NCBI GenBank assembly: GCA_017519405.1 | Contig: JAFWSH010000014.1 | Span: 62,001 to 126,000, forward strand | DNA: 64,000 bases | DNA from: Clostridia bacterium | Lineage (GTDB): Bacteria > Bacillota > Clostridia > Christensenellales > Aristaeellaceae | Direction: 5' to 3' | Notes under the pieces: generated by a model | What the model was told of the DNA's origin: nothing | What the model saw: the letters and a program-made list of their open reading frames with translations, nothing else | The model's database searches: none | Shown: positions 1 through 64,000 of the stretch, in pieces | Position numbering within the stretch: the first letter of the stretch is position 1 | Layout of the letters: the number at the start of each line of letters is the position of its first letter | Position numbers and translations under genes: made by a program

Positions 1-630
1 CACCAGGGCCCCCAGGGGCACCTCCGCCAGCCGGGGGGAGCCGGTGTCGGGCCGGGCCCGGAGGGAGACGAAGGTCTTGCAGTTCACCACCTGCATGTTG
101 GGGCCCTGCTCCCGGTGAAGGGCCAGGGACCAGGCGGCCTCCTCCCCGTAGATCTCCTCAAAGGGCGGCAGGCCGGTTTTCTCCGCCAGCTCCATCAGCA
201 GGTAGAGGTGGTACACGTCCTGCTCCACCCAGCTCTCGGTGTAGATGTCGTAGACGCAGGTCACCCCGTATTCCTCCCCGGCGTGGGCGGGGGAATCCGT
301 GGCGGTGAAGGTCAGGGTCAGCCTGTCCATGCCGTCCTGCACCAGGGCGGAGCTCCAGCTGCCCCGGAAGGTGCCCAGGAGGGCGCCGTCCCGGCCGCAG
401 CACTGGAGGGACAGGCTCCCGTCCGCCGCCAGGGTCAGGAGGGCCAGGTCCGCGGTGTCGCCCTCATCCCCCTCCTCCTCCTCCAGGCTGCCGGTGAAGG
501 CCCAGTCCCCGGGCAGCAGCTTCAGGGTCTCCGGGTCATCGGCGGTGGCGGCGGTCCAGGGCAGCGCCGCCAGCAGCGCCGCCAGGGTCAGCAGGACAAA
601 ACGGGTCAACAGGCGCTTGTTCTCACGCAC
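1..630 (-). CDS. Secreted protein with SH3-like domain, partial at window edge
   Basis: An open frame of 210 codons runs off the left edge on the minus strand. It starts at a GTG at 628-630 preceded by GAAGGAGGGAG eight bases upstream. The N-terminus (MRENKRLLTRF, then a run of Leu/Ala ending ALPWTAATA) is a clear signal peptide, so the product is exported. A negatively charged stretch (EEEEGDEGD) follows, then a beta-rich region. The last visible residues (CKTFVSLRARPDTGSPRLAE) match the start of a bacterial SH3 domain of the kind that binds cell wall. Residues 30-150 match no family I recognise. It lies downstream of the giant surface protein on the same strand, but a gap of about 90 bases makes co-transcription uncertain. 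The C-terminus is not in the window. Confidence 0.75.
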   Translation of the reverse strand, partial: MRENKRLLTRFVLLTLAALLAALPWTAATADDPETLKLLPGDWAFTGSLEEEEGDEGDTADLALLTLAADGSLSLQCCGRDGALLGTFRGSWSSALVQDGMDRLTLTFTATDSPAHAGEEYGVTCVYDIYTESWVEQDVYHLYLLMELAEKTGLPPFEEIYGEEAAWSLALHREQGPNMQVVNCKTFVSLRARPDTGSPRLAEVPLGALV

Positions 631-720
631 GGATGGCTCCCTCCTTCAGCGGTCACGGTCTGAGAGAAAGACCGCGCCTGCAGGGACAGACGCGGTCTGC
701 AGCCCCGGGGGACTGCCGGG

Positions 721-3700
721 TTACTTGGCTTCCAGCTGGAAGATGCCGTCCCGGTAGAGGTTCATGAGGCACTCCTCCACCGTGGCGTTATTCTCCGGGA
801 AGAGCAGCGCCAGGAAGGGGCTCTCCGCGCTGCGCAGGGTGTCCAGGCCGATGCGCCAGGCCGCGATGCGCGTGCGGGCTTCCTTGTCCGCCGCCAGGTA
901 GGCGGGGTTCACGGTGTCGTCCAGGGCCGTCTGCCAGAAGACCTGGCCCCGGCGGAAGACGTCGTCGGCGTTGTAGGACCTGGCCTCCCGCATCAGGGCC
1001 ATCACGTTGGCGGTGGCGCGGGCGGGGCCGGGGGCGTAGGTCTCGGTGACCTCCGCGTCGGTGCCGTTCAGGGCGCCGAAGACGCGGCTGTTCTGCTCGG
1101 CAGCCGGGGCGGCCTGCTTCGTCAGGCCGACGGCGCTGTCCAGCAGGCTGTCCGGCAGGGCCTCGCCGGGGTTGTGGACCACGAAGCACAGCTGGGCGCA
1201 CTTCAGGCGCAGGGCCTCCGCGGCGGCCTGATCGCCGGACATGGCGGCCAGGGCGTCCACCCAGGCGTAGTACCGGGTCCGCTCCGTGAGCAGCACGGCC
1301 TTGGCCTCGTCGGAGGCGGCGGCGTAGAGCACCTCATAGAGGGCGTCCACCTGGCCGCGCCAGATCTGGGCTGCGGTCTTCCAGTCGCCGGCCAGGCCGG
1401 CCTCCTCGGCGCTGCGGGCGGCCTCGGTGTGGTCGGCGCAGGCGTGGAGGGTGTAGTGGGCCTCGCTGCCCGCGTGGATGTTCAGCGTCAGGGAACAGGC
1501 GTCCTCGCCGCTGCCGAAGCCCTGGAGGATCTCCGGGTCGAAGGGCGGGATGGGATCGGTGATCAACGTGTCGCCCAGCTCGCCGCAGAGGATCTTGCAC
1601 TCGTTGCTGCTCATGGGGGTGCCCGGGACGCCGGCGAAGCTGTAGGTCAGCGTGGCGCTGTTGATGACATAGCCGTGGTCCACGTTGGGCTGGGTCACCG
1701 TGTGCTTGTAGGCGAAGGAGTGGGAGGCGCCGGGGGCCAGGGAGGCCAGGCTGCCGATGGGGCTGAAGCCCGCCAGGCTGTCGTAGAGCTGGAGGCCCTC
1801 CAGCGCACAGTCGCCGGTGTTGGTGACGGTGATGGTGAAGATGGCCTCCTCACCCAGCTTGTAGGACTCGCCGTCCGGCGGGCCGAAGGTGTCGGTCTTG
1901 GTGATGGACACCGCCGGGTGCACGCCGTAGGTGGGGCCCAGGGGGTCCTCGCCGCCGCCGTCCTCCGGGGGCGTGATGGGCTGTCCGGTGAGGACCGTCA
2001 CCGGGTTGGAGGTCCAGGTGTGCTCCACCCCGGCCAGGTTCTTGCCGGTGGCCATGGCGTAGTTGGTCACATGGCCCACCACCTGCGCCTCATAGGCCGT
2101 GACGGTGTGGGGCGGCACGGTCACCGGCTGGGTCTCCATGGCGGCCAGGGACGGGAAGGTGCCCACGGTCGCGCCGTTGTCGGTCACGGTGACGTCGGTC
2201 AGCTCTTCCTTGCTGTTGTTGGTGGCCTCCAGCGTCCAGTTGATCGCCTCGCCCTCAACGAAGTACGCCCCGTTGGCCGGGGCCTTCGCGCCCTTCTTCA
2301 GCAGCAGGCCGGTCTTGGAGATCACGGGCTGGTGCCAGACGTTGGAGTCCGCTGTCCGGTTCTTCCCGCTGTCCGGGTCGGTCCACTTTGCCTGGGCCGT
2401 GACCTCAATGTAGCCGCGGGCCACGTCGGCCTCGGTGATCATTCCGTAAGGAGACCATACATTCTCGACAAACTCAGTGCCGGCTTCTATGGTGCCATAA
2501 GTCTGGTCAGCAATGTTCCAGCCGATATCCGCAGTTACATCTTCATGCACGGTGCAGGCATCCACATCCACCGGGCCGGTATTGGCCACGCGGATACTGG
2601 TTGACCAGACCTCACCATACTGATATCCGGCAGGATCCGATGAAGAAGAACCATAGAGAAATTCCTCGGCATGGGCTTCAAAAGCCGAATCCGTGAATAC
2701 CTCCACCTCCAGCTGGCTCTGCTCCGGGATCTCCCACTCGGCGGGGCCGGGCTTGGCGATGTTGTGCTTGAAGGTCACGGAGTTGCTCTCGCAGATGGGG
2801 GTGGTGTATTTTGTGTCGTCCACGGCATAGCCAAACACCTTAAAACGGAAAGGAAAGATTCCGGCGTACTCCTCTGAATCGGGCGGAAGATAACCATGAA
2901 CGTCGCAAATGTAATAACCGCTATAAGGCTTCTGCGGTATGCTCCAGGATTCACCGGGATTCAGGATCTTTTCTCTCTCATACCAGGTCGGGTATGCTCG
3001 CTCCTTAGCGCCCTGATATGTATAAAGCTCAAACCGCAGCGGAACATTGCCGATGTTGGTGTAAGTCACGCTAACACGAATAAAGTTCTCGGGAGTCCAG
3101 TCTTTCACATCGACATACGCTTCCTTCTCCGGCGTAATCTGGACAACCGTCAGCTTGATCGCGGGTTTGTCCTCCTCGGGGGTGGTGCCGTCGGAGTAGG
3201 TGAGGTAGGTGAGGGGAATGTCGACGATGGCTCCGTTGGAATAAACCTTTTTCTCGGTACCATCCGTATCTATCCAGCTTGCGCGTGTTCCATACGAGAG
3301 ATGAATTCTGGCGATAGACTCTTGGTACAGACTGACAACATGGTTACAGGTCATTGTCCAGCTTTCCCCGGGATTGATCACAGCTGCCTCATATCCGAGC
3401 CCCGGGACATAGGTGATGCCGTTGGGCCAGATAAAATCCGTGCAATCAACATACTTGGAAGGATGTTGATAAACCGGACAATCACCTGTGTTCGTGATCT
3501 TCCAGTAGAGCGGGACGACCGCGCCTTCATAACGCTTTCCCTCGCCCGCGTTCTCATCCCAGGTGATTTCCAGGTGCAGGGCGGGGTGGGGGGCGTCGTC
3601 ATCCCCGCCCACGTATGTGGCCTTGAAGAACAAATCCGCACGGTCTTGTCCGCCACTGATATAGACAGGTTCTGAACGCAGGAATTCCACCGTGAAGCCT

Positions 3701-4986
3701 TCCATGGTCACGATCACCTGCGCGGGGTCAACCTGCGAGAAGTCGATGGAATGATCTCCGTAAATTTCGTTGTTAATCATTGCCCTGAAGTAATACACTT
3801 CACCGGGCACCGGATCGCTATCCAAAGCATAGTAATGTTCAGGTGTTCTGTACAACACGGATACGCCGACGTAGTAAAATTCCGGCTCAGATCCTTCCCA
3901 AATCACCTTCCTGCTTCCACTAAAATCCGGGAAGTAACCTGAATCCAGTCCGGGATAGTGCTCCTCAAAGCCCTTGAGCACGTACTTGGCCTCGTCGGCA
4001 GGTTCGCCCGTGGCCGGGATGGCCTCCTGCTCCTTGTGGCTTGCGTCCAGCTTGCAGACGCGCTCCCGCAGGCCGTCCTCGGTGGCGGTGGGCTCCTTCA
4101 CCACGGTCCACTCACCCCAGTCATGGTCGCCGTAGTCCTTCGTCCACCAGTCCACCTCGCCGCAGCGGGTGCACTTGCGCTGCAGCACCTGCTTCTTCAC
4201 GCAGGTGCCGGGGGTGAACTCCACCCAGGCGCCCCAGTTATGCCCCAGGGCGGGGATGTCGCTCTGGGCGGTGAGCTCCTTGCCGCAGACCGAGCACTTG
4301 CTGCCGTCGGTCTTGCCGGGGGCGGTACAGGTGGCTGCCTTGCCGGGCACGGTGACGGGCTTGTGCCCCGCGGCCTTGATGCTGCGGGTCTCCTTCGCCC
4401 CGCCGCAGCGGGTGCAGACCCGCTCCTGGGTGCCCTTGGCGGTGCAGGTGGCTTCCTTCACGGTCTTCCACTCGCCCATGCTGTGCCCCAGGGCGGGGAT
4501 GGGCTCGGTCTTCGTGCCGCTGCACAGGCCGCCGTCAGCCTGCACCCTCGTGCAGTGGAAGGTTCTCACGCCCTCCGCAGTGCAGGTGGGCTCCTTCGTC
4601 ACGGTCCCGCTGTCCCACTGGTGCCCCAGGGCGGCCACGTCCCGGGTCTGGGAGGCGTTCAGGCACACCGTGCAGAAGTGGATGTCCTTGCCCGGGGCGG
4701 TGCAGGTGGGATCCGTCTGCCGCTGCCACTCGCCCCACTTGTGGTCGGTCTTGTCGGTGCCGTACTTGGTGGTGGTGTTGCCGCAGTTTTTGCACTTGTA
4801 GTGGCTGATGGTGCCGTGCAGGCAGTTGGGGAGCTCGTCGGACTGCCAGCGCCAGTCGTGGGGGCGAGCCCCGCTCTGGAACGCCAGACAATCCGAATCC
4901 CAGGCGACCTCCGCCGCCTGAGACGCCAAAGGCAGCGCCAGCAGCAGCGCCGCCAGCACCACGACGATCCACAGCTTCCGTGTCAT
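721..4986 (-). CDS. Giant secreted surface protein with Cys/Trp repeats, DUF11-like and LprI-like domains
   Basis: This is a 1421-aa exported protein. I chose the ATG at 4986 (MTRKLWIVVVLAALLLALPL, signal peptide ending SQAAE) because AGGAGGAGG lies just upstream; the frame stays open further 5' but without such a site. Residues of about 30-330 hold roughly seven repeats of 40-50 aa with CxxC pairs, a GHxWGxW motif and ATCTAxG, a pattern common in clostridial surface proteins that suggests small metal- or disulfide-stabilised folds. The middle is beta-rich. Residues of about 885-990 and 1025-1122 resemble DUF11/CARDB-type repeats (FTITVTNTGDCALEG). Residues of about 1168-1270 resemble the LprI/DUF1311 fold (QVDALYEVLYAAASDEAKAV). 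No LPXTG or transmembrane anchor is visible at the C-terminus. Base composition is mosaic, with AT-richer patches at about 2440-2690 and 2830-3960. The function is unknown; adhesion or envelope interaction is inference. Confidence 0.8.
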   Translation of the reverse strand: MTRKLWIVVVLAALLLALPLASQAAEVAWDSDCLAFQSGARPHDWRWQSDELPNCLHGTISHYKCKNCGNTTTKYGTDKTDHKWGEWQRQTDPTCTAPGKDIHFCTVCLNASQTRDVAALGHQWDSGTVTKEPTCTAEGVRTFHCTRVQADGGLCSGTKTEPIPALGHSMGEWKTVKEATCTAKGTQERVCTRCGGAKETRSIKAAGHKPVTVPGKAATCTAPGKTDGSKCSVCGKELTAQSDIPALGHNWGAWVEFTPGTCVKKQVLQRKCTRCGEVDWWTKDYGDHDWGEWTVVKEPTATEDGLRERVCKLDASHKEQEAIPATGEPADEAKYVLKGFEEHYPGLDSGYFPDFSGSRKVIWEGSEPEFYYVGVSVLYRTPEHYYALDSDPVPGEVYYFRAMINNEIYGDHSIDFSQVDPAQVIVTMEGFTVEFLRSEPVYISGGQDRADLFFKATYVGGDDDAPHPALHLEITWDENAGEGKRYEGAVVPLYWKITNTGDCPVYQHPSKYVDCTDFIWPNGITYVPGLGYEAAVINPGESWTMTCNHVVSLYQESIARIHLSYGTRASWIDTDGTEKKVYSNGAIVDIPLTYLTYSDGTTPEEDKPAIKLTVVQITPEKEAYVDVKDWTPENFIRVSVTYTNIGNVPLRFELYTYQGAKERAYPTWYEREKILNPGESWSIPQKPYSGYYICDVHGYLPPDSEEYAGIFPFRFKVFGYAVDDTKYTTPICESNSVTFKHNIAKPGPAEWEIPEQSQLEVEVFTDSAFEAHAEEFLYGSSSSDPAGYQYGEVWSTSIRVANTGPVDVDACTVHEDVTADIGWNIADQTYGTIEAGTEFVENVWSPYGMITEADVARGYIEVTAQAKWTDPDSGKNRTADSNVWHQPVISKTGLLLKKGAKAPANGAYFVEGEAINWTLEATNNSKEELTDVTVTDNGATVGTFPSLAAMETQPVTVPPHTVTAYEAQVVGHVTNYAMATGKNLAGVEHTWTSNPVTVLTGQPITPPEDGGGEDPLGPTYGVHPAVSITKTDTFGPPDGESYKLGEEAIFTITVTNTGDCALEGLQLYDSLAGFSPIGSLASLAPGASHSFAYKHTVTQPNVDHGYVINSATLTYSFAGVPGTPMSSNECKILCGELGDTLITDPIPPFDPEILQGFGSGEDACSLTLNIHAGSEAHYTLHACADHTEAARSAEEAGLAGDWKTAAQIWRGQVDALYEVLYAAASDEAKAVLLTERTRYYAWVDALAAMSGDQAAAEALRLKCAQLCFVVHNPGEALPDSLLDSAVGLTKQAAPAAEQNSRVFGALNGTDAEVTETYAPGPARATANVMALMREARSYNADDVFRRGQVFWQTALDDTVNPAYLAADKEARTRIAAWRIGLDTLRSAESPFLALLFPENNATVEECLMNLYRDGIFQLEAK

Positions 4987-5092
4987 GGGTCGATTCCTCC
5001 TCCTGTGATGGTCCTGTTCAATTATCCTTCCGCTTGAATCTGCGTTCCGTTCACCGGCAAACAATGATGATTTCAAATCCATCCCTGATTCT

Positions 5093-5120
5093 ATTATATG
5101 GAACAGGAAAGAAATGTCAA
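5093..5120 (-). promoter_or_regulatory. Consensus sigma-A promoter for the giant surface protein
   Basis: On the minus strand a perfect -35 TTGACA (5120-5115) is followed by a 16-base spacer and a perfect -10 TATAAT (5098-5093). Transcription would start near 5086, leaving a 5' leader of about 100 bases before the ATG at 4986. Confidence 0.8.
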
Positions 5121-5202
5121 GCGGGGGAGGGCCGGAGGGCAAGAAATGGGTTTTCTCCGGCGAAATCCGCTCCCTCCCTTCCCCAAAGGGCGCCGTGTGT
5201 CG

Positions 5203-5208
5203 TATAAT
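5203..5208 (+). promoter_or_regulatory. Possible -10 element for the MATE gene
   Basis: TATAAT lies 45 bases upstream of the TTG start of the MATE gene. No good -35 hexamer is visible at the expected distance, so this is a weak call. Confidence 0.4.
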
Positions 5209-5252
5209 GGGGCCGCCCCCGGGGCCAGTCCACACAGAAAGAAGTTTTCGTC

Positions 5253-6614
5253 TTGAACAGGGATCTCACCACCGGCCAGCCCGCCTCCGTCCTCTGGCGC
5301 TTCTGCCTGCCCCTCTTCGGCAGCGTGATCTTTCAGCAGCTCTACAACCTGGCCGACAGCCTGACGGCGGGGCGGTTCATCGGGGAGAACGCCCTGGCGG
5401 CGGTGGGGAACAGCTATGAGGTGACGCTGATCTTCATCGCCTTCGCCTTCGGCTGCAACATGGGCTGCTCGGTGGTGGTGAGCCAGCTCTTCGGCGCCCG
5501 GGACTGGCAGAGGGTGCGGACGGCGGTGTCCACCGCCATGCTGCTCACCGGCGGCGTCTGCCTGGCGCTGATGGCGGCGGGGCTGCTGGGGGGCGGCGCC
5601 CTGCTGACGCTGCTGCAGACTCCGGCGGCGGTCTATGACGACTCCCTGCTGTACCTGCGGATCTATGTGCTGGGCCTGCCCTTCATGTTCTTTTACAACG
5701 TGGCCACCGGCACCTTCTCGGCCCTGGGGGACTCCCGGACGCCCTTTGTCTTCCTGGCCCTGTCCTCCACGGCCAACATCGCCATGGACATCCTGTTTGT
5801 GGCGGGCTTCGGCATGGGGGTGGAGGGCGTGGCCTGGGCCACCTTCCTCTGCCAGGGGGTCAGCTGCGTCCTGGCGGTGACGGCGGTGCTGCGGCGGATG
5901 CGCACCCTGCCGGGGACGGATGTCCCGGCGCCTCTGTTCTCCGGCAAGCTCCTGCGGCGGATCCTCACCATCGCCATTCCCAGCACCCTGCAGCAGAGCT
6001 TCATCTCCGTGGGCAACCTGGTGATCCAGGGGGTGATCAACGGCTTCGGCCCGGGGGTGATGGCGGGGTACTCCGCGGCGGTGAAGATGAACAACCTGGT
6101 GATCACCTCCTTCACCACCCTGGCCAACGGCATCTCCACCTTCACGGCCCAGAACATCGGCGCGGGGAAGCCCCGGCGGGTCCGGGCGGGGCTGCGGGCG
6201 GGCCTGGGGATGGTGTGGATGCTGTGCGTGCCCTTCTTCCTGCTGTATTTCTTTGCCGGGTCGTATTTCGTCCGGTTCTTCATGGACAGCCCCACCGCTG
6301 ATGCCCTGGACACCGGCGTCCTCTTCCTGCGGATCCTGTCCCCCTTCTACTTTGTGGTGTCCGCCAAGCTGGCGGCGGACGGGGTGCTGCGGGGGGCCGG
6401 CCGCATGGGACCCTTCATGATCGCCACCTTCACCGACCTGATCCTGCGGGTGGTGCTGGCCATCCTGCTGTCCCGCACCGCCCTGGGCGCCACCGGCATC
6501 TGGTGCGCCTGGCCCATCGGCTGGGGCGTGGCCACCGTCCTGTCCCTGGTGTTCTATCACAGGGCCTTTCCGGAAAATGGGGTTGGGGATGACGGGGAGG
6601 AGGCGGCCGGGTGA
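5253..6614 (+). CDS. MATE family multidrug/toxin efflux transporter
   Basis: This 453-aa integral membrane protein belongs to the MATE (MatE) family, which exports drugs or organic cations in exchange for Na+ or H+. The family pattern is seen in LTTGQPASVLWRFCLPLF near the N-terminus, FQQLYNLADSLTAGRFIGE in the first helices, and two homologous six-helix halves (second half from about residue 235, IPSTLQQSFISVGNLVIQG). Its length matches the family, and about 12 hydrophobic helices are visible. The start is a TTG at 5253 with a weak AGAAAGAAG site upstream; no better ATG exists. The gene stands alone between divergent promoters and has no adjacent regulator, so the substrate cannot be predicted. 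Confidence 0.92.
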   Translation: MNRDLTTGQPASVLWRFCLPLFGSVIFQQLYNLADSLTAGRFIGENALAAVGNSYEVTLIFIAFAFGCNMGCSVVVSQLFGARDWQRVRTAVSTAMLLTGGVCLALMAAGLLGGGALLTLLQTPAAVYDDSLLYLRIYVLGLPFMFFYNVATGTFSALGDSRTPFVFLALSSTANIAMDILFVAGFGMGVEGVAWATFLCQGVSCVLAVTAVLRRMRTLPGTDVPAPLFSGKLLRRILTIAIPSTLQQSFISVGNLVIQGVINGFGPGVMAGYSAAVKMNNLVITSFTTLANGISTFTAQNIGAGKPRRVRAGLRAGLGMVWMLCVPFFLLYFFAGSYFVRFFMDSPTADALDTGVLFLRILSPFYFVVSAKLAADGVLRGAGRMGPFMIATFTDLILRVVLAILLSRTALGATGIWCAWPIGWGVATVLSLVFYHRAFPENGVGDDGEEAAG

Positions 6615-6641
6615 GGAAGCCGGAAAAACGCCCGCCTCCCC

Positions 6642-6670
6642 TTGACAGAAACGGAAGAATCCTGTATAAT
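6642..6670 (+). promoter_or_regulatory. Consensus promoter of the his operon
   Basis: TTGACA (6642-6647), a 17-base spacer and TATAAT (6665-6670) form a perfect sigma-A promoter about 50 bases before hisZ. No T-box or obvious leader attenuator fits in the short leader. Confidence 0.85.
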
Positions 6671-6727
6671 TCACCACGTTACCACTTTACCATGCTAAAT
6701 CAACAGAGCGAAGGGAGCCGATGAGGC

Positions 6728-7933
6728 ATGTCAGCCACCTTGCAGATCCCGGGGGGCATGCAGGACACCCTGCCGGGGGAGTGCCACGCCCGGCGTGCCC
6801 TGGAGCGGAAGTTCCGGGAGCGTTTCCGCCGCAGCGGCTACCGGGAGATCGAGACCCCCATCCTGGAGTACTACGATGCCCTGTCCGACGCCACCTACGG
6901 CTACCGGCCGGAGCACGTGTGGAAGACCTTTGACCGCTTCGGGCGGGTGCTGGCCCTGCGGCCGGACTCCACCATCCCGGCGGCGCGGCTGGCGGCGGGG
7001 AGCCTGAAGGAGGAGCCGCTGCCCCTGCGGCTGTGCTACCTGCAGTCCGCCAGCAACTACCACTCCGACACCCTGTCCCTGCTGTGCGAGCAGCCTCAGG
7101 CGGGGGTGGAGCTGATGGGGGACTCCAGCGCCCTGTCCGACGGGGAGGTCATCGCCCTGGCGGTGTCCTGCCTGGAGGACGCGGCCCTGGCGGATTTCCA
7201 GATCGAGCTGGGCCACGCGGCCTTCTTCACGGGCTTCATGCAGGAGGCGGGCCTCACCCCGGAGCAGACCCGGGAGATCCGTGCCCTGGTGGAGCGCAAG
7301 GACGCCCTGGGGATGCAGCTCTTCCTGCGGGCCTGCGCCGTCAGCGACTCCGCGGCGGAGCGGCTGATGAAGCTCCCCCGGCTCTACGGCGGGGAGGAGA
7401 TCCTGGGGGAGGCGGAGGGCCTCACCCGGAATCCCCTGTGCCTGGAGGCGGTGGCCCGGCTGCGGGAGGTGATCCGCCTGCTGCGGGCCGTGGGCTGCGG
7501 GGCGGACGTGACCATCGACCTGGGCATGGCCCAGGAGGCCAACTACTACTCCGGCGTGATCTTCCGGGGCCACGCCCGGGGTGCCGGGCAGCCCATCCTC
7601 TCCGGGGGCCGCTACGACGGCCTCACCGCCCGCTATGGCCGGCCCCTGCCCGCGGTGGGCTTTGCCCTGAGCACCAAGCTGCTGATGATCGCCCTGGAGC
7701 GCCAGGGGGCGTCCTTCTCCCTGCCCCGGCTGGACTGGCTCATCGCCTGCGGCGAGGAGACGGTGGAGGCCGCGGCGGAGAAAGCCCGGGCGCTGCGCAG
7801 CGCCGGACAGAGCGCCGCCTTCCTCTACGGGGAGGACGAGGAGAGCCTCCGCCGCCGCCTGGCCCGGGGGGAGGCGGAGCGGGCCCTGCTGTACACACCA
7901 GACGGTGTCCGGGAAGTGAAGGGGGAGGCGTGA
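6728..7933 (+). CDS. hisZ: ATP phosphoribosyltransferase regulatory subunit HisZ
   Basis: This 401-aa protein is a paralogue of histidyl-tRNA synthetase lacking aminoacylation. In species with the short HisG it forms the regulatory subunit of ATP phosphoribosyltransferase, the first step of histidine synthesis. Class II synthetase features are seen: IPGGMQDTLPGE at the N-terminus, motif 2-like LPLRLCYLQSASNYHS at about residue 100, and GGRYDGLTARYG at about residue 300. The Q-rich HisRS catalytic signature is absent, and there is no anticodon-binding tail of HisRS length. It is first in hisZ-G-D-B, three bases before hisG, and its pairing with a short HisG fits the expected hetero-octamer. 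The ATG at 6728 is chosen over an out-of-frame ATG at 6721. Confidence 0.95.
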   Translation: MSATLQIPGGMQDTLPGECHARRALERKFRERFRRSGYREIETPILEYYDALSDATYGYRPEHVWKTFDRFGRVLALRPDSTIPAARLAAGSLKEEPLPLRLCYLQSASNYHSDTLSLLCEQPQAGVELMGDSSALSDGEVIALAVSCLEDAALADFQIELGHAAFFTGFMQEAGLTPEQTREIRALVERKDALGMQLFLRACAVSDSAAERLMKLPRLYGGEEILGEAEGLTRNPLCLEAVARLREVIRLLRAVGCGADVTIDLGMAQEANYYSGVIFRGHARGAGQPILSGGRYDGLTARYGRPLPAVGFALSTKLLMIALERQGASFSLPRLDWLIACGEETVEAAAEKARALRSAGQSAAFLYGEDEESLRRRLARGEAERALLYTPDGVREVKGEA

Positions 7934-7936
7934 GAA

Positions 7937-8593
7937 ATGGAGGAAATGCTGACCTTCGCCCTGGCCAAGGGCCGGCTGGCGGAACAGACCTTTGACCTGC
8001 TGGAGAACCTGGGCATCGACTGCTCCCAGCCCCGGAACCCGGGGCGCCAGCTGGTGCTCCGGGACGAGAAGACGAACATCCGCTTTATCCTGGTGAAGCC
8101 CAGCGACGTGCCCACCTATGTGGAGCACGGGGTGGCGGACCTGGGGGTGGTGGGGAAGGACACCCTGCTGGAGGCGGAGCGGCCGCTGTATGAGCTGCTG
8201 GACCTGGGCTTCGGCCGGTGCCGGCTGTGCGTGGCGGGCTATCCGGACGCCCCCGGGGCCACGGTCTCCCACGCCACCTTCCGGGTGGCCACGAAATACC
8301 CGGCCATCGCCCGCCGCTGGTGGGCCGCCCAGGGCAAGCCCATCGAGATCATCGAGCTCCACGGCTCGGTGGAGCTGGGCCCCGTCATCGGCCTGAGCGA
8401 CGTGATCCTGGACATCGTGGAGAGCGGCTCCACCCTGCGGGCCAACGGCCTCACCGTCCTGGAGGAGGTGGCGGGGGACATCTCCGCCCGCCTGGTCTGC
8501 AACCGGGTGAGCCTGAAGACCAAGCGGGAGCGCATCCGCTGGATCATCGAGGGGCTGGAGCGGCAGGTATTGGCGGGGGCGGGGGAGAAATAA
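7937..8593 (+). CDS. hisG: ATP phosphoribosyltransferase, short-form catalytic subunit
   Basis: HisG joins ATP and PRPP to give phosphoribosyl-ATP, the committed step of histidine synthesis. The 218-aa length is that of the short form, which lacks the C-terminal regulatory domain and needs HisZ. Diagnostic segments are LTFALAKGRLAEQTFDLLE at the N-terminus, GVADLGVVGKDTLLE at about residue 70, and the PRPP-binding signature SDVILDIVESGSTLRANGL at about residue 155. It begins three bases after hisZ, so the pair is probably translationally coupled and stoichiometric. Confidence 0.96.
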   Translation: MEEMLTFALAKGRLAEQTFDLLENLGIDCSQPRNPGRQLVLRDEKTNIRFILVKPSDVPTYVEHGVADLGVVGKDTLLEAERPLYELLDLGFGRCRLCVAGYPDAPGATVSHATFRVATKYPAIARRWWAAQGKPIEIIELHGSVELGPVIGLSDVILDIVESGSTLRANGLTVLEEVAGDISARLVCNRVSLKTKRERIRWIIEGLERQVLAGAGEK

Positions 8594-8670
8594 GGGGGCG
8601 GGAAGCCCCCCGCCCACAAGCCCAATCCATCCGACACCACCCCCATCCCACCAACAAGGAGGTCAACCAT

Positions 8671-9969
8671 ATGGTACCCATCATCCAGTCCGGCAGTGCC
8701 GCGGAGCTGAAGGCCCGGGTCATGTCCCGGAGCCAGCTCACCAACGAGGAAGTCACCGCGAAGGTGAAGGTCATCGTCCAGCGGGTCCGGGAGGAGGGCG
8801 ACGCCGCCCTCTTCGACTACACCCGGCAGTTCGACCGGGTCAGCCTCACCCCGGAGACGGTGAAGGTCACCCGGGAGGAGATCGACGCCGCCTATGCCAA
8901 GGCGGACCCGGCGTGGCTGGAGGCCATGCGGGAGGCCGCGGGGCGCATCACCGCCTTCCATGAGATGCAGAAGCAGAAGACCTGGATCGACTTTACGCCC
9001 GGCATGGCCCTGGGGCAGAAAATCACCCCCCTGGAGAAGGTGGGCGTGTACGTCCCCGGGGGCACCGCGGCCTACCCCTCCTCCGTGCTGATGAACGTGA
9101 TCCCCGCCAAGGTGGCCGGGGTGGAGCGGGTGGTGATGGTCACCCCGCCCGGCCCGGACGGCAGCGTTAGCTACCCCCTGTCCCTGGTGGCGGCGGACCT
9201 GGCCGGGGCGGACGAGATCTACAAGGTGGGCGGCGCCCAGGCCATCGCGGCCCTGGCCTTCGGGACGCAGAGCATCCCCCGGGTGGACAAGATCACCGGG
9301 CCGGGGAACATCTACGTGGCCATGGCGAAGCGGGAGGTTTTCGGCCATGTGGGGATCGACATGGTGGCGGGCCCCAGCGAGGTGCTGGTGGTGGCGGACG
9401 GGGCGGCCAACCCGGCCTGGGTGGCGGCGGATCTGCTGTCCCAGGCGGAGCACGACCCCCTGGCCGCGGCCATCCTGGTGACGGATTCCGCCCTGCTGGC
9501 GGAGCAGGTGGACGCCGAGCTGGCGCGGCAGACAGCCCTCCTCCCCCGGAAGGCCGTGGTGGAGAAGAGCCTCTCCGCCTATGGCACCATCGTGGTCTGC
9601 CCCGATCTGGCGGCCTGCGCGGAGATGGTGAACGCCATCGCCCCGGAGCACTGCGAGCTGTATGTGCAGGAGCCCTATGCCCTGCTGCCCCTGATCCGCA
9701 ACGCCGGCGCCCTCTTCCTGGGGGCCTGGTCCCCGGAGCCCCTGGGGGACTATCTGGCCGGCCCCAACCACGTGCTGCCCACCAGCGGCACCGCCCGCTT
9801 CTTCTCCCCCCTGTCGGTGGACGACTTCGTGAAGAAGAGCAGCATCATCTGCGCCACCCGGGGTGAGCTGGAGAAGGTCTGCGACCAGGTGGTGCTCCTG
9901 GCCCGGCAGGAGGGCCTGGACGCCCACGCCAACGCCGTGGCCATCCGCTTCGGCAAAGAGATCCGCTGA
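8671..9969 (+). CDS. hisD: Histidinol dehydrogenase
   Basis: HisD oxidises L-histidinol to L-histidine in two NAD+-dependent steps with a Zn2+ ion. The 432-aa length is typical. Visible signatures are [18 protein letters not shown] (about residue 130), [18 protein letters not shown] (about residue 210), [14 protein letters not shown], the catalytic HCELYV at about residue 325, and [14 protein letters not shown]. The start is the ATG at 8671, with AAGGAGG eleven bases upstream; the frame is open further 5' into hisG but that part is shadow sequence. A 77-base gap separates it from hisG and may allow differential expression. Confidence 0.96.
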
Positions 9970-9992
9970 AAACAGACAGGAGGAGGAGAAAG

Positions 9993-10580
9993 ATGCGCAG
10001 CGCCCAGACCGAGAGAAAAACCCGGGAGACCGACATCGCCCTCAGCCTGAACCTGGACGGCTCCGGCAAGACGCAGATCGACACCGGCGTGGGCTTCTTC
10101 GACCACATGCTGGACGCCTTCTCCCGCTTCGCCCTGGTGGACCTCACCCTGCGCTGCCGGGGGGACCTGGCGGTGGACGCCCACCACACGGTGGAGGATG
10201 TGGGGATCTGCCTGGGGAAGGCCCTGCGGGAGGCCCTGGGGGACCGGGCGGGGATCCGCCGCACCGGCAGCGCCTGGATGCCCATGGACGAGGCCCTGGC
10301 CTTCTGTGCCCTGGACATCTCCGGCCGGCCGTACCTGGCCTTTTCCGCCAGCTTCCTGGGCCCCATGTGCGGGACCATGGACACCCAGCTGGCGGAGGAG
10401 TTCTTCCGGGCGGTGGCGGTGAACGCGGGCCTCACCCTGCACCTGCGGGTGGCGGAGGGCCGCAACGACCACCACAAGATGGAGGCCCTGTTCAAGGCCT
10501 TCGGCCTGGCCCTGCGGGACGCCGCCGCCGTGGACCCCCGGGTGACGGGGGTGCTGTCCACCAAGGGCAGCCTGGACTGA
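9993..10580 (+). CDS. hisB: Imidazoleglycerol-phosphate dehydratase
   Basis: This 195-aa monofunctional enzyme dehydrates imidazoleglycerol phosphate to imidazoleacetol phosphate, using a Mn2+ cluster held by conserved histidines. The twin signatures FDHMLDAFSRF (about residue 36), DAHHTVEDVGICLG (about residue 60) and EGRNDHHKMEALFKAFG (near residue 155) are all present. It follows hisD by 23 bases with AGGAGGAG before the ATG. It is the last gene before the operon is interrupted by a reversed membrane-protein gene. Confidence 0.96.
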   Translation: MRSAQTERKTRETDIALSLNLDGSGKTQIDTGVGFFDHMLDAFSRFALVDLTLRCRGDLAVDAHHTVEDVGICLGKALREALGDRAGIRRTGSAWMPMDEALAFCALDISGRPYLAFSASFLGPMCGTMDTQLAEEFFRAVAVNAGLTLHLRVAEGRNDHHKMEALFKAFGLALRDAAAVDPRVTGVLSTKGSLD

Positions 10581-10608
10581 CCCTCGCCTGGCCGGGGAAA
10601 GCCGACAC

Positions 10609-10645
10609 AAAAAAAGCATCCACGCAGGGCTTGCTGCGCAGATGC
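10609..10645 (-). terminator. Rho-independent terminator of the YczE-like gene
   Basis: On the minus strand a 12-bp stem (10645-10634 with 10627-10616, including two G-U pairs) is followed by seven T residues (10615-10609). It ends the minus-strand transcript and lies just beyond the hisB stop. Confidence 0.75.
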
Positions 10646-10674
10646 CTGACTTTCTGAAAAAGGAAAGAGGCGCC

Positions 10675-11340
10675 TCAGGAAGGGGTGCCCGGCCGGGACC
10701 GCCCCCTGCGGAAGGGCTCGGCGGCGGTGCGGCGGAAGAGGGAGATCAGCGGCCCCATGAACAGGGCGGTGATCAGGGTGCCCGGGCCAATCTTGTCGGC
10801 GCCGCCCAGCAGCCAGCCCGTGCCCACGCACAGGAGGTCCGTGGCGATGCGGATGTACTTGAAATACCGGGTGTCCGTGCGCTCCGAGAGGGTCAGGGCC
10901 ACCGCGTCGTAGGTGGAGACCCCCAGGTCCCCCGTGAAGTAGAAGGCGGACCCGAAGCACATCACCACCACGGCCACCGCCAGCAGGGCGATGCGCACCG
11001 GCAGGCCGGGATCCGGAAAAAGCCGGGCCATGAGATCCTGGCTGAAGGCGGCGATGTAGCCCACCAGGAAGACGTTCATCACTGTGCCCAGGCCGATCTT
11101 GTGCCGGTCCCAGAAGAAGACGCCCACCAGCATCAGCAGGTTCAGGAGGGCGTAGAAGGTGCCGTAGTCGAGCCCCAGCGCCGTCTTCGCGTGGCGGCCC
11201 AGGCTCTGGGCCAGGACCTGGAAGGGGTCCACCCCCATTCCCGAGTGGCTGAACAGCCCCACCGAGAAGGCGCACACCAGCACCCCGAAGAGGGTCATCA
11301 GCACCCGGCGCCCCATCTCACCCCGAAACCATTTCTCCAT
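10675..11340 (-). CDS. YczE/YyaS/YitT family membrane protein
   Basis: This 221-aa polytopic protein has about five or six hydrophobic helices. Segments such as GLFSHSGMGVDPFQVLAQSL near the N-terminus, VYLVGYIAAF-like glycine-rich turns and FTGDLGVSTYDAVALTLSE around residue 135 are typical of the YczE/YyaS/YitT family. No biochemical activity is established for the family; some members sit near surfactin or peptide regulators. It points against the flanking his genes, separating hisB from hisA, and has its own promoter and terminator, so it is an independent unit rather than part of histidine synthesis. Confidence 0.8.
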   Translation of the reverse strand: MEKWFRGEMGRRVLMTLFGVLVCAFSVGLFSHSGMGVDPFQVLAQSLGRHAKTALGLDYGTFYALLNLLMLVGVFFWDRHKIGLGTVMNVFLVGYIAAFSQDLMARLFPDPGLPVRIALLAVAVVVMCFGSAFYFTGDLGVSTYDAVALTLSERTDTRYFKYIRIATDLLCVGTGWLLGGADKIGPGTLITALFMGPLISLFRRTAAEPFRRGRSRPGTPS

Positions 11341-11382
11341 CGCCCCGTCCGCCTTTCCCCGGGCTGCCCCGGAACCCCGTCT

Positions 11383-11411
11383 ATCCTACCCCCGGGCGGC
11401 GGATTTGTCAA
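11383..11411 (-). promoter_or_regulatory. Promoter for the YczE-like gene
   Basis: On the minus strand TTGACA (11411-11406), a 17-base spacer and TAGGAT (11388-11383) lie 43 bases before the start codon. No equally good promoter is visible in this gap for hisA on the plus strand. Confidence 0.65.
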
Positions 11412-11480
11412 AGCGATTTTACAGCCCCGGCTGCCAGCCCGCTGCCGGCCCGGGTTTCGAATCACAGGAGGGATTGCCCC

Positions 11481-12197
11481 ATGATCCTCTACCCCGCCAT
11501 TGACCTGATGGGCGGAAAGGCCGTGCGGCTCCGCAAGGGCGTCCGCGGGGACGTCACCGTCTACGGCGACCCGGTGGCCATCGCCGGGCGGCTCCGGGCG
11601 GAGGGCGCCCAATGGCTCCACCTGGTGGACCTGGAGGCGGCCTTCGACGGCGTCAGCACCCACCTGCCCCTCATCGGGGAGATCGTCCGGGCCTTCGACG
11701 GCCCCGTGGAGCTGGGGGGCGGCCTGCGGACCCCGGCGGACGTGGACGCCCGCTTCGCCCTGGGGGTCAGCCGCTGCATCATCGGCACCGCGGCCTTCGA
11801 GCACCCGGAGGTGGTGGCGGATACCTGCCGCCGCTACCCGGGGCAGATCGCCGCGGGTGTTGATGCGAAGGACGGCAGGGTGGCCCTCCGGGGCTGGGTG
11901 GAGACCGCGGACATCACCGCGGTGGAGCTGGCCCTGCGGATGAAGGCCCTGGGGGTCTCGGTGGTGATCTACACCGACGTGAGCCGGGACGGCATGATGC
12001 AGGGGCCCAACGTGGCCGCCACCCGGGCTCTGGTGGAGGCCACCGGCATGGAAATCACCGGCTCCGGCGGGGTGTCCTCCCTGGCGGACCTGCAGGCGCT
12101 GAAGGCCGCGGGCTGCGCCGGCGCCATCCTGGGCAAAGCCCTCTACGAGCAGGCCTTCACCCTGGCGGAAGCCCTGGCCTGTGTGGATGCACAATGA
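11481..12197 (+). CDS. hisA: Phosphoribosylformimino-5-aminoimidazole carboxamide ribotide isomerase
   Basis: HisA is a (beta/alpha)8-barrel that performs the Amadori isomerisation of ProFAR in histidine synthesis. The 238-aa length is normal. Visible marks are [19 protein letters not shown] with the catalytic Asp at residue 8, [22 protein letters not shown] (phosphate-binding), [14 protein letters not shown] with the second catalytic Asp near residue 165, and [13 protein letters not shown]. It heads a second plus-strand his unit with hisIE. hisF and hisH, which normally lie next to it, are not in this window. Confidence 0.95.
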
Positions 12198-12213
12198 AAA
12201 GGAGAGAAGCAAC

Positions 12214-12834
12214 ATGGATCTGAGCGGAGTGAAATTCAATGACCAGGGCCTGGTGCCCGCCATCGCCCAGGACGCCGCCACCGGGGAGGTGCTGATGCTG
12301 GCCTGGATGAACAGGGAGTCCCTGCAGCTGACCCTGGAGACGGGCTTTGCCACCTACTACAGCCGCAGCCGGCAGCAGTTGTGGAAGAAGGGGGAGACCT
12401 CCGGCCACACCCAGCGGGTGCTGGGGGTGAAGTATGACTGCGACGGGGACGCCCTCCTGCTGACGGTGGAGCAGACCGGCCCCGCCTGCCACACCGGCGC
12501 CCGGAGCTGCTTCTTCAACGACCTCATGCCGGCGGACGAGGAGGACCTCCCCGCCACTGCCGCCATCCTGGAGCAGGTTTACGGGGTGATTGCGGACCGG
12601 AAGGAGCACCCCCAGGAGGGCTCCTACACCAACTACCTCCTGGGCAAGGGCGTGGAGAAGATCTGCAAGAAGCTGGGGGAGGAGGCCAGCGAGACCATCA
12701 TCGCGGCCATGAAGGACAGCCGGGAGGAGGTCACCTACGAGGCGGCGGATCTGCTCTACCACCTGCTGGTGCTGCTGTATGACCGGGGCGTGACGCCGGC
12801 GGAGGTCTGGGCGGAGCTGGCCCGGCGGCGCTGA
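12214..12834 (+). CDS. hisIE: Bifunctional phosphoribosyl-AMP cyclohydrolase / phosphoribosyl-ATP pyrophosphatase
   Basis: This 206-aa fusion performs steps 2 and 3 of histidine synthesis. The N-terminal cyclohydrolase half shows [30 protein letters not shown], the metal ligands DCDGDALL, and the Cys pair around [11 protein letters not shown]. The C-terminal pyrophosphohydrolase half (from about residue 115) shows [20 protein letters not shown] and EEASETIIA with [14 protein letters not shown]. The ATG at 12214 is used because AAAGGAGAG lies at the right distance; a longer frame from 12181 overlaps hisA. It is followed by a strong terminator, which closes the his region. Confidence 0.95.
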
Positions 12835-12876
12835 TCCATCCGTCTTTCTTTCCCGTCTTTCTTTCAGAGCAGCAAG

Positions 12877-12904
12877 GCCCGGACCGTGACCGCCGGGCTT
12901 TTTT
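12877..12904 (+). terminator. Terminator after hisIE
   Basis: The arms GCCCGG (12877-12882) and CCGGGC (12893-12898) are followed by six T residues. The 3' arm with its T tract is repeated immediately downstream. Confidence 0.8.
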
Positions 12905-12926
12905 CTTGACCACCGGGCTTTTTTCT
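12887..12926 (+). repeat. 20-bp tandem repeat covering the terminator 3' arm
   Basis: Two adjacent 20-base copies (12887-12906 and 12907-12926) differ at one position. Each holds a CCGGGC arm and a six-T tract, so the second may act as a backup terminator half. Confidence 0.85.
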
Positions 12927-12930
12927 GTGA

Positions 12931-12960
12931 TTGACAGGAAAGCGTCAGCTGTGATATACT
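12931..12960 (+). promoter_or_regulatory. Promoter of the cps phosphoregulatory operon
   Basis: TTGACA (12931-12936), an 18-base spacer and TATACT (12955-12960) lie 57 bases before cpsC. Confidence 0.75.
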
Positions 12961-13016
12961 GTCTTGTCACGTCTGTGTGACGCATCCATTCGAGTACTTA
13001 TCTGTCGGAGGAGACC

Positions 13017-13805
13017 ATGGCAGCAGAAGAGCGGACAACCCAGCGCGTCCGGGAGCAGGACGAGATGGAGATCGACCTGGTGGAACTCCTGTACCGCCTC
13101 CTGGAGAAGGTGCGGTATCTGATCATCGCGGCCCTGCTGGGGGCGCTGATCGCGGGGCTGTACACCTTCTATTTCGTGACCCCCACCTACCAGGCCACCA
13201 GCAAGCTGTACATCCTCAGCTCCAAGGACTCGGTGGTGAACCTGTCCGACCTGCAGATGGGTTCCAACCTGGCCAAGGACTACATTGAGGTTTTCTCCAC
13301 CTGGAAGGTCAACCGGGACGTGCTGGAGGCCCTGGGCCTGGAGAACACCTACTCCGTCAACAAGGCCAAGAGCATGGTGCGGGTCACCAACCAGTCCGGC
13401 ACCCGCATCCTGTACATCACCGTCACCTCCACCGACCCGGGGGAGGCCCAGCGGATGGCCAACATGTACGCCGTCAAGGCCAAGGAGTTCATCGCCGCCA
13501 CCATGAGCACCGATGAGCCCAACATCTTTGAGGAGGCGCTGAAGCCCACGTCCCCCTCCGCCCCCAACAAGGTCCGCAACATCGCCATCGGCTTTGTGGC
13601 GGGACTGCTGCTGGCGGCGGTGATTGTGGTGGTGCAGTTCATCGTGGACGACCGGGTGCGCAGCGCCGAGACCATCGAGCGCAAACTGGGCATTCCCGTG
13701 CTGGGCATGATGCCGGCGGCCGGCCAGGAGGATACGGAGCACACGGCGGAGAGCGGGAGCGACGGCAAACGCGGCAGACGCAGCGGGAAAGGCGGTCAGA
13801 AATGA
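13017..13805 (+). CDS. CpsC/Wzz-type chain-length determinant and tyrosine-kinase modulator
   Basis: This 262-aa membrane protein has the Wzz/CpsC architecture. It has an acidic N-terminus (EIDLVELLYRLLEKV), a first transmembrane helix at about 37-58, an extracytoplasmic domain opening with TYQATSKLYILSS, and a second helix at about 188-210 followed by a basic tail. In Gram-positives such proteins control polysaccharide chain length and activate the partner BY-kinase. The next gene overlaps by four bases, which fits a CpsC-CpsD pair. The C-terminus is rich in Gly, Lys and Arg. No glycosyltransferase or polymerase gene follows, so the polysaccharide locus itself must be elsewhere. Confidence 0.88.
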   Translation: MAAEERTTQRVREQDEMEIDLVELLYRLLEKVRYLIIAALLGALIAGLYTFYFVTPTYQATSKLYILSSKDSVVNLSDLQMGSNLAKDYIEVFSTWKVNRDVLEALGLENTYSVNKAKSMVRVTNQSGTRILYITVTSTDPGEAQRMANMYAVKAKEFIAATMSTDEPNIFEEALKPTSPSAPNKVRNIAIGFVAGLLLAAVIVVVQFIVDDRVRSAETIERKLGIPVLGMMPAAGQEDTEHTAESGSDGKRGRRSGKGGQK

Positions 13806-14575
13806 GACAGGCGGTTGTCAACAAACTGGATCCCCTGGACTACGCCTCCACCGAGGCGCTGAACACGGTCTGCACCAACCTGACCTTCACCGGCCGGGAC
13901 ATGAAGAAAATCGTCTTCACCTCCAACACCATGTCCGAGGGCAAGAGCTACATGGTGATGCAGATTGTCCGGAACCTGGCCCGGCGCGGCAAGCGGGTGG
14001 TGCTGGTGGACGCGGACATGCGGCGGAGCATGCTGGTGAAGCGGCACCACATCGAGGCGGACGGCGAGCTGCTGGGCCTGGCGCACTACCTGGTGGGCCA
14101 GTGCGCCCTGGCGGACTGCATCTATGAGACCAACCTCCACGGGGCCTGCATCATCCCCGCCGGCCGGGACGTGTCCAACCCCATGTCCCTCATCGACTCG
14201 GTGTACTTCCCCCAGATGCTGGACGAGCTGGCGGCCAACTTCGACATGGTGCTGGTGGACGCCCCGCCGGTGGGCATGGTCATCGACGCGGCGGAGATCG
14301 CCGCCCACTGCGACGGCATCGTGATGGTGGTGGAGTACAACTCCACCCACCTGCGGGACCTGCAGGACTGCAAGGCCCAGATGGAGCAGAGCGGCAAGCC
14401 CATCCTGGGCTGCATCCTCAACAAGGTGCGCTTCGACACCATCTCCTCCAAGAAGTATTACAACAAGGGCTATTACTACCACCACTATGCCAGCGGCTAT
14501 TACAAGCACGACGAGGGCAGCACCCGCAGCCGCCGCGGCAAGGGCCGCGGAAACGGGGATGACGGGAACAAATGA
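13802..14575 (+). CDS. CpsD-type bacterial tyrosine kinase (BY-kinase)
   Basis: This 257-aa cytoplasmic P-loop kinase autophosphorylates on a C-terminal tyrosine cluster and acts with CpsC in capsule or exopolysaccharide assembly. Visible motifs are Walker A SNTMSEGKS (about residues 40-48), Walker A' VLVDADMR (about 72-79), Walker B MVLVDAPP (about 150-157) and the tyrosine-rich tail KKYYNKGYYYHHYASGYY (about 219-236). The usual PGEGKS of Walker A reads MSEGKS here, a small departure that keeps GKS. It overlaps cpsC and cpsB by four bases on each side, so expression is coupled. Confidence 0.9.
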   Translation: MRQAVVNKLDPLDYASTEALNTVCTNLTFTGRDMKKIVFTSNTMSEGKSYMVMQIVRNLARRGKRVVLVDADMRRSMLVKRHHIEADGELLGLAHYLVGQCALADCIYETNLHGACIIPAGRDVSNPMSLIDSVYFPQMLDELAANFDMVLVDAPPVGMVIDAAEIAAHCDGIVMVVEYNSTHLRDLQDCKAQMEQSGKPILGCILNKVRFDTISSKKYYNKGYYYHHYASGYYKHDEGSTRSRRGKGRGNGDDGNK

Positions 14576-15285
14576 TCGTTGACATGCACTGCCACGTGGT
14601 CTACGGCGTGGACGACGGGGCCCAGAAGCCCGGGGACATGCAGGACATGCTGCGCCTGGCCCACGAGAACCGGGTGAAGCACATCATCTGCACCTCCCAT
14701 ATCGCCCCCGGGGAGGCGCCCTTCCCGGCGGAGAAGTATGAGGCCCATCTGGCGGAGGGCCAGGCCTACTGCGACAGCCAGAGCTGGGACCTGCATCTCC
14801 ACCCGGGCTCGGAGATCCTCTATACCCGGGATGCCGTCCGGATGCTGGACGAGGGCCGGGTTCCCCGGCTGGACGGGAAGTGGGCCGTGCTGGTGGAGTT
14901 CTGGCACGAGTGCCCCTACAGCACCATGGAGGAGGCCGCCCGGAAGCTCACCGACGAGGGCATGACCGTGGTTTTCGCCCACATCGAGCGCTACAAGGCC
15001 CTGGGCAGCATCCGCCGCATCCGGGACCTGAAGGAGCGCTGGGGGATCCTGATGCAGATGAACAGCCACACCGTCACCCGCAAGCTCCCCTTCTTCACCG
15101 AGCGGTGGAAACAGCGGGTGCTGCGGGATGGCCTGGTGGACATCATCTCCTCCGACGCCCACAACATCACCTCCCGGTCCTGCACCATGCTGCCGGCCTG
15201 GGAGAAGCTCCGGGACACCCTGGGGGAGGAGCGGGCCGACGACCTGTGCGGCGGCTGCATCGCCCGGGTGCTGGAGCTGACATAA
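14572..15285 (+). CDS. CpsB/YwqE-type PHP-domain tyrosine-protein phosphatase
   Basis: This 237-aa metal-dependent phosphatase of the PHP superfamily dephosphorylates the BY-kinase. Metal-binding motifs are in order: DMHCHVVYGVDDGA at residues 4-17, CTSHIAPG near 40, PGSEILYT near 80, FAHIERY near 135 and SSDAHN near 195. Together with the two upstream genes it forms a complete kinase, modulator and phosphatase circuit. A strong terminator follows 15 bases after the stop. Confidence 0.9.
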   Translation: MIVDMHCHVVYGVDDGAQKPGDMQDMLRLAHENRVKHIICTSHIAPGEAPFPAEKYEAHLAEGQAYCDSQSWDLHLHPGSEILYTRDAVRMLDEGRVPRLDGKWAVLVEFWHECPYSTMEEAARKLTDEGMTVVFAHIERYKALGSIRRIRDLKERWGILMQMNSHTVTRKLPFFTERWKQRVLRDGLVDIISSDAHNITSRSCTMLPAWEKLRDTLGEERADDLCGGCIARVLELT

Positions 15286-15299
15286 ACACAGACAGAATG

Positions 15300-15327
15300 C
15301 ACCTTCCCGGCGGGAGGGTGTTTTTTT
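15300..15327 (+). terminator. Terminator of the cps operon
   Basis: A 9-bp stem (15300-15308 with 15312-15320, one G-U pair) and a GGC loop are followed by seven T residues. Confidence 0.88.
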
Positions 15328-15396
15328 GCGTCGGGAGGACACGAACAATTCCGTCTGAGCAATGAAAAAGGTTCGGAATCGGGCGGTGGAAAACCC

Positions 15397-15613
15397 TGTG
15401 GAAAAGCGGCGGCGGGGATGAACGAAACGGGCGGTATTCCTCCCGCGGTGTGGATAAGCCTGTGGATTGTTTTTCCCTTCCCGCGGGCATCTCCGGCAGT
15501 TTGCACGCGGAAACCCGCATAAGCACTTGCTTTCACGGCATGAAACGCGGGGGTGACTTTATCCACAGGTTTTCCACAGGGCCTGTTTTCCGCCGGCGGC
15601 AGGGTGTGGATGA
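15397..15613. promoter_or_regulatory. Cluster of six DnaA-box-like sites in a convergent intergenic gap
   Basis: The 435-base gap 15286-15720 has no gene but holds six 9-mers close to the DnaA box TTATCCACA. Two are perfect: 15449-15457 on minus and 15559-15567 on plus. Four are near matches: 15397-15405 minus (TTTTCCACA), 15461-15469 minus (CAATCCACA), 15570-15578 plus (TTTTCCACA) and 15605-15613 minus (TCATCCACA). Two close pairs, spaced 12 and 11 bases start to start, face each other across about 90 bases. No dnaA, dnaN, rnpA or rpmH is adjacent and no long AT-rich unwinding stretch is obvious. It may be a replication-origin-like or DnaA-titrating element. Confidence 0.6.
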
Positions 15614-15675
15614 ATCCGCCGCCGGAACCACGAACGTTAGGGGCGGGGTTTTCTTCCGGCGGCATGCCGGCACGG

Positions 15676-15702
15676 AAAAAGCGGCCGGGTTCCCGACCGC
15701 TT
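15676..15702 (-). terminator. Terminator of the minus-strand envelope operon
   Basis: On the minus strand a 10-bp stem (arms around 15700-15691 and 15688-15680, one G-U pair) is followed by T residues at 15680-15676, 20 bases after the stop of the last gene. Confidence 0.75.
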
Positions 15703-15720
15703 CTCTCCCGGGCTGCGTGC

Positions 15721-16452
15721 TCAGCTGCCCGGATGCCAGTCCACGGGGCGGTCCGGCGCGGAGGTTGCCGCGGCACCCTCTGTGGGCTCCTGCTTTGCTT
15801 TGTCTTCGTCTGCCTTCGGGGCGCTCTCCGCCGCCGGGGCTTTCTGCTCTCCGGCCTCGGGCTTTGCCTCCGCCCTCTTCTTCTCCAGATGGCGCATCAT
15901 CAGGCGGCACCAGAGGTCGCACAGCGCCTCCGCCAGGAGCAGGGCCCCCAGGATGGTGAGGCTCACCTGCTTCTCCAGGGGGAAGATCAGCACCACAAGG
16001 CCGCCCGCCAGGTGCAGGCAGGCCAGCACCAGGGGCATCACCCACAGCCGGGCGCCCAGCCGCTTCAGGTCGATGGCCGCCTGGGCCCGGATGGCCGCCA
16101 GCACCAGCAGCACCAGGCCGATGATCACCGGCAGCAGGTCCGCCAGCCGGGCCCGGTAGACCAGCAGCAGGATGCCGCCCGCCACCAGAATCAGGCCGCT
16201 GGCGAACTCCTGGTGCTCCATGCCCTCCGCCGCGTCGTCCACCACGAAGTATTTCCACAGGCGCCACAGGCCCAGCAGCATGATGCCCGCCGCCGCCAGG
16301 GTGTAGCTCACCCCCACGGACTCCAGGGGCCAGAAGGCCAGGGCCACGCCCATGGCCAGGGCTGCCAGGGTGTAGAGGAAGCCGCGCTGCACCAGCTCCA
16401 GGGGCAGGTTCAGCCGGGATTTCCTCGCGCTGGCCTGCTTCTTTCCAGCCAT
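15721..16452 (-). CDS. HdeD/DUF308-like membrane protein
   Basis: This 243-aa protein has about six closely packed transmembrane helices (for example YTLAALAMGVALAFWPLESV and LILVAGGILLLVYRARL). The three helix-pair layout with short loops is that of the DUF308/HdeD family. A long charged Ala/Lys/Glu-rich cytoplasmic tail fills the last 50 residues. The ATG at 16452 is chosen: AGGAGG lies seven bases upstream. A GTG six bases earlier would overlap the stop of the DUF1292 gene. It is the last gene of the minus-strand operon. No function is established. Confidence 0.75.
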   Translation of the reverse strand: MAGKKQASARKSRLNLPLELVQRGFLYTLAALAMGVALAFWPLESVGVSYTLAAAGIMLLGLWRLWKYFVVDDAAEGMEHQEFASGLILVAGGILLLVYRARLADLLPVIIGLVLLVLAAIRAQAAIDLKRLGARLWVMPLVLACLHLAGGLVVLIFPLEKQVSLTILGALLLAEALCDLWCRLMMRHLEKKRAEAKPEAGEQKAPAAESAPKADEDKAKQEPTEGAAATSAPDRPVDWHPGS

Positions 16453-16454
16453 GC

Positions 16455-16772
16455 TCACTCCTCCTCGTCCTGCTCATCCAGGCGGGTGGAGGCGATGGCG
16501 ATGAGCTTCTCCTCCAGGGCCGCGTCCTCGATGGGCTCCAGCTCCTCCATCTCCTCGCCGGTCTCCTCATCCTTGTAGGCCCGGACGTGCACCACGAAGC
16601 AGTCGATGGCCTCCGGCGCCTCGGCGGTGTTCTCCTCGCCGCTCACCTGGGAGAGGATGGCGTACTCCTCGCCGTTGTAGAAGAAATTGTCGATCTCCCG
16701 CACCAGGATGGTATTGCCCTCCTCGTCGCTCATCTCGAAGACGCCGGGCATCTCGTTCTCAAACTCGGACAT
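16455..16772 (-). CDS. DUF1292 domain protein
   Basis: This 105-aa very acidic cytoplasmic protein has the DUF1292 pattern: an opening FEMSDEEGNTILVREIDNFF, then GEEYAILSQV and a C-terminal EEKLIAIASTRLDE. Such proteins are widespread in Firmicutes and have no known activity. The ATG has AGGAAGAG upstream. It lies 14 bases after the flavodoxin-like gene and ends two bases before the next start, so it sits inside the operon. Confidence 0.85.
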   Translation of the reverse strand: MSEFENEMPGVFEMSDEEGNTILVREIDNFFYNGEEYAILSQVSGEENTAEAPEAIDCFVVHVRAYKDEETGEEMEELEPIEDAALEEKLIAIASTRLDEQDEEE

Positions 16773-16786
16773 GGTTCTCTTCCTCC

Positions 16787-17203
16787 TTATCTGTTTTCCG
16801 TGAGGGAGCGGGCGAAGGCGGCGGCGGCCTCCAGGTCCGCCTGGTTGGGCCGTCCCTTGTGGGCGCCCTTGAACTCGCCCCGGCAGTGGAACTCCCGCTC
16901 CTCCATGGGGATGCCCACCCGGTCCGCCTCGGCCTTCACCTTTTTCCAGGTGGAGTTCAGCAGGGCGGCGGTGCCGAAGTTGGCGATGCGCCCCACCAGA
17001 CTCTTGTCCAGGGAGCGGATAAAGGCCCGGACCTCCGGGTCAATGCTGAAGGCGTAGTAGGAGTTCCCCAGCAGCAGCAGGTCCACCGGCTCGGTGATGG
17101 GCTCGCTGATGGGCAGGGCTTCCACCCCCAGGGCTGCGGCCACCGCCTCCGCCAGGCGTTTGGTGTTGCCGGTCTTGGTGTAATAGCGCACGGCAATCTT
17201 CAT
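16787..17203 (-). CDS. Flavodoxin-like protein
   Basis: This 138-aa protein has an N-terminal flavodoxin phosphate-binding loop (RYYTKTGNTKRLAEAVAAAL, residues 6-25) with the T-K-T-G-N-T core, followed by LLLLGNSYYAFSIDP at the second FMN-binding loop. FMN binding and low-potential electron transfer, or quinone reduction, are the family roles. The loop 90-110 carries Cys and acidic residues (EREFHCRGEFKG) as in clostridial flavodoxin-domain proteins. It is co-directional with close neighbours on both sides. Confidence 0.85.
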   Translation of the reverse strand: MKIAVRYYTKTGNTKRLAEAVAAALGVEALPISEPITEPVDLLLLGNSYYAFSIDPEVRAFIRSLDKSLVGRIANFGTAALLNSTWKKVKAEADRVGIPMEEREFHCRGEFKGAHKGRPNQADLEAAAAFARSLTENR

Positions 17204-17225
17204 GGGCGATCCTCCTTCCGGCCTG

Positions 17226-17438
17226 TCAGTTCAGGTGCTGTTTCTTTTTCAGGGGCTCCCGGCTGCCGTCGGGCCGCTGGATCACCACGTTCTCCAGCAT
17301 GGCCTGCATGCCGCGACGCCACTCCTGCAGATACTCCTGGCGCAGGGCGGCCTGTTCCTGGACCTCCGCCGCGGTGAGCCCCACGGTCTTCTGCTTCCGG
17401 GCCAGGGTGTTGATCCGGTCGATTTTCGCCTTGTCCAT
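17226..17438 (-). CDS. DUF896 family protein
   Basis: This 70-aa protein matches the DUF896/YnzC family: a helical hairpin opening with DKAKIDRINTLARKQKTVGL, then TAAEVQEQAALRQEYLQEWR, and a short basic tail. B. subtilis YnzC is a small SOS-linked protein; the role here is unknown. It lies between the Lgt-like and flavodoxin-like genes with gaps of 16 and 22 bases. Confidence 0.88.
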   Translation of the reverse strand: MDKAKIDRINTLARKQKTVGLTAAEVQEQAALRQEYLQEWRRGMQAMLENVVIQRPDGSREPLKKKQHLN

Positions 17439-17454
17439 GCTGTCTCCCCTTTCT

Positions 17455-18429
17455 TTACTCCCGGTTGGCCGTGATATGGAAATCAGCCCCCACCACGCCC
17501 ACGACGACGAGGCACAGCACCATGATGCCGTAGGCCAGGAGGCGGTTCCCCCAGCGGTCCACCCCGAACTCCGCAGCGATCATCACCCCGATGCAGGCCG
17601 CGGTGATCACCCAGCCCACGATGACCCCCGCCCCGTGTCCCGGGTGCTGCAGGGTCTGGACCGTCCAGCGGAGCATCACCACCACCGCCAGGATGATGGC
17701 GATGACCTGGGAGATGTGGACAAAGTGCTTCACCATGTGGCCGTCCTGGCGCAGGGACTCCAGGAACACCTGGACCAGGCCGTACATGAAGAGGAACACC
17801 CGCAGCACGTCGCCGCCCTTGCGCTCCTTCTTCCGCGCGGCCAGGAGGATCGTGACGATGAGCAGCAGGCCCACGGCCAGCGCCTCGTAGAGGTAGACGG
17901 GGTGCACCTTCTCCCCGGAGGGCAGGCTGGCGCACCAGGGAGCCTCCGCCAGCCACTTCCACTCCACCGTGCGGCCCAGGCCCAGCCCCGTGCCCTTCTC
18001 AAACGCCCGCTCCAGCAGGATGGCCACGGGCATGCCCATGGCCAGGGCATCCCGGAGGGCACCCTTCTCCGTGCGGGTCCACTTTTCCGCCAGCTTGGCC
18101 CCCAGCACGGCGCCCACGATGCCGCCCATCAGGCTGTAACCCCCGTCCCAGAAATACAGGGCCGGCATCAGGTTCCCGATGGTGTTGGCGTAAAAGCTGG
18201 ACTCGATGGGGGCCACGATGAGGTCCGCCGCCACATAGAAGACCCGGGCGAACACCCAGGACAGGGGCACCACGCACACCGCAAAGCGGATGAAGGCGCC
18301 ATAGCTCTTGCCCTGGGACCAGATGATCCAGGCGCCGCAGACCACGAGCCCGAAGAGCATGGCGAGCATGCAGCCCAGGCCGAACCGGGTCAGGGGCAGC
18401 CCGAAGAAGGTGGTGATGACCTGCTCCAT
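17455..18429 (-). CDS. Prolipoprotein diacylglyceryl transferase-like (Lgt family) membrane protein
   Basis: This 324-aa protein has about eight or nine hydrophobic helices. Several segments resemble Lgt: FWDGGYSLMGGIVGAVLGAK (about residue 93), the Arg/Asn region ILLERAFEKGTGLG, KVHPVYLYEALAVGLLL (about residue 175, compare HPTQLYE) and FLESLRQDGHM (compare the conserved Glu/Arg/Asp loop). Lgt moves diacylglycerol from phosphatidylglycerol to the lipobox Cys of lipoproteins. It is longer and more divergent than housekeeping Lgt, and sits among envelope genes, so it may use another acceptor. Confidence 0.7.
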   Translation of the reverse strand: MEQVITTFFGLPLTRFGLGCMLAMLFGLVVCGAWIIWSQGKSYGAFIRFAVCVVPLSWVFARVFYVAADLIVAPIESSFYANTIGNLMPALYFWDGGYSLMGGIVGAVLGAKLAEKWTRTEKGALRDALAMGMPVAILLERAFEKGTGLGLGRTVEWKWLAEAPWCASLPSGEKVHPVYLYEALAVGLLLIVTILLAARKKERKGGDVLRVFLFMYGLVQVFLESLRQDGHMVKHFVHISQVIAIILAVVVMLRWTVQTLQHPGHGAGVIVGWVITAACIGVMIAAEFGVDRWGNRLLAYGIMVLCLVVVGVVGADFHITANRE

Positions 18430-18445
18430 GCACTCTCCCCCTGTC

Positions 18446-19423
18446 TCAGTCCAGCTCCAGGCCGAAGTCGATGCCCGTGGAGAAATAGATGATGTCCGAC
18501 ACGGAGCGCTCCTCGTTGAAGGTTTTGTCGGAGTAGTTCTCCCCGTGGTACACCATCAGGCTGCTGTTGCCGCCGTCCAAATTGTAGGCCTGGACGCAGC
18601 CCTCTTCCAGCAGGAACTGGGCCACCTCCGCGGAGGTGGCGCCCTCCTTGCCGCTGCGGTCGTGGTGGGTGATGGTGTCCACCACCACCACCACATACTC
18701 CAGGGGGCCCACCTGGCCGATGGCGCACCGGGGCTCCCGGGCCTCCAGGTTGAAGGAGTAGCTGTCCGGGGTGGGCAGCAGCTCCCCGTCGATGATCAGG
18801 GCCGGGCCAAAGTCAAAGACGTTGATGAGGGTGTGGGCCTCCGTCAGCGCCTTCAGCTGGGCGGTGAAGTCCGGGTTGATGGACTTGGTCTTCCCGTTGA
18901 TCTTGGCGTCCCGCTTCCGCAGCAGGATGTGGAAATCGCCGTTCTCGTCGATGCACAGCAGGTCCCGGGTCTCGTAGGGCTTCTTCCGGCCCTGCTGCAC
19001 CTGACCCATGCGGACGATGTAGCCGCCCTCGTCGCTGGCGAAGTACTCGCCGCCGATGGCCAGCACGGCGTTGTTCTCCCGGGCCAGGGTGGAGATCTTG
19101 TTGGTGCGGCCCTTGGCGGTGACGGCGGTGCGCAGCTGGGAGGGGTGGGCGATCTTCACCCGGGCCACGCAGTAGACCGCCTTCTCCCGGGTGATCTTCT
19201 CGATCTTCACCGACAGGGTGCTGTCCTCATAGCCGGACTCGGTATAGTAGTTCTCCGAGGCCTTGTAGCCCGGGGTGAAATCCATGGGCAGGGGCGACAG
19301 CAGGCTGGTGTCCGTATCAGTCTCCGTCACGTCCTCCATCAGCAGCGCGTCCTCGGCGGCGCCCAGGGAGAACAGGGACACCAGGCAGACCAGCAGCACA
19401 GCCCATACAGCGATTCTCTTCAT
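18446..19423 (-). CDS. Secreted phosphodiester glycosidase (NAGPA) family protein
   Basis: This 325-aa exported protein has a signal peptide (MKRIAVWAVLLVCLVSLFSLGAA). The phosphodiester glycosidase/NAGPA domain is seen from about residue 85 with AVLAIGGEYFA, FDFGPALIIDGELLP, EPRCAIGQ and the signature YNLDGGNSSLMVYHG near residue 285. Family members remove N-acetylglucosamine from phosphodiester-linked sugars or modify exopolysaccharides; some act on peptidoglycan or teichoic acids. It lies between a small secreted peptide gene and the Lgt-like gene in the same operon, consistent with an envelope-glycan role. Confidence 0.85.
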   Translation of the reverse strand: MKRIAVWAVLLVCLVSLFSLGAAEDALLMEDVTETDTDTSLLSPLPMDFTPGYKASENYYTESGYEDSTLSVKIEKITREKAVYCVARVKIAHPSQLRTAVTAKGRTNKISTLARENNAVLAIGGEYFASDEGGYIVRMGQVQQGRKKPYETRDLLCIDENGDFHILLRKRDAKINGKTKSINPDFTAQLKALTEAHTLINVFDFGPALIIDGELLPTPDSYSFNLEAREPRCAIGQVGPLEYVVVVVDTITHHDRSGKEGATSAEVAQFLLEEGCVQAYNLDGGNSSLMVYHGENYSDKTFNEERSVSDIIYFSTGIDFGLELD

Positions 19424-19464
19424 CGGTTGATTCCATTCCTTTCCCGAATTTCATGCGTTCCTGC

Positions 19465-19605
19465 TCACAGGAAGTCGAACTCGTCGTCCGTCTCCTCTTC
19501 GCTGTAGCGTTCCACCACGTCCTCGGAGAGGTCGCCGGCGGGAACGGCCAGCGCCATGCCGAAGAGCATCACCACCAGCAGCAGGGTCAGGATCAGGTTC
19601 TTCAT
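19465..19605 (-). CDS. Small secreted acidic peptide, 46 aa
   Basis: A 47-codon frame begins with an ATG at 19605 that overlaps the TGA of the glycosyltransferase gene (ATGA). GGAGG lies seven bases before it. The product has a signal peptide (MKNLILTLLLVVMLFGMALAV) followed by only about 25 residues that are strongly acidic (SEEETDDEFDFL at the end). No known family. Its coupled translation and position before the phosphodiester glycosidase gene suggest it is a real exported peptide or small membrane protein, possibly a partner of a neighbour. Confidence 0.65.
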   Translation of the reverse strand: MKNLILTLLLVVMLFGMALAVPAGDLSEDVVERYSEEETDDEFDFL

Positions 19606-20696
19606 GCCGCTTCCTCCTTGTCAGCAAACACCCAGTTCTGCTGGACGCGGTAGTTGACGAAATACAGCAGGGTGTCCATGATGACCTTGGCCAGCCACGG
19701 GGCCATGCCGGCCTTGCCCAGCAGCCACACCCCGGCGTTGGAGGCGGTGATCACCGCCACGCTCAGCAGGATGTAGCGCCACAGGGCCGGCCCGGCCTTC
19801 CCCTTTTTCCCGAAGACCAGGTTCTTGTTGATCAGGAAGTTCACCGTGGCGCTGATGACCCGGGCCACCCAGCCGCTCACCTGCAGGTTCCACATGCCGC
19901 CGTCGTTGGGCAGCCCCAGGGGCGGCAGCACCCAGTTCCGCAGGGCGCCCGCCGCCAGCTGGTCGATGAGCACGCAGAACAGGGACGAGCCCATGAACTT
20001 GAAGAAGTTCCCCAGGATCACCTTGTAGATCCGCCAGGAGTCCCGCAGGGGGTGGAAGTGGGAGCCCTCGTTGTTGTTCTCATACACCGTCTCGATGGTG
20101 AGGGTCTTCATGGGCAGCTTCCGCCGGGCGCAGGCGATGAGCACGTTCATCTCGTACTCGTAGCGGTCCCCCTCCACCTCCGCCATGAAGGGGATCTCCG
20201 CGGCGGAGAAGCCCCGCAGGCCGGTCTGGGTGTCCGGCAGCCACACCCCGTAGAGGGCCTTGAACACCAGGGAGGTGGTCTTGTTGCCGAAGCGGGATTT
20301 CGGCGGGATATCCGGGAGGTTGAAGTCCCGGCTGCCCAGCCACAGGGCGTCCTCCCCGCCGGCCATGGCCTCCGCCAGGCGCAGGCAGTCCGCCACCTTG
20401 TGCTGGCCGTCCGCGTCCGCTGTCACCACGCCGCCGCAGTCCGGCATGTGTTCCTGAATCCACTTCAGGCCGGTCTTGAGGGCGCCGCCCTTGCCCTTGT
20501 TCACCGGGTAGCTCAGGACCTGGGCCCCCAGATCCGACAGCCGGCCGAACACCGGCTGATAGTCCGGGCCGGAGCCGTCGTCCACCACCACCACCCGGTC
20601 AAAGCCGCTGGCCATCAGCTCCTCCACATAGGCCGGCAGCCGGTCGTCCGGCTCCAGGGAGGGAATCAGCACCACCGGCATCTGTTTTCCGTCCAT
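19602..20696 (-). CDS. GT2 glycosyltransferase fused to GtrA-like membrane domain
   Basis: This 364-aa protein joins an N-terminal family 2 glycosyltransferase domain of dolichol-phosphate-mannose-synthase type (VVLIPSLEPDDRLPAYVEEL, VVDDGSGPDY, PVNKGKGGALKTGL, the DXD-like TADADGQHK) with a C-terminal GtrA-like domain of four helices (from about residue 235, FFKFMGSSLFCVLIDQL to FVNYRVQQNWVF). Such enzymes charge a polyprenyl phosphate with sugar and help flip it. I chose the ATG at 20696 with AAGAGGAG upstream. It heads the minus-strand operon that runs to 15721. Confidence 0.88.
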   Translation of the reverse strand: MDGKQMPVVLIPSLEPDDRLPAYVEELMASGFDRVVVVDDGSGPDYQPVFGRLSDLGAQVLSYPVNKGKGGALKTGLKWIQEHMPDCGGVVTADADGQHKVADCLRLAEAMAGGEDALWLGSRDFNLPDIPPKSRFGNKTTSLVFKALYGVWLPDTQTGLRGFSAAEIPFMAEVEGDRYEYEMNVLIACARRKLPMKTLTIETVYENNNEGSHFHPLRDSWRIYKVILGNFFKFMGSSLFCVLIDQLAAGALRNWVLPPLGLPNDGGMWNLQVSGWVARVISATVNFLINKNLVFGKKGKAGPALWRYILLSVAVITASNAGVWLLGKAGMAPWLAKVIMDTLLYFVNYRVQQNWVFADKEEAA

Positions 20697-20756
20697 CTCT
20701 GCTCCTCTTTCGCGGATTTCCGCGCAAAAATCGCGTGGACACAAATCCACAAATAC

Positions 20757-20785
20757 ATGATAGCACCCCAGCGGCGAAATTGCAA
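20757..20785 (-). promoter_or_regulatory. Promoter of the minus-strand envelope operon
   Basis: On the minus strand TTGCAA (20785-20780), a 17-base spacer and an extended -10 TGCTATCAT (TATCAT at 20762-20757) lie about 60 bases before the glycosyltransferase gene. Confidence 0.65.
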
Positions 20786-20787
20786 TG

Positions 20788-20806
20788 AAAAACGGCTGAA
20801 AAGCCG
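20788..20806 (-). terminator. Small terminator after the acyltransferase gene
   Basis: On the minus strand CGGCT (20806-20802), a TTTC loop and AGCCG (20797-20793) are followed by five T residues, 16 bases past the acyltransferase stop and just upstream of the next promoter. Confidence 0.6.
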
Positions 20807-20822
20807 CTTTTCCATATCGTTT

Positions 20823-22055
20823 TTACGTTGATGACGGGGCCTTGGGCGGGGACGCGGGGGAGCGAAGGTCTCCCCGGCGCCGGTCCATCCGGGCGAAGAG
20901 CCGCCGCAGCAGCGCCGCGCCGGGCTTCTCGATGAGGTAAGTGACCAGCACCGCCGCCGCCAGGGACAGCCCGAAGGCCAGGGCGGTGTACTGCAGCTGC
21001 CAGACCGTCTCCCCCGCCTGGTTGGGGTAGGTGAGATCGGAGAAGGGGATGTTGTGCTCCCGCAGCCACACCGCGATGTTCTGGTGCAGCAGATAGTAGT
21101 TCATGGAGATCCCCGCCAGGAAGCGCATCACCGGGTTGCCGAAGAGCAGCCGCACCGGCCGCAGTGCCAGGGGCAGGGAGAGCATGATCCCCGCGCAGGC
21201 CAGGGCCAGCAGGGGCCGCCGGACCATCTGCCCGGCCTGGATGCCGCTGTAGCTGCCGGTGCCGGCCTGGTCCCGGAGCACCAGCACAAAGCCGGCGATG
21301 CCCAGGGCCAGGACCAGCGTGGCCCCCAGGTGGAAGGCGGTCCTCCCTCCGCCGGACAGGCGGTCCCGCAGGGCGGTGAGCCGGGGCCAGCAGAGGGCGC
21401 AGGCCATCCCCAGGGCGTAGACGTCCAGGAAGTTCACCATCTGGTTGACCACCATACTGTAGTCCTCCAGCGCCCAGAGGCAGTACACCCGGAAGAAGGC
21501 GGCGCAGGCCGCCATGCCCGCCATCACGGCGCCGGGCTTGCGGTCCGCGCCCCGCAGCAGCAGCGGCAGCAGCAGATAGAAGTGCACCTCCATGGCCAGG
21601 GTCCAGCTGGCGCCCCCCAGGGGAGTGTGCTGGTAGGTGGCCCTGGTGAAGGGGAAGGTGAAGGTGAGATGGGTGAGGATGTCCAGCGCCATGGCGCCGC
21701 CGGAGGCATATTTCCGCTGGGGGATGGCCACGGCGAAGAGCATCAGCGCCATCACAAACAGGTAACTGGGGAGCACCCGGGCCAGGCGCTTGCGGTAGAA
21801 GGCCCGGGCGGGTTCCAGCCGGCGGTCTGCCGGCTCCCCCCGGTACCGCGCCTCCGCCCAGGGCAGGCACAGCAGAAAGGCGGAGAGGAGCAGCGTGGCG
21901 TCCACCGCCATGTAGCCCGCCCGCACCAGAAAGTCCAGGGACACCCGCCCCACGTGGGGGGTGAGCCAGGACTGCTGCCAGATGTGGAACCAGCTGACGA
22001 TGAACACCATCACCACCCGGAAGCCGTCCAGCTCCGGGATGCGCCGGCGGGTCAT
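20823..22055 (-). CDS. Acyltransferase 3 family membrane protein
   Basis: This 410-aa protein has about ten transmembrane helices and the acyltransferase-3 (OafA/YrhL) pattern: RRRIPELDGFRVVMVFIVSWFH at the N-terminus with the conserved His in helix 1, FYRKRLARVLPSYLFV near residue 95 (R-x-x-R loop), and LGGASWTLAMEVHFYLLLP near residue 150. Such enzymes O-acylate surface glycans, peptidoglycan or antibiotics using a membrane-delivered acyl group. It overlaps the Mrp-like gene by four bases. Substrate unknown. Confidence 0.88.
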   Translation of the reverse strand: MTRRRIPELDGFRVVMVFIVSWFHIWQQSWLTPHVGRVSLDFLVRAGYMAVDATLLLSAFLLCLPWAEARYRGEPADRRLEPARAFYRKRLARVLPSYLFVMALMLFAVAIPQRKYASGGAMALDILTHLTFTFPFTRATYQHTPLGGASWTLAMEVHFYLLLPLLLRGADRKPGAVMAGMAACAAFFRVYCLWALEDYSMVVNQMVNFLDVYALGMACALCWPRLTALRDRLSGGGRTAFHLGATLVLALGIAGFVLVLRDQAGTGSYSGIQAGQMVRRPLLALACAGIMLSLPLALRPVRLLFGNPVMRFLAGISMNYYLLHQNIAVWLREHNIPFSDLTYPNQAGETVWQLQYTALAFGLSLAAAVLVTYLIEKPGAALLRRLFARMDRRRGDLRSPASPPKAPSST

Positions 22056-22906
22056 GCCTTTTTGCTGCAGACCGCCTGGAGCACGTCTGCTGCCCCGGCC
22101 AGCAGGCCGGCACCGGCGGTCTCCGCCTCGCCCCGGTCACAGGCCGCCGCCAGCTCCGGATCGATGGGCAGCATGGCCAGCAGGGGCAGGCTGTGGGTCT
22201 CCGCCACCTGCACCGTGGCGCCGGTGCCGAAGGGGAAGATCCGCTCGCCGCAGTGGGGGCAGGCCATCCAGCTCATGTTCTCCACCAGGCCCAGCACAGG
22301 CACGTTCATGAGCTTGGCCATATTCACGGCCTTCTCCACGATCATGCCCACCAGCTCCTGGGGGCTGAGGACGATGAGCACGCCGTCCAGGGGCAGGGAT
22401 TGGAACACCGTCAGGGGGACGTCCCCGGTTCCCGGAGGCATGTCCACAAACATCCAGTCGATGTCGCCCCAGACCACGTCGGTCCAGAACTGCTTCACCG
22501 TGCCGGAGATGAGGCTGCCGCGCCACACCACCGGGTCGGTCTCGTTGTCCAGGAGCATGTTCACGCTGATGAGCCGGATGCCGCCGGCGGTCACCCCGGG
22601 GAGGATCCCCCGCTCATCGCCGTAGGCCTTGTCGGTGTAGCCGAACATTTTCGGGATGCTGGGACCGGTGATGTCCGCGTCCAGGATGGCCACCTCCTGG
22701 CCCCGGCGGCGCATCTCCGCCGCCATCAGCCCGGTGACCAGGCTCTTGCCGACGCCGCCCTTGCCGGACACCACGCCGATGACGTGCTTCACATGGCTGT
22801 ATTGGTTGGTCTCCGCCCGGAGGGACTGGGGAGCGCTGCCGCCCCGGGAAGGGCAGTCTGCCCCGCAGGTGGAGCAGTCGTGGGTGCACTCTGACATGTC
22901 TTTCAC
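22052..22906 (-). CDS. Mrp/NBP35-type iron-sulfur carrier ATPase
   Basis: This 284-aa P-loop ATPase of the Mrp/ApbC/Nbp35 class carries and transfers Fe-S clusters. The N-terminus has a Cys cluster (CTHDCSTCGADCP, residues 7-19) like NBP35 proteins. The deviant Walker A is SGKGGVGKS near residue 48, followed by ILDADITGPSIPKMFG, DMPPGTGDVPLTVFQSLP and ENMSWMACPHCGE with the CxxC that bridges the dimer cluster. Its own consensus promoter lies upstream. Its four-base overlap with an acyltransferase gene is unusual and may be only positional. Confidence 0.93.
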   Translation of the reverse strand: MKDMSECTHDCSTCGADCPSRGGSAPQSLRAETNQYSHVKHVIGVVSGKGGVGKSLVTGLMAAEMRRRGQEVAILDADITGPSIPKMFGYTDKAYGDERGILPGVTAGGIRLISVNMLLDNETDPVVWRGSLISGTVKQFWTDVVWGDIDWMFVDMPPGTGDVPLTVFQSLPLDGVLIVLSPQELVGMIVEKAVNMAKLMNVPVLGLVENMSWMACPHCGERIFPFGTGATVQVAETHSLPLLAMLPIDPELAAACDRGEAETAGAGLLAGAADVLQAVCSKKA

Positions 22907-22947
22907 CTCATAGAAGAAGAATGGGTTTTGCGGCTTGCGCCACGGCC

Positions 22948-22976
22948 ATTGTACGGCAGGGGCGGGGGGATGTCAA
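22948..22976 (-). promoter_or_regulatory. Promoter of the Mrp-acyltransferase pair
   Basis: On the minus strand TTGACA (22976-22971), a 17-base spacer and TACAAT (22953-22948). Confidence 0.8.
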
Positions 22977-23038
22977 GGCGGAAAGGGGGAGGGAAGGGGT
23001 CAGAAAGGGGGAAGGGGTGCATTCCCGCTTTTTCCCGC

Positions 23039-23068
23039 TTGAAACCCGCCCCTGTTTCATGATATAAT
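23039..23068 (+). promoter_or_regulatory. Promoter of uxaC
   Basis: TTGAAA (23039-23044), an 18-base spacer and TATAAT (23063-23068), 41 bases before the start codon. No operator-like repeat was noticed. Confidence 0.75.
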
Positions 23069-23108
23069 AACCCCACGGACTATCGACAACCGAAAGGAGA
23101 AATGCCCC

Positions 23109-24521
23109 ATGGCTGCCTTCATGGACAAGGATTTCCTGCTGAACACCCCCACCGCCCGCCGCCTCTTCCACGAGTTCGCGGAGGGCTGCCCCATCATCGA
23201 CTACCACTGCCACCTGAGCCCCCAGGAGATCTGGGAGGACCGGCGGTATGAGAACATCACCCAGGTCTGGCTGGGGGGCGACCACTACAAGTGGCGCCTG
23301 ATGCGCTGCGCCGGCGTGGAGGAGAAGTACATCACCGGCGACGCGGACGAGCACGAGAAGTTCCTCAAGTGGGCGGAGGTGCTGGGGAAGGCCATCGGCA
23401 ACCCCCTGTACCACTGGAGCCACCTGGAGCTGCAGCGCTTCTTCGGCTGGTACGGCGCCCTGAGCGCCAGGACCGCCGAGGAGGTCTGGCAGCTGACGAA
23501 GGAGAAGCTGGCCGGGGAGGGCTTCTCCGCCCGGGGCCTCATTGCCCGGAGTAATGTGGCCGTGATCTGCACCACCGACGACCCGGTGGACAGCCTGGAG
23601 TACCACGAGAAGCTGGCGGCGGACGCCTCCTTCGCCACGGTGGTGCTCCCCGCCTGGCGCCCCGACAAGGCCATGAACATCGAGAAGGACACCTGGAAGG
23701 CCTACATTGCCCGGCTGGCGGAGGTCTCCGGCGTGGCCATCGACTCCTTTGAGGCCCTGAAGAAGGCCCTGTCCCTGCGGATGGACTTCTTCGCCGCCCA
23801 CGGCTGCACCCTCTCCGACCACGCCCTGAACTACGTCATGGACGCTCCCGCCTCCCCCGAGGCCGTGGAGGCCATCTTCGCCCGGCGCATGGCGGGGGAG
23901 GCCGTCACCGCCGCCGAGGAGGCCGCCTTCAAGTATGCCTTCATGTTCTTCTGCGCCGGGGAGTATGTCCGCCGGGGCTGGGCCATGCAGCTGCACTACG
24001 GCTGCCGCCGGGACAACAACCTCACCATGTTTGACCGCCTGGGGCCGGACACGGGCTATGACTGCATCAACAACTACGCCCCCTCCGCCGAGACCGCGGC
24101 CTTCCTGGGCGCCCTGGAGAAGGCCGGCGCCCTGCCCCGCACCATCCTCTACAGCCTCAACCCCAACGACAACCAGGCCATCGACACCATCTGCGGCTGC
24201 TTCCAGTCCTCCGAGGCGGTGAGCAAGATCCAGCACGGCTCCGCCTGGTGGTTCAACGACCACTTCCAGGGCATGACGGACCAGCTCACCAGCCTGGCCA
24301 ACCTGGGCTACCTGGCGGGCTTCGTGGGCATGCTCACCGACAGCCGCTCCTTCCTGAGCTATCCCCGGCACGAGTACTTCCGCCGGATCCTCTGCCGCCT
24401 GCTGGGCGAGTGGGTGGAGGACGGCCGCTATCCCGACGACATGGAGCTGCTGGGGGAGATCGTCCGGGGCATCAGCTTCGAGAACGCCCGGAATTACTTC
24501 GGCTTCCCCACGAGAAAGTGA
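23109..24521 (+). CDS. uxaC: Glucuronate isomerase
   Basis: UxaC interconverts D-glucuronate with D-fructuronate and D-galacturonate with D-tagaturonate, the entry step of hexuronate use. The 470-aa length is typical. Family motifs include MDKDFLLNTPTARRLFHEF, PIIDYHCHLSPQEIWED with the metal-binding HCH, VAVICTTDDPVDSLEYH, MQLHYGCRRDNN, and a C-terminal ARNYFGFPTRK. Other hexuronate genes (uxaA, uxaB, uxuA, kdgK, kdgA) are absent here, so it stands as an orphan catabolic gene with its own promoter. GAAAGGAG precedes the start. Confidence 0.96.
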   Translation: MAAFMDKDFLLNTPTARRLFHEFAEGCPIIDYHCHLSPQEIWEDRRYENITQVWLGGDHYKWRLMRCAGVEEKYITGDADEHEKFLKWAEVLGKAIGNPLYHWSHLELQRFFGWYGALSARTAEEVWQLTKEKLAGEGFSARGLIARSNVAVICTTDDPVDSLEYHEKLAADASFATVVLPAWRPDKAMNIEKDTWKAYIARLAEVSGVAIDSFEALKKALSLRMDFFAAHGCTLSDHALNYVMDAPASPEAVEAIFARRMAGEAVTAAEEAAFKYAFMFFCAGEYVRRGWAMQLHYGCRRDNNLTMFDRLGPDTGYDCINNYAPSAETAAFLGALEKAGALPRTILYSLNPNDNQAIDTICGCFQSSEAVSKIQHGSAWWFNDHFQGMTDQLTSLANLGYLAGFVGMLTDSRSFLSYPRHEYFRRILCRLLGEWVEDGRYPDDMELLGEIVRGISFENARNYFGFPTRK

Positions 24522-24537
24522 ACGGAGGAATGATCGC

Positions 24538-24873
24538 GTGAGCACCTTCTACAAGGGCACGGGCTGGGGCCGCACCGCCATCGGCGAGACCCAGAACGGC
24601 ACCATCTACCGGGGGACGGGCTGGGGCCGCACCGCCGTGGGCGAGTTTGAGCGGGACACGGTCTAAAAGGGCACGGGCTGGGGCCGCACCGCGGTGGGGG
24701 AGTTCGAGAACGACACCATCTACCGGGGCACAGGCTGGGGCCGCACCCCGGTGGGGGAGTTCGAGAACGGCACCATCTACCGGGGCACGGGCTGGGGCCG
24801 CACCGCCATCGGTGAGGCCGATGACCGGGCCGGCGCCTGCGCCATGCTGCTGCTCTCGCTGGAACTGATCTGA
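24538..24873 (+). pseudogene. 4-fold beta-flower-like repeat protein broken by an in-frame stop
   Basis: From a GTG at 24538 (GGAGG upstream) the frame encodes five tandem units of about 18-22 aa with the core YRGTGWGRTAVGEFEN. It ends in a hydrophobic tail (LLLSLEL) and a TGA at 24871. Short GTGWGR repeats ending in a Leu-rich tail are typical of the 4-fold beta-flower family of clostridia, whose function is unknown. At 24664-24666 a TAA replaces the TAC (Tyr) expected at the start of the third unit, a single-base change; the frame before it encodes only 42 aa. Unless stop readthrough occurs, the gene is disrupted. It follows uxaC by 16 bases. Confidence 0.72.
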
Positions 24874-24910
24874 GGGATCCGGGCGCGTGCCCGGGCCGTA
24901 AAGGAGACCC

Positions 24911-25600
24911 ATGGAGAAACTTCGCTTTCCCTGTCTTGTGATGGACCACGACGACACGGTGGTGAACTCCACCGCCGTGGTCCATTTTCCGGCTTTCCTG
25001 GACGCCATGCGCCAGCTGCGGCCGGAGATGAACCTCTCGGGCTACACCCTGGAGGACTATTTCCGCGTAAACTTTCAGCCCGGCATTCTGCCCTACTACC
25101 GGAAGGTACTGGGGTTCAGCGATGAGGAGATGCAGCGGGAGTACGAGATCTGGCAGGAGCATGTGGCCAGGACGATCCCCCGGGTCTACCCCGGCGTGGC
25201 GGACCTGATCCGCCGCTATACGGCCCTGGGGGGAACGGTGTGCGTCATCTCCCACTCGGTGGACGTGAACATCCGGCGGGACTGGCAGGCCGGCGGCCTT
25301 CCGGAGCCGCGCCTCATCTACGGCTGGGAGCAGCCCCCGGAGCGCCGCAAGCCCGCCCCCTTCCCCCTGCTGGACATCATGGAGCGGCTGGGCTTCGCCC
25401 CGAAGGAGATGCTGGTGGTGGACGACCTGAAGCCCGGCTACGACATGGCCCGTGCCGCCGGCGTTGCCTTTGCCGCGGCCCTGTGGAGCCATGAGATCCC
25501 GGAGATCCGCGACTTCATGCAGGCCAAATGCGACCATGCCTTTACCGCTCCGGAGGCGCTGGCGGACTGGCTCTTCCTCCGGGAGGAGGGGGAGGCATGA
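24911..25600 (+). CDS. HAD superfamily hydrolase
   Basis: This 229-aa protein is a haloacid-dehalogenase-type phosphatase. Motif I is MDHDDTVVNS (nucleophile Asp near residue 12; the usual DGT is DDT), motif II is VISHS near residue 115, motif III Lys lies in RRKPAPFPL near residue 148 and motif IV is VVDDLKPG near residue 170. The helical cap is inserted after motif I, so this is a C1-type HAD resembling phosphoglycolate phosphatase. The substrate cannot be told. It ends in an ATGA overlap with the next gene. Confidence 0.85.
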   Translation: MEKLRFPCLVMDHDDTVVNSTAVVHFPAFLDAMRQLRPEMNLSGYTLEDYFRVNFQPGILPYYRKVLGFSDEEMQREYEIWQEHVARTIPRVYPGVADLIRRYTALGGTVCVISHSVDVNIRRDWQAGGLPEPRLIYGWEQPPERRKPAPFPLLDIMERLGFAPKEMLVVDDLKPGYDMARAAGVAFAAALWSHEIPEIRDFMQAKCDHAFTAPEALADWLFLREEGEA

Positions 25601-26022
25601 TCCGGGACGGGGCGAGAACGCTGGTGGAGGCCTACATCGCCCGGGCCACGGCGCTGGAGGAGCAGGGGAAACCCTGGGACGGCTTCCTGGGCTTCGGCAG
25701 CCGACCTGCGGATGACCCCTGCCACACCCGGATGGTGGACGACCTGGTGATCCTCCTGCGGGAGGGGGCGGACAGCCTGGCCCCCGGGGAGGCCCGGGAC
25801 ATCCTGGCGGACCTGCTGGAAGCCCCTGCCGCCCACAGCCGCTGCCCCGCCATCTACTGGACCCTCATCGCCGCCCAGGGCGCCGGCCTCACCCTGGTGC
25901 CGCGCCTGACCCGGGAGGAGGCTGAGGGCCTCCTCCGGGAACTGGAGACCCTGTACCCCAAACGCACCCGGCTCCCGGTGCAGGCGCTGCTGGTCAGTGC
26001 ACTGAAAAAAGCCGCCAAGTGA
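25597..26022 (+). CDS. Hypothetical helical protein coupled to the HAD gene
   Basis: This 141-aa protein starts at the ATG overlapping the HAD stop, with GGAGGGGGAGG upstream. The product is mostly helical (ARTLVEAYIARATALEEQGK, EARDILADLLEAP, LTREEAEGLLRELETLYPK), soluble and without signal peptide or metal motif. I do not recognise a family. Overlap with the HAD hydrolase suggests a shared function. A terminator follows 60 bases after its stop. Confidence 0.6.
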   Translation: MIRDGARTLVEAYIARATALEEQGKPWDGFLGFGSRPADDPCHTRMVDDLVILLREGADSLAPGEARDILADLLEAPAAHSRCPAIYWTLIAAQGAGLTLVPRLTREEAEGLLRELETLYPKRTRLPVQALLVSALKKAAK

Positions 26023-26081
26023 CCAGGGCCATTCGAATAAGAGATTGTGCGCTGCGGGCTGCGGATCACAAATCACCTTTC

Positions 26082-26108
26082 AGCGTCTCTGCAGAGGCGC
26101 TTTTCTTT
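26082..26108 (+). terminator. Terminator after the HAD operon
   Basis: An 8-bp stem (26082-26089 with 26094-26101, one G-U pair) with a TGCA loop is followed by TTTTCTTT. Confidence 0.75.
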
Positions 26109-26191
26109 GGCTAACAGCAGATAGGTAGCCGCCCTATAACCCACACCTGCCAGTCCTCAGGTCTGTCTGCCATACTATTCCACACATCGTG

Positions 26192-26542
26192 TCAAGCCGA
26201 CGAAAAAATGCTGCAATAATATGGGTTAGTGTATAGGCCCGAGGAACCTAACAAAAGGGGTTGACAAGGATACGGCTCCACCGCTGCATCGATGCGGGGG
26301 GAAGTGCTCCGGCCGCGCAGGCCGAAGGTCACGGTCAGGAAGGGGTCCGGACGCGCTGCCGCCTTCCGGACAGGCGTGAAGGACACCGCCGCAAACAAAT
26401 GCTTCGTGAAGAAGGAAATCTGTGTCTTCCTGACCTCAATCCTGGTATCCGGAACCTCCGCCAGGATACTGCCCTTCAGCTTTTCATACAGGGGCAGCGC
26501 GGCGGAATGGCCGTCGAAAAACATGATTTCATCCAGGGTCAT
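26192..26542 (-). pseudogene. 3'-truncated DUF5655 domain gene
   Basis: The first 95 residues (MTLDEIMFFDGHSAALPLYE, RIEVRKTQISFFTKHLFAAV, DPFLTVTFGL, SPRIDAAVEPYP) fit the DUF5655 domain, a small family of unknown function. After about base 26265 the match ends. The remaining residues are unrelated and the usual C-terminal helix is missing, so the gene is a truncated remnant. It follows a duplicated methyltransferase fragment by six bases. Confidence 0.65.
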
Positions 26543-26548
26543 GGTTTT

Positions 26549-26645
26549 TCACTCCCCACTGTCCTGTTCTTTGACAAACACCAGATGATGAAAGAAGGCA
26601 ATGCGCCGGTATTCCTCCAGCCGGGACACCCGCATCTCCGGCTGT
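26549..26645 (-). pseudogene. Duplicated C-terminal fragment of the methyltransferase gene
   Basis: On the minus strand this encodes EMRVSRLEEYRRIAFFHHLV and then a short tail ending at a TGA (26551-26549). It repeats the C-terminus of the methyltransferase at 27838 with 73 of 77 bases identical. The rest of that gene is absent here. It starts eight bases after the stop of the 26653 gene, so it is a remnant of a duplication or recombination. Confidence 0.75.
26568..26644. repeat. 77-bp direct repeat, copy 1
   Basis: 73 of 77 bases match 27896-27972 in the same orientation, 1328 bases away. The repeats flank almost exactly the 26653-27834 gene. Confidence 0.9.
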
Positions 26646-26652
26646 ACACAAA

Positions 26653-27834
26653 TCATTTTCCTTTCTTCGCCGGCTTCGTGATTTCCCCATGATAGGATTC
26701 CGCGTGGTCATATTCACCATATTCGCAGCCGATGTGGGTGGCTTCGATTTCATCCGCCAGGACCAATTGTCCGTCCCGCCGGTCATACAGTTTCACGGTG
26801 CCCCAGCCGTTGCCGCCGTTCCACAGACGGTTGTGATGCCTGCTGCCGTCCGGCGCTTCATAGTTGATCAGCAGCATGTCCTTCTTCAGGCAGTGCACCT
26901 CTGTCTCCATGGCAGCGTGGATGTTTTCCTGCCGCACATGCCACACGACCTCCTCATCGCGCTCCTCAAAGGTGAAGACGGTTTTCACCATCAGATGGAG
27001 CTTGGAGAAGTTGAAGTCATATTCCTTGCCTTCATAGAAGAAAACGCCCAGCAGCCGCCGGTCCAGCGGCACGAAATAGATTTTCGGCCTGCCGCCGCCA
27101 ATGTCAAAAGCGCTGTTATGCAGCTGCTTCCCCGTCTTCTTGCTGAACAGGCAGCTGGAGGACAGCCAGACCCAGGGGGTGGTGAAATCCTGGCCCCAGT
27201 TCTTATCCGCGTAACCGTAGGACTTTTCCGGCGTCACGGCATATTTTCTGCCATTGAAGGTGACGGAGCCTTTGTAGGCGCTCTTCATGCCCTCCGCGTG
27301 CCAGTACATGGCAAAGGCCTCCACGTCCCGGAGCGGCTTGCTGGCCCCGTAGCCCACATTGAAGGCGATCTGCTTGTCGATCGTCAGGTCCCAGGCCATC
27401 TCCCCCGCGTCACACATCCATTCGGGATGTGCGGCGGCCTCCTCGGGCGTGATGGTCACGCTGCCCTTCAGGGCCGTTTCACAGGCCAGGCAATCTGATG
27501 CCTCGATCTGATAAGGCGCATCTCCGTGAAAGGTGACGTCTTTCAACGAAAAGAACCGGTGCAGCTGGCAGGCGTTTTCGCCCCAGGTGCCAGCCTTGAC
27601 CATCAGGTAGGATGGCTTTTTGCCGGCAGCCTGGTTCTCCGGCAGCTGCCCCAAGACAGGCTGATCCTCCGCCAGCGCCGGATTGCAGACAAAGAACTCG
27701 ATGAAGAACGGCTTATCTTCACCCGTTTCCGTGTCTTGCGCGGTGAAAGAATGCCACCACCAATCGTAACCGTGGTGGGCCAGCGGGCCGTGGAGCATGA
27801 ATGCGTCCCGGGTGATATCGTGATGATTGAACAT
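26653..27834 (-). CDS. Uncharacterised beta-rich protein, possibly tocopherol-cyclase/carotenoid-hydratase-like
   Basis: This 393-aa soluble protein has no signal peptide. It is rich in aromatic residues and strand-like segments: HGPLAHHGYDWWWHSFTAQD near the N-terminus, YGYADKNWGQDFTTPWVWLS near residue 195, SAFDIGGGRPKIYFVPLDR near 235 and HNRLWNGGNGWGTVKL near 340. The opening with a Trp cluster and the D-K-N-W-G motif recall the two-domain lipocalin-like fold of tocopherol cyclase and carotenoid 1,2-hydratase proteins, but this is only a pattern impression. It starts four bases after the methyltransferase stop, so the two are co-transcribed. A role in modifying a lipid or small hydrophobic molecule is inference. 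Confidence 0.5.
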   Translation of the reverse strand: MFNHHDITRDAFMLHGPLAHHGYDWWWHSFTAQDTETGEDKPFFIEFFVCNPALAEDQPVLGQLPENQAAGKKPSYLMVKAGTWGENACQLHRFFSLKDVTFHGDAPYQIEASDCLACETALKGSVTITPEEAAAHPEWMCDAGEMAWDLTIDKQIAFNVGYGASKPLRDVEAFAMYWHAEGMKSAYKGSVTFNGRKYAVTPEKSYGYADKNWGQDFTTPWVWLSSSCLFSKKTGKQLHNSAFDIGGGRPKIYFVPLDRRLLGVFFYEGKEYDFNFSKLHLMVKTVFTFEERDEEVVWHVRQENIHAAMETEVHCLKKDMLLINYEAPDGSRHHNRLWNGGNGWGTVKLYDRRDGQLVLADEIEATHIGCEYGEYDHAESYHGEITKPAKKGK

Positions 27835-27837
27835 GGG

Positions 27838-28590
27838 TCAGGTTCGCTTCCTCTCTGTGTTTGCGGATATTCTGCTTTGCAGGCAGGGGTCAGCCTCTTT
27901 GATAAATACCAAATGATGAAAGAAGGCAATGCGCCGGTATTCCTCCAGCCGGGACACCCGCATCTCCAGCTGAGCCATCTTTTTCTGCCATTCTTCCTGA
28001 CTGTGCTTCTCCTGGTGCTGCTGCAGGTCCCAGAAGGTGCGGATCCCATAGGAATCCACCGGCTTCAGGCAGCTGCTCCATGCGGCAATGTCGCCGTCCC
28101 CGTAATACCGGATTGCCCCGAATCTGGCGGCGGTGCTGTTCCCGCCGTCAAGCAGGGCGTTTGCCTCCTCCGGATCATCCAACAGCACCGCCATCTGCAT
28201 CACCCGCCCGGCGCGATTGTGTTTTACCACGGAGAGCCTTCCGCCGGGCTTCAATACCCGGGCCAGCTCGCAGACAACAGCCCGCTTGTCATCAATGTAT
28301 TCCAGCACATTGTGGCAGATGACGAAATCAAAGGCGTTGTCGGTAAACCCAGCGAGCGCGGAAACATCGCCCACAATCTGCGTGTACTCGTGATCCCTCC
28401 ATGCGCCGGCCAGCATCTCCTCAGACGGCTCGACCGCCGTCACGGCATTGTCGGCCGCATAATGGCTGGCCGTGATGCCTTCCCCGCTGCCAAAGTCGAG
28501 GATGGAGAGCCCTCTCAGCTCCCCGATCTGCGCCCATACGATCCGCTTGAACAATCTCTCCCATGCGGGGAGTTCGGTGATCTGGTGCAT
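27838..28590 (-). CDS. Class I SAM-dependent methyltransferase
   Basis: This 250-aa protein has the class I methyltransferase core: ILDFGSGEGITASHYA (motif I, near residue 33), VTAVEPSEEMLAGA (motif II acidic residue), DFVICHNVLEYIDD (motif IV) and LARVLKPGGRLSVVKHN (motif VI). A helical C-terminal extension follows (QHQEKHSQEEWQKKMAQ). The ATG at 28590 is preferred because GGAGG lies eight bases upstream. Its C-terminal part is duplicated at 26549-26645. The tail after the duplicated segment differs between copies, showing that a recombination has changed one of them. Substrate unknown. Confidence 0.85.
   Translation of the reverse strand: MHQITELPAWERLFKRIVWAQIGELRGLSILDFGSGEGITASHYAADNAVTAVEPSEEMLAGAWRDHEYTQIVGDVSALAGFTDNAFDFVICHNVLEYIDDKRAVVCELARVLKPGGRLSVVKHNRAGRVMQMAVLLDDPEEANALLDGGNSTAARFGAIRYYGDGDIAAWSSCLKPVDSYGIRTFWDLQQHQEKHSQEEWQKKMAQLEMRVSRLEEYRRIAFFHHLVFIKEADPCLQSRISANTERKRT
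27896..27972. repeat. 77-bp direct repeat, copy 2
   Basis: Partner of 26568-26644; lies within the 3' end of the intact methyltransferase gene. Confidence 0.9.
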
Positions 28591-28622
28591 GGCTTCGCCT
28601 CCGCTGTCTGAAGCCGGGTATC

Positions 28623-28693
28623 CAAACACAGCGCTTGCAAGGGTTTGTGGCGGCCGCAGCAGGACTCGGGCCTGTGACCCCGCCGGTGTGAAC
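28623..28693 (-). pseudogene. Decayed tRNA-Val 3' half with part of its terminator
   Basis: The 71 bases align without gaps to 33990-34060, which covers the 3' half of the intact tRNA-Val(CAC) plus its terminator hairpin arm. Twelve positions differ. All twelve are transitions with G or C in this copy and A or T in the intact copy. The T-loop TTC has become CCC and a T-arm pair is lost, so the tRNA cannot be functional. It lies just upstream of the methyltransferase start. Confidence 0.75.
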
Positions 28694-29063
28694 CTTTCCG
28701 TTCATCCCATCCCCCGCAGCCGCCTCAACTCATCAGGTCTTGCCATTCCCCGGCTTTTGATTGATTCTTTGGGGCAGCGCGAGCCCCTGTGGGAAAACAG
28801 TTTCATGGTCATCTGTCAGGATTTCCCGCTTTATTCTTTTCGCTGTCTTGACACGGGACCATGATGTCAACTCCACCAATGCACATCTGTTGCTGGGATG
28901 AGTCGGTCAAGCTTTTTGATCATTTGCCGGTGTTTCTCCCACCGTGCGCATATGCCATTCAAATACACGATATTTCGGCAAAGGACCATGATGTCGACTC
29001 CGCCAATCCTTATCTGGTAATGCACATTCATAATCAGAAAGTCATGCGAAACGATCAATGCAA
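28694..29063. other. Non-coding gap with a 34-bp imperfect direct repeat
   Basis: No gene with a credible start, ribosome site or codon usage was found. The segments 28856-28889 and 28983-29016 match at 29 of 34 bases in the same orientation, 127 bases apart. Composition shifts from GC-rich to AT-rich across the gap, marking the border of the accessory region. Confidence 0.5.
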
Positions 29064-29672
29064 TTATTCTTGACCAGCCAATGCAATGTTGCGAAGCCGT
29101 AACCCGATGACCTCTTCTGCGTCCCATTTGTGCAAAAGCACCAGCGCATCCGCATCGCGATCGTACCAGTAGAGACAGCAAGGAGTCCACAAATTCACAT
29201 TCAATTCAAGGTAGACAAATGTCTGGCCTCCCGTTTCGATCAAGCGGATATCAAGCACTGCACGTTCCAACTCGGCTATTCGTTGGAAGATTCTTGCATG
29301 CATTTCGCTCACAGGCACCTGATTCCGTGCCTCATCCACCAGAGCCATATGGTCAAGTCGATTCAGGATCCTGTTTCTGCCGCTGTCAATGTATGATACA
29401 AAACAATCGTTTGGAACTGTGTAAACTGCAGCTGCATCAGGCTCAAATGCCTCTGACAAGCAGATGCGTCCACCGCTGGCAAGCGAATAATACCTCGTTT
29501 CAGATACTTTTCGGTTACTCATGTTTGACGTGCGAGCAATGACAATGACATCGACAATCCCTTCCTTTTCCACGTCAAAGATATCGAAGCTATCGTAGCG
29601 ATATTCTCTTGCGCAGCCTGTCATGAAAAGCATCATCAGTACTATATGCATTAACAGCGCGATTCGTTTCAT
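29064..29672 (-). CDS. Putative lipoprotein
   Basis: This 202-aa protein begins with a hydrophobic signal (MKRIALLMHIVLMMLFMTGC) ending in a lipobox-like MTGC, so it is probably lipid-anchored at Cys20. The mature part mixes strands and one amphipathic helix (RIFQRIAELERAVLDIRLIE). No family is recognised. Codon use is more AT-rich than the chromosomal backbone, in line with the accessory region it lies in. It is downstream of the split tRNA. Confidence 0.65.
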   Translation of the reverse strand: MKRIALLMHIVLMMLFMTGCAREYRYDSFDIFDVEKEGIVDVIVIARTSNMSNRKVSETRYYSLASGGRICLSEAFEPDAAAVYTVPNDCFVSYIDSGRNRILNRLDHMALVDEARNQVPVSEMHARIFQRIAELERAVLDIRLIETGGQTFVYLELNVNLWTPCCLYWYDRDADALVLLHKWDAEEVIGLRLRNIALAGQE

Positions 29673-29824
29673 GCTGATTTATGAACCTTTCTTTTGATTC
29701 GCCCTCGTCCTTATCCAAACCGGGCATCCCGTCACTCTGGTATACCATGATTCATTCACAGCCAAACGAATTCTACCATGGACAGATGAAAAGAACAACC
29801 CTCAACCATTCGGAAGAGGGATTG

Positions 29825-29881
29825 TGGTGGTCGCAACAGGACTCGAACCTGTGACCCCATCGATGTGAACGATGTGCTCTA
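29825..29881 (-). pseudogene. 3' half of interrupted tRNA-Val(CAC) gene (attL side)
   Basis: The minus strand carries the last 57 bases of tRNA-Val including the anticodon arm, T arm and encoded CCA. It stops abruptly in the D-arm at CTA (29879-29881), where the integrated element begins. Joined to 34256-34277 across the shared CTA, it rebuilds a complete 76-base tRNA. Confidence 0.9.
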
Positions 29882-29905
29882 TCACACTGTGGGATGTACA
29901 TTCAC
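29882..29905 (+). repeat. Left attP arm
   Basis: The core CACTGTGGG...TACATTCAC is the inverted counterpart of 34231-34255. Nineteen of 22 outer positions pair when the two arms are aligned, as expected for a serine-integrase attP half-site. Confidence 0.82.
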
Positions 29906-29953
29906 TACCACCAAATTCCCAACTGATAATTGAGCCAATTTTCGCGGAATATG

Positions 29954-30163
29954 TCATTCATCCTGCTGAATTGCGGGTCTCTTTTTCTTTTCAAGGAAAC
30001 CAAGGGTTGAGCTTATAAATCCGCCATCAGCATCATACTCTACAATCTCAAAGCGGGTAGCTTCTTTTTTGTCTGCCGGGTTGCCATCATCATCCCGATA
30101 GTAGATTTCAGAATAACTGCCACCATTCGGGGTTGGCCCATCTGCACGTTCTTTGAAAAGCAT
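29954..30163 (-). CDS. Small element-encoded protein, 69 aa
   Basis: This 69-aa charged protein starts at the ATG at 30163, ten bases after the recombinase stop, with a GGTGAT site matching the 16S 3' end. A longer frame overlaps the recombinase. It contains GGSYSEIYYRDDDGNPADKK and a basic C-terminus. I do not recognise it. Its position directly downstream of the recombinase suggests a directionality factor or accessory protein, but nothing in the sequence proves this. Confidence 0.55.
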   Translation of the reverse strand: MLFKERADGPTPNGGSYSEIYYRDDDGNPADKKEATRFEIVEYDADGGFISSTLGFLEKKKRPAIQQDE

Positions 30164-30176
30164 ACCTATCACCGCT

Positions 30177-31733
30177 TTAGAATTCCATGATCCACTTTGC
30201 CAATCCACGAAACTCGATTTCTATAGAATATCCTTCACCGACCGTGATCTGATGAAGCATTTTTGCCAGTGCAAGCTTTTGCTCCTCATGGGATAGCAAG
30301 TCAAAATTGACTGCCCATGTTCGCAACTCCTGAAGCTCCTGGGTTCGTCTTGTTAGCAACGAACTCTCATCGTCGCTTTTCTTAATCGCTTGGGAATAGA
30401 ATCTCTCCTTTTCTTCTGCGTCACTCCTCAGAATAGGCAATTGTGCATTGAGGGCACCAATTTCTTCCTGGTTACCGGTTGCCACACATACAAGTAGACG
30501 ATTTTCAGCGTCGGATAAACGGCTCCTTGCTTCGGCAAGTTCTTTCGCTGCTTGTTTTATAGATTCAGTCGATGTCTGGCTAATTCGGGATTTAATGAGT
30601 GTCAGAAGTGCATTTGCATCTGATGCCAAGACCTTTCTAAACAGTATCTGGACGGCTTCGAGCACCTTGCCTTCAATCTTAGTCGCTGAATAGCACCATT
30701 GTCCATAACAACCATCACTCTTACGCAACCTGGTCTCACACCGATATTGATTCCAATAATGTCGATGCCCATCCTTCTTCTTTTTGAAGGCTGCGCTTCC
30801 ATACATGCGTCCCCCACATTTTTGACACCGAACCAAGCCGGTGAGAAGGATTGCGGAATCCACCCTGCGGGAAACATCAGAATCCGGCATATGGTTTGGC
30901 CCGCGCTGATCCATCATTTCCTGCGCACGAAGGAAGTCTTCATCTGAAATAATCCGGTATTGCTCAAAAGCAGAATTTGAAACAGCATTACCGAGATGGA
31001 GATGCCCAGTGTAAATCGGATTTCGCATAATTGTTCGGATTGACGAACTTCTCCAGCAATCCGCTCTTTTTGATGTTGGAACACTGTGGTCATTGAGCCA
31101 TAAGGCTATCCGTTCAGTCCCATATCCATGTGTTACCATCAGCTCGAACACTTTTCGAACAACCTTAGCCTGATCCTCATCGATAACCAAGTCACGCACT
31201 GGCTGGTTCTTTTTGTTTACGCGGCCAATGTGTTCCAACCTATACCCATACGGAGGAAATCCTCCACGATAAATCCCATCCTGGATCATCTGAATCTGCC
31301 GGGTTCTAACTCGCACAGAGGTTTTTTCACTCTCGCCAGAGGCTTGCCAGTACCGGATATAATTCATCAATTTGTCAACATGGCTATCAAAACGTTGTTC
31401 TCCTTCTTTGACGCTCCAGACTTCGATGCCATGTTTTGCGAACCATTCGACTACGAACGGTGTTTCATCATCACGCCTGCCCAGTCGATCAAACATAAAG
31501 ACCAGAAGTATATCGAATTCTTTGTTTTCTGCGGCTTCCTTCAGATCTTGAATTGCATCACGGTCATCTGAACTGATCTTATACCCTGAAACACCTCGCT
31601 CATAGAACTCTTTAAGTATGGTCCAGCCTTTATCTTTGGCATATTCAGTACAGGCTATTCTTTGAAGCGGAATATCGTTGTGATCAACCTGGCCCACGCT
31701 TGATACCCTGTAAAGGCAATAAACACGCTTCAT
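30177..31733 (-). CDS. Large serine recombinase (site-specific integrase)
   Basis: This 518-aa enzyme integrates and excises the element. The N-terminal resolvase domain carries YRVSSVGQ with the catalytic Ser near residue 11, then DILLVFMFDRLGRRDDET. The recombinase domain follows (GFPPYGYRLE, VFELMVTHGYGTERIALWLN, SIRTIMRNPIYTGHL). A zinc ribbon with CQKCGGRMYG and later Cys residues comes next, then a coiled-coil region rich in Glu, Lys and Leu. These domains in this order define large serine integrases. The ATG at 31733 fits a GGGGTG site eight bases upstream better than the GTG at 31739. Its attachment sites are visible at both ends of the element. Confidence 0.94.
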   Translation of the reverse strand: MKRVYCLYRVSSVGQVDHNDIPLQRIACTEYAKDKGWTILKEFYERGVSGYKISSDDRDAIQDLKEAAENKEFDILLVFMFDRLGRRDDETPFVVEWFAKHGIEVWSVKEGEQRFDSHVDKLMNYIRYWQASGESEKTSVRVRTRQIQMIQDGIYRGGFPPYGYRLEHIGRVNKKNQPVRDLVIDEDQAKVVRKVFELMVTHGYGTERIALWLNDHSVPTSKRADCWRSSSIRTIMRNPIYTGHLHLGNAVSNSAFEQYRIISDEDFLRAQEMMDQRGPNHMPDSDVSRRVDSAILLTGLVRCQKCGGRMYGSAAFKKKKDGHRHYWNQYRCETRLRKSDGCYGQWCYSATKIEGKVLEAVQILFRKVLASDANALLTLIKSRISQTSTESIKQAAKELAEARSRLSDAENRLLVCVATGNQEEIGALNAQLPILRSDAEEKERFYSQAIKKSDDESSLLTRRTQELQELRTWAVNFDLLSHEEQKLALAKMLHQITVGEGYSIEIEFRGLAKWIMEF

Positions 31734-31820
31734 GTTCACCGCACCCCGTCATGTGGCATTGGAAAGACACAAACCAGTGTCAGTCTGCCATATCACGTGG
31801 TGCTGTTCAAGAATGATGGC

Positions 31821-31842
31821 GATTTTGTGAGCTCACAAAATC
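31821..31842. promoter_or_regulatory. Perfect 22-bp palindrome upstream of the recombinase
   Basis: The 11-base arms GATTTTGTGAG and its exact complement meet without a spacer in the 120-base gap between the HNH and recombinase genes. It could bind a dimeric regulator controlling recombinase expression, or act as a hairpin. No T tract follows. Confidence 0.55.
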
Positions 31843-31859
31843 ATACAGGTGCAACTATC

Positions 31860-32975
31860 CTACTTTCTAAACAAATGCTCCCGGTGGTACTCCAGATATC
31901 TATGGTGCTGTGCCTGAAGTCCGGAAATATGTGCGCTCTCAGAAATGCCAAGTATTCTTGCATCCTCCGGCGATAGGTGTGGAGACACCATGATTGTTCC
32001 ATCGTCCTGAAAGCTGATATATCCGGCATCAAACAGACTGTCGAGATTCGGAATCAATAGAAGTCCATTATAAGCATCAATACATTCTGAGTTCTTTTTG
32101 CAGACACGCCACGGCTTTATATGTGATGCAACAAGAATATCCACTTGTGAACACCCGGTTACGCAACACATGTCGCCCCAAAATTGCCGAACATTTTTCC
32201 GGAACGTTGTCTGATTCAATCTTATCTTCGCATGAGCCAGTCCTTCTTGCTTGTCTTTATCATCTGGCTGCTCCCCATTCACATGCTTTTCGTCAAATAT
32301 ATATGCTCGAACCTCATCATAGCGAGCAATGATCCAGGCAAATGAGTGTGCGTCAAGAATATCGATATACTCATCAAGAGTTGCATACAGATAAGCCAGT
32401 TCCTGTAAGGAAGCATTGTATGCAAGGTAGTTGTCATAAGTGCAGGATGAGAAACAATCTATCTTTATTCCAAGATCACCAAATGCGTTTTCGAAGATTC
32501 TTGATTTGCAAGGAAGATATCTCCGAGGATTCTTGAGGAAAAACAAGTATGAGATGATGTCATATCTCCTGCCGAAGAAAGAAGCAAACTCTTCAAGGCT
32601 GGCCCTATCATCTTTGTCGTCGATGTAAAAGCGATATAGTATCTCTCCGCCTTCACCTGGTTGTGATCTGAGCTTGTTGCGAAATATAGTTTTCTGATGT
32701 GGATCAACAAGATTATTATCACGGATATCCATTGCTCGGATAGCCATCTCAGCAACTTCTCCAGATTCAATCGCATCTCTGCTCCAGGGTCTTGCAAGTA
32801 ACCTCTCTCTACCCTGTTGAGGTATTTTCTGTTTATATCTTTCTTCTCTTCTTATGTATTCGATGCATAGGGATGGCTCTTCTGCATGCCGGTTATCCTG
32901 TTGTATGACAAATTCGCGGAAAAGCTCAATAATCTGCTCGACACGAGACACATCTGTAATATATTTATACTCCAT
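31860..32975 (-). CDS. HNH endonuclease
   Basis: This 371-aa protein has a C-terminal HNH nuclease domain: FRKNVRQFWGDMCCVTGC near residue 265, then VASHIKPWRVCKKNSECIDA and YNGLLLIPNLDSLFDAGYIS. The pattern C-x-V-T-G-C, A-S-H-I-K-P-W, N-G-L-x-L, D-x-L-F-D is that of the HNH_2 group found in restriction-type nucleases. The N-terminal 250 residues are helical and unassigned, and may be a target-recognition or sensing domain. I chose the second ATG at 32975, since AAGGA lies nine bases before it. It follows the AlbA_2 gene by about 25 bases, so they form a cargo pair. Confidence 0.85.
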   Translation of the reverse strand: MEYKYITDVSRVEQIIELFREFVIQQDNRHAEEPSLCIEYIRREERYKQKIPQQGRERLLARPWSRDAIESGEVAEMAIRAMDIRDNNLVDPHQKTIFRNKLRSQPGEGGEILYRFYIDDKDDRASLEEFASFFGRRYDIISYLFFLKNPRRYLPCKSRIFENAFGDLGIKIDCFSSCTYDNYLAYNASLQELAYLYATLDEYIDILDAHSFAWIIARYDEVRAYIFDEKHVNGEQPDDKDKQEGLAHAKIRLNQTTFRKNVRQFWGDMCCVTGCSQVDILVASHIKPWRVCKKNSECIDAYNGLLLIPNLDSLFDAGYISFQDDGTIMVSPHLSPEDARILGISESAHISGLQAQHHRYLEYHREHLFRK

Positions 32976-32999
32976 CGCTCTCATTCCTTGCTTGCTTTT

Positions 33000-33833
33000 T
33001 CATGAAAGGCTTGAATGCTCGAACAAGGTCTTTGTACCATAATGACATATGCGGAGCATACCATAATAAGCTTTTTTATCAGTCTGTACGAAGTGATAAA
33101 ACTCTGGACTTTCTTGGTGCATCAAATCCGGCTCGTCGTCTGCATCCCATGTTATTCTTATCGTAAACTGTGGGAATTGCCTGTGATAATAAATACCTTC
33201 TTCTTCAGTCCAAAGCTCCGGCTCATCCAAAAGTATGGATAATTGCTCAAGTGGAGTTTGCAATAGACCAAAGCGCTTTTTCCAGAGAGCTTCTATCTCT
33301 ATAAGATCAGCATTGCCATCGATTGGTGTATTGTTGTCCATTACCCTACAGTAAATATGCGATGCCAGAACCTTTTTTCCTTCTCTTCCACATCTCGACT
33401 TGTACTGCTTATCGAAATAATCTTCGGTTAAGAAGTATGGCGTGTCATGGGTGTTCTTGATGACGAAAACGTCAATTTCATGTCCCTGCAATTGAACTGT
33501 TCGAACTTCTACACGAGGGCGAATCTGTCCGGCGAATTTTACCGAATGAAGAAAGTCGACAATGATTTGCTGATTCCGTCTATGTGAATCGTTCTCACAA
33601 CCAATGACTTCCATTGTTTTGTCACGAATGCCAAAGATGATAAAGCCATCACGCGTGCTTCGGCTATTTGCCATGCAAATAATGTCATGCAGAAGCGCTG
33701 CTTTATCTTCATGGTGGCACTCCTTAAAATCCCACCAGTCGTCTTCACGCCCTGTAGCAATAAGCTGCAGTACACAATCCACCAATTCAAGTTCATCCAT
33801 AACTGCCTTTATCATGGGTTCTTCCTCATTCAA
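33000..33833 (-). CDS. Schlafen AlbA_2-type ATP-binding protein
   Basis: This 277-aa protein opens with the AlbA_2 pattern GREDDWWDFKECHHEDKAAL near residue 28, followed by DIICMANSRSTRDGFIIFGI, then VIGCENDSHRRNQQ and RPRVEVRTVQLQGHEIDVF. Schlafen AlbA_2 domains occur in nucleases and in regulators with putative nucleic-acid or ATP binding. The W-D-F-K-E motif carries the acidic residue conserved in the family. The remaining C-terminus is unassigned. Together with the HNH gene it looks like a two-gene defence cassette, which is inference. Confidence 0.8.
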   Translation of the reverse strand: MNEEEPMIKAVMDELELVDCVLQLIATGREDDWWDFKECHHEDKAALLHDIICMANSRSTRDGFIIFGIRDKTMEVIGCENDSHRRNQQIIVDFLHSVKFAGQIRPRVEVRTVQLQGHEIDVFVIKNTHDTPYFLTEDYFDKQYKSRCGREGKKVLASHIYCRVMDNNTPIDGNADLIEIEALWKKRFGLLQTPLEQLSILLDEPELWTEEEGIYYHRQFPQFTIRITWDADDEPDLMHQESPEFYHFVQTDKKAYYGMLRICHYGTKTLFEHSSLS

Positions 33834-33882
33834 TACGGAATCCGCTGTGCCTTAAGCTATGAGGTGCTTGACTTTCCGGATT

Positions 33883-33891
33883 ATGATAGCA
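33883..33891 (-). promoter_or_regulatory. Extended -10 promoter of the cargo operon
   Basis: TGCTATCAT on the minus strand (33891-33883), about 50 bases before the AlbA_2 gene, in an AT-rich gap. The -35 is poor. Confidence 0.45.
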
Positions 33892-33980
33892 CATTTTCAT
33901 AGATAGTGGAATATTCTGAGGCTCCATTCATAACTACAGGGTAGCATTTGTCGCCTTACCCAAATTGTGGGGGATAGAGA

Positions 33981-34013
33981 AAACCCTTGCAAACATAGTG
34001 TTTACAAGGGTTT
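33981..34013 (-). terminator. Terminator of the element-borne tRNA-Val
   Basis: AAACCCTTG (34013-34005) pairs with CAAGGGTTT (33989-33981), with a further inner stem; a short T-rich tail follows. It begins two bases after the CCA end. A decayed copy of one arm accompanies the tRNA remnant at 28623. Confidence 0.7.
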
Positions 34014-34014
34014 G

Positions 34015-34090
34015 TGGTGGTCGCAACAGGACTCGAACCTGTGACCCCATCGATGTGAACGATGTGCTCTACCAACTGAGCCATGCGACC
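34015..34090 (-). tRNA. tRNA-Val(CAC), intact, carried inside the element
   Basis: The minus strand folds into a full cloverleaf: acceptor GGTCGCA with TGCGACC, D-arm GCTC...GAGC, anticodon arm CATCG-TTCACAT-CGATG with anticodon CAC (reads GUG), T-arm ACAGG-TTCGAGT-CCTGT, discriminator A and encoded CCA. All 76 bases equal those of the host gene rebuilt from 29825-29881 and 34256-34277. It lies between the two att halves, so it belongs to the element, and it would replace the tRNA destroyed by integration. Confidence 0.95.
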
Positions 34091-34230
34091 ATGGGTAATT
34101 TCTGACCCGGAATTACCAATTCCGGAAGCGGGAGGAGCCGGGGAGGTGATCTTGATCACCGTACCGGCGATGACCGCGAGCGAAGCGAGTGGGCAGCGCC
34201 GGAAATTTTGCTGGCGGAGGCGAGGGACTT

Positions 34231-34255
34231 GTGAATGTAGAACCCACAGTGTATC
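34231..34255 (+). repeat. Right attP arm
   Basis: GTGAATGTA...CCCACAGTGT is the inverted partner of 29882-29905, ending directly at the CTA core. Confidence 0.82.
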
Positions 34256-34277
34256 CTACCAACTGAGCCATGCGACC
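34256..34277 (-). pseudogene. 5' half of interrupted tRNA-Val(CAC) gene (attR side)
   Basis: The first 22 bases of tRNA-Val, from GGTCGCA to GGTAG in the D-loop, after which the sequence switches to the element end. It pairs with the 3' half at 29825-29881 about 4.4 kb away. Confidence 0.9.
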
Positions 34278-34407
34278 ATGCTGCCGTTGACAGCGAAGCT
34301 ATGTTATCACGCTTCGCAGGATCTGTCAAGCTTTTTTTGAAATACAAGACCATTTTCAGCGCTTTCTTCGTGGAGCCGGGCCGGCGTCCGTCCGCAGCCG
34401 TGCCGTG

Positions 34408-34436
34408 TTGACTGCAATACTCCCATATAGTAAGAT
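34408..34436 (+). promoter_or_regulatory. Promoter of the radical SAM gene
   Basis: TTGACT (34408-34413), a 17-base spacer and TAAGAT (34431-34436), about 50 bases before the ATG. Confidence 0.7.
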
Positions 34437-34487
34437 CGGGAGGGGATATCTGCAGCGGATCCAGCATCATCTGGAGGAGGAAAGCAC

Positions 34488-35411
34488 ATGGAACAGCCGG
34501 AAATCAAGGTAGGATTTGTCCAGACCAGGAGCATCATGACCCGATCCAGCGGGCCGCTGGGCGGGTACTCGGTCAACCCGTATGTGGGCTGCCCCCACGG
34601 CTGCAAGTATTGCTACGCCAGCTTTATGAAGCGGTTCACCGGGCACACCGAGGACTGGGGCACCTTCATGGACGTGAAGGAGTGGCCTGCCATCACCGAC
34701 CCCAGGAAATATGCCGGCCAACAGGTGATCATCGGCACCGTGACCGACGGCTATCATCCGCTGGAGGAGAAGTATGGCAAGACCCGGCTGCTGCTGGAGC
34801 AGCTGAAGGACAGCGGCGCGGACATCCTGATCTGCACCAAGTCCGACCTCGTGCTGCGGGACCTGGACCTGCTGCGGGAGATCAACCGCAACGGCCGGCT
34901 GACGGTCTCCTGGTCGGTGAACACGCTGGATGAGGACTTCAAGAACGACATGGACGCCGCCGTCAGCATCCGGCGGCGGCTGGCGGCCATGAAGCAGGTC
35001 TACGACGCCGGCATCCGCACGGTTTGCTTCATCTCCCCCGTCTTCCCGGGGATCACGGACATCAGGGCCATTTTTGAGCGGGTGAAGGACCAGTGCGACC
35101 TGGTCTGGCTGGAGAACCTGAACCTGCGGGGCGGCTTCCGCAAGACGATCATGGACTACATTGCGGCGAAGTATCCCCAGCTGGTGCCCCTGTATGAGGA
35201 GATCTACACCCGGCGGAACCGCAGCTGGTTTGAAGCCCTGGAGCGGCAGGCGGAGGAGATGGCCCGGCAATACGGCTGCCGCTTCGTGGACAACGAAACG
35301 CCCTATGAGCGGGTGCCCCAGGGGCATCCCACCATTGTGGACTACTTCTATCACGAGGAAGTGCGGGGCTCCCGGAACACGGGCGTGCGGCATAAGAAAG
35401 AAGCGCCGTGA
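34488..35411 (+). CDS. Radical SAM protein, resembling mobile pair protein B
   Basis: This 307-aa radical SAM enzyme carries the cluster motif CPHGCKYCYASFMKRF near residue 36 (CxxxCxxC), preceded by SGPLGGYSVNPYVG. It continues with VIIGTVTDGYHPLEEKY, ICTKSDLVLRDLDLL and VCFISPVFPGITD in the barrel. The conserved end GRVPQGHPTIVDYFYHEE-like segment is present as RVPQGHPTIVDYFYHEEVRG. This combination fits the radical SAM family annotated as mobile pair protein B, normally beside a second radical SAM protein A; no such partner is here. It lies next to the tRNA-Val integration site. GAGGAGG precedes the ATG. Confidence 0.8.
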   Translation: MEQPEIKVGFVQTRSIMTRSSGPLGGYSVNPYVGCPHGCKYCYASFMKRFTGHTEDWGTFMDVKEWPAITDPRKYAGQQVIIGTVTDGYHPLEEKYGKTRLLLEQLKDSGADILICTKSDLVLRDLDLLREINRNGRLTVSWSVNTLDEDFKNDMDAAVSIRRRLAAMKQVYDAGIRTVCFISPVFPGITDIRAIFERVKDQCDLVWLENLNLRGGFRKTIMDYIAAKYPQLVPLYEEIYTRRNRSWFEALERQAEEMARQYGCRFVDNETPYERVPQGHPTIVDYFYHEEVRGSRNTGVRHKKEAP

Positions 35412-35471
35412 CAGGGCGGGTACGGTGGATTGGCGGAGTCGGCTTGCGGGCCTGCAAAAAAACGGGGAAGC

Positions 35472-36530
35472 CTATCTGACTTCCACCGTGACGCAGATTC
35501 TGTCCCAGGCCTTCCACTCGCCGGCGCTGACTGTATCGAAATAGTACCAGCAGATGCTGTGACGCTCGCCGGAGGCAAAATCGGTTTTCAGCTGAACCAC
35601 TTTCATCAGGTCGTCTTCCTGCAGCCGGACTTCCCCGATCAGCTGCCCGTCCCACACGGGCTGGAGGATTCCGTCCACGCTGAAGGCCATCAGCCCGGTC
35701 CGCTGCCCGGACAGATCGTCCATGCTCATGTTGTCGATGTAGAAGTGCAGGGTCGGCGACGGTTTGGTCCGGATCAGCACGTGCCCCCGGTGATCTGACT
35801 CAAAGCCCAGCTGCTCCCCCGGAGCCACCATGGGCTTCATCATCAGCTCCGGCGCGTCCTTCCGGTCCCGGATGGTCACCACCCGGTCCATCCGCTCCTC
35901 CGGGCAGGGCAGCACCACCGCCCCTTCCGCGGCGCGGTCGGCGTTGAAATGGCAGGTGAGGTACTGGGCGTCCAGGTACAGCGCCTGTTCCGGACAGCAG
36001 CCCATCAGCACCAGCATGATCTCGTTCCCGCCCTCCTCCGCCGGCAGCTGCTCCGCGTGGAGGGGCAGGAGATAATCCCGGTTGCTCTGGAGCGTTGTGA
36101 GGAGCAGCCCGTCCGTGCTTCTGCTGCTATCCAGCTCAAAATCCACCATGCGGCCATTAACGGTCAGCAGCGCCGCGATGGAGAAGGCCGTGGAGCCGTC
36201 GTTTTCCCGCTCCTCGATCCGGGCGGCAACTGTCAGGTCCACGCTGCCCTCCCGGACCGGCGCGCTTTCGCCAGTGGGCGCATAGGGCTCAGCCGGCTCC
36301 ACCAGCGCCGCCACGAGTTCCGTGGGCAGGGCATAGTAGCCCAACTGGGCCATCTCCTCCATGGTGCGGTCGCTCTCTGCGATCATTTCCCGCAGGACGG
36401 GAATGGTGGAGGCCGGGCGGGGGCCGGCCGCGCCGGTATCCTCCGCCAGCGCCGGCTTTCCTGCCGGGCAGCCAAGGAAAAACAGGCACAGAACCGCCAT
36501 GACGGAAATCAGCTTTGCTGTCCGTTTCAT
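35472..36530 (-). CDS. Secreted or lipid-anchored protein of unknown function
   Basis: This 352-aa protein has a signal sequence (MKRTAKLISVMAVLCLFFLGC) with a possible lipobox LGC at residues 19-21. The mature part begins with an Ala/Pro-rich linker and a helix (REMIAESDRTMEEMAQLG), followed by two beta-rich stretches of similar length, perhaps two Ig-like domains. No family is recognised. GGAGGAG lies upstream of the ATG at 36530. Its promoter is overlaid by a perfect inverted repeat, so it is probably under specific control. Confidence 0.7.
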   Translation of the reverse strand: MKRTAKLISVMAVLCLFFLGCPAGKPALAEDTGAAGPRPASTIPVLREMIAESDRTMEEMAQLGYYALPTELVAALVEPAEPYAPTGESAPVREGSVDLTVAARIEERENDGSTAFSIAALLTVNGRMVDFELDSSRSTDGLLLTTLQSNRDYLLPLHAEQLPAEEGGNEIMLVLMGCCPEQALYLDAQYLTCHFNADRAAEGAVVLPCPEERMDRVVTIRDRKDAPELMMKPMVAPGEQLGFESDHRGHVLIRTKPSPTLHFYIDNMSMDDLSGQRTGLMAFSVDGILQPVWDGQLIGEVRLQEDDLMKVVQLKTDFASGERHSICWYYFDTVSAGEWKAWDRICVTVEVR

Positions 36531-36586
36531 TCAACGACTCCTCCTCATCTGCGGCATCACGCAGCGGTGAATTCCGCCGCACCCAC

Positions 36587-36624
36587 CTGTGAAGTATTGT
36601 ATCACTTCACAGGCCGCCGTGCAA
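36587..36624 (-). promoter_or_regulatory. Promoter with a perfect inverted repeat around the -10
   Basis: On the minus strand TTGCAC (36624-36619), a 17-base spacer and TACAAT (36601-36596). The 9-base arms CTGTGAAGT (36587-36595) and ACTTCACAG (36604-36612) flank an 8-base centre containing the -10. This is a likely operator for a dimeric repressor. Confidence 0.7.
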
Positions 36625-36660
36625 GCATGAGGCCGTGACCCTGTGCCCTGCCTTGCGCCC

Positions 36661-36783
36661 CTACTCCCGGTTCACCAGCCAGGTGCCCGCCACCATAATC
36701 GCCAGCGCGATGAAAAACAGGACGCCCGGGATCTCCCGGAAGGCAAGGAAGGACAGCAGCACGCCGACGAAGGGCGCGACGTC
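36661..36783 (-). pseudogene. C-terminal remnant of an EamA/DMT-family transporter
   Basis: The minus strand encodes APFVGVLLSFLAFREIPG, then FFIALAIMVAGTWLVNRE and a TAG. This is the last helix pair of an EamA-type permease. Upstream of 36783 the match ends and another gene fragment begins on the other strand. Confidence 0.7.
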
Positions 36784-37137
36784 GGGGGATACATCGGCTT
36801 CAGCGAAAGTATGCGGCTGCTGAAGCGCCGGGCGGGGACCACCGGCATCAAGTCCGTCAGCTTCGGCAGCCGGCCGGATGTGCACCGGCTGTATGTGGAC
36901 GCCGTGGCCGTCACCGGCGGCGTCCGGGGACTGCGCTGCGAAAAACGCCTGGAACTGATCCGGGTGATGACGGACGCGGAGGTGCTGACGGCGCTGTGCG
37001 TGGAAAGGGGCGCGCCTCAGTATCTGATGCCGGCCAGGAGGTCCCCCTACCGGGTCTTGGCCGGGGCCTTCCCCCTCTATGCCCGGCCGGAAGCGCTGGC
37101 GAGCCCCGGGGACAACCACGCCATCCTGACGCCCTGA
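36784..37137 (+). pseudogene. C-terminal remnant of an unrecognised gene
   Basis: 117 codons in plus frame (GGYIGFSESMRLLKRRAGTT onward, then KSVSFGSRPDVHRLYVDAVA) have the strong G/C third-position bias of local genes and end at a TGA. There is no start codon with a ribosome site, and the frame begins exactly where the opposite-strand EamA remnant ends. It is therefore a 5'-truncated gene. Family unknown. Confidence 0.55.
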
Positions 37138-37180
37138 CGGAACGGGCATGCAGTTTCTCTACCCGGGAACGGCACAGGAA

Positions 37181-37225
37181 AGCGCCGGACCGCCGGCATG
37201 GCCAGCCGGCAGCCCGGCGCTTTTT
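37181..37225 (+). terminator. Strong terminator after the gene remnant
   Basis: AGCGCCGG (37181-37188) pairs with CCGGCGCT (37214-37221), with a nested GCCGGC stem, followed by five T residues. It points to the former gene unit being a complete transcript end. Confidence 0.8.
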
Positions 37226-37287
37226 CATTGTCTTTGGATGACGGCGGGGAGGGGTGTTTTCTCCGCCCTCAGCCTCCGGGGCTCCGT

Positions 37288-39927
37288 TTACTTCTGTGCA
37301 CTGCGGCGGATCAGCCAGCGGCGCACGGCTTTCTCGATCTCCACAATGGGCAGCACCGCCAGCGCCAGGGCCATGGCGATCAGATACTCCGTGATGGTGA
37401 TGGGCTGGAAGGAGAAGGCCGTGTTCAGGAAGGGGACGAAGATCACCGCGGCGGTGACCAGCAGGGAGAAGGCCAGCGTGCCCCACAGCCACAGGTTCTG
37501 CTTTTTCAGGCTGAACAGGGACGCGGTGCGGGAGCGCATGTTGAAGGAGTGGAACACCTCGATCATGCTCAGGGTCAGGAAGGCCATGGTCATTCCGGCC
37601 GGGGACTCGGCGATGGCCCAGGAGCCGCTCTCCAGGCGGTGGCCCACAAAGTAGCTGAAGACCGTCATGGCGGCGATGATCATGCCCTGGAAGGCGATGT
37701 CGAAGCCCAGGCTGTTGGCGAAGATGCTCTCCTTGCGGCTCCTGGGCGGGCGCTGCATGACGTCCTTCTCCGCGTCCTCCATGCCCAGGGCGATGGCCGG
37801 GAAGGTGTCGGTGATCAGGTTGATCCACAGGATGTGCACGGGCTTGAGGATGGAGAAGCCCATCAGCGTGGCGGCAAACACCGCCAGCACCTCCGCCAGG
37901 TTGGCGGAGAGCAGGAACTGGATCGCCTTGCGGATGTTGTCATAGATGCGGCGTCCCTCGCCCACGGCGGAGACGATGGTGGCAAAGTTGTCGTCGGTGA
38001 GGATCATGTCCGCCACGGACTTCGTCACGTCCGTGCCGGTGATGCCCATGCCCACGCCGATGTCCGCGCTCTTGATGGAGGGCGCGTCGTTCACGCCGTC
38101 GCCGGTCATGGCGGTGACCATGCCCAGGTTCTGCCAGGCGTTGACGATGCGCACCTTGTTCTCCGGCTGCACCCGGGCGTAGACGGAGTAGCGGCGCACG
38201 TCGTGGGCGAAGTCCTCGTCGGGGATGGCGTCCAGTTCCGCGCCGGTGATGGCCGACTGTCCCGGGCCCAGGATGCCCAGCTCCCGGGCGATGGCGGTGG
38301 CGGTCACCTTGTGGTCGCCGGTGATCATGATGGGGCGGATGCCGGCGCTGCGGCACTGCTCGATGGCGTCCTTCACCTCGGGCCGGATGGGGTCGATCAT
38401 GCCGCACATGCCGATCCAGGTGAGGTCCTGCTCCAGCACATCCGGCGCGTTGGAGGCGGGCAGCTCGTCATAGATCCGCTGGGCGGCCCCCAGCACCCGC
38501 AGGGCCTGGTCCGCCATGGCCATGTTCTCCTGCAGGATCTCCTCCCGCTCCTTCTCGCTCAGGGGCTCGGCCTTGCCGTCCCGCCAGATGCGGGTGCAGC
38601 GGCGCAGCACCTCGTCCGGGGCGCCCTTGGTGAACTGGATGAAGCCGTGGCCGGCCCGGGCCCGGTGCACGGTGGACATCATCTTGCGCAGGGAGTCGAA
38701 GGGCGCCTCGTCCACCCGGGGCAGGTCCGCGGCCAGCTTGCCCTTGGGCAGGCCGTTCTTGTTGGCGTCGTTCACCAGCGCACACTCGGTGGCCTCGCCC
38801 ACGGCCTCGTCCCCCTCCAGCTCCGCGTCGGAGCTCAGGGCCATGGCGGTCATCAGCAGGGTCTCGTCGCCGGTGACCTTTTTCACCACCGTCATCTTGT
38901 TCTGGGTCAGGGTGCCGGTCTTGTCCGAGCAGATGATCTGGGTGCAGCCCAGGGTCTCCACCGCGGTCAGCTTCCGGATGATGGCGTGGTTCTTGCTCAT
39001 CTTGGTGACGCCGATGGAGAGCAGGATGGTGACCACCGCGCTCAGGCCCTCGGGGATCGCCGCCACGGCCAGGGAGACGGCCACCATGAAGGTGTCCAGC
39101 ACCGCCTTGCCGCCGCTGCGCACCAGGTTCACCACGAACACGAAAGCGCAGATCACCAGGATCATGGCGGACAGCTTCCTGGAGAGCTCGTTGAGCTTGA
39201 TCTGCAGGGGGGTCTCCTCCTCCTTGGCGCTGGACAGGGCGTCGGCGATGGCGCCCATCTCCGTGTCCATGCCGGCGGCAGTGACCACCGCGTGGCCCCG
39301 GCCGTAGGTGACGATGGAGCCCATGTAGGCCATGTTCTTCCGGTCGCCCAGGGTCACCTCGCCGTTGTCCCCGGCCGTGAGCACGCCGCTCTGCTTGTCC
39401 ACATCGGTGGATTCGCCGGTGAGCGCGGCCTCCTGGGTCTTCATGGAGGCACACTCCACAATCCTGGCGTCCGCGGGGATGGCGTCCCCCGCCTCCAGCA
39501 CCAGCAGGTCGCCCCGCACCACCTCATCGGCCCGGATGGTCTTCTGGTGTCCGCCCCGGATGACCTTCGCCGTGGCCGCCGCGATCTGCTGCAGCGCCTC
39601 GATGGCCGCCTCCGCCTTGCTCTCCTGGTAGACCCCCAGGCAGGCGTTGATCAGCACCACCGCCAGGATGATCAGCGCGTCGGTCAGGCTCTCCCCCGCG
39701 TACAGGGCGGTGACGGCGCTGACCACCGCGGCAATGATCAGCACGATGGTCATGGGGTCCTTCAGCTCTCCCAGGAACTTCTTGAACAGGCTGTCCTTCG
39801 GGGGCTCCTTCAGCTTGTTGGGGCCGTCCCGTTTGAGCCGGGCCGCCGCCTCCTCGTCGCTCAGGCCCTGCATGGAGGAGCCCAGCTCCGCCAGGACCTC
39901 CTCGTTTTCCATCAGATAAGGTTTCAC
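37288..39927 (-). CDS. P-type calcium-transporting ATPase
   Basis: This 879-aa pump has the P2A architecture: an N-terminal cation-ATPase segment, actuator TGES near residue 167, PEGL in helix M4 near residue 293, phosphorylation motif DKTGTLTQNK near residue 334, hinge TGDGVND near residue 606, and M6 residues NLITDTFPAIALG. The M4 P-E-G-L and M6 N...D set matches bacterial Ca2+-ATPases of SERCA/PMR1 type. It stands alone with its own promoter. The GTG at 39927 is taken as start to give the usual short N-terminus; an ATG five codons on is also possible. Confidence 0.95.
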   Translation of the reverse strand: MKPYLMENEEVLAELGSSMQGLSDEEAAARLKRDGPNKLKEPPKDSLFKKFLGELKDPMTIVLIIAAVVSAVTALYAGESLTDALIILAVVLINACLGVYQESKAEAAIEALQQIAAATAKVIRGGHQKTIRADEVVRGDLLVLEAGDAIPADARIVECASMKTQEAALTGESTDVDKQSGVLTAGDNGEVTLGDRKNMAYMGSIVTYGRGHAVVTAAGMDTEMGAIADALSSAKEEETPLQIKLNELSRKLSAMILVICAFVFVVNLVRSGGKAVLDTFMVAVSLAVAAIPEGLSAVVTILLSIGVTKMSKNHAIIRKLTAVETLGCTQIICSDKTGTLTQNKMTVVKKVTGDETLLMTAMALSSDAELEGDEAVGEATECALVNDANKNGLPKGKLAADLPRVDEAPFDSLRKMMSTVHRARAGHGFIQFTKGAPDEVLRRCTRIWRDGKAEPLSEKEREEILQENMAMADQALRVLGAAQRIYDELPASNAPDVLEQDLTWIGMCGMIDPIRPEVKDAIEQCRSAGIRPIMITGDHKVTATAIARELGILGPGQSAITGAELDAIPDEDFAHDVRRYSVYARVQPENKVRIVNAWQNLGMVTAMTGDGVNDAPSIKSADIGVGMGITGTDVTKSVADMILTDDNFATIVSAVGEGRRIYDNIRKAIQFLLSANLAEVLAVFAATLMGFSILKPVHILWINLITDTFPAIALGMEDAEKDVMQRPPRSRKESIFANSLGFDIAFQGMIIAAMTVFSYFVGHRLESGSWAIAESPAGMTMAFLTLSMIEVFHSFNMRSRTASLFSLKKQNLWLWGTLAFSLLVTAAVIFVPFLNTAFSFQPITITEYLIAMALALAVLPIVEIEKAVRRWLIRRSAQK

Positions 39928-39965
39928 TCTCTGCAGCCCCCCATTTTCCGGAATGAGTCCGGTGC

Positions 39966-39995
39966 ATTATAGCACAACAGGCCGTCTGTGCTCAA
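39966..39995 (-). promoter_or_regulatory. Extended -10 promoter of the Ca2+-ATPase gene
   Basis: TTGAGC (39995-39990), an 18-base spacer and TGCTATAAT (TATAAT at 39971-39966) on the minus strand. Confidence 0.7.
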
Positions 39996-40072
39996 GTTGC
40001 CGGGGCCTGTTTTCTCCCCGGTCTCCTGCCATGAAAAAGACCCCGTCCGCCGGATGGGACAGGGTCCTGGGG

Positions 40073-40729
40073 TTATTCGGCTTGTGCCCGCTCCTCCGGG
40101 GACGCTGCCGCCTGCTTCAGCACCCGCACCCCGGCGATCCCGTTCACGGGAATCTCCCGGGCCGTCTTCTCCCCATCTGTTATGCAGACCAGCACAGACC
40201 GGCCGTTCTGCCGCGCCAGATGGCAGGGGGTGACGCGGAGGCGCGCAGCCTTTTCGCCCGCTGGGGCGTCCATCACCAGCGTGACCTTCCGGCCCTTGGC
40301 GATGGCGCCCGCCAGGTCGTTGGCCACGGCGAAGAAGGCCGGGTTCACCGGAGCGTATGCGCTGCTCCCGGTGGCGGGCGCGTGCAGCGGCCCCGCCATG
40401 GTGGACAGGCGCTCCAGCAGCACCGTGCGCCGGTCGTCGGGGATATCCGAGGCCATCACACAGGCGCTCAGGTAGTCCAGCTCCTCCGCCGTCATAAGGT
40501 GGTCATAGTACCAGCCCTTGTTGAATTTCACGGGATAGCCGGCCTGCTGCAGTGCCGCCAGGTTCTTCCTCACCGTCTTCCGGGTGGCCGTCAGGCTGTG
40601 TTCCTCCTCCAGCAGCTTCATGATGGGCATCTGCCGGATATGCTTCTTTGCGTCCGTGTGTTCCCGGAGAATCGCCAGGATCGCCATGGGTAACTGCTTC
40701 TTCTGCTGTGCCACAGACAGCACCTCCAT
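40073..40729 (-). CDS. WYL-type HTH transcriptional regulator
   Basis: This 218-aa protein has an N-terminal winged-helix (AILAILREHTDAKKHIRQMP, LTATRKTVRKNLAALQQAG) followed by the WYL-family linker TAEELDYLSACVMASDIPDD and a C-terminal ligand-sensing part. WYL proteins sense small molecules or single-stranded DNA and often regulate accessory and defence loci. The ATG at 40729 is preferred, after GGGGGAAGAG. It is divergent from the large GTPase-tubulin cluster that begins 0.2 kb away, which makes it a candidate regulator of that cluster. Confidence 0.75.
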   Translation of the reverse strand: MEVLSVAQQKKQLPMAILAILREHTDAKKHIRQMPIMKLLEEEHSLTATRKTVRKNLAALQQAGYPVKFNKGWYYDHLMTAEELDYLSACVMASDIPDDRRTVLLERLSTMAGPLHAPATGSSAYAPVNPAFFAVANDLAGAIAKGRKVTLVMDAPAGEKAARLRVTPCHLARQNGRSVLVCITDGEKTAREIPVNGIAGVRVLKQAAASPEERAQAE

Positions 40730-40743
40730 TTCTCTTCCCCCTG

Positions 40744-40772
40744 ATTGTATCAGATTCTGCATAATAATGCAA
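40744..40772 (-). promoter_or_regulatory. Promoter of the WYL regulator gene
   Basis: TTGCAT (40772-40767), a 17-base spacer and TACAAT (40749-40744) on the minus strand. Confidence 0.7.
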
Positions 40773-40922
40773 CAGCGGACTGCTTGATTTGGATGGCGAA
40801 TCAGGTTCTTTTTAATACCGCATTGTCCATATGGAAATATTGCGGGTGATTTAGTACGCACATTTTGATGTTTTTTCTGATGAACCGCCCCGGGATCCGG
40901 GCGGGTTGTCATCACAGGATGC
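40773..40922. other. AT-rich intergenic gap before the GTPase-tubulin cluster
   Basis: No gene is visible. The gap contains AT-rich stretches and a GC hairpin near 40886-40908. No convincing plus-strand promoter for the cluster was found, which fits loss of the original 5' end of the first cluster gene. Confidence 0.5.
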
Positions 40923-43751
40923 ATGCGGCGAGTGAATCGGTATTCACCGGCAAATCCCGGTTTGCACGACAGGAAGCCCTGTTCTGTTTGTCTGTGTGAT
41001 GCAGCCGGGAAGAAACGCGGTGTTGGTGCAGGAACTGCCTGGCGCCAGGCCGGCTGGGGGGCTGGACTGCTGCTTGGCCAGCGAAGAACGGTTCCGGCTG
41101 TGACGATGGCCGGCAACGGCGAGGACAGCTACTCTTACACCTATACCCCCCGGGATCTGTTTGGCACAGACCTGATGGACGGAGACCAGATCGTTTACCA
41201 GGCCCGGCTCACTGGCGTGGGTATGGACAAGACCACGGAGCCGTTGAGTGTGACGGTGGAAAACCTGGCTCCGGCGAACACAAAGGGGATTCAGACCAAG
41301 AACAACCCCTTCCTGAACCTGGTGACTCACGATCCCTTCACCGCTACTTATGAAGACGAAAAAGAGGATCTTACCCTCGATCTGAGCGGCTATTTCAACG
41401 AACCGGACGGTGAGGAAATCACCTATACGGCGAAGGAGACTGGCAACGCCAAGCTCTTTGGCGAATTGACCATCGACGAGGATCGCCACACCCTCAGGGC
41501 TGTCACCAAAGACCAGACCACGGATGCCAAGCAGGAGAGCACCATCCATATCACCGCCAAAGACCCGGAGGGGAAAGAAGCAACGCTGGACATTCCTGCC
41601 TCCCTCACAGTGCAGCGTGAGGTGGTCAAGAAAAACTACACGGTGAAAGTCAGTGCCGACACCAATCAGGTGAAGCCCAACGGGAACATCAAATTCACCG
41701 CGAAGCTCTATGACCAGAACGACAAGGAAGTGACAGACAGCAGCAAACTGGCCTGGGTCAATATGGGTACACTGTCCACCACCATGAACTATGAACAGGA
41801 GAACAGGCAGCCCGAAACCCGGGAACTGAAATGGCAGCTGGAAGGCACAGCGTGGACCTGCGAATACGGTTTTCCTGCCAATTCCGGCACGCTGACCATC
41901 AGCGGCTGGAAGCCGGTGATCCAGAACATCCAGATCGGCACAAACGACTACCCCAAGACTTTCAGCACCGACAGCAGCACGCCGAGACTGAAGGAAGGCG
42001 CGGCTGTGCCGGCGTTCACGGACATCCGGCTCCATGATCCCATCACAGGGGAGACAGAGACAGACTACGAGACATATACGGCGGACTGGGATACCACTGT
42101 AAACCTTGCAGAACTGGTGGAGGAGCCCGACGGTGAGGCGCTGTCCTTCCATCTGACGGAGCCCGCCAGCGGGAAGAACGAGGTTGTCACAGCTGTGGTG
42201 GATCAGACGACCGGCAAACTGACGCTGAGCACCAGAGGGGTTGACAAGACTGGCGGAACCACGGTGAACGTGGAAGCCCGGGATCCGGAGAAGAAGTCCT
42301 ACATTTTCTCCATCCCTGTGGAGGTTACCAATGTCAGGGACACCATGGGAGGGTGGCACCTGTCTGCGTCCCTCACAGAACAAAACGGCAAGGCACACCC
42401 CGACGGGACAGCCCTGAACCAGGGAAGCATCTATAACCTGGTCCTCACGCTGCAGGATTCCGAAGACAATGAAATCAGGAACTACGACAAGCTGACGCAG
42501 CTGGTGAATTGCCTGAACGACAGCGGGCTGACCTTCCAGTTCAAGGCGGATAACGCAACACAGGCCGAACCCGTGGAACTGACCTGGAACAAGGAGAACG
42601 GCAAACTGACGGCGGAGTTCACCACGGGACAGAACAAGGGCGAATACAGCCTGGCGGGGAATGCCACGCTCCAGGGCGGCGACATCGAGTTCTCCCTGCA
42701 GGCGCCCTTCACTTGCAAGCTGGAGAATCTGCCCCCCACGCTGAACACTGAGACCTTCGAGGAGAAGGGATATGGCGAGACAGCCCAGCTGGAGATTGAA
42801 CCGCTGCTCTGGCGCCGCAAGAACGACAGCGTGACGGAGATCGACCTGAAGGACCTCTTTACCGACGGCCCCAAGGATCCGCTGCAGTACTATGCCGTCC
42901 GTCTCAGCGACCTGCTGGCGGCCGAGAAGGAGAAGGCGGCGGCCGGTGCCCAGGAGGGCACAACGATCCCCGAGCCTGCAAGGCCGGAGAACGCCGAGGA
43001 GATGGGTCAGCGCTGGGGCAGCCTGGTGGGCAGCAAGGGGACTTTGCCCGCTTCCGCCATGATGGCGCTGGTGACAGGGGAGAATGATCCGGCGGACGAA
43101 CCCGGGCACATTCTGAAGATCGACAACACCGCCGAAGGCAGCGGCGACCACGCTTACGTGCTGGTGGCTGAGGACCGGGACGGACAGAAAGCCTATGCCA
43201 TCTACGACCAGCATGTCATCAGCCAGAAGACGGAGGTCCTCCGGTTGCTCATGTGGATCGGCCTGGGCATTCTCGTCCTCATTATCCTGCAGCAGCTGTT
43301 CTACTGGGTTTTCTACCGCGCCGCCTGGAAGAACAGCCACGGCACAGTGACCACTGTGGTGAACGGCCACAGCACGAACCATACCACCAACTTCAGGCGC
43401 AGCGGCAAGGGTGAGATGAGGCTGTCCGACCTGCAGGTGACGGTGGGATGTGACCAGGCTATGGCCACTGCACTGAAAAAGGATATTGAAGGCTACAAAC
43501 TCCGCCCCGGCAGAAACAACAACGTCATCGTGCGCAGAACCAAAGCGCCCGGCGCCAACTTCACGGTGGCTGTAAATGGGGCGGATATGGGCAGACACAA
43601 GAAGATGAACTGGCCTGCCGGCGGCGTCCTGACCATCAAAGGCACTGCCGCTCAGCCCGGGAAGAGCGTGGATGTCAGGCGGGTCAACATGCCGCAGGGC
43701 GCCGCGCCCAGACCTGCAGCCGCGCCCAGAGCCAACGCCCCCAGGGTGTGA
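40923..43751 (+). CDS. Cluster gene A: single-pass ectodomain protein, apparently 5'-truncated
   Basis: The frame spans up to 942 aa. From about residue 60 it holds tandem beta-rich Ig/cadherin-like units (EEDGEEITYTAKE-like and EPDGEALSFHLTEPA motifs, DxDG-type loops). One transmembrane helix follows near residue 775 (LRLLMWIGLGILVLIILQQL), then a cytoplasmic basic tail with a second small beta domain. It is paralogous to the last cluster gene at 58714: shared layout, a shared LRL-helix anchor and similar C-terminal domain. That paralogue has a signal peptide and about 300 more N-terminal residues, which are missing here. The first 60 residues read as random sequence with no export signal. 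The gene may thus be inactive or have lost its start to recombination. Function unknown. Confidence 0.6.
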   Translation: MRRVNRYSPANPGLHDRKPCSVCLCDAAGKKRGVGAGTAWRQAGWGAGLLLGQRRTVPAVTMAGNGEDSYSYTYTPRDLFGTDLMDGDQIVYQARLTGVGMDKTTEPLSVTVENLAPANTKGIQTKNNPFLNLVTHDPFTATYEDEKEDLTLDLSGYFNEPDGEEITYTAKETGNAKLFGELTIDEDRHTLRAVTKDQTTDAKQESTIHITAKDPEGKEATLDIPASLTVQREVVKKNYTVKVSADTNQVKPNGNIKFTAKLYDQNDKEVTDSSKLAWVNMGTLSTTMNYEQENRQPETRELKWQLEGTAWTCEYGFPANSGTLTISGWKPVIQNIQIGTNDYPKTFSTDSSTPRLKEGAAVPAFTDIRLHDPITGETETDYETYTADWDTTVNLAELVEEPDGEALSFHLTEPASGKNEVVTAVVDQTTGKLTLSTRGVDKTGGTTVNVEARDPEKKSYIFSIPVEVTNVRDTMGGWHLSASLTEQNGKAHPDGTALNQGSIYNLVLTLQDSEDNEIRNYDKLTQLVNCLNDSGLTFQFKADNATQAEPVELTWNKENGKLTAEFTTGQNKGEYSLAGNATLQGGDIEFSLQAPFTCKLENLPPTLNTETFEEKGYGETAQLEIEPLLWRRKNDSVTEIDLKDLFTDGPKDPLQYYAVRLSDLLAAEKEKAAAGAQEGTTIPEPARPENAEEMGQRWGSLVGSKGTLPASAMMALVTGENDPADEPGHILKIDNTAEGSGDHAYVLVAEDRDGQKAYAIYDQHVISQKTEVLRLLMWIGLGILVLIILQQLFYWVFYRAAWKNSHGTVTTVVNGHSTNHTTNFRRSGKGEMRLSDLQVTVGCDQAMATALKKDIEGYKLRPGRNNNVIVRRTKAPGANFTVAVNGADMGRHKKMNWPAGGVLTIKGTAAQPGKSVDVRRVNMPQGAAPRPAAAPRANAPRV

Positions 43752-43757
43752 GCATCC

Positions 43758-43792
43758 GGCTGTCACCCCGGCGCTGTGCCGGGGTGACAGCC
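43758..43792 (+). other. Perfect 15-bp hairpin between cluster genes A and B
   Basis: GGCTGTCACCCCGGC (43758-43772) pairs fully with 43778-43792 around a 5-base loop. No T tract follows, so it is more likely an RNA processing or stability element than a terminator. Confidence 0.75.
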
Positions 43793-43852
43793 GCCCACAA
43801 ACTTGTACCCAATGTGCCATCAGGCATATGAAAATGGAAGGGAGAATGAACC

Positions 43853-46800
43853 ATGCCAAGAGTCGACAAACTCAATGCGCCACTGTTGGTGGTGGGCCTG
43901 GGAGGCACCGGCGCGGACGGACTGCTACGTGTCAAGAGCCTTTTCCAGCAGCGCCTGAACCCGGAGATCATCGGCGGAGAAGAACAGGATCATCCGCCCC
44001 GCACGGCGTTCCTGGAAATCGACACCGACTCCACTGTGCTCAGAAAGCGCTACCAGGGTGTTCGGATCAATCAGAACACCGAGTGGTTCAGCATGCACTG
44101 TGACATGAATCACATTCTGGGTGATGCCAACGGCACACGGGTCCCCATGTATTGCAGGGACTGGCTGAGCCCGGTCTTCTACACGGATCCGCAGATGAGA
44201 AGTGCGGCAATCGAGGGCGCCGGTACCTACCGCCAGCTCTCCCGCTTGATGCTCTTCAACAAGGCGGATGATCTGCACACAAAGCTTTCTGCCACGCTGC
44301 ACCAGCTTGCTGCATGCCCTCAGGGCGCGCCTGTTGGCGAACGGAACGTCAACGTGGTGGTGATCACGGGCTTCAGCGGCGGCACGGGCTCGGGCGCTTT
44401 CCTGGACTTTGCCTATCTGCTGCGCCATGCAGCGGAGCAGCAGAATATCAGCTACACCCTGGAGCTGTACGTGGTGATGCCGGACATCTTTGTCAACAAG
44501 CTGGCCACCGGCGACGGGAAAAAGCGGATACAGTATGAGGCAAACGGGTTCGCGGCGTTGAAGGAACTGGATTACTGGATGGACTACGACAGCCGGCGGG
44601 AGCCCAATGTCCCCGACGAAGCTTTCACCGTGCAGTACAGCGACAGCCTTGTGGTGTCCTGGAACAGCAAGCCCTTTGATGATGTCACGCTGTTGTGCGG
44701 TTCCAACGTGGAGGGCACCATTCTCCAGAATTCCTACGACATTGCCCTGGACGCGGTGGCCCAGATGCTGCTGTTCATCATGGCGGATGAGTCTCAGCGT
44801 ACCGGAACCGATGTGGTGATCAGCAACGGCGCCGATAACTCCACAGCGGATGACACCTACACCTTCCAGTCTGCCAAGAGCAACGAGCATGCCTTTATCC
44901 GTGCGGTGCCCCGGGACTTCCCCCATCTGTATGGCTACCGCTCCATTGGTGCCTTCAGCAATCTGTCCGAGCAGCACAACAAGGTGGTCATCGAGACCAG
45001 CACCCTGCTGACGGATCTTACGGCGTTCTTCCAGAAGCCGGGCCGGATGCCGGTGATGGAGGGCAAGGACCCGGAGGAATTTGCTGAGCCCTTCAGGACC
45101 AAGATCAGCGATCTGATGGCGGCTTTTGTTGCCCAGACGCCCTACCCGGCAGAGGTCACCGACGGTCTGGCACCCTATGACATGCAGTCCCTGCGGAACC
45201 AGGATGAGGAGCTGGCCCCCCACAAGGTGCAGCTGCCCAAATGGATCAAGGACACCATCACGGAGAAGCCCAAGTGGGTGGAAGCCATTCAGGCGGATCT
45301 GCTGGACTTCTTCAAGCGGACGGCGGCGGAATACGTCCGCAACCGGGGGCCCCAGGCGCTGGAGGTTATGCTGTCCGACACAGACCACGGCTTCCTCCGC
45401 TGGCTCCAGGATCGGGCAGAGATGTACAGCGGCGAGAAGAGCCAGTACGCGAATGCCTACAATGCGGCTCTGCAGAACGCTTCCCAGCGTTTTGTGGATT
45501 TCAAGGGACAGAGCGGCATCATGGGTCTGCTGAGGCAGTCGGGTCTGTTCCGGGATTACCTGGGCTTCCTGAAGCAGGCCTTTGAGTCCTACCAGTATCA
45601 GGTGTTCTATGCGGCTGCGGAGGAGGCAGTCCGGGCCGTCCGGACCACCGTTGCCACCCAGGTGCTGGAGGGGAGCCTGGCTCAAACGATCCGTGCCCTG
45701 AAGGAGCTGGAACAGGAATACACGCAGCTGTCTGCCGACATGCCCCAGAGCACGGCCATCCCGGGCCGCATGGAGAGCATCCGCAAGGATATCAGCCACG
45801 CCTATACCGATGAGCACCTCCAGGAGCAGCTGAGGACGGACGCGCTGACGCAGATCTCGGAGATTGCCGTTATGGAGGGCCTGGATCACGAGACGGCGGT
45901 GGAGGAACTGCACGACAGGTTCACCACAGTCCTCAACCGGGCTTTCTTCACCATCAACAACGCCACGCTGCAGGACGAGCTGGCCGGCATCGCGACCGGC
46001 ACCGTTCAGAACTACGCTGCCACCACGATTGCCCCCAACCTTGAGATCGGCGCACAGGTGCTCTTTGCCAACCACACGGATTATCATGTGACCAAGGGCA
46101 ATACCGCCTTCATCTCCTTTGTTAGTGTGCCCCGGAATCAGACGGACGTGAAGCAGGGCATCCGGAACTACATCACCCAGAACGACAAGTACAGCGGGTC
46201 TGTCTTCAAAAACAGTCTGGTGGACGACCAGGTGTTCTGGCTGAATGTGGCGGCGGGTCTGCCGCTGTGCGCCTACCGTTTCCTGGCGGAGTATGAGCGG
46301 GTGTATGAACAGAACAAGGAACGGCCCGGCCTGCATCTGATGCTGGCAGATGACGCCATGCTGGTGCGGCGGAACGAGCGCCGCAGCATCAAGAACGACT
46401 GGACGCTGCTGCCCAGCCCCAACCCCTTCAGAATCCTCCACACTGGCAGCCAGCCCGTGGCACCTGAGCTGCAAACCGCCTGGGCGGCTACGGAACACTG
46501 CCTGTCGGAGATTGAGAAGAGCGGCACCATCGCCATGGATCTCAGCGACCCTGCCAAGCCCAAGTGCAGCATTCATATCTACATGGATGGCGGCAGGATG
46601 ATGGGCGTGGACAAAATGACCGCAAAGGTGTCGGAAGCCATCCAGAGCACCTCCTCCCCCGAGGACTGCCTGACAAAGCTGGAAGCCATCAGGACCGATC
46701 ATACGGTCTGCAAGACTTACCAGATCATGGATCCGCACCAGACAGACCAGCCCCAGGCCAATCACCAGATTGCCATCTTTGCCGGGAAGCTCGGCCTGGA

Positions 46801-47452
46801 CACCCAGGTTGCCGACCAGAAGGAGCAGGCGTTCCGGGAGCTGTCCTACTGGATTCTGTCCCGCAGACCCGAGCTGATCCAGGTGCTGACCAGACAGGTG
46901 GAGCTGGACGGTGTCCTCAACGCGGCAATCCGCAAGGAGCAGGAGGAAATCGCAAAGCGCAGGAAACTGGCTGAGGCCATCCGGACGGTGGCGGAGATGT
47001 ATCTGTTTGAGCGGCTCTCGAACCAGCGCATCAACATCCTGTACCTGAACGACCGGGATGAGCTGGAGACGGCGGGCCAGAGGAATGTCCTCTTTGACCG
47101 GGAGAAGTACTGGGCTCACGAGGAATTCTGGGCCAATTACATTCCGCTGGTGATCCGCATGGTGGAGTGGTACGCCGAGCAGGACCGTACCCTGGAACCC
47201 TTCAGAAGCATCGAGGCCAAGGTGAAGGAGCTGTTCGAACAGGCGAAGAACCTGGAGGACACCCCGGCGGACAACGCCAAGGCCAAAGCGCTGTTGGAGC
47301 GCACGGCGGCGCTGGTCAAGGACATGGAGGACAGGGTCATCGACTTCAAGGTTAACCAGAAGGAACTGCCCAAGGAAGCCTACGACAAAGCGCTCTTTAT
47401 CATGAATGAGATGATCAAGACGTATCGCGGCCTGGGCACAATCTTCATGTAA
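43853..47452 (+). CDS. Cluster gene B: tubulin/FtsZ-like GTPase (Tubulin_2-type)
   Basis: This 1199-aa protein begins with a Rossmann-type nucleotide-binding segment, LLVVGLGGTGADGLLRVK (residues 11-28), and carries the tubulin signature GFSGGTGSGAF at residues 173-183 (GGTGSG). Both are hallmarks of the bacterial tubulin-like superfamily (Tubulin_2), whose members are predicted to polymerise with GTP. The remaining 1000 residues are largely helical and unassigned, with probable coiled coils near the C-terminus (AEQDRTLEPFRSIEAKVKEL). AAGGGAG precedes the ATG. It lies between the ectodomain gene and gene C, in a cluster with a second GTPase, suggesting a GTP-driven cytoplasmic scaffold. The link to defence is inference. 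Confidence 0.82.
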   Translation: MPRVDKLNAPLLVVGLGGTGADGLLRVKSLFQQRLNPEIIGGEEQDHPPRTAFLEIDTDSTVLRKRYQGVRINQNTEWFSMHCDMNHILGDANGTRVPMYCRDWLSPVFYTDPQMRSAAIEGAGTYRQLSRLMLFNKADDLHTKLSATLHQLAACPQGAPVGERNVNVVVITGFSGGTGSGAFLDFAYLLRHAAEQQNISYTLELYVVMPDIFVNKLATGDGKKRIQYEANGFAALKELDYWMDYDSRREPNVPDEAFTVQYSDSLVVSWNSKPFDDVTLLCGSNVEGTILQNSYDIALDAVAQMLLFIMADESQRTGTDVVISNGADNSTADDTYTFQSAKSNEHAFIRAVPRDFPHLYGYRSIGAFSNLSEQHNKVVIETSTLLTDLTAFFQKPGRMPVMEGKDPEEFAEPFRTKISDLMAAFVAQTPYPAEVTDGLAPYDMQSLRNQDEELAPHKVQLPKWIKDTITEKPKWVEAIQADLLDFFKRTAAEYVRNRGPQALEVMLSDTDHGFLRWLQDRAEMYSGEKSQYANAYNAALQNASQRFVDFKGQSGIMGLLRQSGLFRDYLGFLKQAFESYQYQVFYAAAEEAVRAVRTTVATQVLEGSLAQTIRALKELEQEYTQLSADMPQSTAIPGRMESIRKDISHAYTDEHLQEQLRTDALTQISEIAVMEGLDHETAVEELHDRFTTVLNRAFFTINNATLQDELAGIATGTVQNYAATTIAPNLEIGAQVLFANHTDYHVTKGNTAFISFVSVPRNQTDVKQGIRNYITQNDKYSGSVFKNSLVDDQVFWLNVAAGLPLCAYRFLAEYERVYEQNKERPGLHLMLADDAMLVRRNERRSIKNDWTLLPSPNPFRILHTGSQPVAPELQTAWAATEHCLSEIEKSGTIAMDLSDPAKPKCSIHIYMDGGRMMGVDKMTAKVSEAIQSTSSPEDCLTKLEAIRTDHTVCKTYQIMDPHQTDQPQANHQIAIFAGKLGLDTQVADQKEQAFRELSYWILSRRPELIQVLTRQVELDGVLNAAIRKEQEEIAKRRKLAEAIRTVAEMYLFERLSNQRINILYLNDRDELETAGQRNVLFDREKYWAHEEFWANYIPLVIRMVEWYAEQDRTLEPFRSIEAKVKELFEQAKNLEDTPADNAKAKALLERTAALVKDMEDRVIDFKVNQKELPKEAYDKALFIMNEMIKTYRGLGTIFM

Positions 47453-47491
47453 GCTGACCGGAATCGTGTCCGCGTAGAGCGAGACATACAC

Positions 47492-47528
47492 GGATCCCGG
47501 CTGCACGGCATACCGGCAGCCGGGATCC
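47492..47528 (+). other. Perfect 13-bp hairpin between cluster genes B and C
   Basis: GGATCCCGGCTGC (47492-47504) pairs with 47516-47528, and the stem extends by CGG/CCG past a single bulged A. As with the hairpin at 43758, no T tract follows. Confidence 0.75.
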
Positions 47529-47548
47529 AATCCTGAGGAGGCACGGAT

Positions 47549-49924
47549 ATGGGAATGATTCAGGTTGCAGGGGCGTGCAAAAAAACGGTGTTCAGGAAAA
47601 TCCAGACGCATGTGGAGGAGAAACTGAACCAGACGGAGCGCAAGTCCATCAGCTTCAGGATGATGGATGAGCTCAGCGTGAGCACCCGGCTGCTGATTCA
47701 GGAGCTGATTAACCAAGCGGTTGCGGTGCAGGACACCGAACGCAGACTCGACCTGATCATGGTATGCGATGCCGAGGGGCTTGCCGGCAGGGGAACTGAG
47801 GATGTGATCAATCTGATTGAGAAAATCAGGAACCCTGACCTCGGCCTTTTCCATGTCTCCGTCACACTGATCTGGATGACCGGCGAATACCAGGAGGGGA
47901 GCAGCAAGGCACGGAATGCGAGCCTGGAGAAGCTGGCCCGGAATCAGTCCATCGCCCGTGTGGTGATGCTGACAGACCGATGCTCCAACCTGGCGTCCTC
48001 TGATGAGAACCTGCGGATCCAGGCTGCCGCCCTCGTGATCAGCGCTTATCCCCACCTGACAGCCACCCAGTTTGAGCCGGGACTGTACACCGTGGGCGTG
48101 GGCAGTCAGGAGATCACGCAGGAGAACGTGGCGGATTACGCCAGATCAAAAGCCGCCGAAGCCATTATGAGAAGGAGCCTGACCCTCAAAAACAAGCCTG
48201 AGATGGAGATGCTCTGCGCACGGGCCTTTGACACAGACGACCGTGCCATGAGCCTCAAGGAGCATGTACAGGAGATCGTAGCGTCGGTGTGCGTGACCAA
48301 TTTCTGCTACATCAGCGGAGAGGGTGAGCACCACTCCGGGGCGGAGAAGAATCCCCAGATGGATGTCCTGCTGCAGGATAAAGTGGACGCGTGGTCCCGG
48401 AAGATGAAAGTGCTGATGGCGCGGATGCTTTATCCGGAGGACGCGCGGGACTTTTTCAAGAGCGATGAAGCCAGCCAGTTTGAGATGATGCTCAGCGGAA
48501 TCCGTGCCGAATTCGGAGGCGGATTCAACGCCGCCCTGCGTTTCCCGTTATTTGGGGAGGGCAAAAAAGCTGGCCTGGCATACCAACAGTTCATGAGCGA
48601 ACGGCAGCGGAATGTGGCTGCATGTGTGGAGGAGCTTTGCCGCAGGTGGCGGGCAACCCGCAGTAACCTGGAGGAGTATGCAAGACAGCTGATCGCCAGA
48701 CGGGACACGCTGCTGAGCACATACCAGTGTGAACCTGCCTTCGCTGACCGCTGTGAACGGCTCGCCCAGACATATATGAAGGACATCCGGGACCGTATTG
48801 TCTCAAGAATCACGCCAGACCAGAACGATCTGATTTCATGGATTGACGAGCAGGAGGATGGCGACGGCCGCCTGAACGATACGGTGATCCGGAAGCTTCT
48901 GGACTGGGTTCAGGAGCAGGTGATGACTGAGTCCCACACCAGTTTGTTCAGCGATATGGCAGCCTGGGATCTTTCACAGATCAACAGCCGGGTGCTGTCG
49001 CCCATCGGCAATGAGGCGCGGGTCAGCCTGGCCTGCCGCAGGCATGCCGAGATGCCTGCCAGCCGGACCGTCTGCTGCTTCCTGCCGGCTTTCCTGCCGG
49101 ATCTGGCCAACAGAAACATCCAGATGTTGGGGACGGAACCCAGGATGATTCGGGTGAACAACCAGAATTACAGGAATATCGAGGCAGTGGCCCTGGTCTG
49201 GCTGGCCGCATCACAGGACATGGAGAAAGAGGCAAAAAACCTCACAGCCTTCGCGCCGGATATGGACGATGACAACCCGGCTGTACACAGGAACGCTGAG
49301 CAGCAACCGGATGTCCTGCAGGACGAGAAACCGGAGGAGCAGGAGCCTGCCGGGAAGAGCGGGCAGGACCAGGGGAAGACAGCCCGGAGCCCTTGGGGGC
49401 TTCAGATCAGCGGCCAGACGGTTTCCATCAACTGGCCGGACAGAACAATAAAGGAAGTCAATATCCAGCTGGACGGAAAAAAAGTTGCCACCATCCGGTT
49501 TGAAGCGATGGATTACAGCAAAGAGATTCCGCAGGCGGGCACGCCGGGGAAACACACCCTGCGAATCATCAACCCGGACAACGGAGGAGTGCTGGATGCT
49601 GTCGAGTTTTCCGGCAAAAAGGACATCCTCCAGTACGGCAAGAGAAAGACAAAGACCGTCAGTTTGAGCCAGGACGCCGTGCTGGAGACCTATGAGTTGT
49701 ATGTCTATGATGTTGTGCCGGGAGACGGCGCCGGCGGCCAGGGGACACCTCCGCCCTTTGACAGACTCCTGATGCAGCATGGGCGTGACGCGGTAGCGCT
49801 GGGCAACCCCAAGAAAATCGGGCGTGCGCCATATACCTGGTTTGTGGCGGAGATCGCAGAGGTGCCCTATGAGCTGTCGGTGACGGAGGAACTGCTGTCC
49901 AACTATGAGATTATCAGGGTCTGA
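47549..49924 (+). CDS. Cluster gene C: large cytoplasmic partner of the tubulin-like protein
   Basis: This 791-aa soluble protein has no signal peptide. Residues 1-220 look like a Rossmann-like fold (LDLIMVCDAEGLAGRGTEDV, LFHVSVTLIWMTGEYQEGSS, ARVVMLTDRCSNLASSDENL). A long helical middle follows, and a proline/acidic linker near residue 590. The C-terminal 190 residues are beta-rich (QISGQTVSINWPDRTIKEVN, ISTELYVYDV-like). I do not recognise a family. GAGGAGG precedes the ATG. Its position between the tubulin-like gene and the GTPase gene, and its size, suggest it is a cytosolic subunit of the same complex. Confidence 0.65.
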   Translation: MGMIQVAGACKKTVFRKIQTHVEEKLNQTERKSISFRMMDELSVSTRLLIQELINQAVAVQDTERRLDLIMVCDAEGLAGRGTEDVINLIEKIRNPDLGLFHVSVTLIWMTGEYQEGSSKARNASLEKLARNQSIARVVMLTDRCSNLASSDENLRIQAAALVISAYPHLTATQFEPGLYTVGVGSQEITQENVADYARSKAAEAIMRRSLTLKNKPEMEMLCARAFDTDDRAMSLKEHVQEIVASVCVTNFCYISGEGEHHSGAEKNPQMDVLLQDKVDAWSRKMKVLMARMLYPEDARDFFKSDEASQFEMMLSGIRAEFGGGFNAALRFPLFGEGKKAGLAYQQFMSERQRNVAACVEELCRRWRATRSNLEEYARQLIARRDTLLSTYQCEPAFADRCERLAQTYMKDIRDRIVSRITPDQNDLISWIDEQEDGDGRLNDTVIRKLLDWVQEQVMTESHTSLFSDMAAWDLSQINSRVLSPIGNEARVSLACRRHAEMPASRTVCCFLPAFLPDLANRNIQMLGTEPRMIRVNNQNYRNIEAVALVWLAASQDMEKEAKNLTAFAPDMDDDNPAVHRNAEQQPDVLQDEKPEEQEPAGKSGQDQGKTARSPWGLQISGQTVSINWPDRTIKEVNIQLDGKKVATIRFEAMDYSKEIPQAGTPGKHTLRIINPDNGGVLDAVEFSGKKDILQYGKRKTKTVSLSQDAVLETYELYVYDVVPGDGAGGQGTPPPFDRLLMQHGRDAVALGNPKKIGRAPYTWFVAEIAEVPYELSVTEELLSNYEIIRV

Positions 49925-49961
49925 CCATGGCGGCAGACCTTCAGCGAGAGAGGTAGAGATT

Positions 49962-51563
49962 ATGTCGTTTGTGTGTCCCTATTGCCTGAAACCCTTTGAG
50001 CGGGACGAAGTTCTGTTCTACAAGGATTCCGCTGCGCGGAACCCCATCCGCCGACTGAGCGCGGAGGATCAGGGAGCCGACAGCAGCGCAGTGGCCGCCA
50101 GTCACCAGGACGAGAGCGAACAGCGCAGTTCCGACTTCGCATCCGTGGCAGGCAGAAGAAGGCCCGGCGCCGCAACACGATTCAGGCAGGAGGAAGTCCA
50201 GACTGCCGAAAACCAACCGCAGGAGACGGAATCCGGGTCTGCCACCGGCAAAACGCCGGCTGTCAGCCACCTGGATCTGGGAATCACCATCCAGGATACC
50301 ATCCTGGAGCGGAATATGGCCAAATATGGCGGCGGAAGGATATTTACGTGCAAGCGGACAACGGTCTTCTACGGGATCAAACCCCGGCGTGAGCTGGAGG
50401 ATCATCCTACGGTGGGCTACGGCTACATCGAGGACCCTGAGGCGGCGGGAATCCCTGACCGCCTGAGAATCTACACCCCGGCGGCGGATGGCACGCCGGG
50501 ATGGAGCTGGGCGGTCTATCCAATCTGCCCCAACTGCCGCTGTGACCTGCCGACAGATTACTTCAGCGTTCCGGAAGAGAACATCCATGTGCTGGCGCTG
50601 GCGGGATGCACTGCCGCAGGTAAAACCCAGTACATTACCGTGGCGCTGGAGGACCTTGTAAAAAGGCAAGCGGACAACCTGGAGCTGGTGGTATCCTGCG
50701 AACTGGAGCTGTGCAGCAAGTGGTTTCACCAGATCAACCTGGAGAATTTTGAAAAAACGCGCATCGACGCCACGGATATCAACGTGGAACTCTTCCCGCT
50801 GCTGCTGAAGGTGAGAACCCTCAACGGCGAGACGCATTTTGTTATGTTCTATGACTGCGCCGGTGAGTATGCCGTCAACAAGGACTATGCCGTCAGTATT
50901 GCCAAGTTTCAGCGGGCTGACACCATCCTGCTGATGGTGGATTCGGCCCAGCTCTTTCACAAAGATCTCAACGAGGGCGAGCTGATCAGCCCTCTGGGAT
51001 ACATGAACGCTGTCCGGGCACTGGTCAACAACAAAATCCTGGAGGGGCAGAAACTGAAGCACGTCATTGTGGCGCTGACCAAGTGCGACGTCCTGATGGG
51101 AAAAGAGGAAGAGGGTCAGGACAACAACTTCATTTTCCATAAATACATCCCAGGAACCAGCATTGAGACGGGATTCTACGAGTCCTCCCTGAAGTGTCAC
51201 AGAGGTGCTTTTCAGTATGGGCTGGTAGTGCAGAACGGCCAGCAGATTAACGAAGTGCTGGCAGATGCGGACATCAACGATATCCAACAGGCCATCGCCA
51301 AGCAGCTGGGCGAGCAGATGGATTACACCTTTGACCTGCTGGCCGTCTCCACCTACTCAAGGCAGAGCGATGGGGCCTTCATCAAGACGCAGACGATTGA
51401 GGGATCGAAATTTCATCGCCTGGTGGAGCCCATTCTGGTGGCCATGTACCACTGGTATATGCTGCCGGGGGAGGATGGCCAGATTCCGGTGAAACCCAGC
51501 AAGATCCAGGAGCCGCCGCCTAAGCTGTCCTTCTTCCAGCGGCTTTTCGGGAAGAAACAATAG
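49962..51563 (+). CDS. Cluster gene D: zinc-ribbon TRAFAC-type GTPase (double-GTPase 2-like)
   Basis: This 533-aa protein begins with a split zinc ribbon: CPYC at residues 5-8 and CPNC at 189-192. A GTPase domain follows with Walker A AGCTAAGKT (214-222), a switch II-like YDCAGE (297-302), a DSAQL strand and a base-recognition TKCD (373-376, in place of NKxD). This arrangement is that of the double-GTPase 2 group predicted in conflict systems, which pair with GAP1-type proteins. The ATG at 49962 fits GAGAGG upstream. It is followed by the GAP1-like gene, as expected for such systems. It probably acts as a GTP-dependent switch. Confidence 0.75.
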   Translation: MSFVCPYCLKPFERDEVLFYKDSAARNPIRRLSAEDQGADSSAVAASHQDESEQRSSDFASVAGRRRPGAATRFRQEEVQTAENQPQETESGSATGKTPAVSHLDLGITIQDTILERNMAKYGGGRIFTCKRTTVFYGIKPRRELEDHPTVGYGYIEDPEAAGIPDRLRIYTPAADGTPGWSWAVYPICPNCRCDLPTDYFSVPEENIHVLALAGCTAAGKTQYITVALEDLVKRQADNLELVVSCELELCSKWFHQINLENFEKTRIDATDINVELFPLLLKVRTLNGETHFVMFYDCAGEYAVNKDYAVSIAKFQRADTILLMVDSAQLFHKDLNEGELISPLGYMNAVRALVNNKILEGQKLKHVIVALTKCDVLMGKEEEGQDNNFIFHKYIPGTSIETGFYESSLKCHRGAFQYGLVVQNGQQINEVLADADINDIQQAIAKQLGEQMDYTFDLLAVSTYSRQSDGAFIKTQTIEGSKFHRLVEPILVAMYHWYMLPGEDGQIPVKPSKIQEPPPKLSFFQRLFGKKQ

Positions 51564-51633
51564 GACCCAGCCGTAACCTGGCAGAGGAAACAACGGGGCG
51601 CCGGGAGAACGGATACGGATTGGAGATTGTCGC

Positions 51634-54600
51634 ATGAAGTTCGAACAGTATGCCTATGGCCGCGGCGAGGGCGGATTCGGCTCAGCCGCCAGTAACGGGG
51701 CAGAGCTGCTTCTGCAGGGCGTGACAGGAGAGGACGTACGAAACCAGGCCCGCTTTTCCAAATGGGACGATGAGCGGATGGTGATGGAGCTCCAGGCTTT
51801 CCCCATGGGGGACGGCAGTGAGAGCGAATTCATCCTGAGCGGGTCCTGCTGGGTATCGAAAAACACGCGTCCATACGGCTACATGCACAGCATGATCGTG
51901 CCGCCGGGGGAGGAGACCAGTCTGGAAACGGCGTTGGAGTTTTTGCTGTGCTCCGACGACTTCTTGGCCCCGGATACGATTCCTGATGCCATTGACGGCA
52001 AGATTTACCTCCAGACCCGCGAGGTCTCCGACGAAAAGATCCGGAAAGTCTGGGAGAGCGTGGCTCCTATGGCCTCCGAAAAGGTGCTGCAGGAGCTGAA
52101 CCTGCACGCTTTCCTGGCCAGATATTGGCAAACCTGCTGGGAACGGCTTGTGTGGCTGGGCGACAGGAGACAGACCTTTACGCCCCTCTTCGTGGTGGCC
52201 ACGTCACCGGAACGGTTCCGGGAGGGGGACAGCCCGGAGAAGGATACGGTACTGATAGACGGTGTGGCGTTTTTCCTCCGGCATGTGCTTCCCCATCTCC
52301 CCCCCGCAGTCAAAAACATGGCCAGCGTCAGCTTTTCCAGCATGGATACAGCGCCGGATGCCCAGCGGGGCAGTGCGTGCCTGGTCTGCGTACCTACGGG
52401 CTCGGCCATCAACCACGCGCCGGTGTACAGGTGCTTCAGCGACAGTGCGCTGGACAATCGGGTTGACGATGTTGTACTGCGGATCGGCCAGGAGATGCTG
52501 GAAAACCGTCTGCCGGAAAGCTACCTGAGGATCCAGAACCTGGAAAACCGCTGCTTCACGGCGGAGCGTGATTTCGACCTGATCTACAGGCTGGTGAATA
52601 CGGAGATCATGCTGGAGGACATCGCCTCCGAACAGATGGAGGAGGAGGAACTGCAGTGGCAGATGGCAGCCTGCCTCCGGGAGTTGACCTCAGTTTCGCC
52701 GGAGGCGCTGAAGGGCGAGGCGGATGGTTATACCGTCCAGGGGCTGCTCAAAGATGACGGACTGACGGAAGACGAAATCCACCAGGTGCTCTTCCCCTTG
52801 GAACTGCAGCTTGCTGGACTCATGGCTGAAAAAGGCACAAAGTATCAGGCGGATGTTTTCCGGGTCTGTACAGAACTGTGGAAGAGCATCCCCAGCCGAT
52901 GCGGAAAACTGAACGCTGAGGAGCGCCGCCAACTCACCGACGCTTGGGAGAAGGTGCTGACCCGCACATGGGACGAGCTGGAGCGCAGTCCCAGCATGCC
53001 GATACTGACAGCGGCGGGGGACGGTGCCATCAGCCCAGAGCTGCGGAGCCTGCTGGAGCGCCTGCTGAAAAACGGCCAGCAATTCCGGACGCAGATCACG
53101 GCTGAAAACAGAACGACACTGGATCAACTGCTGCTGTTACTGCTGCGTTGCCGCGTTGAGAGCCATTCAGACCTTGGAGACGCCCTCCTGAACAAGCTGA
53201 TGGAGGATGTGGACAAGGACAGCGGCCTGCTGAAACCTGCGCACTATCTGGAACTGCTGAAAAAGGTCTTGGCGGAATCAAAGAAAAACGGCGCCGTTGT
53301 GCCCCCGGAGTTCCGCGAGAAAGCGGTTGGTGATCTGGCGAGCATGGCCAACCGTCAGCTTCAGCTTCTCCGTGAACAGGGAGACGTGGATGGCGAAACC
53401 CTTTACCAGGTATATGCACTGGACAGGGCCGCGGAGGTGCTCTGCCAGAACGGTTATGCCGGACTGGAATCCCTGGAGTTGTCTCTGGCAAGAGAGATCA
53501 GCCGGAGCGGAGATGACTATCAGCCGGCCTGCTATGCAAAATGTCTGAAAAAGTGGCGGACCATTGGCGAACGCTACAAGCAGATGCCGGAGCCGCAGAA
53601 AACACTGACCGCGGCCTGGGAGACGGTGCTGGCCCGATCCTGGCAGCCCTTGGACTGGCAGGAGGATATCCCCGTGATGCAGGTGGCGGCGATGGGGCCG
53701 ACGGACACCGCCGCAGTACGGCTTTTGGAGCGCTTGCTGAAGGGCAGCCAGGCGTATTCCGGACCGATTACCCCTGCCCGCAGCGGCATTCTGGACACAC
53801 TGTTCAAGCTGGTGCAGCGCTGCCGCACAGAGGCACAGTCAGCGCCTGACAGTCGGCTTAACGAACTGGGCGATCAGCTGATGGACTATCTGGCTGATCA
53901 CTGCAGCCGGGAGGATCAGCTGCTGACCCCCAGCCGTTACCTGGATCAGCTGGATGAGGGAAAACCGCTGAAAGACAGCGCCCGTGAAGCCATGCTGAGC
54001 GATCTGGAACGTCTGCTGAAAGAACATGCAGAGCTGGTGCGGGGGCAGGGAATCCAGGACAATCGTGACGCGCTGGAGGAACTGCGATTCCAGAATGACC
54101 TGGAAGCCAGACTATCCAAACCACCCATGCGGCTGCCTGAGGATGTGCGGACCCGCCTGATGGCAGATCTGGAGCGGATGCTGCCGGTCTGGTGCACGGA
54201 GCGGGACCGTGATTTCGAAGCTGCCCTGTACAGAGCGATGCTGGAACGCGCCATCTCTCTGCCCAAGCGGTCGGCGAAACTCTCGAAGGAGACAGCGGAG
54301 GTGCTGGCGGATGCATATGACAAATGCCTCACCTGCTTTTACAGCGAATGCGGCGAGGATCGCTGCCCCATGGCAGTGATGATGGAGCAGGATCCCCAGA
54401 AGACCATTCCCTGGGAGGGCAACGTGGCCGGGGCCGTATTGGAGAGCCAGATGATCCCGGCTGGCGCCGAAAAGATGGTGGATCGCCTGATTCAGCTGCG
54501 GAAATCTGAGGCCACCCAGAAGACCGCCGACCTGTATCGGGAAATCCTGGTGTCAGGGAGTTACAATGTCCCGGAGGACGTCTTCCCGGCTTATCTGTCC

Positions 54601-56610
54601 GGATCCCTCAGCCAGCTGAGGGATGCCCGGCTGCTCATTGTCCGCCAGAACATCGAGGAGGACATGCTTGCGCTGCTGCAGGCCTCCAAGGATGTCCGGA
54701 ACAAGACACAGGTCCGGGATCTGGAGACCTATGCCAACTGGTACCGTGAGATGCGCCGGCCCGGCTACGAGCGTCTGACTGCGGTTACGGAGGCTCTCTT
54801 CAGGGAAAAACTGTCGGACTGCGCCGAGGATGCCAAGGCACAGGTAGGGGTTGTTCAGCTTTTCTGCAATGCCATGGCGGACGACAAGGGCACCCGGGAA
54901 AATGTGGAAGGGCTGCTGTTTGGCAGATTGCAGGGCAAAAAGCTGAGTGAGCTGATCAGAAATCCGGAAGAGCTGGAGCCCATCCGTGTCTACTGCAGCC
55001 TGCGGCGTGACCGGCGAAGTCTGGCTTCGAATGCGCTGAGCAAAAGCATCGAGATCAGCGGCCAGGATGGCCTGACCATGGAGGACCTGCCCTGCGTGAT
55101 CCAATTCGGAGAATATGCGGGATTGGAGGATATCAGCAGCGACCTCATCAAGGTGCTGCGGGAAGTGGCGGACAGGCCAATGCCGGAGGATGTGCGGTCG
55201 CAGCTGGCTGTTTACTGCAGGGATCATGGACCTCAGGTCCAGAAACTGGTGATGGACTGCATGAGGCAGCGCGTGGCTGATCCGCAACGGGAGGACCGGA
55301 CAGAGGCCGTGACGGATTTGATGGTGCTGCTGCAGGCGGCCGAGGTCAAAACCGAGACTAAACAGAAATATATACTTGAGACGCTGCAGGACCTGGTGGA
55401 ACACCCCGGCCATGTGGAACTCAACCGGGAGACGGTTTCCTCCCTGCTGGAGGCAGTGGCGGAACTCCCGAAGGATCGGATTAAAAAACCCATCATGCGG
55501 CTCTTTGAGGCCTATTGTTCCGCGGAAACATTTCCCCTCATGGACAGTGTGGCAGAAAAACTGGAAATCAGGGTGGAGGAATGTGGACAGGACCAGGCCG
55601 GATGGAGGTCCTATTTCCTGACGCGCATCTCGGACGGTGTGCTGGAGGAGCTGCGCAACGGCGCTGCGGACGTCAAAACCCTCCAGAGTAAGGCCAATGA
55701 GGATCCGCAGATCCGGCAGATGGATGATCTGATTGAGGAACTGCGGTTCTCCCGCAGCAGCATAGCCGGCCAAGTGGTGGAGAAGAAGCGGCAGGAGCTG
55801 CGGGCTGCCTGTACAGACGCTGTGAAAAAGGACAACAGCCTGCAGAACCCGGAGATCCTGTCCGAGGTGATCAGCAGTCTCAACAGCGCACAGGACAGCG
55901 GAATGTTCACCACCTGCCTGGTGGAGGCGGCATTCCGGCATATTCCGGAGCTGCTGGCCGACGACGAGCGCTTCAGCAGCCTGGTGCGGAGTGAGCAGGC
56001 TATCCGCAGCGTCAGACGGTGCTTTCAGCAGCTGGATGTCCGGGAAAATGCGCAGATGCAGGAGAAGCAGCGTGTCGTGGAGGCTGCCTGCACCGTGATG
56101 AACCGGATGGATCGACTGGCTGACAAGGGCATAACGCCCGGCAGGTTGATCAGTGAACTGTCGGGCATGGGCGAGATCAATCTGCCCGGCTGGGCTGCAG
56201 TTCGGGAGGCAGTCTGTCAATACGGGCACGACAAGCTGGAGGCGGCGGGCGCCGAGGCGCGACTGGTTCCGCATCTTTTGTACAACCTGGAGTCCACAGG
56301 GGATGAGCCCAAGGTTCAGTGGCTGCGCTTCCTGTCCGACGCACTGCCCCTGCAGGGCAAAGGCGGCTGGGAGCAGGCGAATCTGTGGAAATCCACAGAG
56401 AATGTCCATGGCAAGCTGGCGCTGTGTCTGCAGTTGCTTGGCCAGGACGGGGCGGAGCAGCTGAACAAGTCCTTCGTCTCCTTCCTCAACGCCAGTGCTA
56501 TCGGCATGAACGCAAGACGCGGGGCCAGATTCAAGGAACTGAAGAAGCATAGTGCACAGATCGGTGAAAACGGTGGTGTCATACTGACCTGGCTTCTGCA
56601 GAACAAATAA
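51634..56610 (+). CDS. Cluster gene E: giant GTPase-associated GAP1-like protein
   Basis: This is a 1658-aa soluble, mostly helical protein. The N-terminus (MKFEQYAYGRGEGGFGSAAS, then GSCWVSKNTRPYGYMHSMIV) matches the GAP1-N pattern of GTPase-associated protein 1, followed by an all-helical middle. Three related segments begin near residues 409, 639 and 865 (KLNAEERRQLTDAWEKVLTR, EPQKTLTAAWETVLARSW, LSKETAEVLADAYDKCL), giving an internal period of about 230 aa. The family is known only as a predicted partner of double-GTPases. The large size and internal repeats suggest a scaffold or effector-recruitment role. TTGGAGA precedes the ATG. Confidence 0.7.
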   Translation: MKFEQYAYGRGEGGFGSAASNGAELLLQGVTGEDVRNQARFSKWDDERMVMELQAFPMGDGSESEFILSGSCWVSKNTRPYGYMHSMIVPPGEETSLETALEFLLCSDDFLAPDTIPDAIDGKIYLQTREVSDEKIRKVWESVAPMASEKVLQELNLHAFLARYWQTCWERLVWLGDRRQTFTPLFVVATSPERFREGDSPEKDTVLIDGVAFFLRHVLPHLPPAVKNMASVSFSSMDTAPDAQRGSACLVCVPTGSAINHAPVYRCFSDSALDNRVDDVVLRIGQEMLENRLPESYLRIQNLENRCFTAERDFDLIYRLVNTEIMLEDIASEQMEEEELQWQMAACLRELTSVSPEALKGEADGYTVQGLLKDDGLTEDEIHQVLFPLELQLAGLMAEKGTKYQADVFRVCTELWKSIPSRCGKLNAEERRQLTDAWEKVLTRTWDELERSPSMPILTAAGDGAISPELRSLLERLLKNGQQFRTQITAENRTTLDQLLLLLLRCRVESHSDLGDALLNKLMEDVDKDSGLLKPAHYLELLKKVLAESKKNGAVVPPEFREKAVGDLASMANRQLQLLREQGDVDGETLYQVYALDRAAEVLCQNGYAGLESLELSLAREISRSGDDYQPACYAKCLKKWRTIGERYKQMPEPQKTLTAAWETVLARSWQPLDWQEDIPVMQVAAMGPTDTAAVRLLERLLKGSQAYSGPITPARSGILDTLFKLVQRCRTEAQSAPDSRLNELGDQLMDYLADHCSREDQLLTPSRYLDQLDEGKPLKDSAREAMLSDLERLLKEHAELVRGQGIQDNRDALEELRFQNDLEARLSKPPMRLPEDVRTRLMADLERMLPVWCTERDRDFEAALYRAMLERAISLPKRSAKLSKETAEVLADAYDKCLTCFYSECGEDRCPMAVMMEQDPQKTIPWEGNVAGAVLESQMIPAGAEKMVDRLIQLRKSEATQKTADLYREILVSGSYNVPEDVFPAYLSGSLSQLRDARLLIVRQNIEEDMLALLQASKDVRNKTQVRDLETYANWYREMRRPGYERLTAVTEALFREKLSDCAEDAKAQVGVVQLFCNAMADDKGTRENVEGLLFGRLQGKKLSELIRNPEELEPIRVYCSLRRDRRSLASNALSKSIEISGQDGLTMEDLPCVIQFGEYAGLEDISSDLIKVLREVADRPMPEDVRSQLAVYCRDHGPQVQKLVMDCMRQRVADPQREDRTEAVTDLMVLLQAAEVKTETKQKYILETLQDLVEHPGHVELNRETVSSLLEAVAELPKDRIKKPIMRLFEAYCSAETFPLMDSVAEKLEIRVEECGQDQAGWRSYFLTRISDGVLEELRNGAADVKTLQSKANEDPQIRQMDDLIEELRFSRSSIAGQVVEKKRQELRAACTDAVKKDNSLQNPEILSEVISSLNSAQDSGMFTTCLVEAAFRHIPELLADDERFSSLVRSEQAIRSVRRCFQQLDVRENAQMQEKQRVVEAACTVMNRMDRLADKGITPGRLISELSGMGEINLPGWAAVREAVCQYGHDKLEAAGAEARLVPHLLYNLESTGDEPKVQWLRFLSDALPLQGKGGWEQANLWKSTENVHGKLALCLQLLGQDGAEQLNKSFVSFLNASAIGMNARRGARFKELKKHSAQIGENGGVILTWLLQNK

Positions 56611-56664
56611 CACGCCGGGAATGTAGTGGAACCAGTTCCAGGAGACTAAAGAGGGGATGTTACG

Positions 56665-57354
56665 GTGACAAGACAACAGCTGCCGGTCAATTGTGTGCAG
56701 GCAGTACTGGCGCTGATAAAGCTGATCCTGATCCTGGTCTTCCCCATGCTGGCTGTAGGCCTTCCCCTGGGCAGATTTGAGCAGATGGCGGGTATCGACG
56801 TGTTCATGCTCAATCGGCTGGGAAACCCTATGGGGATCCTGTATCTGTCCCTGTACGCGGTCCTTTTGCTGAGCAGCTTCGGAATGTTCCGCTCCTTCAG
56901 CGGGCTGACGGCCCTGGTGGTGCTTGCTCTTGAAATCGGCTTCATTGCTGCTGCGTGCACACAGGTGTCCACAACCTGGCTGACCAACATGGTGCTTTCG
57001 GATCCTCAGGTCCGGTCGGTCTACAACAACACAAACAATCTGGCAGCCTGGTTGAAAACCGCGATTCCGGGCTTCAGTCTTGAGGGTGTGCTGAGCTGGC
57101 TGTCCGCGACCTTTCCGGATCGCTTCGGCTCCATGGATGCCGCCGCCCTGGCGGAGAATATCTCCCGCCTTATGTCGGATATTCCCAGGTATGCGGGGAC
57201 GGTGGAGGAGATTGCCCGCAGGATCCTGTTGAGGGCCACGCTGCCGGTGGAGATCTCCATGATCCTGACAACGCTCTACGGAATGTTCCAGTACATCCCG
57301 GTATCTGTCGGCGGGGTAAACATTGGCGGATCAGACCGGTTGGGTTTCCGCTGA
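56665..57354 (+). CDS. Cluster gene F: four-helix membrane protein, paralogue 1
   Basis: This 229-aa protein has about four transmembrane helices (VQAVLALIKLILILVFPMLA, ILYLSLYAVLLLSSFGMF, LVVLALEIGFIAAACTQV, and VEISMILTTLYGMFQYIPV). A long polar loop lies between helices 3 and 4. The GTG at 56665 with GAGGGG upstream is used. It is a distant paralogue of the next two genes: the shared pattern is xxVQAxxAxxKLxxxFxMPMIxL at the start and SMxLTxLYxxF at the end. No known family. Probably a membrane platform for the cluster. Confidence 0.7.
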   Translation: MTRQQLPVNCVQAVLALIKLILILVFPMLAVGLPLGRFEQMAGIDVFMLNRLGNPMGILYLSLYAVLLLSSFGMFRSFSGLTALVVLALEIGFIAAACTQVSTTWLTNMVLSDPQVRSVYNNTNNLAAWLKTAIPGFSLEGVLSWLSATFPDRFGSMDAAALAENISRLMSDIPRYAGTVEEIARRILLRATLPVEISMILTTLYGMFQYIPVSVGGVNIGGSDRLGFR

Positions 57355-57440
57355 TCACACTGATCCGGAGAAAACCCGCTGATGCTGACGCCGTTCAGCC
57401 CATGAAGGCAGAACCCATGAAATGGCAGGAGGTGTGCGCC

Positions 57441-58037
57441 ATGTACAAGCCCAATAGTCCCATCAATGTACTTCAGACGATCATTGCCGTTGTGAAGCTG
57501 GTCATCTTCTTCGTCATGCCCATGATACGGCTGACCTTCTTCGGCTTTACCGTTCCGCTGCTGGGAGACTTCATCGGTTTGCGCGGTCTCGACCTGAACA
57601 ACTTCGGGGCGTGGCTCTGCATCCTCCCCATGGTGCTGTATCTGGTGATGCTGGCATTCAGCGTGGGGCCGCTGCAGCAGTACAGCCTGATTCCGGCCGC
57701 GGTTGCCCTGGTGATTGAAATCATCATCATTGCCTCCGCCGGCAATCTGCTCCCGATTGACACGGTGGCTGCCTGGCTGAAGACCACGTACCCCAGCTTC
57801 GCCGGCGTGGCGGATGTGGGCAGCGGCATCGCCAAAATGCTGCTCCGCCCCAGCACCTCCTTCATCGTCTCCATGGTGCTGACGGTGCTCTATGGCGTGT
57901 TCGCTGTCGTCCCGGCGTCGGATTATATCATGGGCATGCTTGGCCTGGGCGGCGGCGTGCGCCACACGGGCGGCACCGGCACGAGCGGCAGAAGCAGCAC
58001 GGGCGGCCATGGCGGTGCCCGGACACCCAGGGTATAA
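57441..58037 (+). CDS. Cluster gene G: four-helix membrane protein, paralogue 2
   Basis: This 198-aa protein has four transmembrane helices (LQTIIAVVKLVIFFVMPMIR, LCILPMVLYLVMLAFSVGPL, LIPAAVALVIEIIIIASAGN, IVSMVLTVLYGVFAVVP). A glycine-rich polar tail follows (GGVRHTGGTGTSGRSSTG). The ATG at 57441 has AGGAGGTG nine bases upstream. It is paralogous to gene H along most of its length. Confidence 0.7.
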   Translation: MYKPNSPINVLQTIIAVVKLVIFFVMPMIRLTFFGFTVPLLGDFIGLRGLDLNNFGAWLCILPMVLYLVMLAFSVGPLQQYSLIPAAVALVIEIIIIASAGNLLPIDTVAAWLKTTYPSFAGVADVGSGIAKMLLRPSTSFIVSMVLTVLYGVFAVVPASDYIMGMLGLGGGVRHTGGTGTSGRSSTGGHGGARTPRV

Positions 58038-58139
58038 ACATTTCCGGGGCAGCGCTACAGCCGTGGGAATAAACGTCCCTGCAGCCTCGTTCTTATGACA
58101 GGAAGCAAACCATCACTGAATCATGAGGAGGAAATGACC

Positions 58140-58688
58140 ATGAACACAAACCAAAACTCCATCCTGAACGTCGGCCAGGCAGTCGTTGCCATCGCCAAGT
58201 TGGTGATGTACTTCACCATGCCCATGATTGCCCTCGTCGTGCCGGTGATTGGCGAGGTGTTTGGCTTGAAGGGACTGGATCTGTACAACTGGGGCCATGT
58301 GGTGCTCTGTCTTGTTGCCATGATCCTGTATGTGGTGATGCTGATCTTTACCCTGGGACCGCTGCAAAAGATCAGTGTGATCCCCGCTGCGGCAGCGTTG
58401 GTGGTTGAGATCATCATCATGTCCACCGCCAGCGGCCTGATCCCCATCAGCGAATGGGTTACCATTCTGAATCAGCACATTCCGGCAGAGTATGCCAGCT
58501 ATGTCTCGATGGCGGAGGCGATCCTGAAGACCTCCATCCGGCCTGCAACAGGTCTGATCATCTCCATGGTCCTGACGCTGGTCTATGCCGTCCTCCAGTT
58601 CTTCCCCATCATCAGCATTCCGGGCAGCTCCGGCAACAACTCCCGTCCGACGCCTCCGGCAGGCGGCACCTTTACGCCCAGGGTTTGA
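58140..58688 (+). CDS. Cluster gene H: four-helix membrane protein, paralogue 3
   Basis: This 182-aa protein has four helices (VGQAVVAIAKLVMYFTMPMI, VVLCLVAMILYVVMLIFTLG, IPAAAALVVEIIIMSTASGL, LIISMVLTLVYAVLQFFPII). A short polar tail follows. Residues correspond well to gene G (LDLxNxG, GPLQ, SVIPAA, SMVLT). GAGGAGG precedes the ATG at 58140; an in-frame ATG six bases earlier is less well spaced. Confidence 0.7.
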   Translation: MNTNQNSILNVGQAVVAIAKLVMYFTMPMIALVVPVIGEVFGLKGLDLYNWGHVVLCLVAMILYVVMLIFTLGPLQKISVIPAAAALVVEIIIMSTASGLIPISEWVTILNQHIPAEYASYVSMAEAILKTSIRPATGLIISMVLTLVYAVLQFFPIISIPGSSGNNSRPTPPAGGTFTPRV

Positions 58689-58713
58689 TTGACTGCCGAA
58701 AGGATTGTTCCTG

Positions 58714-61467
58714 ATGAAGATGCACCAAAGGGTATGTCTGGTCCTTCTGGCCGCAGTGCTGTTGTCGGTCTGTTTTGCTGCGCCGGCAGAGACGCCGGTG
58801 GAAGGGGACATTGACCTCTATGTGACAACCGCGGCTGTGGAAGGCCGCACGGATTCTCCCGATGTGGATCGTGTGCTGTGGACCCTGCGCTACTTCTATC
58901 CCGACTATATCAGCGTAAACCTGCACGTGGTTGTGCTGGATGGGCAGGAGGCGCGGGAGACATATCATGGCCTGCTGCCGGAGTATCTCGCTCAGCCTGC
59001 AGACGCGAAGGCTGCGAACGGCGGGGAGACCGTGGACTTGGCGCAGGTGCTGGAAGATGCACGCCCGGAAAGGACACGCCTGCTGGTTTTCTGCGGTGAG
59101 GAGCAGGATCCGCTGACGCTTTTGGGTTACGCTTCCCGGGGGAACGTTCCTGTCCCCTTTGCGGCGATCTCTCCTCTGCCCATCCCGGATGGGGAGCCGC
59201 GGGAGACCGAGAGAAAGACGCCCGGCAATCACAGTGGGGAAGGCGTGACAGCAAGGGCTTCAGCCTCCAGCGACCAGGAGGCAGCGTTTCCCATGGTCTG
59301 GCTCCGGGAGAAGGATGGCAGCCTGCTGGAGGCAGCGCTGGATGCCTATCAGCTGTTGGAGCGCGGGGATTTCCCCCAGATCTGCAGCCTGGAGCCTGTG
59401 GAGAACGGACTCATTCACCTGGCACCGCCGGAGGACCGGCCGCAGAGGCTCAACTGCATCATCGTGGAGGGCACGCCGGAAGGACAGACCGACAGTGCGC
59501 TTTTCCCCCGGCAGGAGACAGCTGACTGCATCACTGTTTACGCTGGTGCAGCGGTTGAGGAAGAACAGGTGATCCGGGTTGGATCAACGACAAAAGTCCT
59601 GGTCAACAGGGTGCTGGAGCCATTCCAGATGACGGTCAGCGGTCCGGATGAAAAGGAAACCTTCAGAAGCACGGACCACCCAGCCTTAACAGTGGGCATG
59701 GTGAAAACCGACGGGGAAAACAGCGCTTTCTTCGGAGAAACACAGTACTGGACCATCGGTTCACTTGTCGGTGAACAGCAAACACCGGAGACACGATGGG
59801 CATCAGGGGAGGACAGTGCGCCGAGCGTCACGCTGGACCTTACCCGTCTGACCACCGGGGATTGGCCTGTGGCGGTCACAGCCAATCTGGATGAGTGCCC
59901 GGGGCTGGACTACAGCTGTGTGATCAACCTGCAGGTGAAGAATGACGCGCCCGCCATCAAGGGGGAGCAGACTAGAACTCCTGAGGCGGACTGGTGGCTG
60001 GACACGCCTGTGATGCCGAAGGAAGAGACACAACCTGCCGTCTTCCCGCTGAGGGATTGCTTCACGGACGATGGCGGCGCTGAGAATTTGACTTTCCACG
60101 TTACCCCTGAGGCGGCCTGGTACAGCGTCGCCGATGGTACGCTGACGGTTGACCTGGAGCATATTCCCCGGGACGAGATGCAGACCCTCACAGTGACAGC
60201 GGAGGACAGCGCCGGACAGAAGAGCGAGGAGCTGACCTTCCAGCTGACAGCCCGGTCGGTGCGGGAAGAACTTAAGAAGGCCGAAATCACGCTGATCCCC
60301 ACGGTGCAGGAACGGATCCTCAGCACAGAATTCACGTACCAGCTGCCCGAGAGCCTGCAGAGCTACCTGAACCGGCTCGGGGAGGAACAGGCGGCATTCC
60401 TGGCTGCCCTGACACCCTCGCTGACTCTGGGTGACGAGAGCCTGGAAGTGACGATACCTGACACCTGGAATGGGCTGAAGTGCATCTATTCAGTGGCGGA
60501 CAAAGGTCCATTGCGCACCGGCAGCTATACACTCACCGCGGCGGTTTCCCTGGATGAAGGAGCCGACGAAAGCACAAGGAAGGAAGATATCACTGAAAGC
60601 ACAAGGAAGGAAGACATCACTGTTGAGAATGTGGGCCCGTCCCTGGAGGTAGCGAGCCCTTTGCCGGTCTCGCTGCTGATTCCCGGACCGCTCTTCCTGC
60701 AGAGGGATGTGCCGGAAGCAGAGCAGCAGAAGGCGTATCCGCTGGGACAGCTCATCAAAACAGAGGCGCTGGATAAGATTACGGTAACCCCAAAGGAGGG
60801 GGATATGCGGCTCTTCCGGAATGGCAGCGAGTGGCTGCTGACGGATGAGACAGAGGAACAGATGCCGGAGGGCTGGAAGGCCGCGGACCAGCTGGTCTGG
60901 GATACCACCAATGGGGGAGAGGCGCCCACCCTCATCATTCGCCACCGGGGTTACGGGGAGACCAAACAGACGCTGGAGTTCAAGGATCAGGACAACGGCC
61001 AGGCGAAGCTTACGCTGACAATTACCGCACTCTACCGGAATGATGCCATGCTGCGGCTGATCCTGTGGATTGTCATCGGCATAGTGGCGGCGGTCATCGT
61101 TGCAGCGGTCATCCGACAGCTGCTGAAGCCCCGCTTCACGCCGGACAGCAAACTGCAAGTCCGGTTCGGACAGTATAAGGGTATGCTGCCGCTGGTGAGC
61201 TGGGGCAAAAAGGGTATCAGTCTGACCGATGTGTTGATCTATACCGGCATCCCCTATGCGGGCGAGCTGCCCCCCAAACTCAACAAGCTGATGCTGATGC
61301 CGGGAGGGAATAAGTGCGGCCTCATGCTGTGCAATGCCGCCAGGTGTGACGTCATGGTGACCAAGGATGGTGCCGATCAGGACAGTAACAAGATCCGGAT
61401 CGACAGCGGCAACGAGGTGAAGATTGGTCTGGAGGACGGCTCCAGCCTCATCCTCAGCATCGACTGA
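58714..61467 (+). CDS. Cluster gene I: signal-bearing single-pass ectodomain protein
   Basis: This 917-aa protein begins with a signal peptide (MKMHQRVCLVLLAAVLLSVC). An N-terminal domain comes next (TTAAVEGRTDSPDVDRVLWT, VNLHVVVLDGQEARETYHGL), then tandem beta-rich Ig/cadherin-like units. One transmembrane helix lies near residue 780 (LRLILWIVIGIVAAVIVAAV), followed by a cytoplasmic beta domain. A 9-residue unit ESTRKEDIT is duplicated near residue 620. The ATG at 58714 follows AAAGGA; a TTG three codons earlier is possible. The extracellular part faces outward and the C-terminal domain faces the GTPase proteins, so it may sense the surface and signal inward. A terminator follows 26 bases after the stop. 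Confidence 0.78.
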   Translation: MKMHQRVCLVLLAAVLLSVCFAAPAETPVEGDIDLYVTTAAVEGRTDSPDVDRVLWTLRYFYPDYISVNLHVVVLDGQEARETYHGLLPEYLAQPADAKAANGGETVDLAQVLEDARPERTRLLVFCGEEQDPLTLLGYASRGNVPVPFAAISPLPIPDGEPRETERKTPGNHSGEGVTARASASSDQEAAFPMVWLREKDGSLLEAALDAYQLLERGDFPQICSLEPVENGLIHLAPPEDRPQRLNCIIVEGTPEGQTDSALFPRQETADCITVYAGAAVEEEQVIRVGSTTKVLVNRVLEPFQMTVSGPDEKETFRSTDHPALTVGMVKTDGENSAFFGETQYWTIGSLVGEQQTPETRWASGEDSAPSVTLDLTRLTTGDWPVAVTANLDECPGLDYSCVINLQVKNDAPAIKGEQTRTPEADWWLDTPVMPKEETQPAVFPLRDCFTDDGGAENLTFHVTPEAAWYSVADGTLTVDLEHIPRDEMQTLTVTAEDSAGQKSEELTFQLTARSVREELKKAEITLIPTVQERILSTEFTYQLPESLQSYLNRLGEEQAAFLAALTPSLTLGDESLEVTIPDTWNGLKCIYSVADKGPLRTGSYTLTAAVSLDEGADESTRKEDITESTRKEDITVENVGPSLEVASPLPVSLLIPGPLFLQRDVPEAEQQKAYPLGQLIKTEALDKITVTPKEGDMRLFRNGSEWLLTDETEEQMPEGWKAADQLVWDTTNGGEAPTLIIRHRGYGETKQTLEFKDQDNGQAKLTLTITALYRNDAMLRLILWIVIGIVAAVIVAAVIRQLLKPRFTPDSKLQVRFGQYKGMLPLVSWGKKGISLTDVLIYTGIPYAGELPPKLNKLMLMPGGNKCGLMLCNAARCDVMVTKDGADQDSNKIRIDSGNEVKIGLEDGSSLILSID
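60568..60621 (+). repeat. 27-bp in-frame tandem duplication in gene I
   Basis: Copies 60568-60594 and 60595-60621 differ at one base. They encode ESTRKEDIT twice, in a linker between two beta domains. Confidence 0.9.
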
Positions 61468-61493
61468 GGACGCTGAGATCCTGAAAACAACAA

Positions 61494-61530
61494 ACGACAG
61501 ACGGCGTATGACATGCCGTCTGTCGTTTTT
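61494..61530 (+). terminator. Strong terminator closing the GTPase-tubulin cluster
   Basis: A perfect 12-bp stem, ACGACAGACGGC (61494-61505) with 61515-61526, is followed by T residues. It marks the 3' limit of the nine-gene unit. Confidence 0.9.
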
Positions 61531-61577
61531 CAGCGATACCGGATACGGAGTGGATGACTGGGGCCGGGGGAAGGCGC

Positions 61578-61802
61578 TCAGCCCTTCACCGCACCGGCCG
61601 CCACGCCCTTGACAATATGCTTCTGGCAGGCCAGATAGAAGACGACGATGGGCAGGAGGCTCAGCACAATCAGCGCCATGGTGGCCCCCAGATCCACCCG
61701 GCCGTAGCTGCCCTGGAGATACTGGATGTGGATCGGGATGGTCTTGTACTTGGTGACGTCCAGCACCAGACAGGGGAGGAGATAGTCGTTCCACACCCAC
61801 AT
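61578..61802 (-). pseudogene. C-terminal remnant of a carbohydrate ABC transporter permease
   Basis: The minus strand encodes VWNDYLLPCLVLDVTKYKTI, then SYGRVDLGATMALIVLSLLP and ends GVAAGAVKG. This is the conserved C-terminus of MalG-type sugar permeases. The N-terminal two thirds are missing: upstream of 61803 the sequence becomes a different gene. Confidence 0.8.
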
Positions 61803-62095
61803 ACACGGTGACGGCCACGTCGTCCTTCAGGAGCGCAAAGGCGTCGGAGTAGTCATAGTTCCGGCCGATGACCAGCGGGCCGTCCGTGTAGTCCCCCCCA
61901 GCAGAAGGCCGCGCTGCACTTCGGCAGGCCGCCGATGCGCTCCGCCGCGTTCACCGCCTGCAGCAAGGCTACCGTCAGCCCCGAGGTCTCGGTCGCGCCC
62001 TCCTCCGCAGATCCGGCAGCCTTCAGCGGCAGCATGGCGCAGACCAGCAGCAAAGCCACAATGACCCTTCTGAGTCTCATCTGTATCCATCTCAT
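61803..62095 (-). pseudogene. N-terminal remnant of an Ntn-hydrolase (choloylglycine-hydrolase-like), frameshifted
   Basis: A signal peptide (MRLRRVIVALLLVCAMLPLK) leads to GGLPKCSAAFCWG with a potential nucleophile Cys, as at the mature start of Ntn hydrolases of the choloylglycine/penicillin-acylase type. At a run of C residues near 61894-61899 the frame shifts. The other frame continues DYTDGPLVIGRNYDYSDAFA, with the family GRNYDY motif, to VAVTVYVG. The sequence then joins directly to the permease remnant. It is a broken gene. Confidence 0.7.
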
Positions 62096-62149
62096 TTGTC
62101 ACACCACGGGCGGCCGGCGGGAAAACAGGCGCTGCCCGGCCGTCCGGAC

Positions 62150-63031
62150 TCATTCGTCCTCTTCAATGATGTCATACACGAACACCTCATGGATTTCCCG
62201 GTCATAGCCTTCATAGAATCCGGACGGCATTCCGGCAATGATTCTGGCACCTCTGTTGTACAGAACAAGCAGCCGGCCACGGCTTTTGTCAAACGTCAGG
62301 CCTTCGATCTCCCCTTGCCGTGTCACGTCGTCAAAGGCCTTCTCCGGCATGACACGCCCCGTCTTTTTGTCCGCGGAAACCGCGACCCGGTACATGTGAT
62401 CCGGCGCATTTTCATCGGCGTCCCCGTCGTCGCTGGTCACATACAGATCCCCGCCATAACAGGCAATGCCCTGCAGCCACCGGGGGCCCGGCTGCATCTC
62501 CAGCTTCCCTTTGTAATCCCCCGTTTCCAGGTCGTACATATACAGATAGCCGCTGGATGCGTCATCAATCCAGGAGGTCATGTAGACAGTTTTGGAGTCA
62601 GGATCCACGGCGATGCCGCTGCACTCCGTCTGCCCGGTATCCCCGCGGAAGGGAAAAACCCGCTTGAGGCGCAGCGTATCCCCGTCATAGACTGCGACCT
62701 GTATGTTTTTCCCCACCCCGTCCATAAAGTATTCGACCCCAAGATACAGCTCGTTGTGATAGACATCAATGTCCCCGATATGGTTGACTTCCAGCGCATA
62801 GCCGACAAACGGCTCCGTGTTCCGGGCAACGAGATGCCAGCCGCTGTCGTATTTTTCCAGCGTCCCGGAGCCGCTCACCCAGTAATACCCCTGTTCTGTG
62901 CATATGCCCTGCCGTCCGCCGACTTCGTGAATCTCCGCCAGCTCATACCGGGATCCGGCGCTCGCCCGGCCGCATCCCCACAGGAGAACCAGCGCCAGCA
63001 GGCCAATCAGCATTCTGCGTGTTTTGCTCAT
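62150..63031 (-). CDS. Putative lipoprotein with beta-propeller-like body
   Basis: This 293-aa protein starts at the ATG at 63031 (GGGGGA upstream), with a lipobox in MSKTRRMLIGLLALVLLWGC. The mature body has repeated beta-strand units with Tyr/Gly/Asp loops (VDPDSKTVYMTSWIDD, GYLYMYDLETGDYKG, IACYGGDLYVTSDDG, DKSRGRLLVLYNRGA), as in a single beta-propeller. No enzyme motif is seen. It is probably surface-anchored. It lies downstream of the deletion scar and has no partner nearby. Confidence 0.7.
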   Translation of the reverse strand: MSKTRRMLIGLLALVLLWGCGRASAGSRYELAEIHEVGGRQGICTEQGYYWVSGSGTLEKYDSGWHLVARNTEPFVGYALEVNHIGDIDVYHNELYLGVEYFMDGVGKNIQVAVYDGDTLRLKRVFPFRGDTGQTECSGIAVDPDSKTVYMTSWIDDASSGYLYMYDLETGDYKGKLEMQPGPRWLQGIACYGGDLYVTSDDGDADENAPDHMYRVAVSADKKTGRVMPEKAFDDVTRQGEIEGLTFDKSRGRLLVLYNRGARIIAGMPSGFYEGYDREIHEVFVYDIIEEDE

Positions 63032-63156
63032 ATTTTCCCCCGTCATGTCGGTTCATCTGCCCGGCTGCGCAGCAGCCGGCGGGGAAAGCATACCATATTT
63101 CCCCGGCATTTTCCATCACTTTTCCGCCCCGGCGGATGCCCTGTCCTGATTTGCTC

Positions 63157-63185
63157 TTGCGCCCGCGTCAGGGATCATATATAAT
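63157..63185 (+). promoter_or_regulatory. Promoter of the small secreted gene
   Basis: TTGCGC (63157-63162), a 17-base spacer and TATAAT (63180-63185), about 60 bases before the ATG. Confidence 0.6.
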
Positions 63186-63248
63186 GCCCCTAACACAAGG
63201 CGGGGCCGTGGCGTGCGGGACAGCCGGTTCTGCCGGGGAGGAAGATGC

Positions 63249-63892
63249 ATGGTCTGGGTCATTGCGATTGCGGCGCTCCTGGCGTTCCTCTTCTTCGGCT
63301 TCCCGGGGAGAAGGAACAGCGCTTCCTCATCCGACAGTACGAAAGGTGCATCCGCCGGCGTACACAGCCCATTCGCCGAGCGTGCCTCAACCGATGAGAA
63401 AGTCCCCGCCTGCCTGCGGGGCATTCATCCGGATCCGGCCTCCTTCTGGAGCACCGAGGAATTCTTTGTCAGGCTGGGGGAGGCGTGTGCCGCCATCACG
63501 GACAGGAAGCTCACCTGCTCCATGGATCTTCGGCCCAACGGCGACTTTACGGTGCTGATTACTTTTGCCTCAACGGCCGGCAGGTTTTTCCCGGCCCTCT
63601 TCGACGACATCGCCTCCTGGTTTTCCGGCACAGACCCTCAGCTTACTTCTGCGTCCTGCACATGTCAGCAAATCCGGGATGCCGTTAGTGACGACGCCCC
63701 CACCGCTTTGGTGGAGACCGACGACGGCTGGGACAGAAAGAGCGTCATCATCGTCTGGAATCCCTCTGGTATGCCGTAAAGCCCGGCTCCAGCGGAAGTG
63801 AGACGGCCGTCAACTCCTCCGGCGACGTGCTGTTCACCGCCACGGCGGAATTCCGGAAGTGGATCAAGGCCGGCCGAAAGCCGCCCATGTGA
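63249..63892 (+). pseudogene. Small membrane-anchored or secreted protein gene with a likely frameshift
   Basis: From an ATG at 63249 (GGGGAGG upstream) the first frame encodes 176 aa: an N-terminal hydrophobic anchor (MVWVIAIAALLAFLFFGF), a polar Ser-rich linker, then a globular part (STEEFFVRLGEACAAITDRK). It stops at 63777. A second frame starting near 63765 reads WYAVKPGSSGSETAVNSSG through FRKWIKAGRKPPM with local codon use and ends at a TGA at 63892, as expected for the true C-terminus. One indel near 63760 would join them. No family recognised. Confidence 0.55.
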
Positions 63893-63917
63893 GTGCCCCA
63901 CCCGGTGCCCGATACCG

Positions 63918-63941
63918 AAAAAACGCCCCCCGGCGGGGGCG
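63918..63941 (-). terminator. Probable minus-strand terminator at the right edge
   Basis: CGCCCCC (63941-63935) pairs with GGGGGCG (63930-63924) across a 4-base loop, followed on the minus strand by six T residues. It suggests a minus-strand gene ends beyond it, but no gene end is recognisable in the last 60 bases of the window. Confidence 0.55.
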
Positions 63942-64000
63942 GAAGAAGGGAGCGGGTCCGTGGGCAGGCTTTGCAGCTGGCATAAGCTCGCCACGGGCGG

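Follow-up and report, generated by a model that had tools for sequence, protein, structure and literature searches.

The 64,000-nt stretch of Clostridia DNA analysed here (the window) carries nine ORFs in a row, all on the plus strand (40923-61467 in the ORF list of the 64-kb window), in which a tubulin-like protein and a GTPase of another fold are accompanied by membrane proteins. This raises the question of whether the nine genes, called A to I below, belong together, and what kind of machinery they could encode. The source genome comprises 2.27 Mb in 37 contigs, with a completeness of ~80%.

Layout and recurrence of the cluster

The features of the locus are collected in Table 1. B, C, D, F, G, and H have clear ribosome-binding sites, those of E and I are weaker, and the better sites favour starts at 49962 for D, 57441 for G, and 58140 for H. 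The given start of ORF A (40923) has no good ribosome-binding site. The run ends in a hairpin followed by T residues, which was found by reading the letters because its loop of 9 exceeds the limits of the hairpin scan. This agrees with the preliminary description of the locus, which had reported consecutive plus-strand genes and one terminator. A consensus scan of positions 40000-45000 found no sigma-70-like promoter, so a single transcript for the cluster is plausible. The inverted repeat between A and B had no further copy among the four matches of a DNA search in its own genome (40 of 127 first-look candidates scored).

Table 1. Coordinates of the cluster genes and neighbouring sequence elements in the window
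Feature	Position	Strand	Basis or remark
A, putative single-pass vWA/Ig ectodomain protein remnant	41121..43751 (ORF from 40923)	+	tblastn, hydropathy
Perfect inverted repeat, 16 bp, loop 5 nt, between A and B, without T run	43757..43793	.	
B, Tubulin_2 (FtsZl1) GTPase, predicted tubulin/CetZ core with helical insertion	43853..47452	+	Pfam, model
C, probable GTPase-dead tubulin paralogue, coiled coil, C-terminal FNIII-like beta domain	47549..49924	+	
D, DO-GTPase2, split zinc-ribbon-like CxxC pair	49962..51563 (ORF from 49905)	+	Pfam, motifs
E, giant helical protein in GAP1 position	51634..56610	+	~370 N-terminal residues may be GAP1-N2+GAP1-M
F, paralogue of G/H, membrane protein with 3 called helices	56665..57354	+	
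G, four-helix membrane protein, Gly-rich tail, end TPRV	57441..58037 (ORF from 57402)	+	
H, four-helix membrane protein, tail end TPRV	58140..58688 (ORF from 58095)	+	
I, N-terminal hydrophobic segment, Ig-like domains, one TM, cytoplasmic part	58714..61467 (ORF from 58705)	+	
Intrinsic terminator-like hairpin with T run, 3' of I	61496..61530	+	sequence read directly

The gene-neighbourhood comparison that the preliminary description had proposed showed that the order A-B-C-D-E-F-I recurs in related Clostridia (clusters G068, G067, G281, G374, G308, G348, G216, and G227). Variations on this order are seen. Two of these clusters (G067 and G374) have two B genes each, G227 has a gene for a multi-TM protein between A and B, and I and F are swapped in G328 and G344. 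G266 lacks an F between E and I and, like G094, G019, and L030, is interrupted by a contig end. An extra multi-TM gene, with 4-6 helices called, is present in six clusters (G216, G227, G281, G374, G308, and G067), and a VWA match was found in all three of the multi-TM proteins scanned (L045, G374, and G308).

B and D are closely associated. When the best 80 of 428 B relatives found were kept, 79 named loci were retained, and 74 of these have a D match; among the five without one, L025, L055, L077, and L083 lie on contigs of 5-11 kb, and L058 does not. In the window's family (308 genomes, its own included), B occurs in 21 genomes, D in 20, and both in 16, and every one of the 15 family genomes with a D match below E 1e-20 also has B. 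A class-wide draw of 391 genomes, its own again included, contains B in 10. The preliminary description had named independent occurrence of the genes as the finding that would speak against it; within this lineage we rejected that possibility, since B and D go together at the level of both loci and genomes.

Farther away, the picture differs. None of 11 mapped DO-GTPase2 loci from other families of the order has a B match, and these loci were accordingly rejected as further tubulin clusters. Four loci (G586b, G180, G419, and G614) resemble the window in having a DO-GTPase match with a GAP1-position protein downstream, but they have no B match within ~28 kb; they encode proteins with an IDLGTTYS motif that we take to be HSP70-like. 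A second cluster type has a B-type tubulin without a DO-GTPase. Because DO-GTPase2 without tubulin and B-type tubulin without DO-GTPase both exist outside the lineage, on a wider scale the modules are exchanged, yet they are linked in this lineage.

The cluster is a real, conserved unit. It could be argued from the hairpin between A and B, and from the fact that no promoter was identified, that the genes are unrelated transcription units which merely adjoin, but the order kept in divergent clusters and the co-occurrence of B and D make this very improbable.

Two tubulin-like proteins and a GTPase with its partner

The preliminary description had recognized two distinct GTP-binding folds from their motifs, and both assignments stand. 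B matches Tubulin_2 in Pfam (E 1.1e-46), a group of divergent FtsZ-like proteins according to the portion of a 2023 study used here, and the T1 (GGTG) and T4 (GGTGSG-type) nucleotide loops are present in all 32 B sequences compared. The structural model of B contains the whole two-domain tubulin/CetZ core, including the activation domain, divided by a helical insertion of ~370 residues (~372-745), and B is therefore predicted to have a complete tubulin core. This fold comparison re-aligned the top chains of a Foldseek search of PDB and covers the 50 matches listed, and other folds may exist beyond these. A candidate for the acidic T7 residue is E313, which is kept in 30 of 32 sequences. A search of solved structures by sequence gave a splicing factor as the best match (E 0.0033), with FtsZ at 0.86.

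The nearest named relatives of B come from uncultured Clostridia/Clostridiales MAGs, several of them ruminant-derived, and a plasmid search with B returned three records, all distant Thermus-group matches. The same genome has a second copy of B on contig C20, which is 55-65% identical, is split over two frames, stops around B residue 830-844, and has GATGSG where B has GGTGSG. A G/H-like ORF with the end APHL lies ~5 kb from this copy on the opposite strand.

C, which had no annotation, is probably a tubulin paralogue that lacks the GTP loops and ends in an FNIII-like domain. Its alignment to B by direct profile comparison is weak (6-10%), and N-terminal pieces of C alone reach 1.1% against B and 16.7% over 41 columns against Q, the second tubulin-like protein, which follows B in a Paenibacillus cluster considered below. 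The profile match between C and Q, which was run alongside helical controls, spans residues 131-421 of the window's C and consists mostly of helices. T1 or T4 loops were found in none of 15 C and none of 23 Q sequences, and we therefore use the name tubulin paralogue rather than tubulin GTPase for C. The model of C is poor (pLDDT 56). Strands are predicted at residues 619-696 (pLDDT about 60), a region with no FNIII match in Pfam, and the best match of C among solved structures by sequence has an E value of 0.13. The downstream protein of the second B-cluster type (5 sequences) was also considered as a tubulin and was rejected, as no relationship was detectable (at most 0.6%).

D matches DO-GTPase2 in Pfam (E 1.9e-7) and carries the motifs GCTAAGKT, DCAGE, and TKCD together with a split CxxC pair (CPYC/CPNC). 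It thus has the zinc ribbon and the Walker B glutamate expected of the DO-GTPase in the tubulin-type system of Kaur et al., discussed below.

The protein downstream of D is less easily placed. E had been called a giant GAP1-like protein; it is indeed giant, helical, and in the GAP1 position, but none of 12 clostridial E proteins has a GAP1 match in Pfam, whereas the GAP1 protein of the Paenibacillus cluster L035 matches both GAP1-N2 (2.8e-43) and GAP1-M (5.6e-26). Whole profiles of E and the Bacilli GAP1 proteins align with a probability of 5.7% (E 0.0067). With N-terminal profiles, hhalign gave a collinear alignment of residues 69-371 with 75-364 over 272 columns (score 33.2, E 0.0018, probability 15%), compared with scores of 11.1-22.4 over at most 59 columns when the E profile was run against pieces of C, B, and I, and no more than 23.7 (66 columns at most) for other unrelated profile pairs. 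These values are suggestive of homology between the N-terminal ~370 aa of E and GAP1 (GAP1-N2+GAP1-M). Pfam searches of the E family (12 members) gave nothing informative, and the best match of E among solved structures by sequence has an E value of 0.32.

Membrane components and their tails

The preliminary description had counted two single-pass ectodomain proteins, and this holds for I. A simple hydropathy scan places hydrophobic segments of I at residues 10 and 785, consistent with an N-terminal segment and one C-terminal TM helix. Its sole Pfam match is a weak one to Big_6 (E 0.047), and the family of 10 members gave nothing informative in Pfam beyond one YtkA (0.0032) and two PKD matches (best 0.0061). 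I could be aligned with 9 relatives. A region of I, judged by eye, is possibly degenerate vWA-like.

A, credited before with an outward ectodomain that could act as a sensor, is not supported as a working sensor in this genome. Its closest relative, the A protein of RUG11012 (L026), is 1235 aa long and carries a VWA match; in tblastn, its alignment with the window does not begin before residue 424 of the relative (window 41121-43694, 26% identity, E 4e-70). Over its first ~60 codons, ORF A has a third-position GC of 0.53, which corresponds to no bias, compared with 0.72-0.82 in B to I. When complete, the A proteins of Clostridia clusters have 1039-1235 aa and an N-terminal hydrophobic segment (the more distant L057 has 729 aa), and all three that were scanned (L014, L016, and L026) have a VWA match. 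These comparisons suggest that the window's A has lost its N terminus including the vWA domain, through either a genuine deletion or an error of assembly, both of which are possible. The C-terminal TM helix (residue 771 by hydropathy), the cytoplasmic part, and the tail ending in APRV are retained.

The multi-TM vWA gene is absent from the window as well, and none of the nine proteins has a vWA match in Pfam. Because the relatives do have VWA matches and A appears truncated, the window copy can be regarded as a reduced derivative, and with its sensor side diminished in this way it may be specialised or decaying. Taken to its end, this would make the window copy a decaying remnant without current function, as could be read from the missing front part of A, the poor ribosome-binding context of its given start, the absent multi-TM vWA gene, and the broken second B copy with its altered GATGSG loop. 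We consider this unlikely, because the ORFs B to I are long and intact and share the high third-position GC given above, several of them have clear ribosome-binding sites, and F, G, and H have been multiplied and have diverged rather than been lost.

F, G, and H were said to be three paralogous four-helix membrane proteins. Their paralogy is clear (F-G 27.5% identity, E 1e-14; G-H 40.5%, E 8e-43), as are the four helices of G and H, but only 3 helices were called in F.

Some of the membrane components share similar C-terminal ends. In the window, A, G, and H end in PRV, and F, which ends in GFR, does not fit; in the nearest relative A ends in PSI and F in PML, and in G216, G227, G281, and G308 A, F, and the multi-TM protein have acidic-aromatic ends. 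A tail pattern picked by eye from these same tails occurs in 15 of 33 membrane components and in none of the 131 further ORFs at these loci. It failed on unseen clusters, where it was found in 2 of 43 membrane proteins and 3 of 49 others, and was rejected as a general marker; in a wider background of 325 ORFs it occurs 12 times, and P-x-aliphatic once. Tail classes were assigned by hand to A and F, the window being classed by its G and H; those of A and F agree in 9 of 11 clusters (permutation 0.0024), and in 7 of 9 after one of each near-identical pair was removed (permutation 0.0099). F, G, H, and the F of the nearest relative are homologous, and their tails are therefore not independent. 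At the level of lineages, the tails shared within clusters give a hint of a common docking site and may serve as a lead.

Relation to known systems and possible function

The preliminary description had held that the combination was not described, and this does not stand, since it was predicted in two earlier studies, of which portions were used here. In Makarova & Koonin 2010 (PMC2875224), FtsZl1 operons were reported from diverse groups of bacteria and archaea. The majority have vWA proteins, a distinct GTPase and membrane proteins are also encoded, and a role in membrane remodelling was proposed. DO-GTPase/GAP1-N2 systems are the subject of Kaur et al. 2020 (PMC7159879). About 52% of them are tubulin-centred and found in firmicutes and actinobacteria, where vWA and FNIII partners accompany the tubulin, and a role in biological conflict was proposed. 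The link to double-GTPase systems drawn in the preliminary description is borne out by the latter, where tubulin, DO-GTPase, and GAP1-N2 occur together. A DO-GTPase in phage-shock operons is mentioned in the portion of a 2024 paper used here. Among titles and abstract openings in open-licence PubMed Central, we found no experiments on these systems. What our analysis adds is the prediction of a complete tubulin core in B and of a dead-tubulin partner in C, together with the apparent truncation of A, the missing multi-TM vWA partner, and the broken second B copy.

Judged from those portions, the window shares with the tubulin-type system of Kaur et al. a coiled-coil tubulin, a zinc-ribbon DO-GTPase, a downstream protein in the GAP1 position, and, by prediction, an FNIII-like component; vWA/TM partners belong to the firmicute systems. 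It differs in that E has no recognisable GAP1-N2, the FNIII-like end is fused to C, which is tubulin-like without GTP motifs, and 4-TM proteins F/G/H (F tripled) and the ectodomain protein I are present. Unlike the firmicute form with two vWA proteins, it has no multi-TM vWA gene and an apparently truncated A. With the FtsZl1 operon as presented in the excerpted text of Makarova & Koonin (2010), it has in common a coiled-coil FtsZ-like protein with a helical C terminus, a P-loop GTPase, and TM proteins; vWA is shared by the window's relatives and not by the window, and none of the nine window proteins has an OmpA or kinase match in Pfam. For the C-terminal region of FtsZl1, unassigned in that text, the model of B shows a tubulin domain.

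Similar likenesses and differences emerge from Paenibacillus massiliensis L035, where the order is vWA protein, B, Q, multi-TM vWA protein, a protein of ~215 aa, DO-GTPase2, and GAP1-N2, and where two VWA proteins, DO-GTPase2, and GAP1-N2+M were found. There the ~215-aa protein, FNIII-like by eye and with no Pfam match, is a separate gene, and the mapped L035-type clusters of Bacilli have no 4-TM F and no ectodomain protein I.

We tentatively favour, at somewhat short of an even chance, the reading that the cluster represents a clostridial form of the FtsZl1/vWA/GTPase membrane operon, belonging to the tubulin theme of DO-GTPase/GAP1-N2 systems, and that it encodes a membrane-tethered, GTP-driven polymer gated by D and E. 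GTP would drive the assembly of B into a filament or ring, which C would join as a partner without hydrolysis or as a cap, and D/E would be the GTP switch by which this assembly is allowed or set off. F/G/H and the cytoplasmic tails of A and I could tether the polymer beneath the membrane, while the ectodomains (I, and normally also the vWA of A) would report envelope events. Assembly might then remodel or breach the membrane on demand, in defence or in a stress response.

A housekeeping machinery for membrane remodelling or vesicles with no conflict role, which follows Makarova & Koonin, would suit the breadth of FtsZl1 operons with TM proteins and vWA across bacteria and archaea in the portion of their study used here. 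It would likewise suit the lack of nuclease- or toxin-like Pfam matches in all nine window proteins, and a search of these proteins against PADLOC, which gave nothing useful (best E 0.034). Names from NCBIfam were of no use for them either (best E 0.0038). We hold it to be fairly unlikely, because the distribution of B is patchy (21 of 308 family and 10 of 391 class genomes), and for the same reason we lean toward an accessory, possibly conflict, role.

A more far-reaching version of the polymer reading is possible, though doubtful. Here the cluster would encode a two-tubulin machine made of GTP-binding B and GTPase-dead C with its FNIII-like adaptor. Unrelated membrane proteins would tether this machine, all of them carrying the C-terminal docking tag of their lineage, and a shared cytoplasmic receptor would recognise the tags and switch together with them. 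The predicted B core and its dead-tubulin partner C turn a vague prediction of remodelling or conflict into a concrete in vitro question about co-assembly of B and C and switching by the DO-GTPase. If B and C co-assemble under the membrane and are switched by the DO-GTPase, they would form a bacterial hetero-tubulin cytoskeleton outside cell division and plasmid segregation. The B-C pair would recall the alpha/beta pair. As to the tags, they would be acidic-aromatic in some lineages, and the window and its nearest relative would share a P-x-aliphatic type.

Clusters of a second kind

Tubulins of the B family (B being the Tubulin_2 GTPase of the nine-gene cluster A-I) also occur in a second kind of cluster, and no DO-GTPase or GAP1 match was found in these clusters in any of the genomes tabulated for them. 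An ectodomain/TM protein is encoded upstream of the tubulin, which is followed downstream by a two-TM protein of 653-700 aa and a multi-TM protein of 996-1465 aa. A Pfam scan of both downstream proteins from G733 returned no match.

Tandem B-type tubulins and a broken copy of B

The third ORF of the Gemmiger tubulin triplet has an acidic-aromatic C-terminal tail, and a DO-GTPase match lies downstream of the triplet. The second B copy in the window's own genome is split across two frames and ends near residue 830-844, with a T4 loop of GATGSG. The ORF resembling membrane paralogues G and H lies about 5 kb away on the opposite strand.

Surroundings of the cluster and additional genes

Own-genome searching with the A-B hairpin gave no second copy among the matches listed. 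The minus-strand frame directly upstream of truncated ectodomain gene A, which by eye resembles a winged-helix/WYL-like regulator, gave no Pfam match when its longer frame was scanned. The recombinase group resembles a mobile element and lies some 7 kb upstream of the nine-gene cluster. Among the additional genes in relatives' clusters, one encodes a transglutaminase-like domain and the other a zinc ribbon with carboxypeptidase-regulatory-like repeats.

Positions of the features discussed
Feature	Location	Remark
Perfect 16-bp hairpin	window 43757-43793	A-B gap; no T run
Second-kind B-family clusters	L238/L239, L241/L242, L243/L244, L247, L248/L249	G733, G978, G703, G275, G273
Genes 3' of multi-TM vWA gene	L137:9472-11421; L132:1277-3955	G308; G281
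Serine recombinase, HNH endonuclease, Schlafen AlbA_2 genes	window 30180-34090	adjoin tRNA-Val
Regulator-like frame	window 40073-40745 (minus)	by eye
Three consecutive B-type tubulin ORFs	L099 9785-19492	uncultured Gemmiger
Broken second B; G/H-like ORF (L012)	contig C20, 59113-61628; about 66.5-66.9 kb	G000 (own genome)
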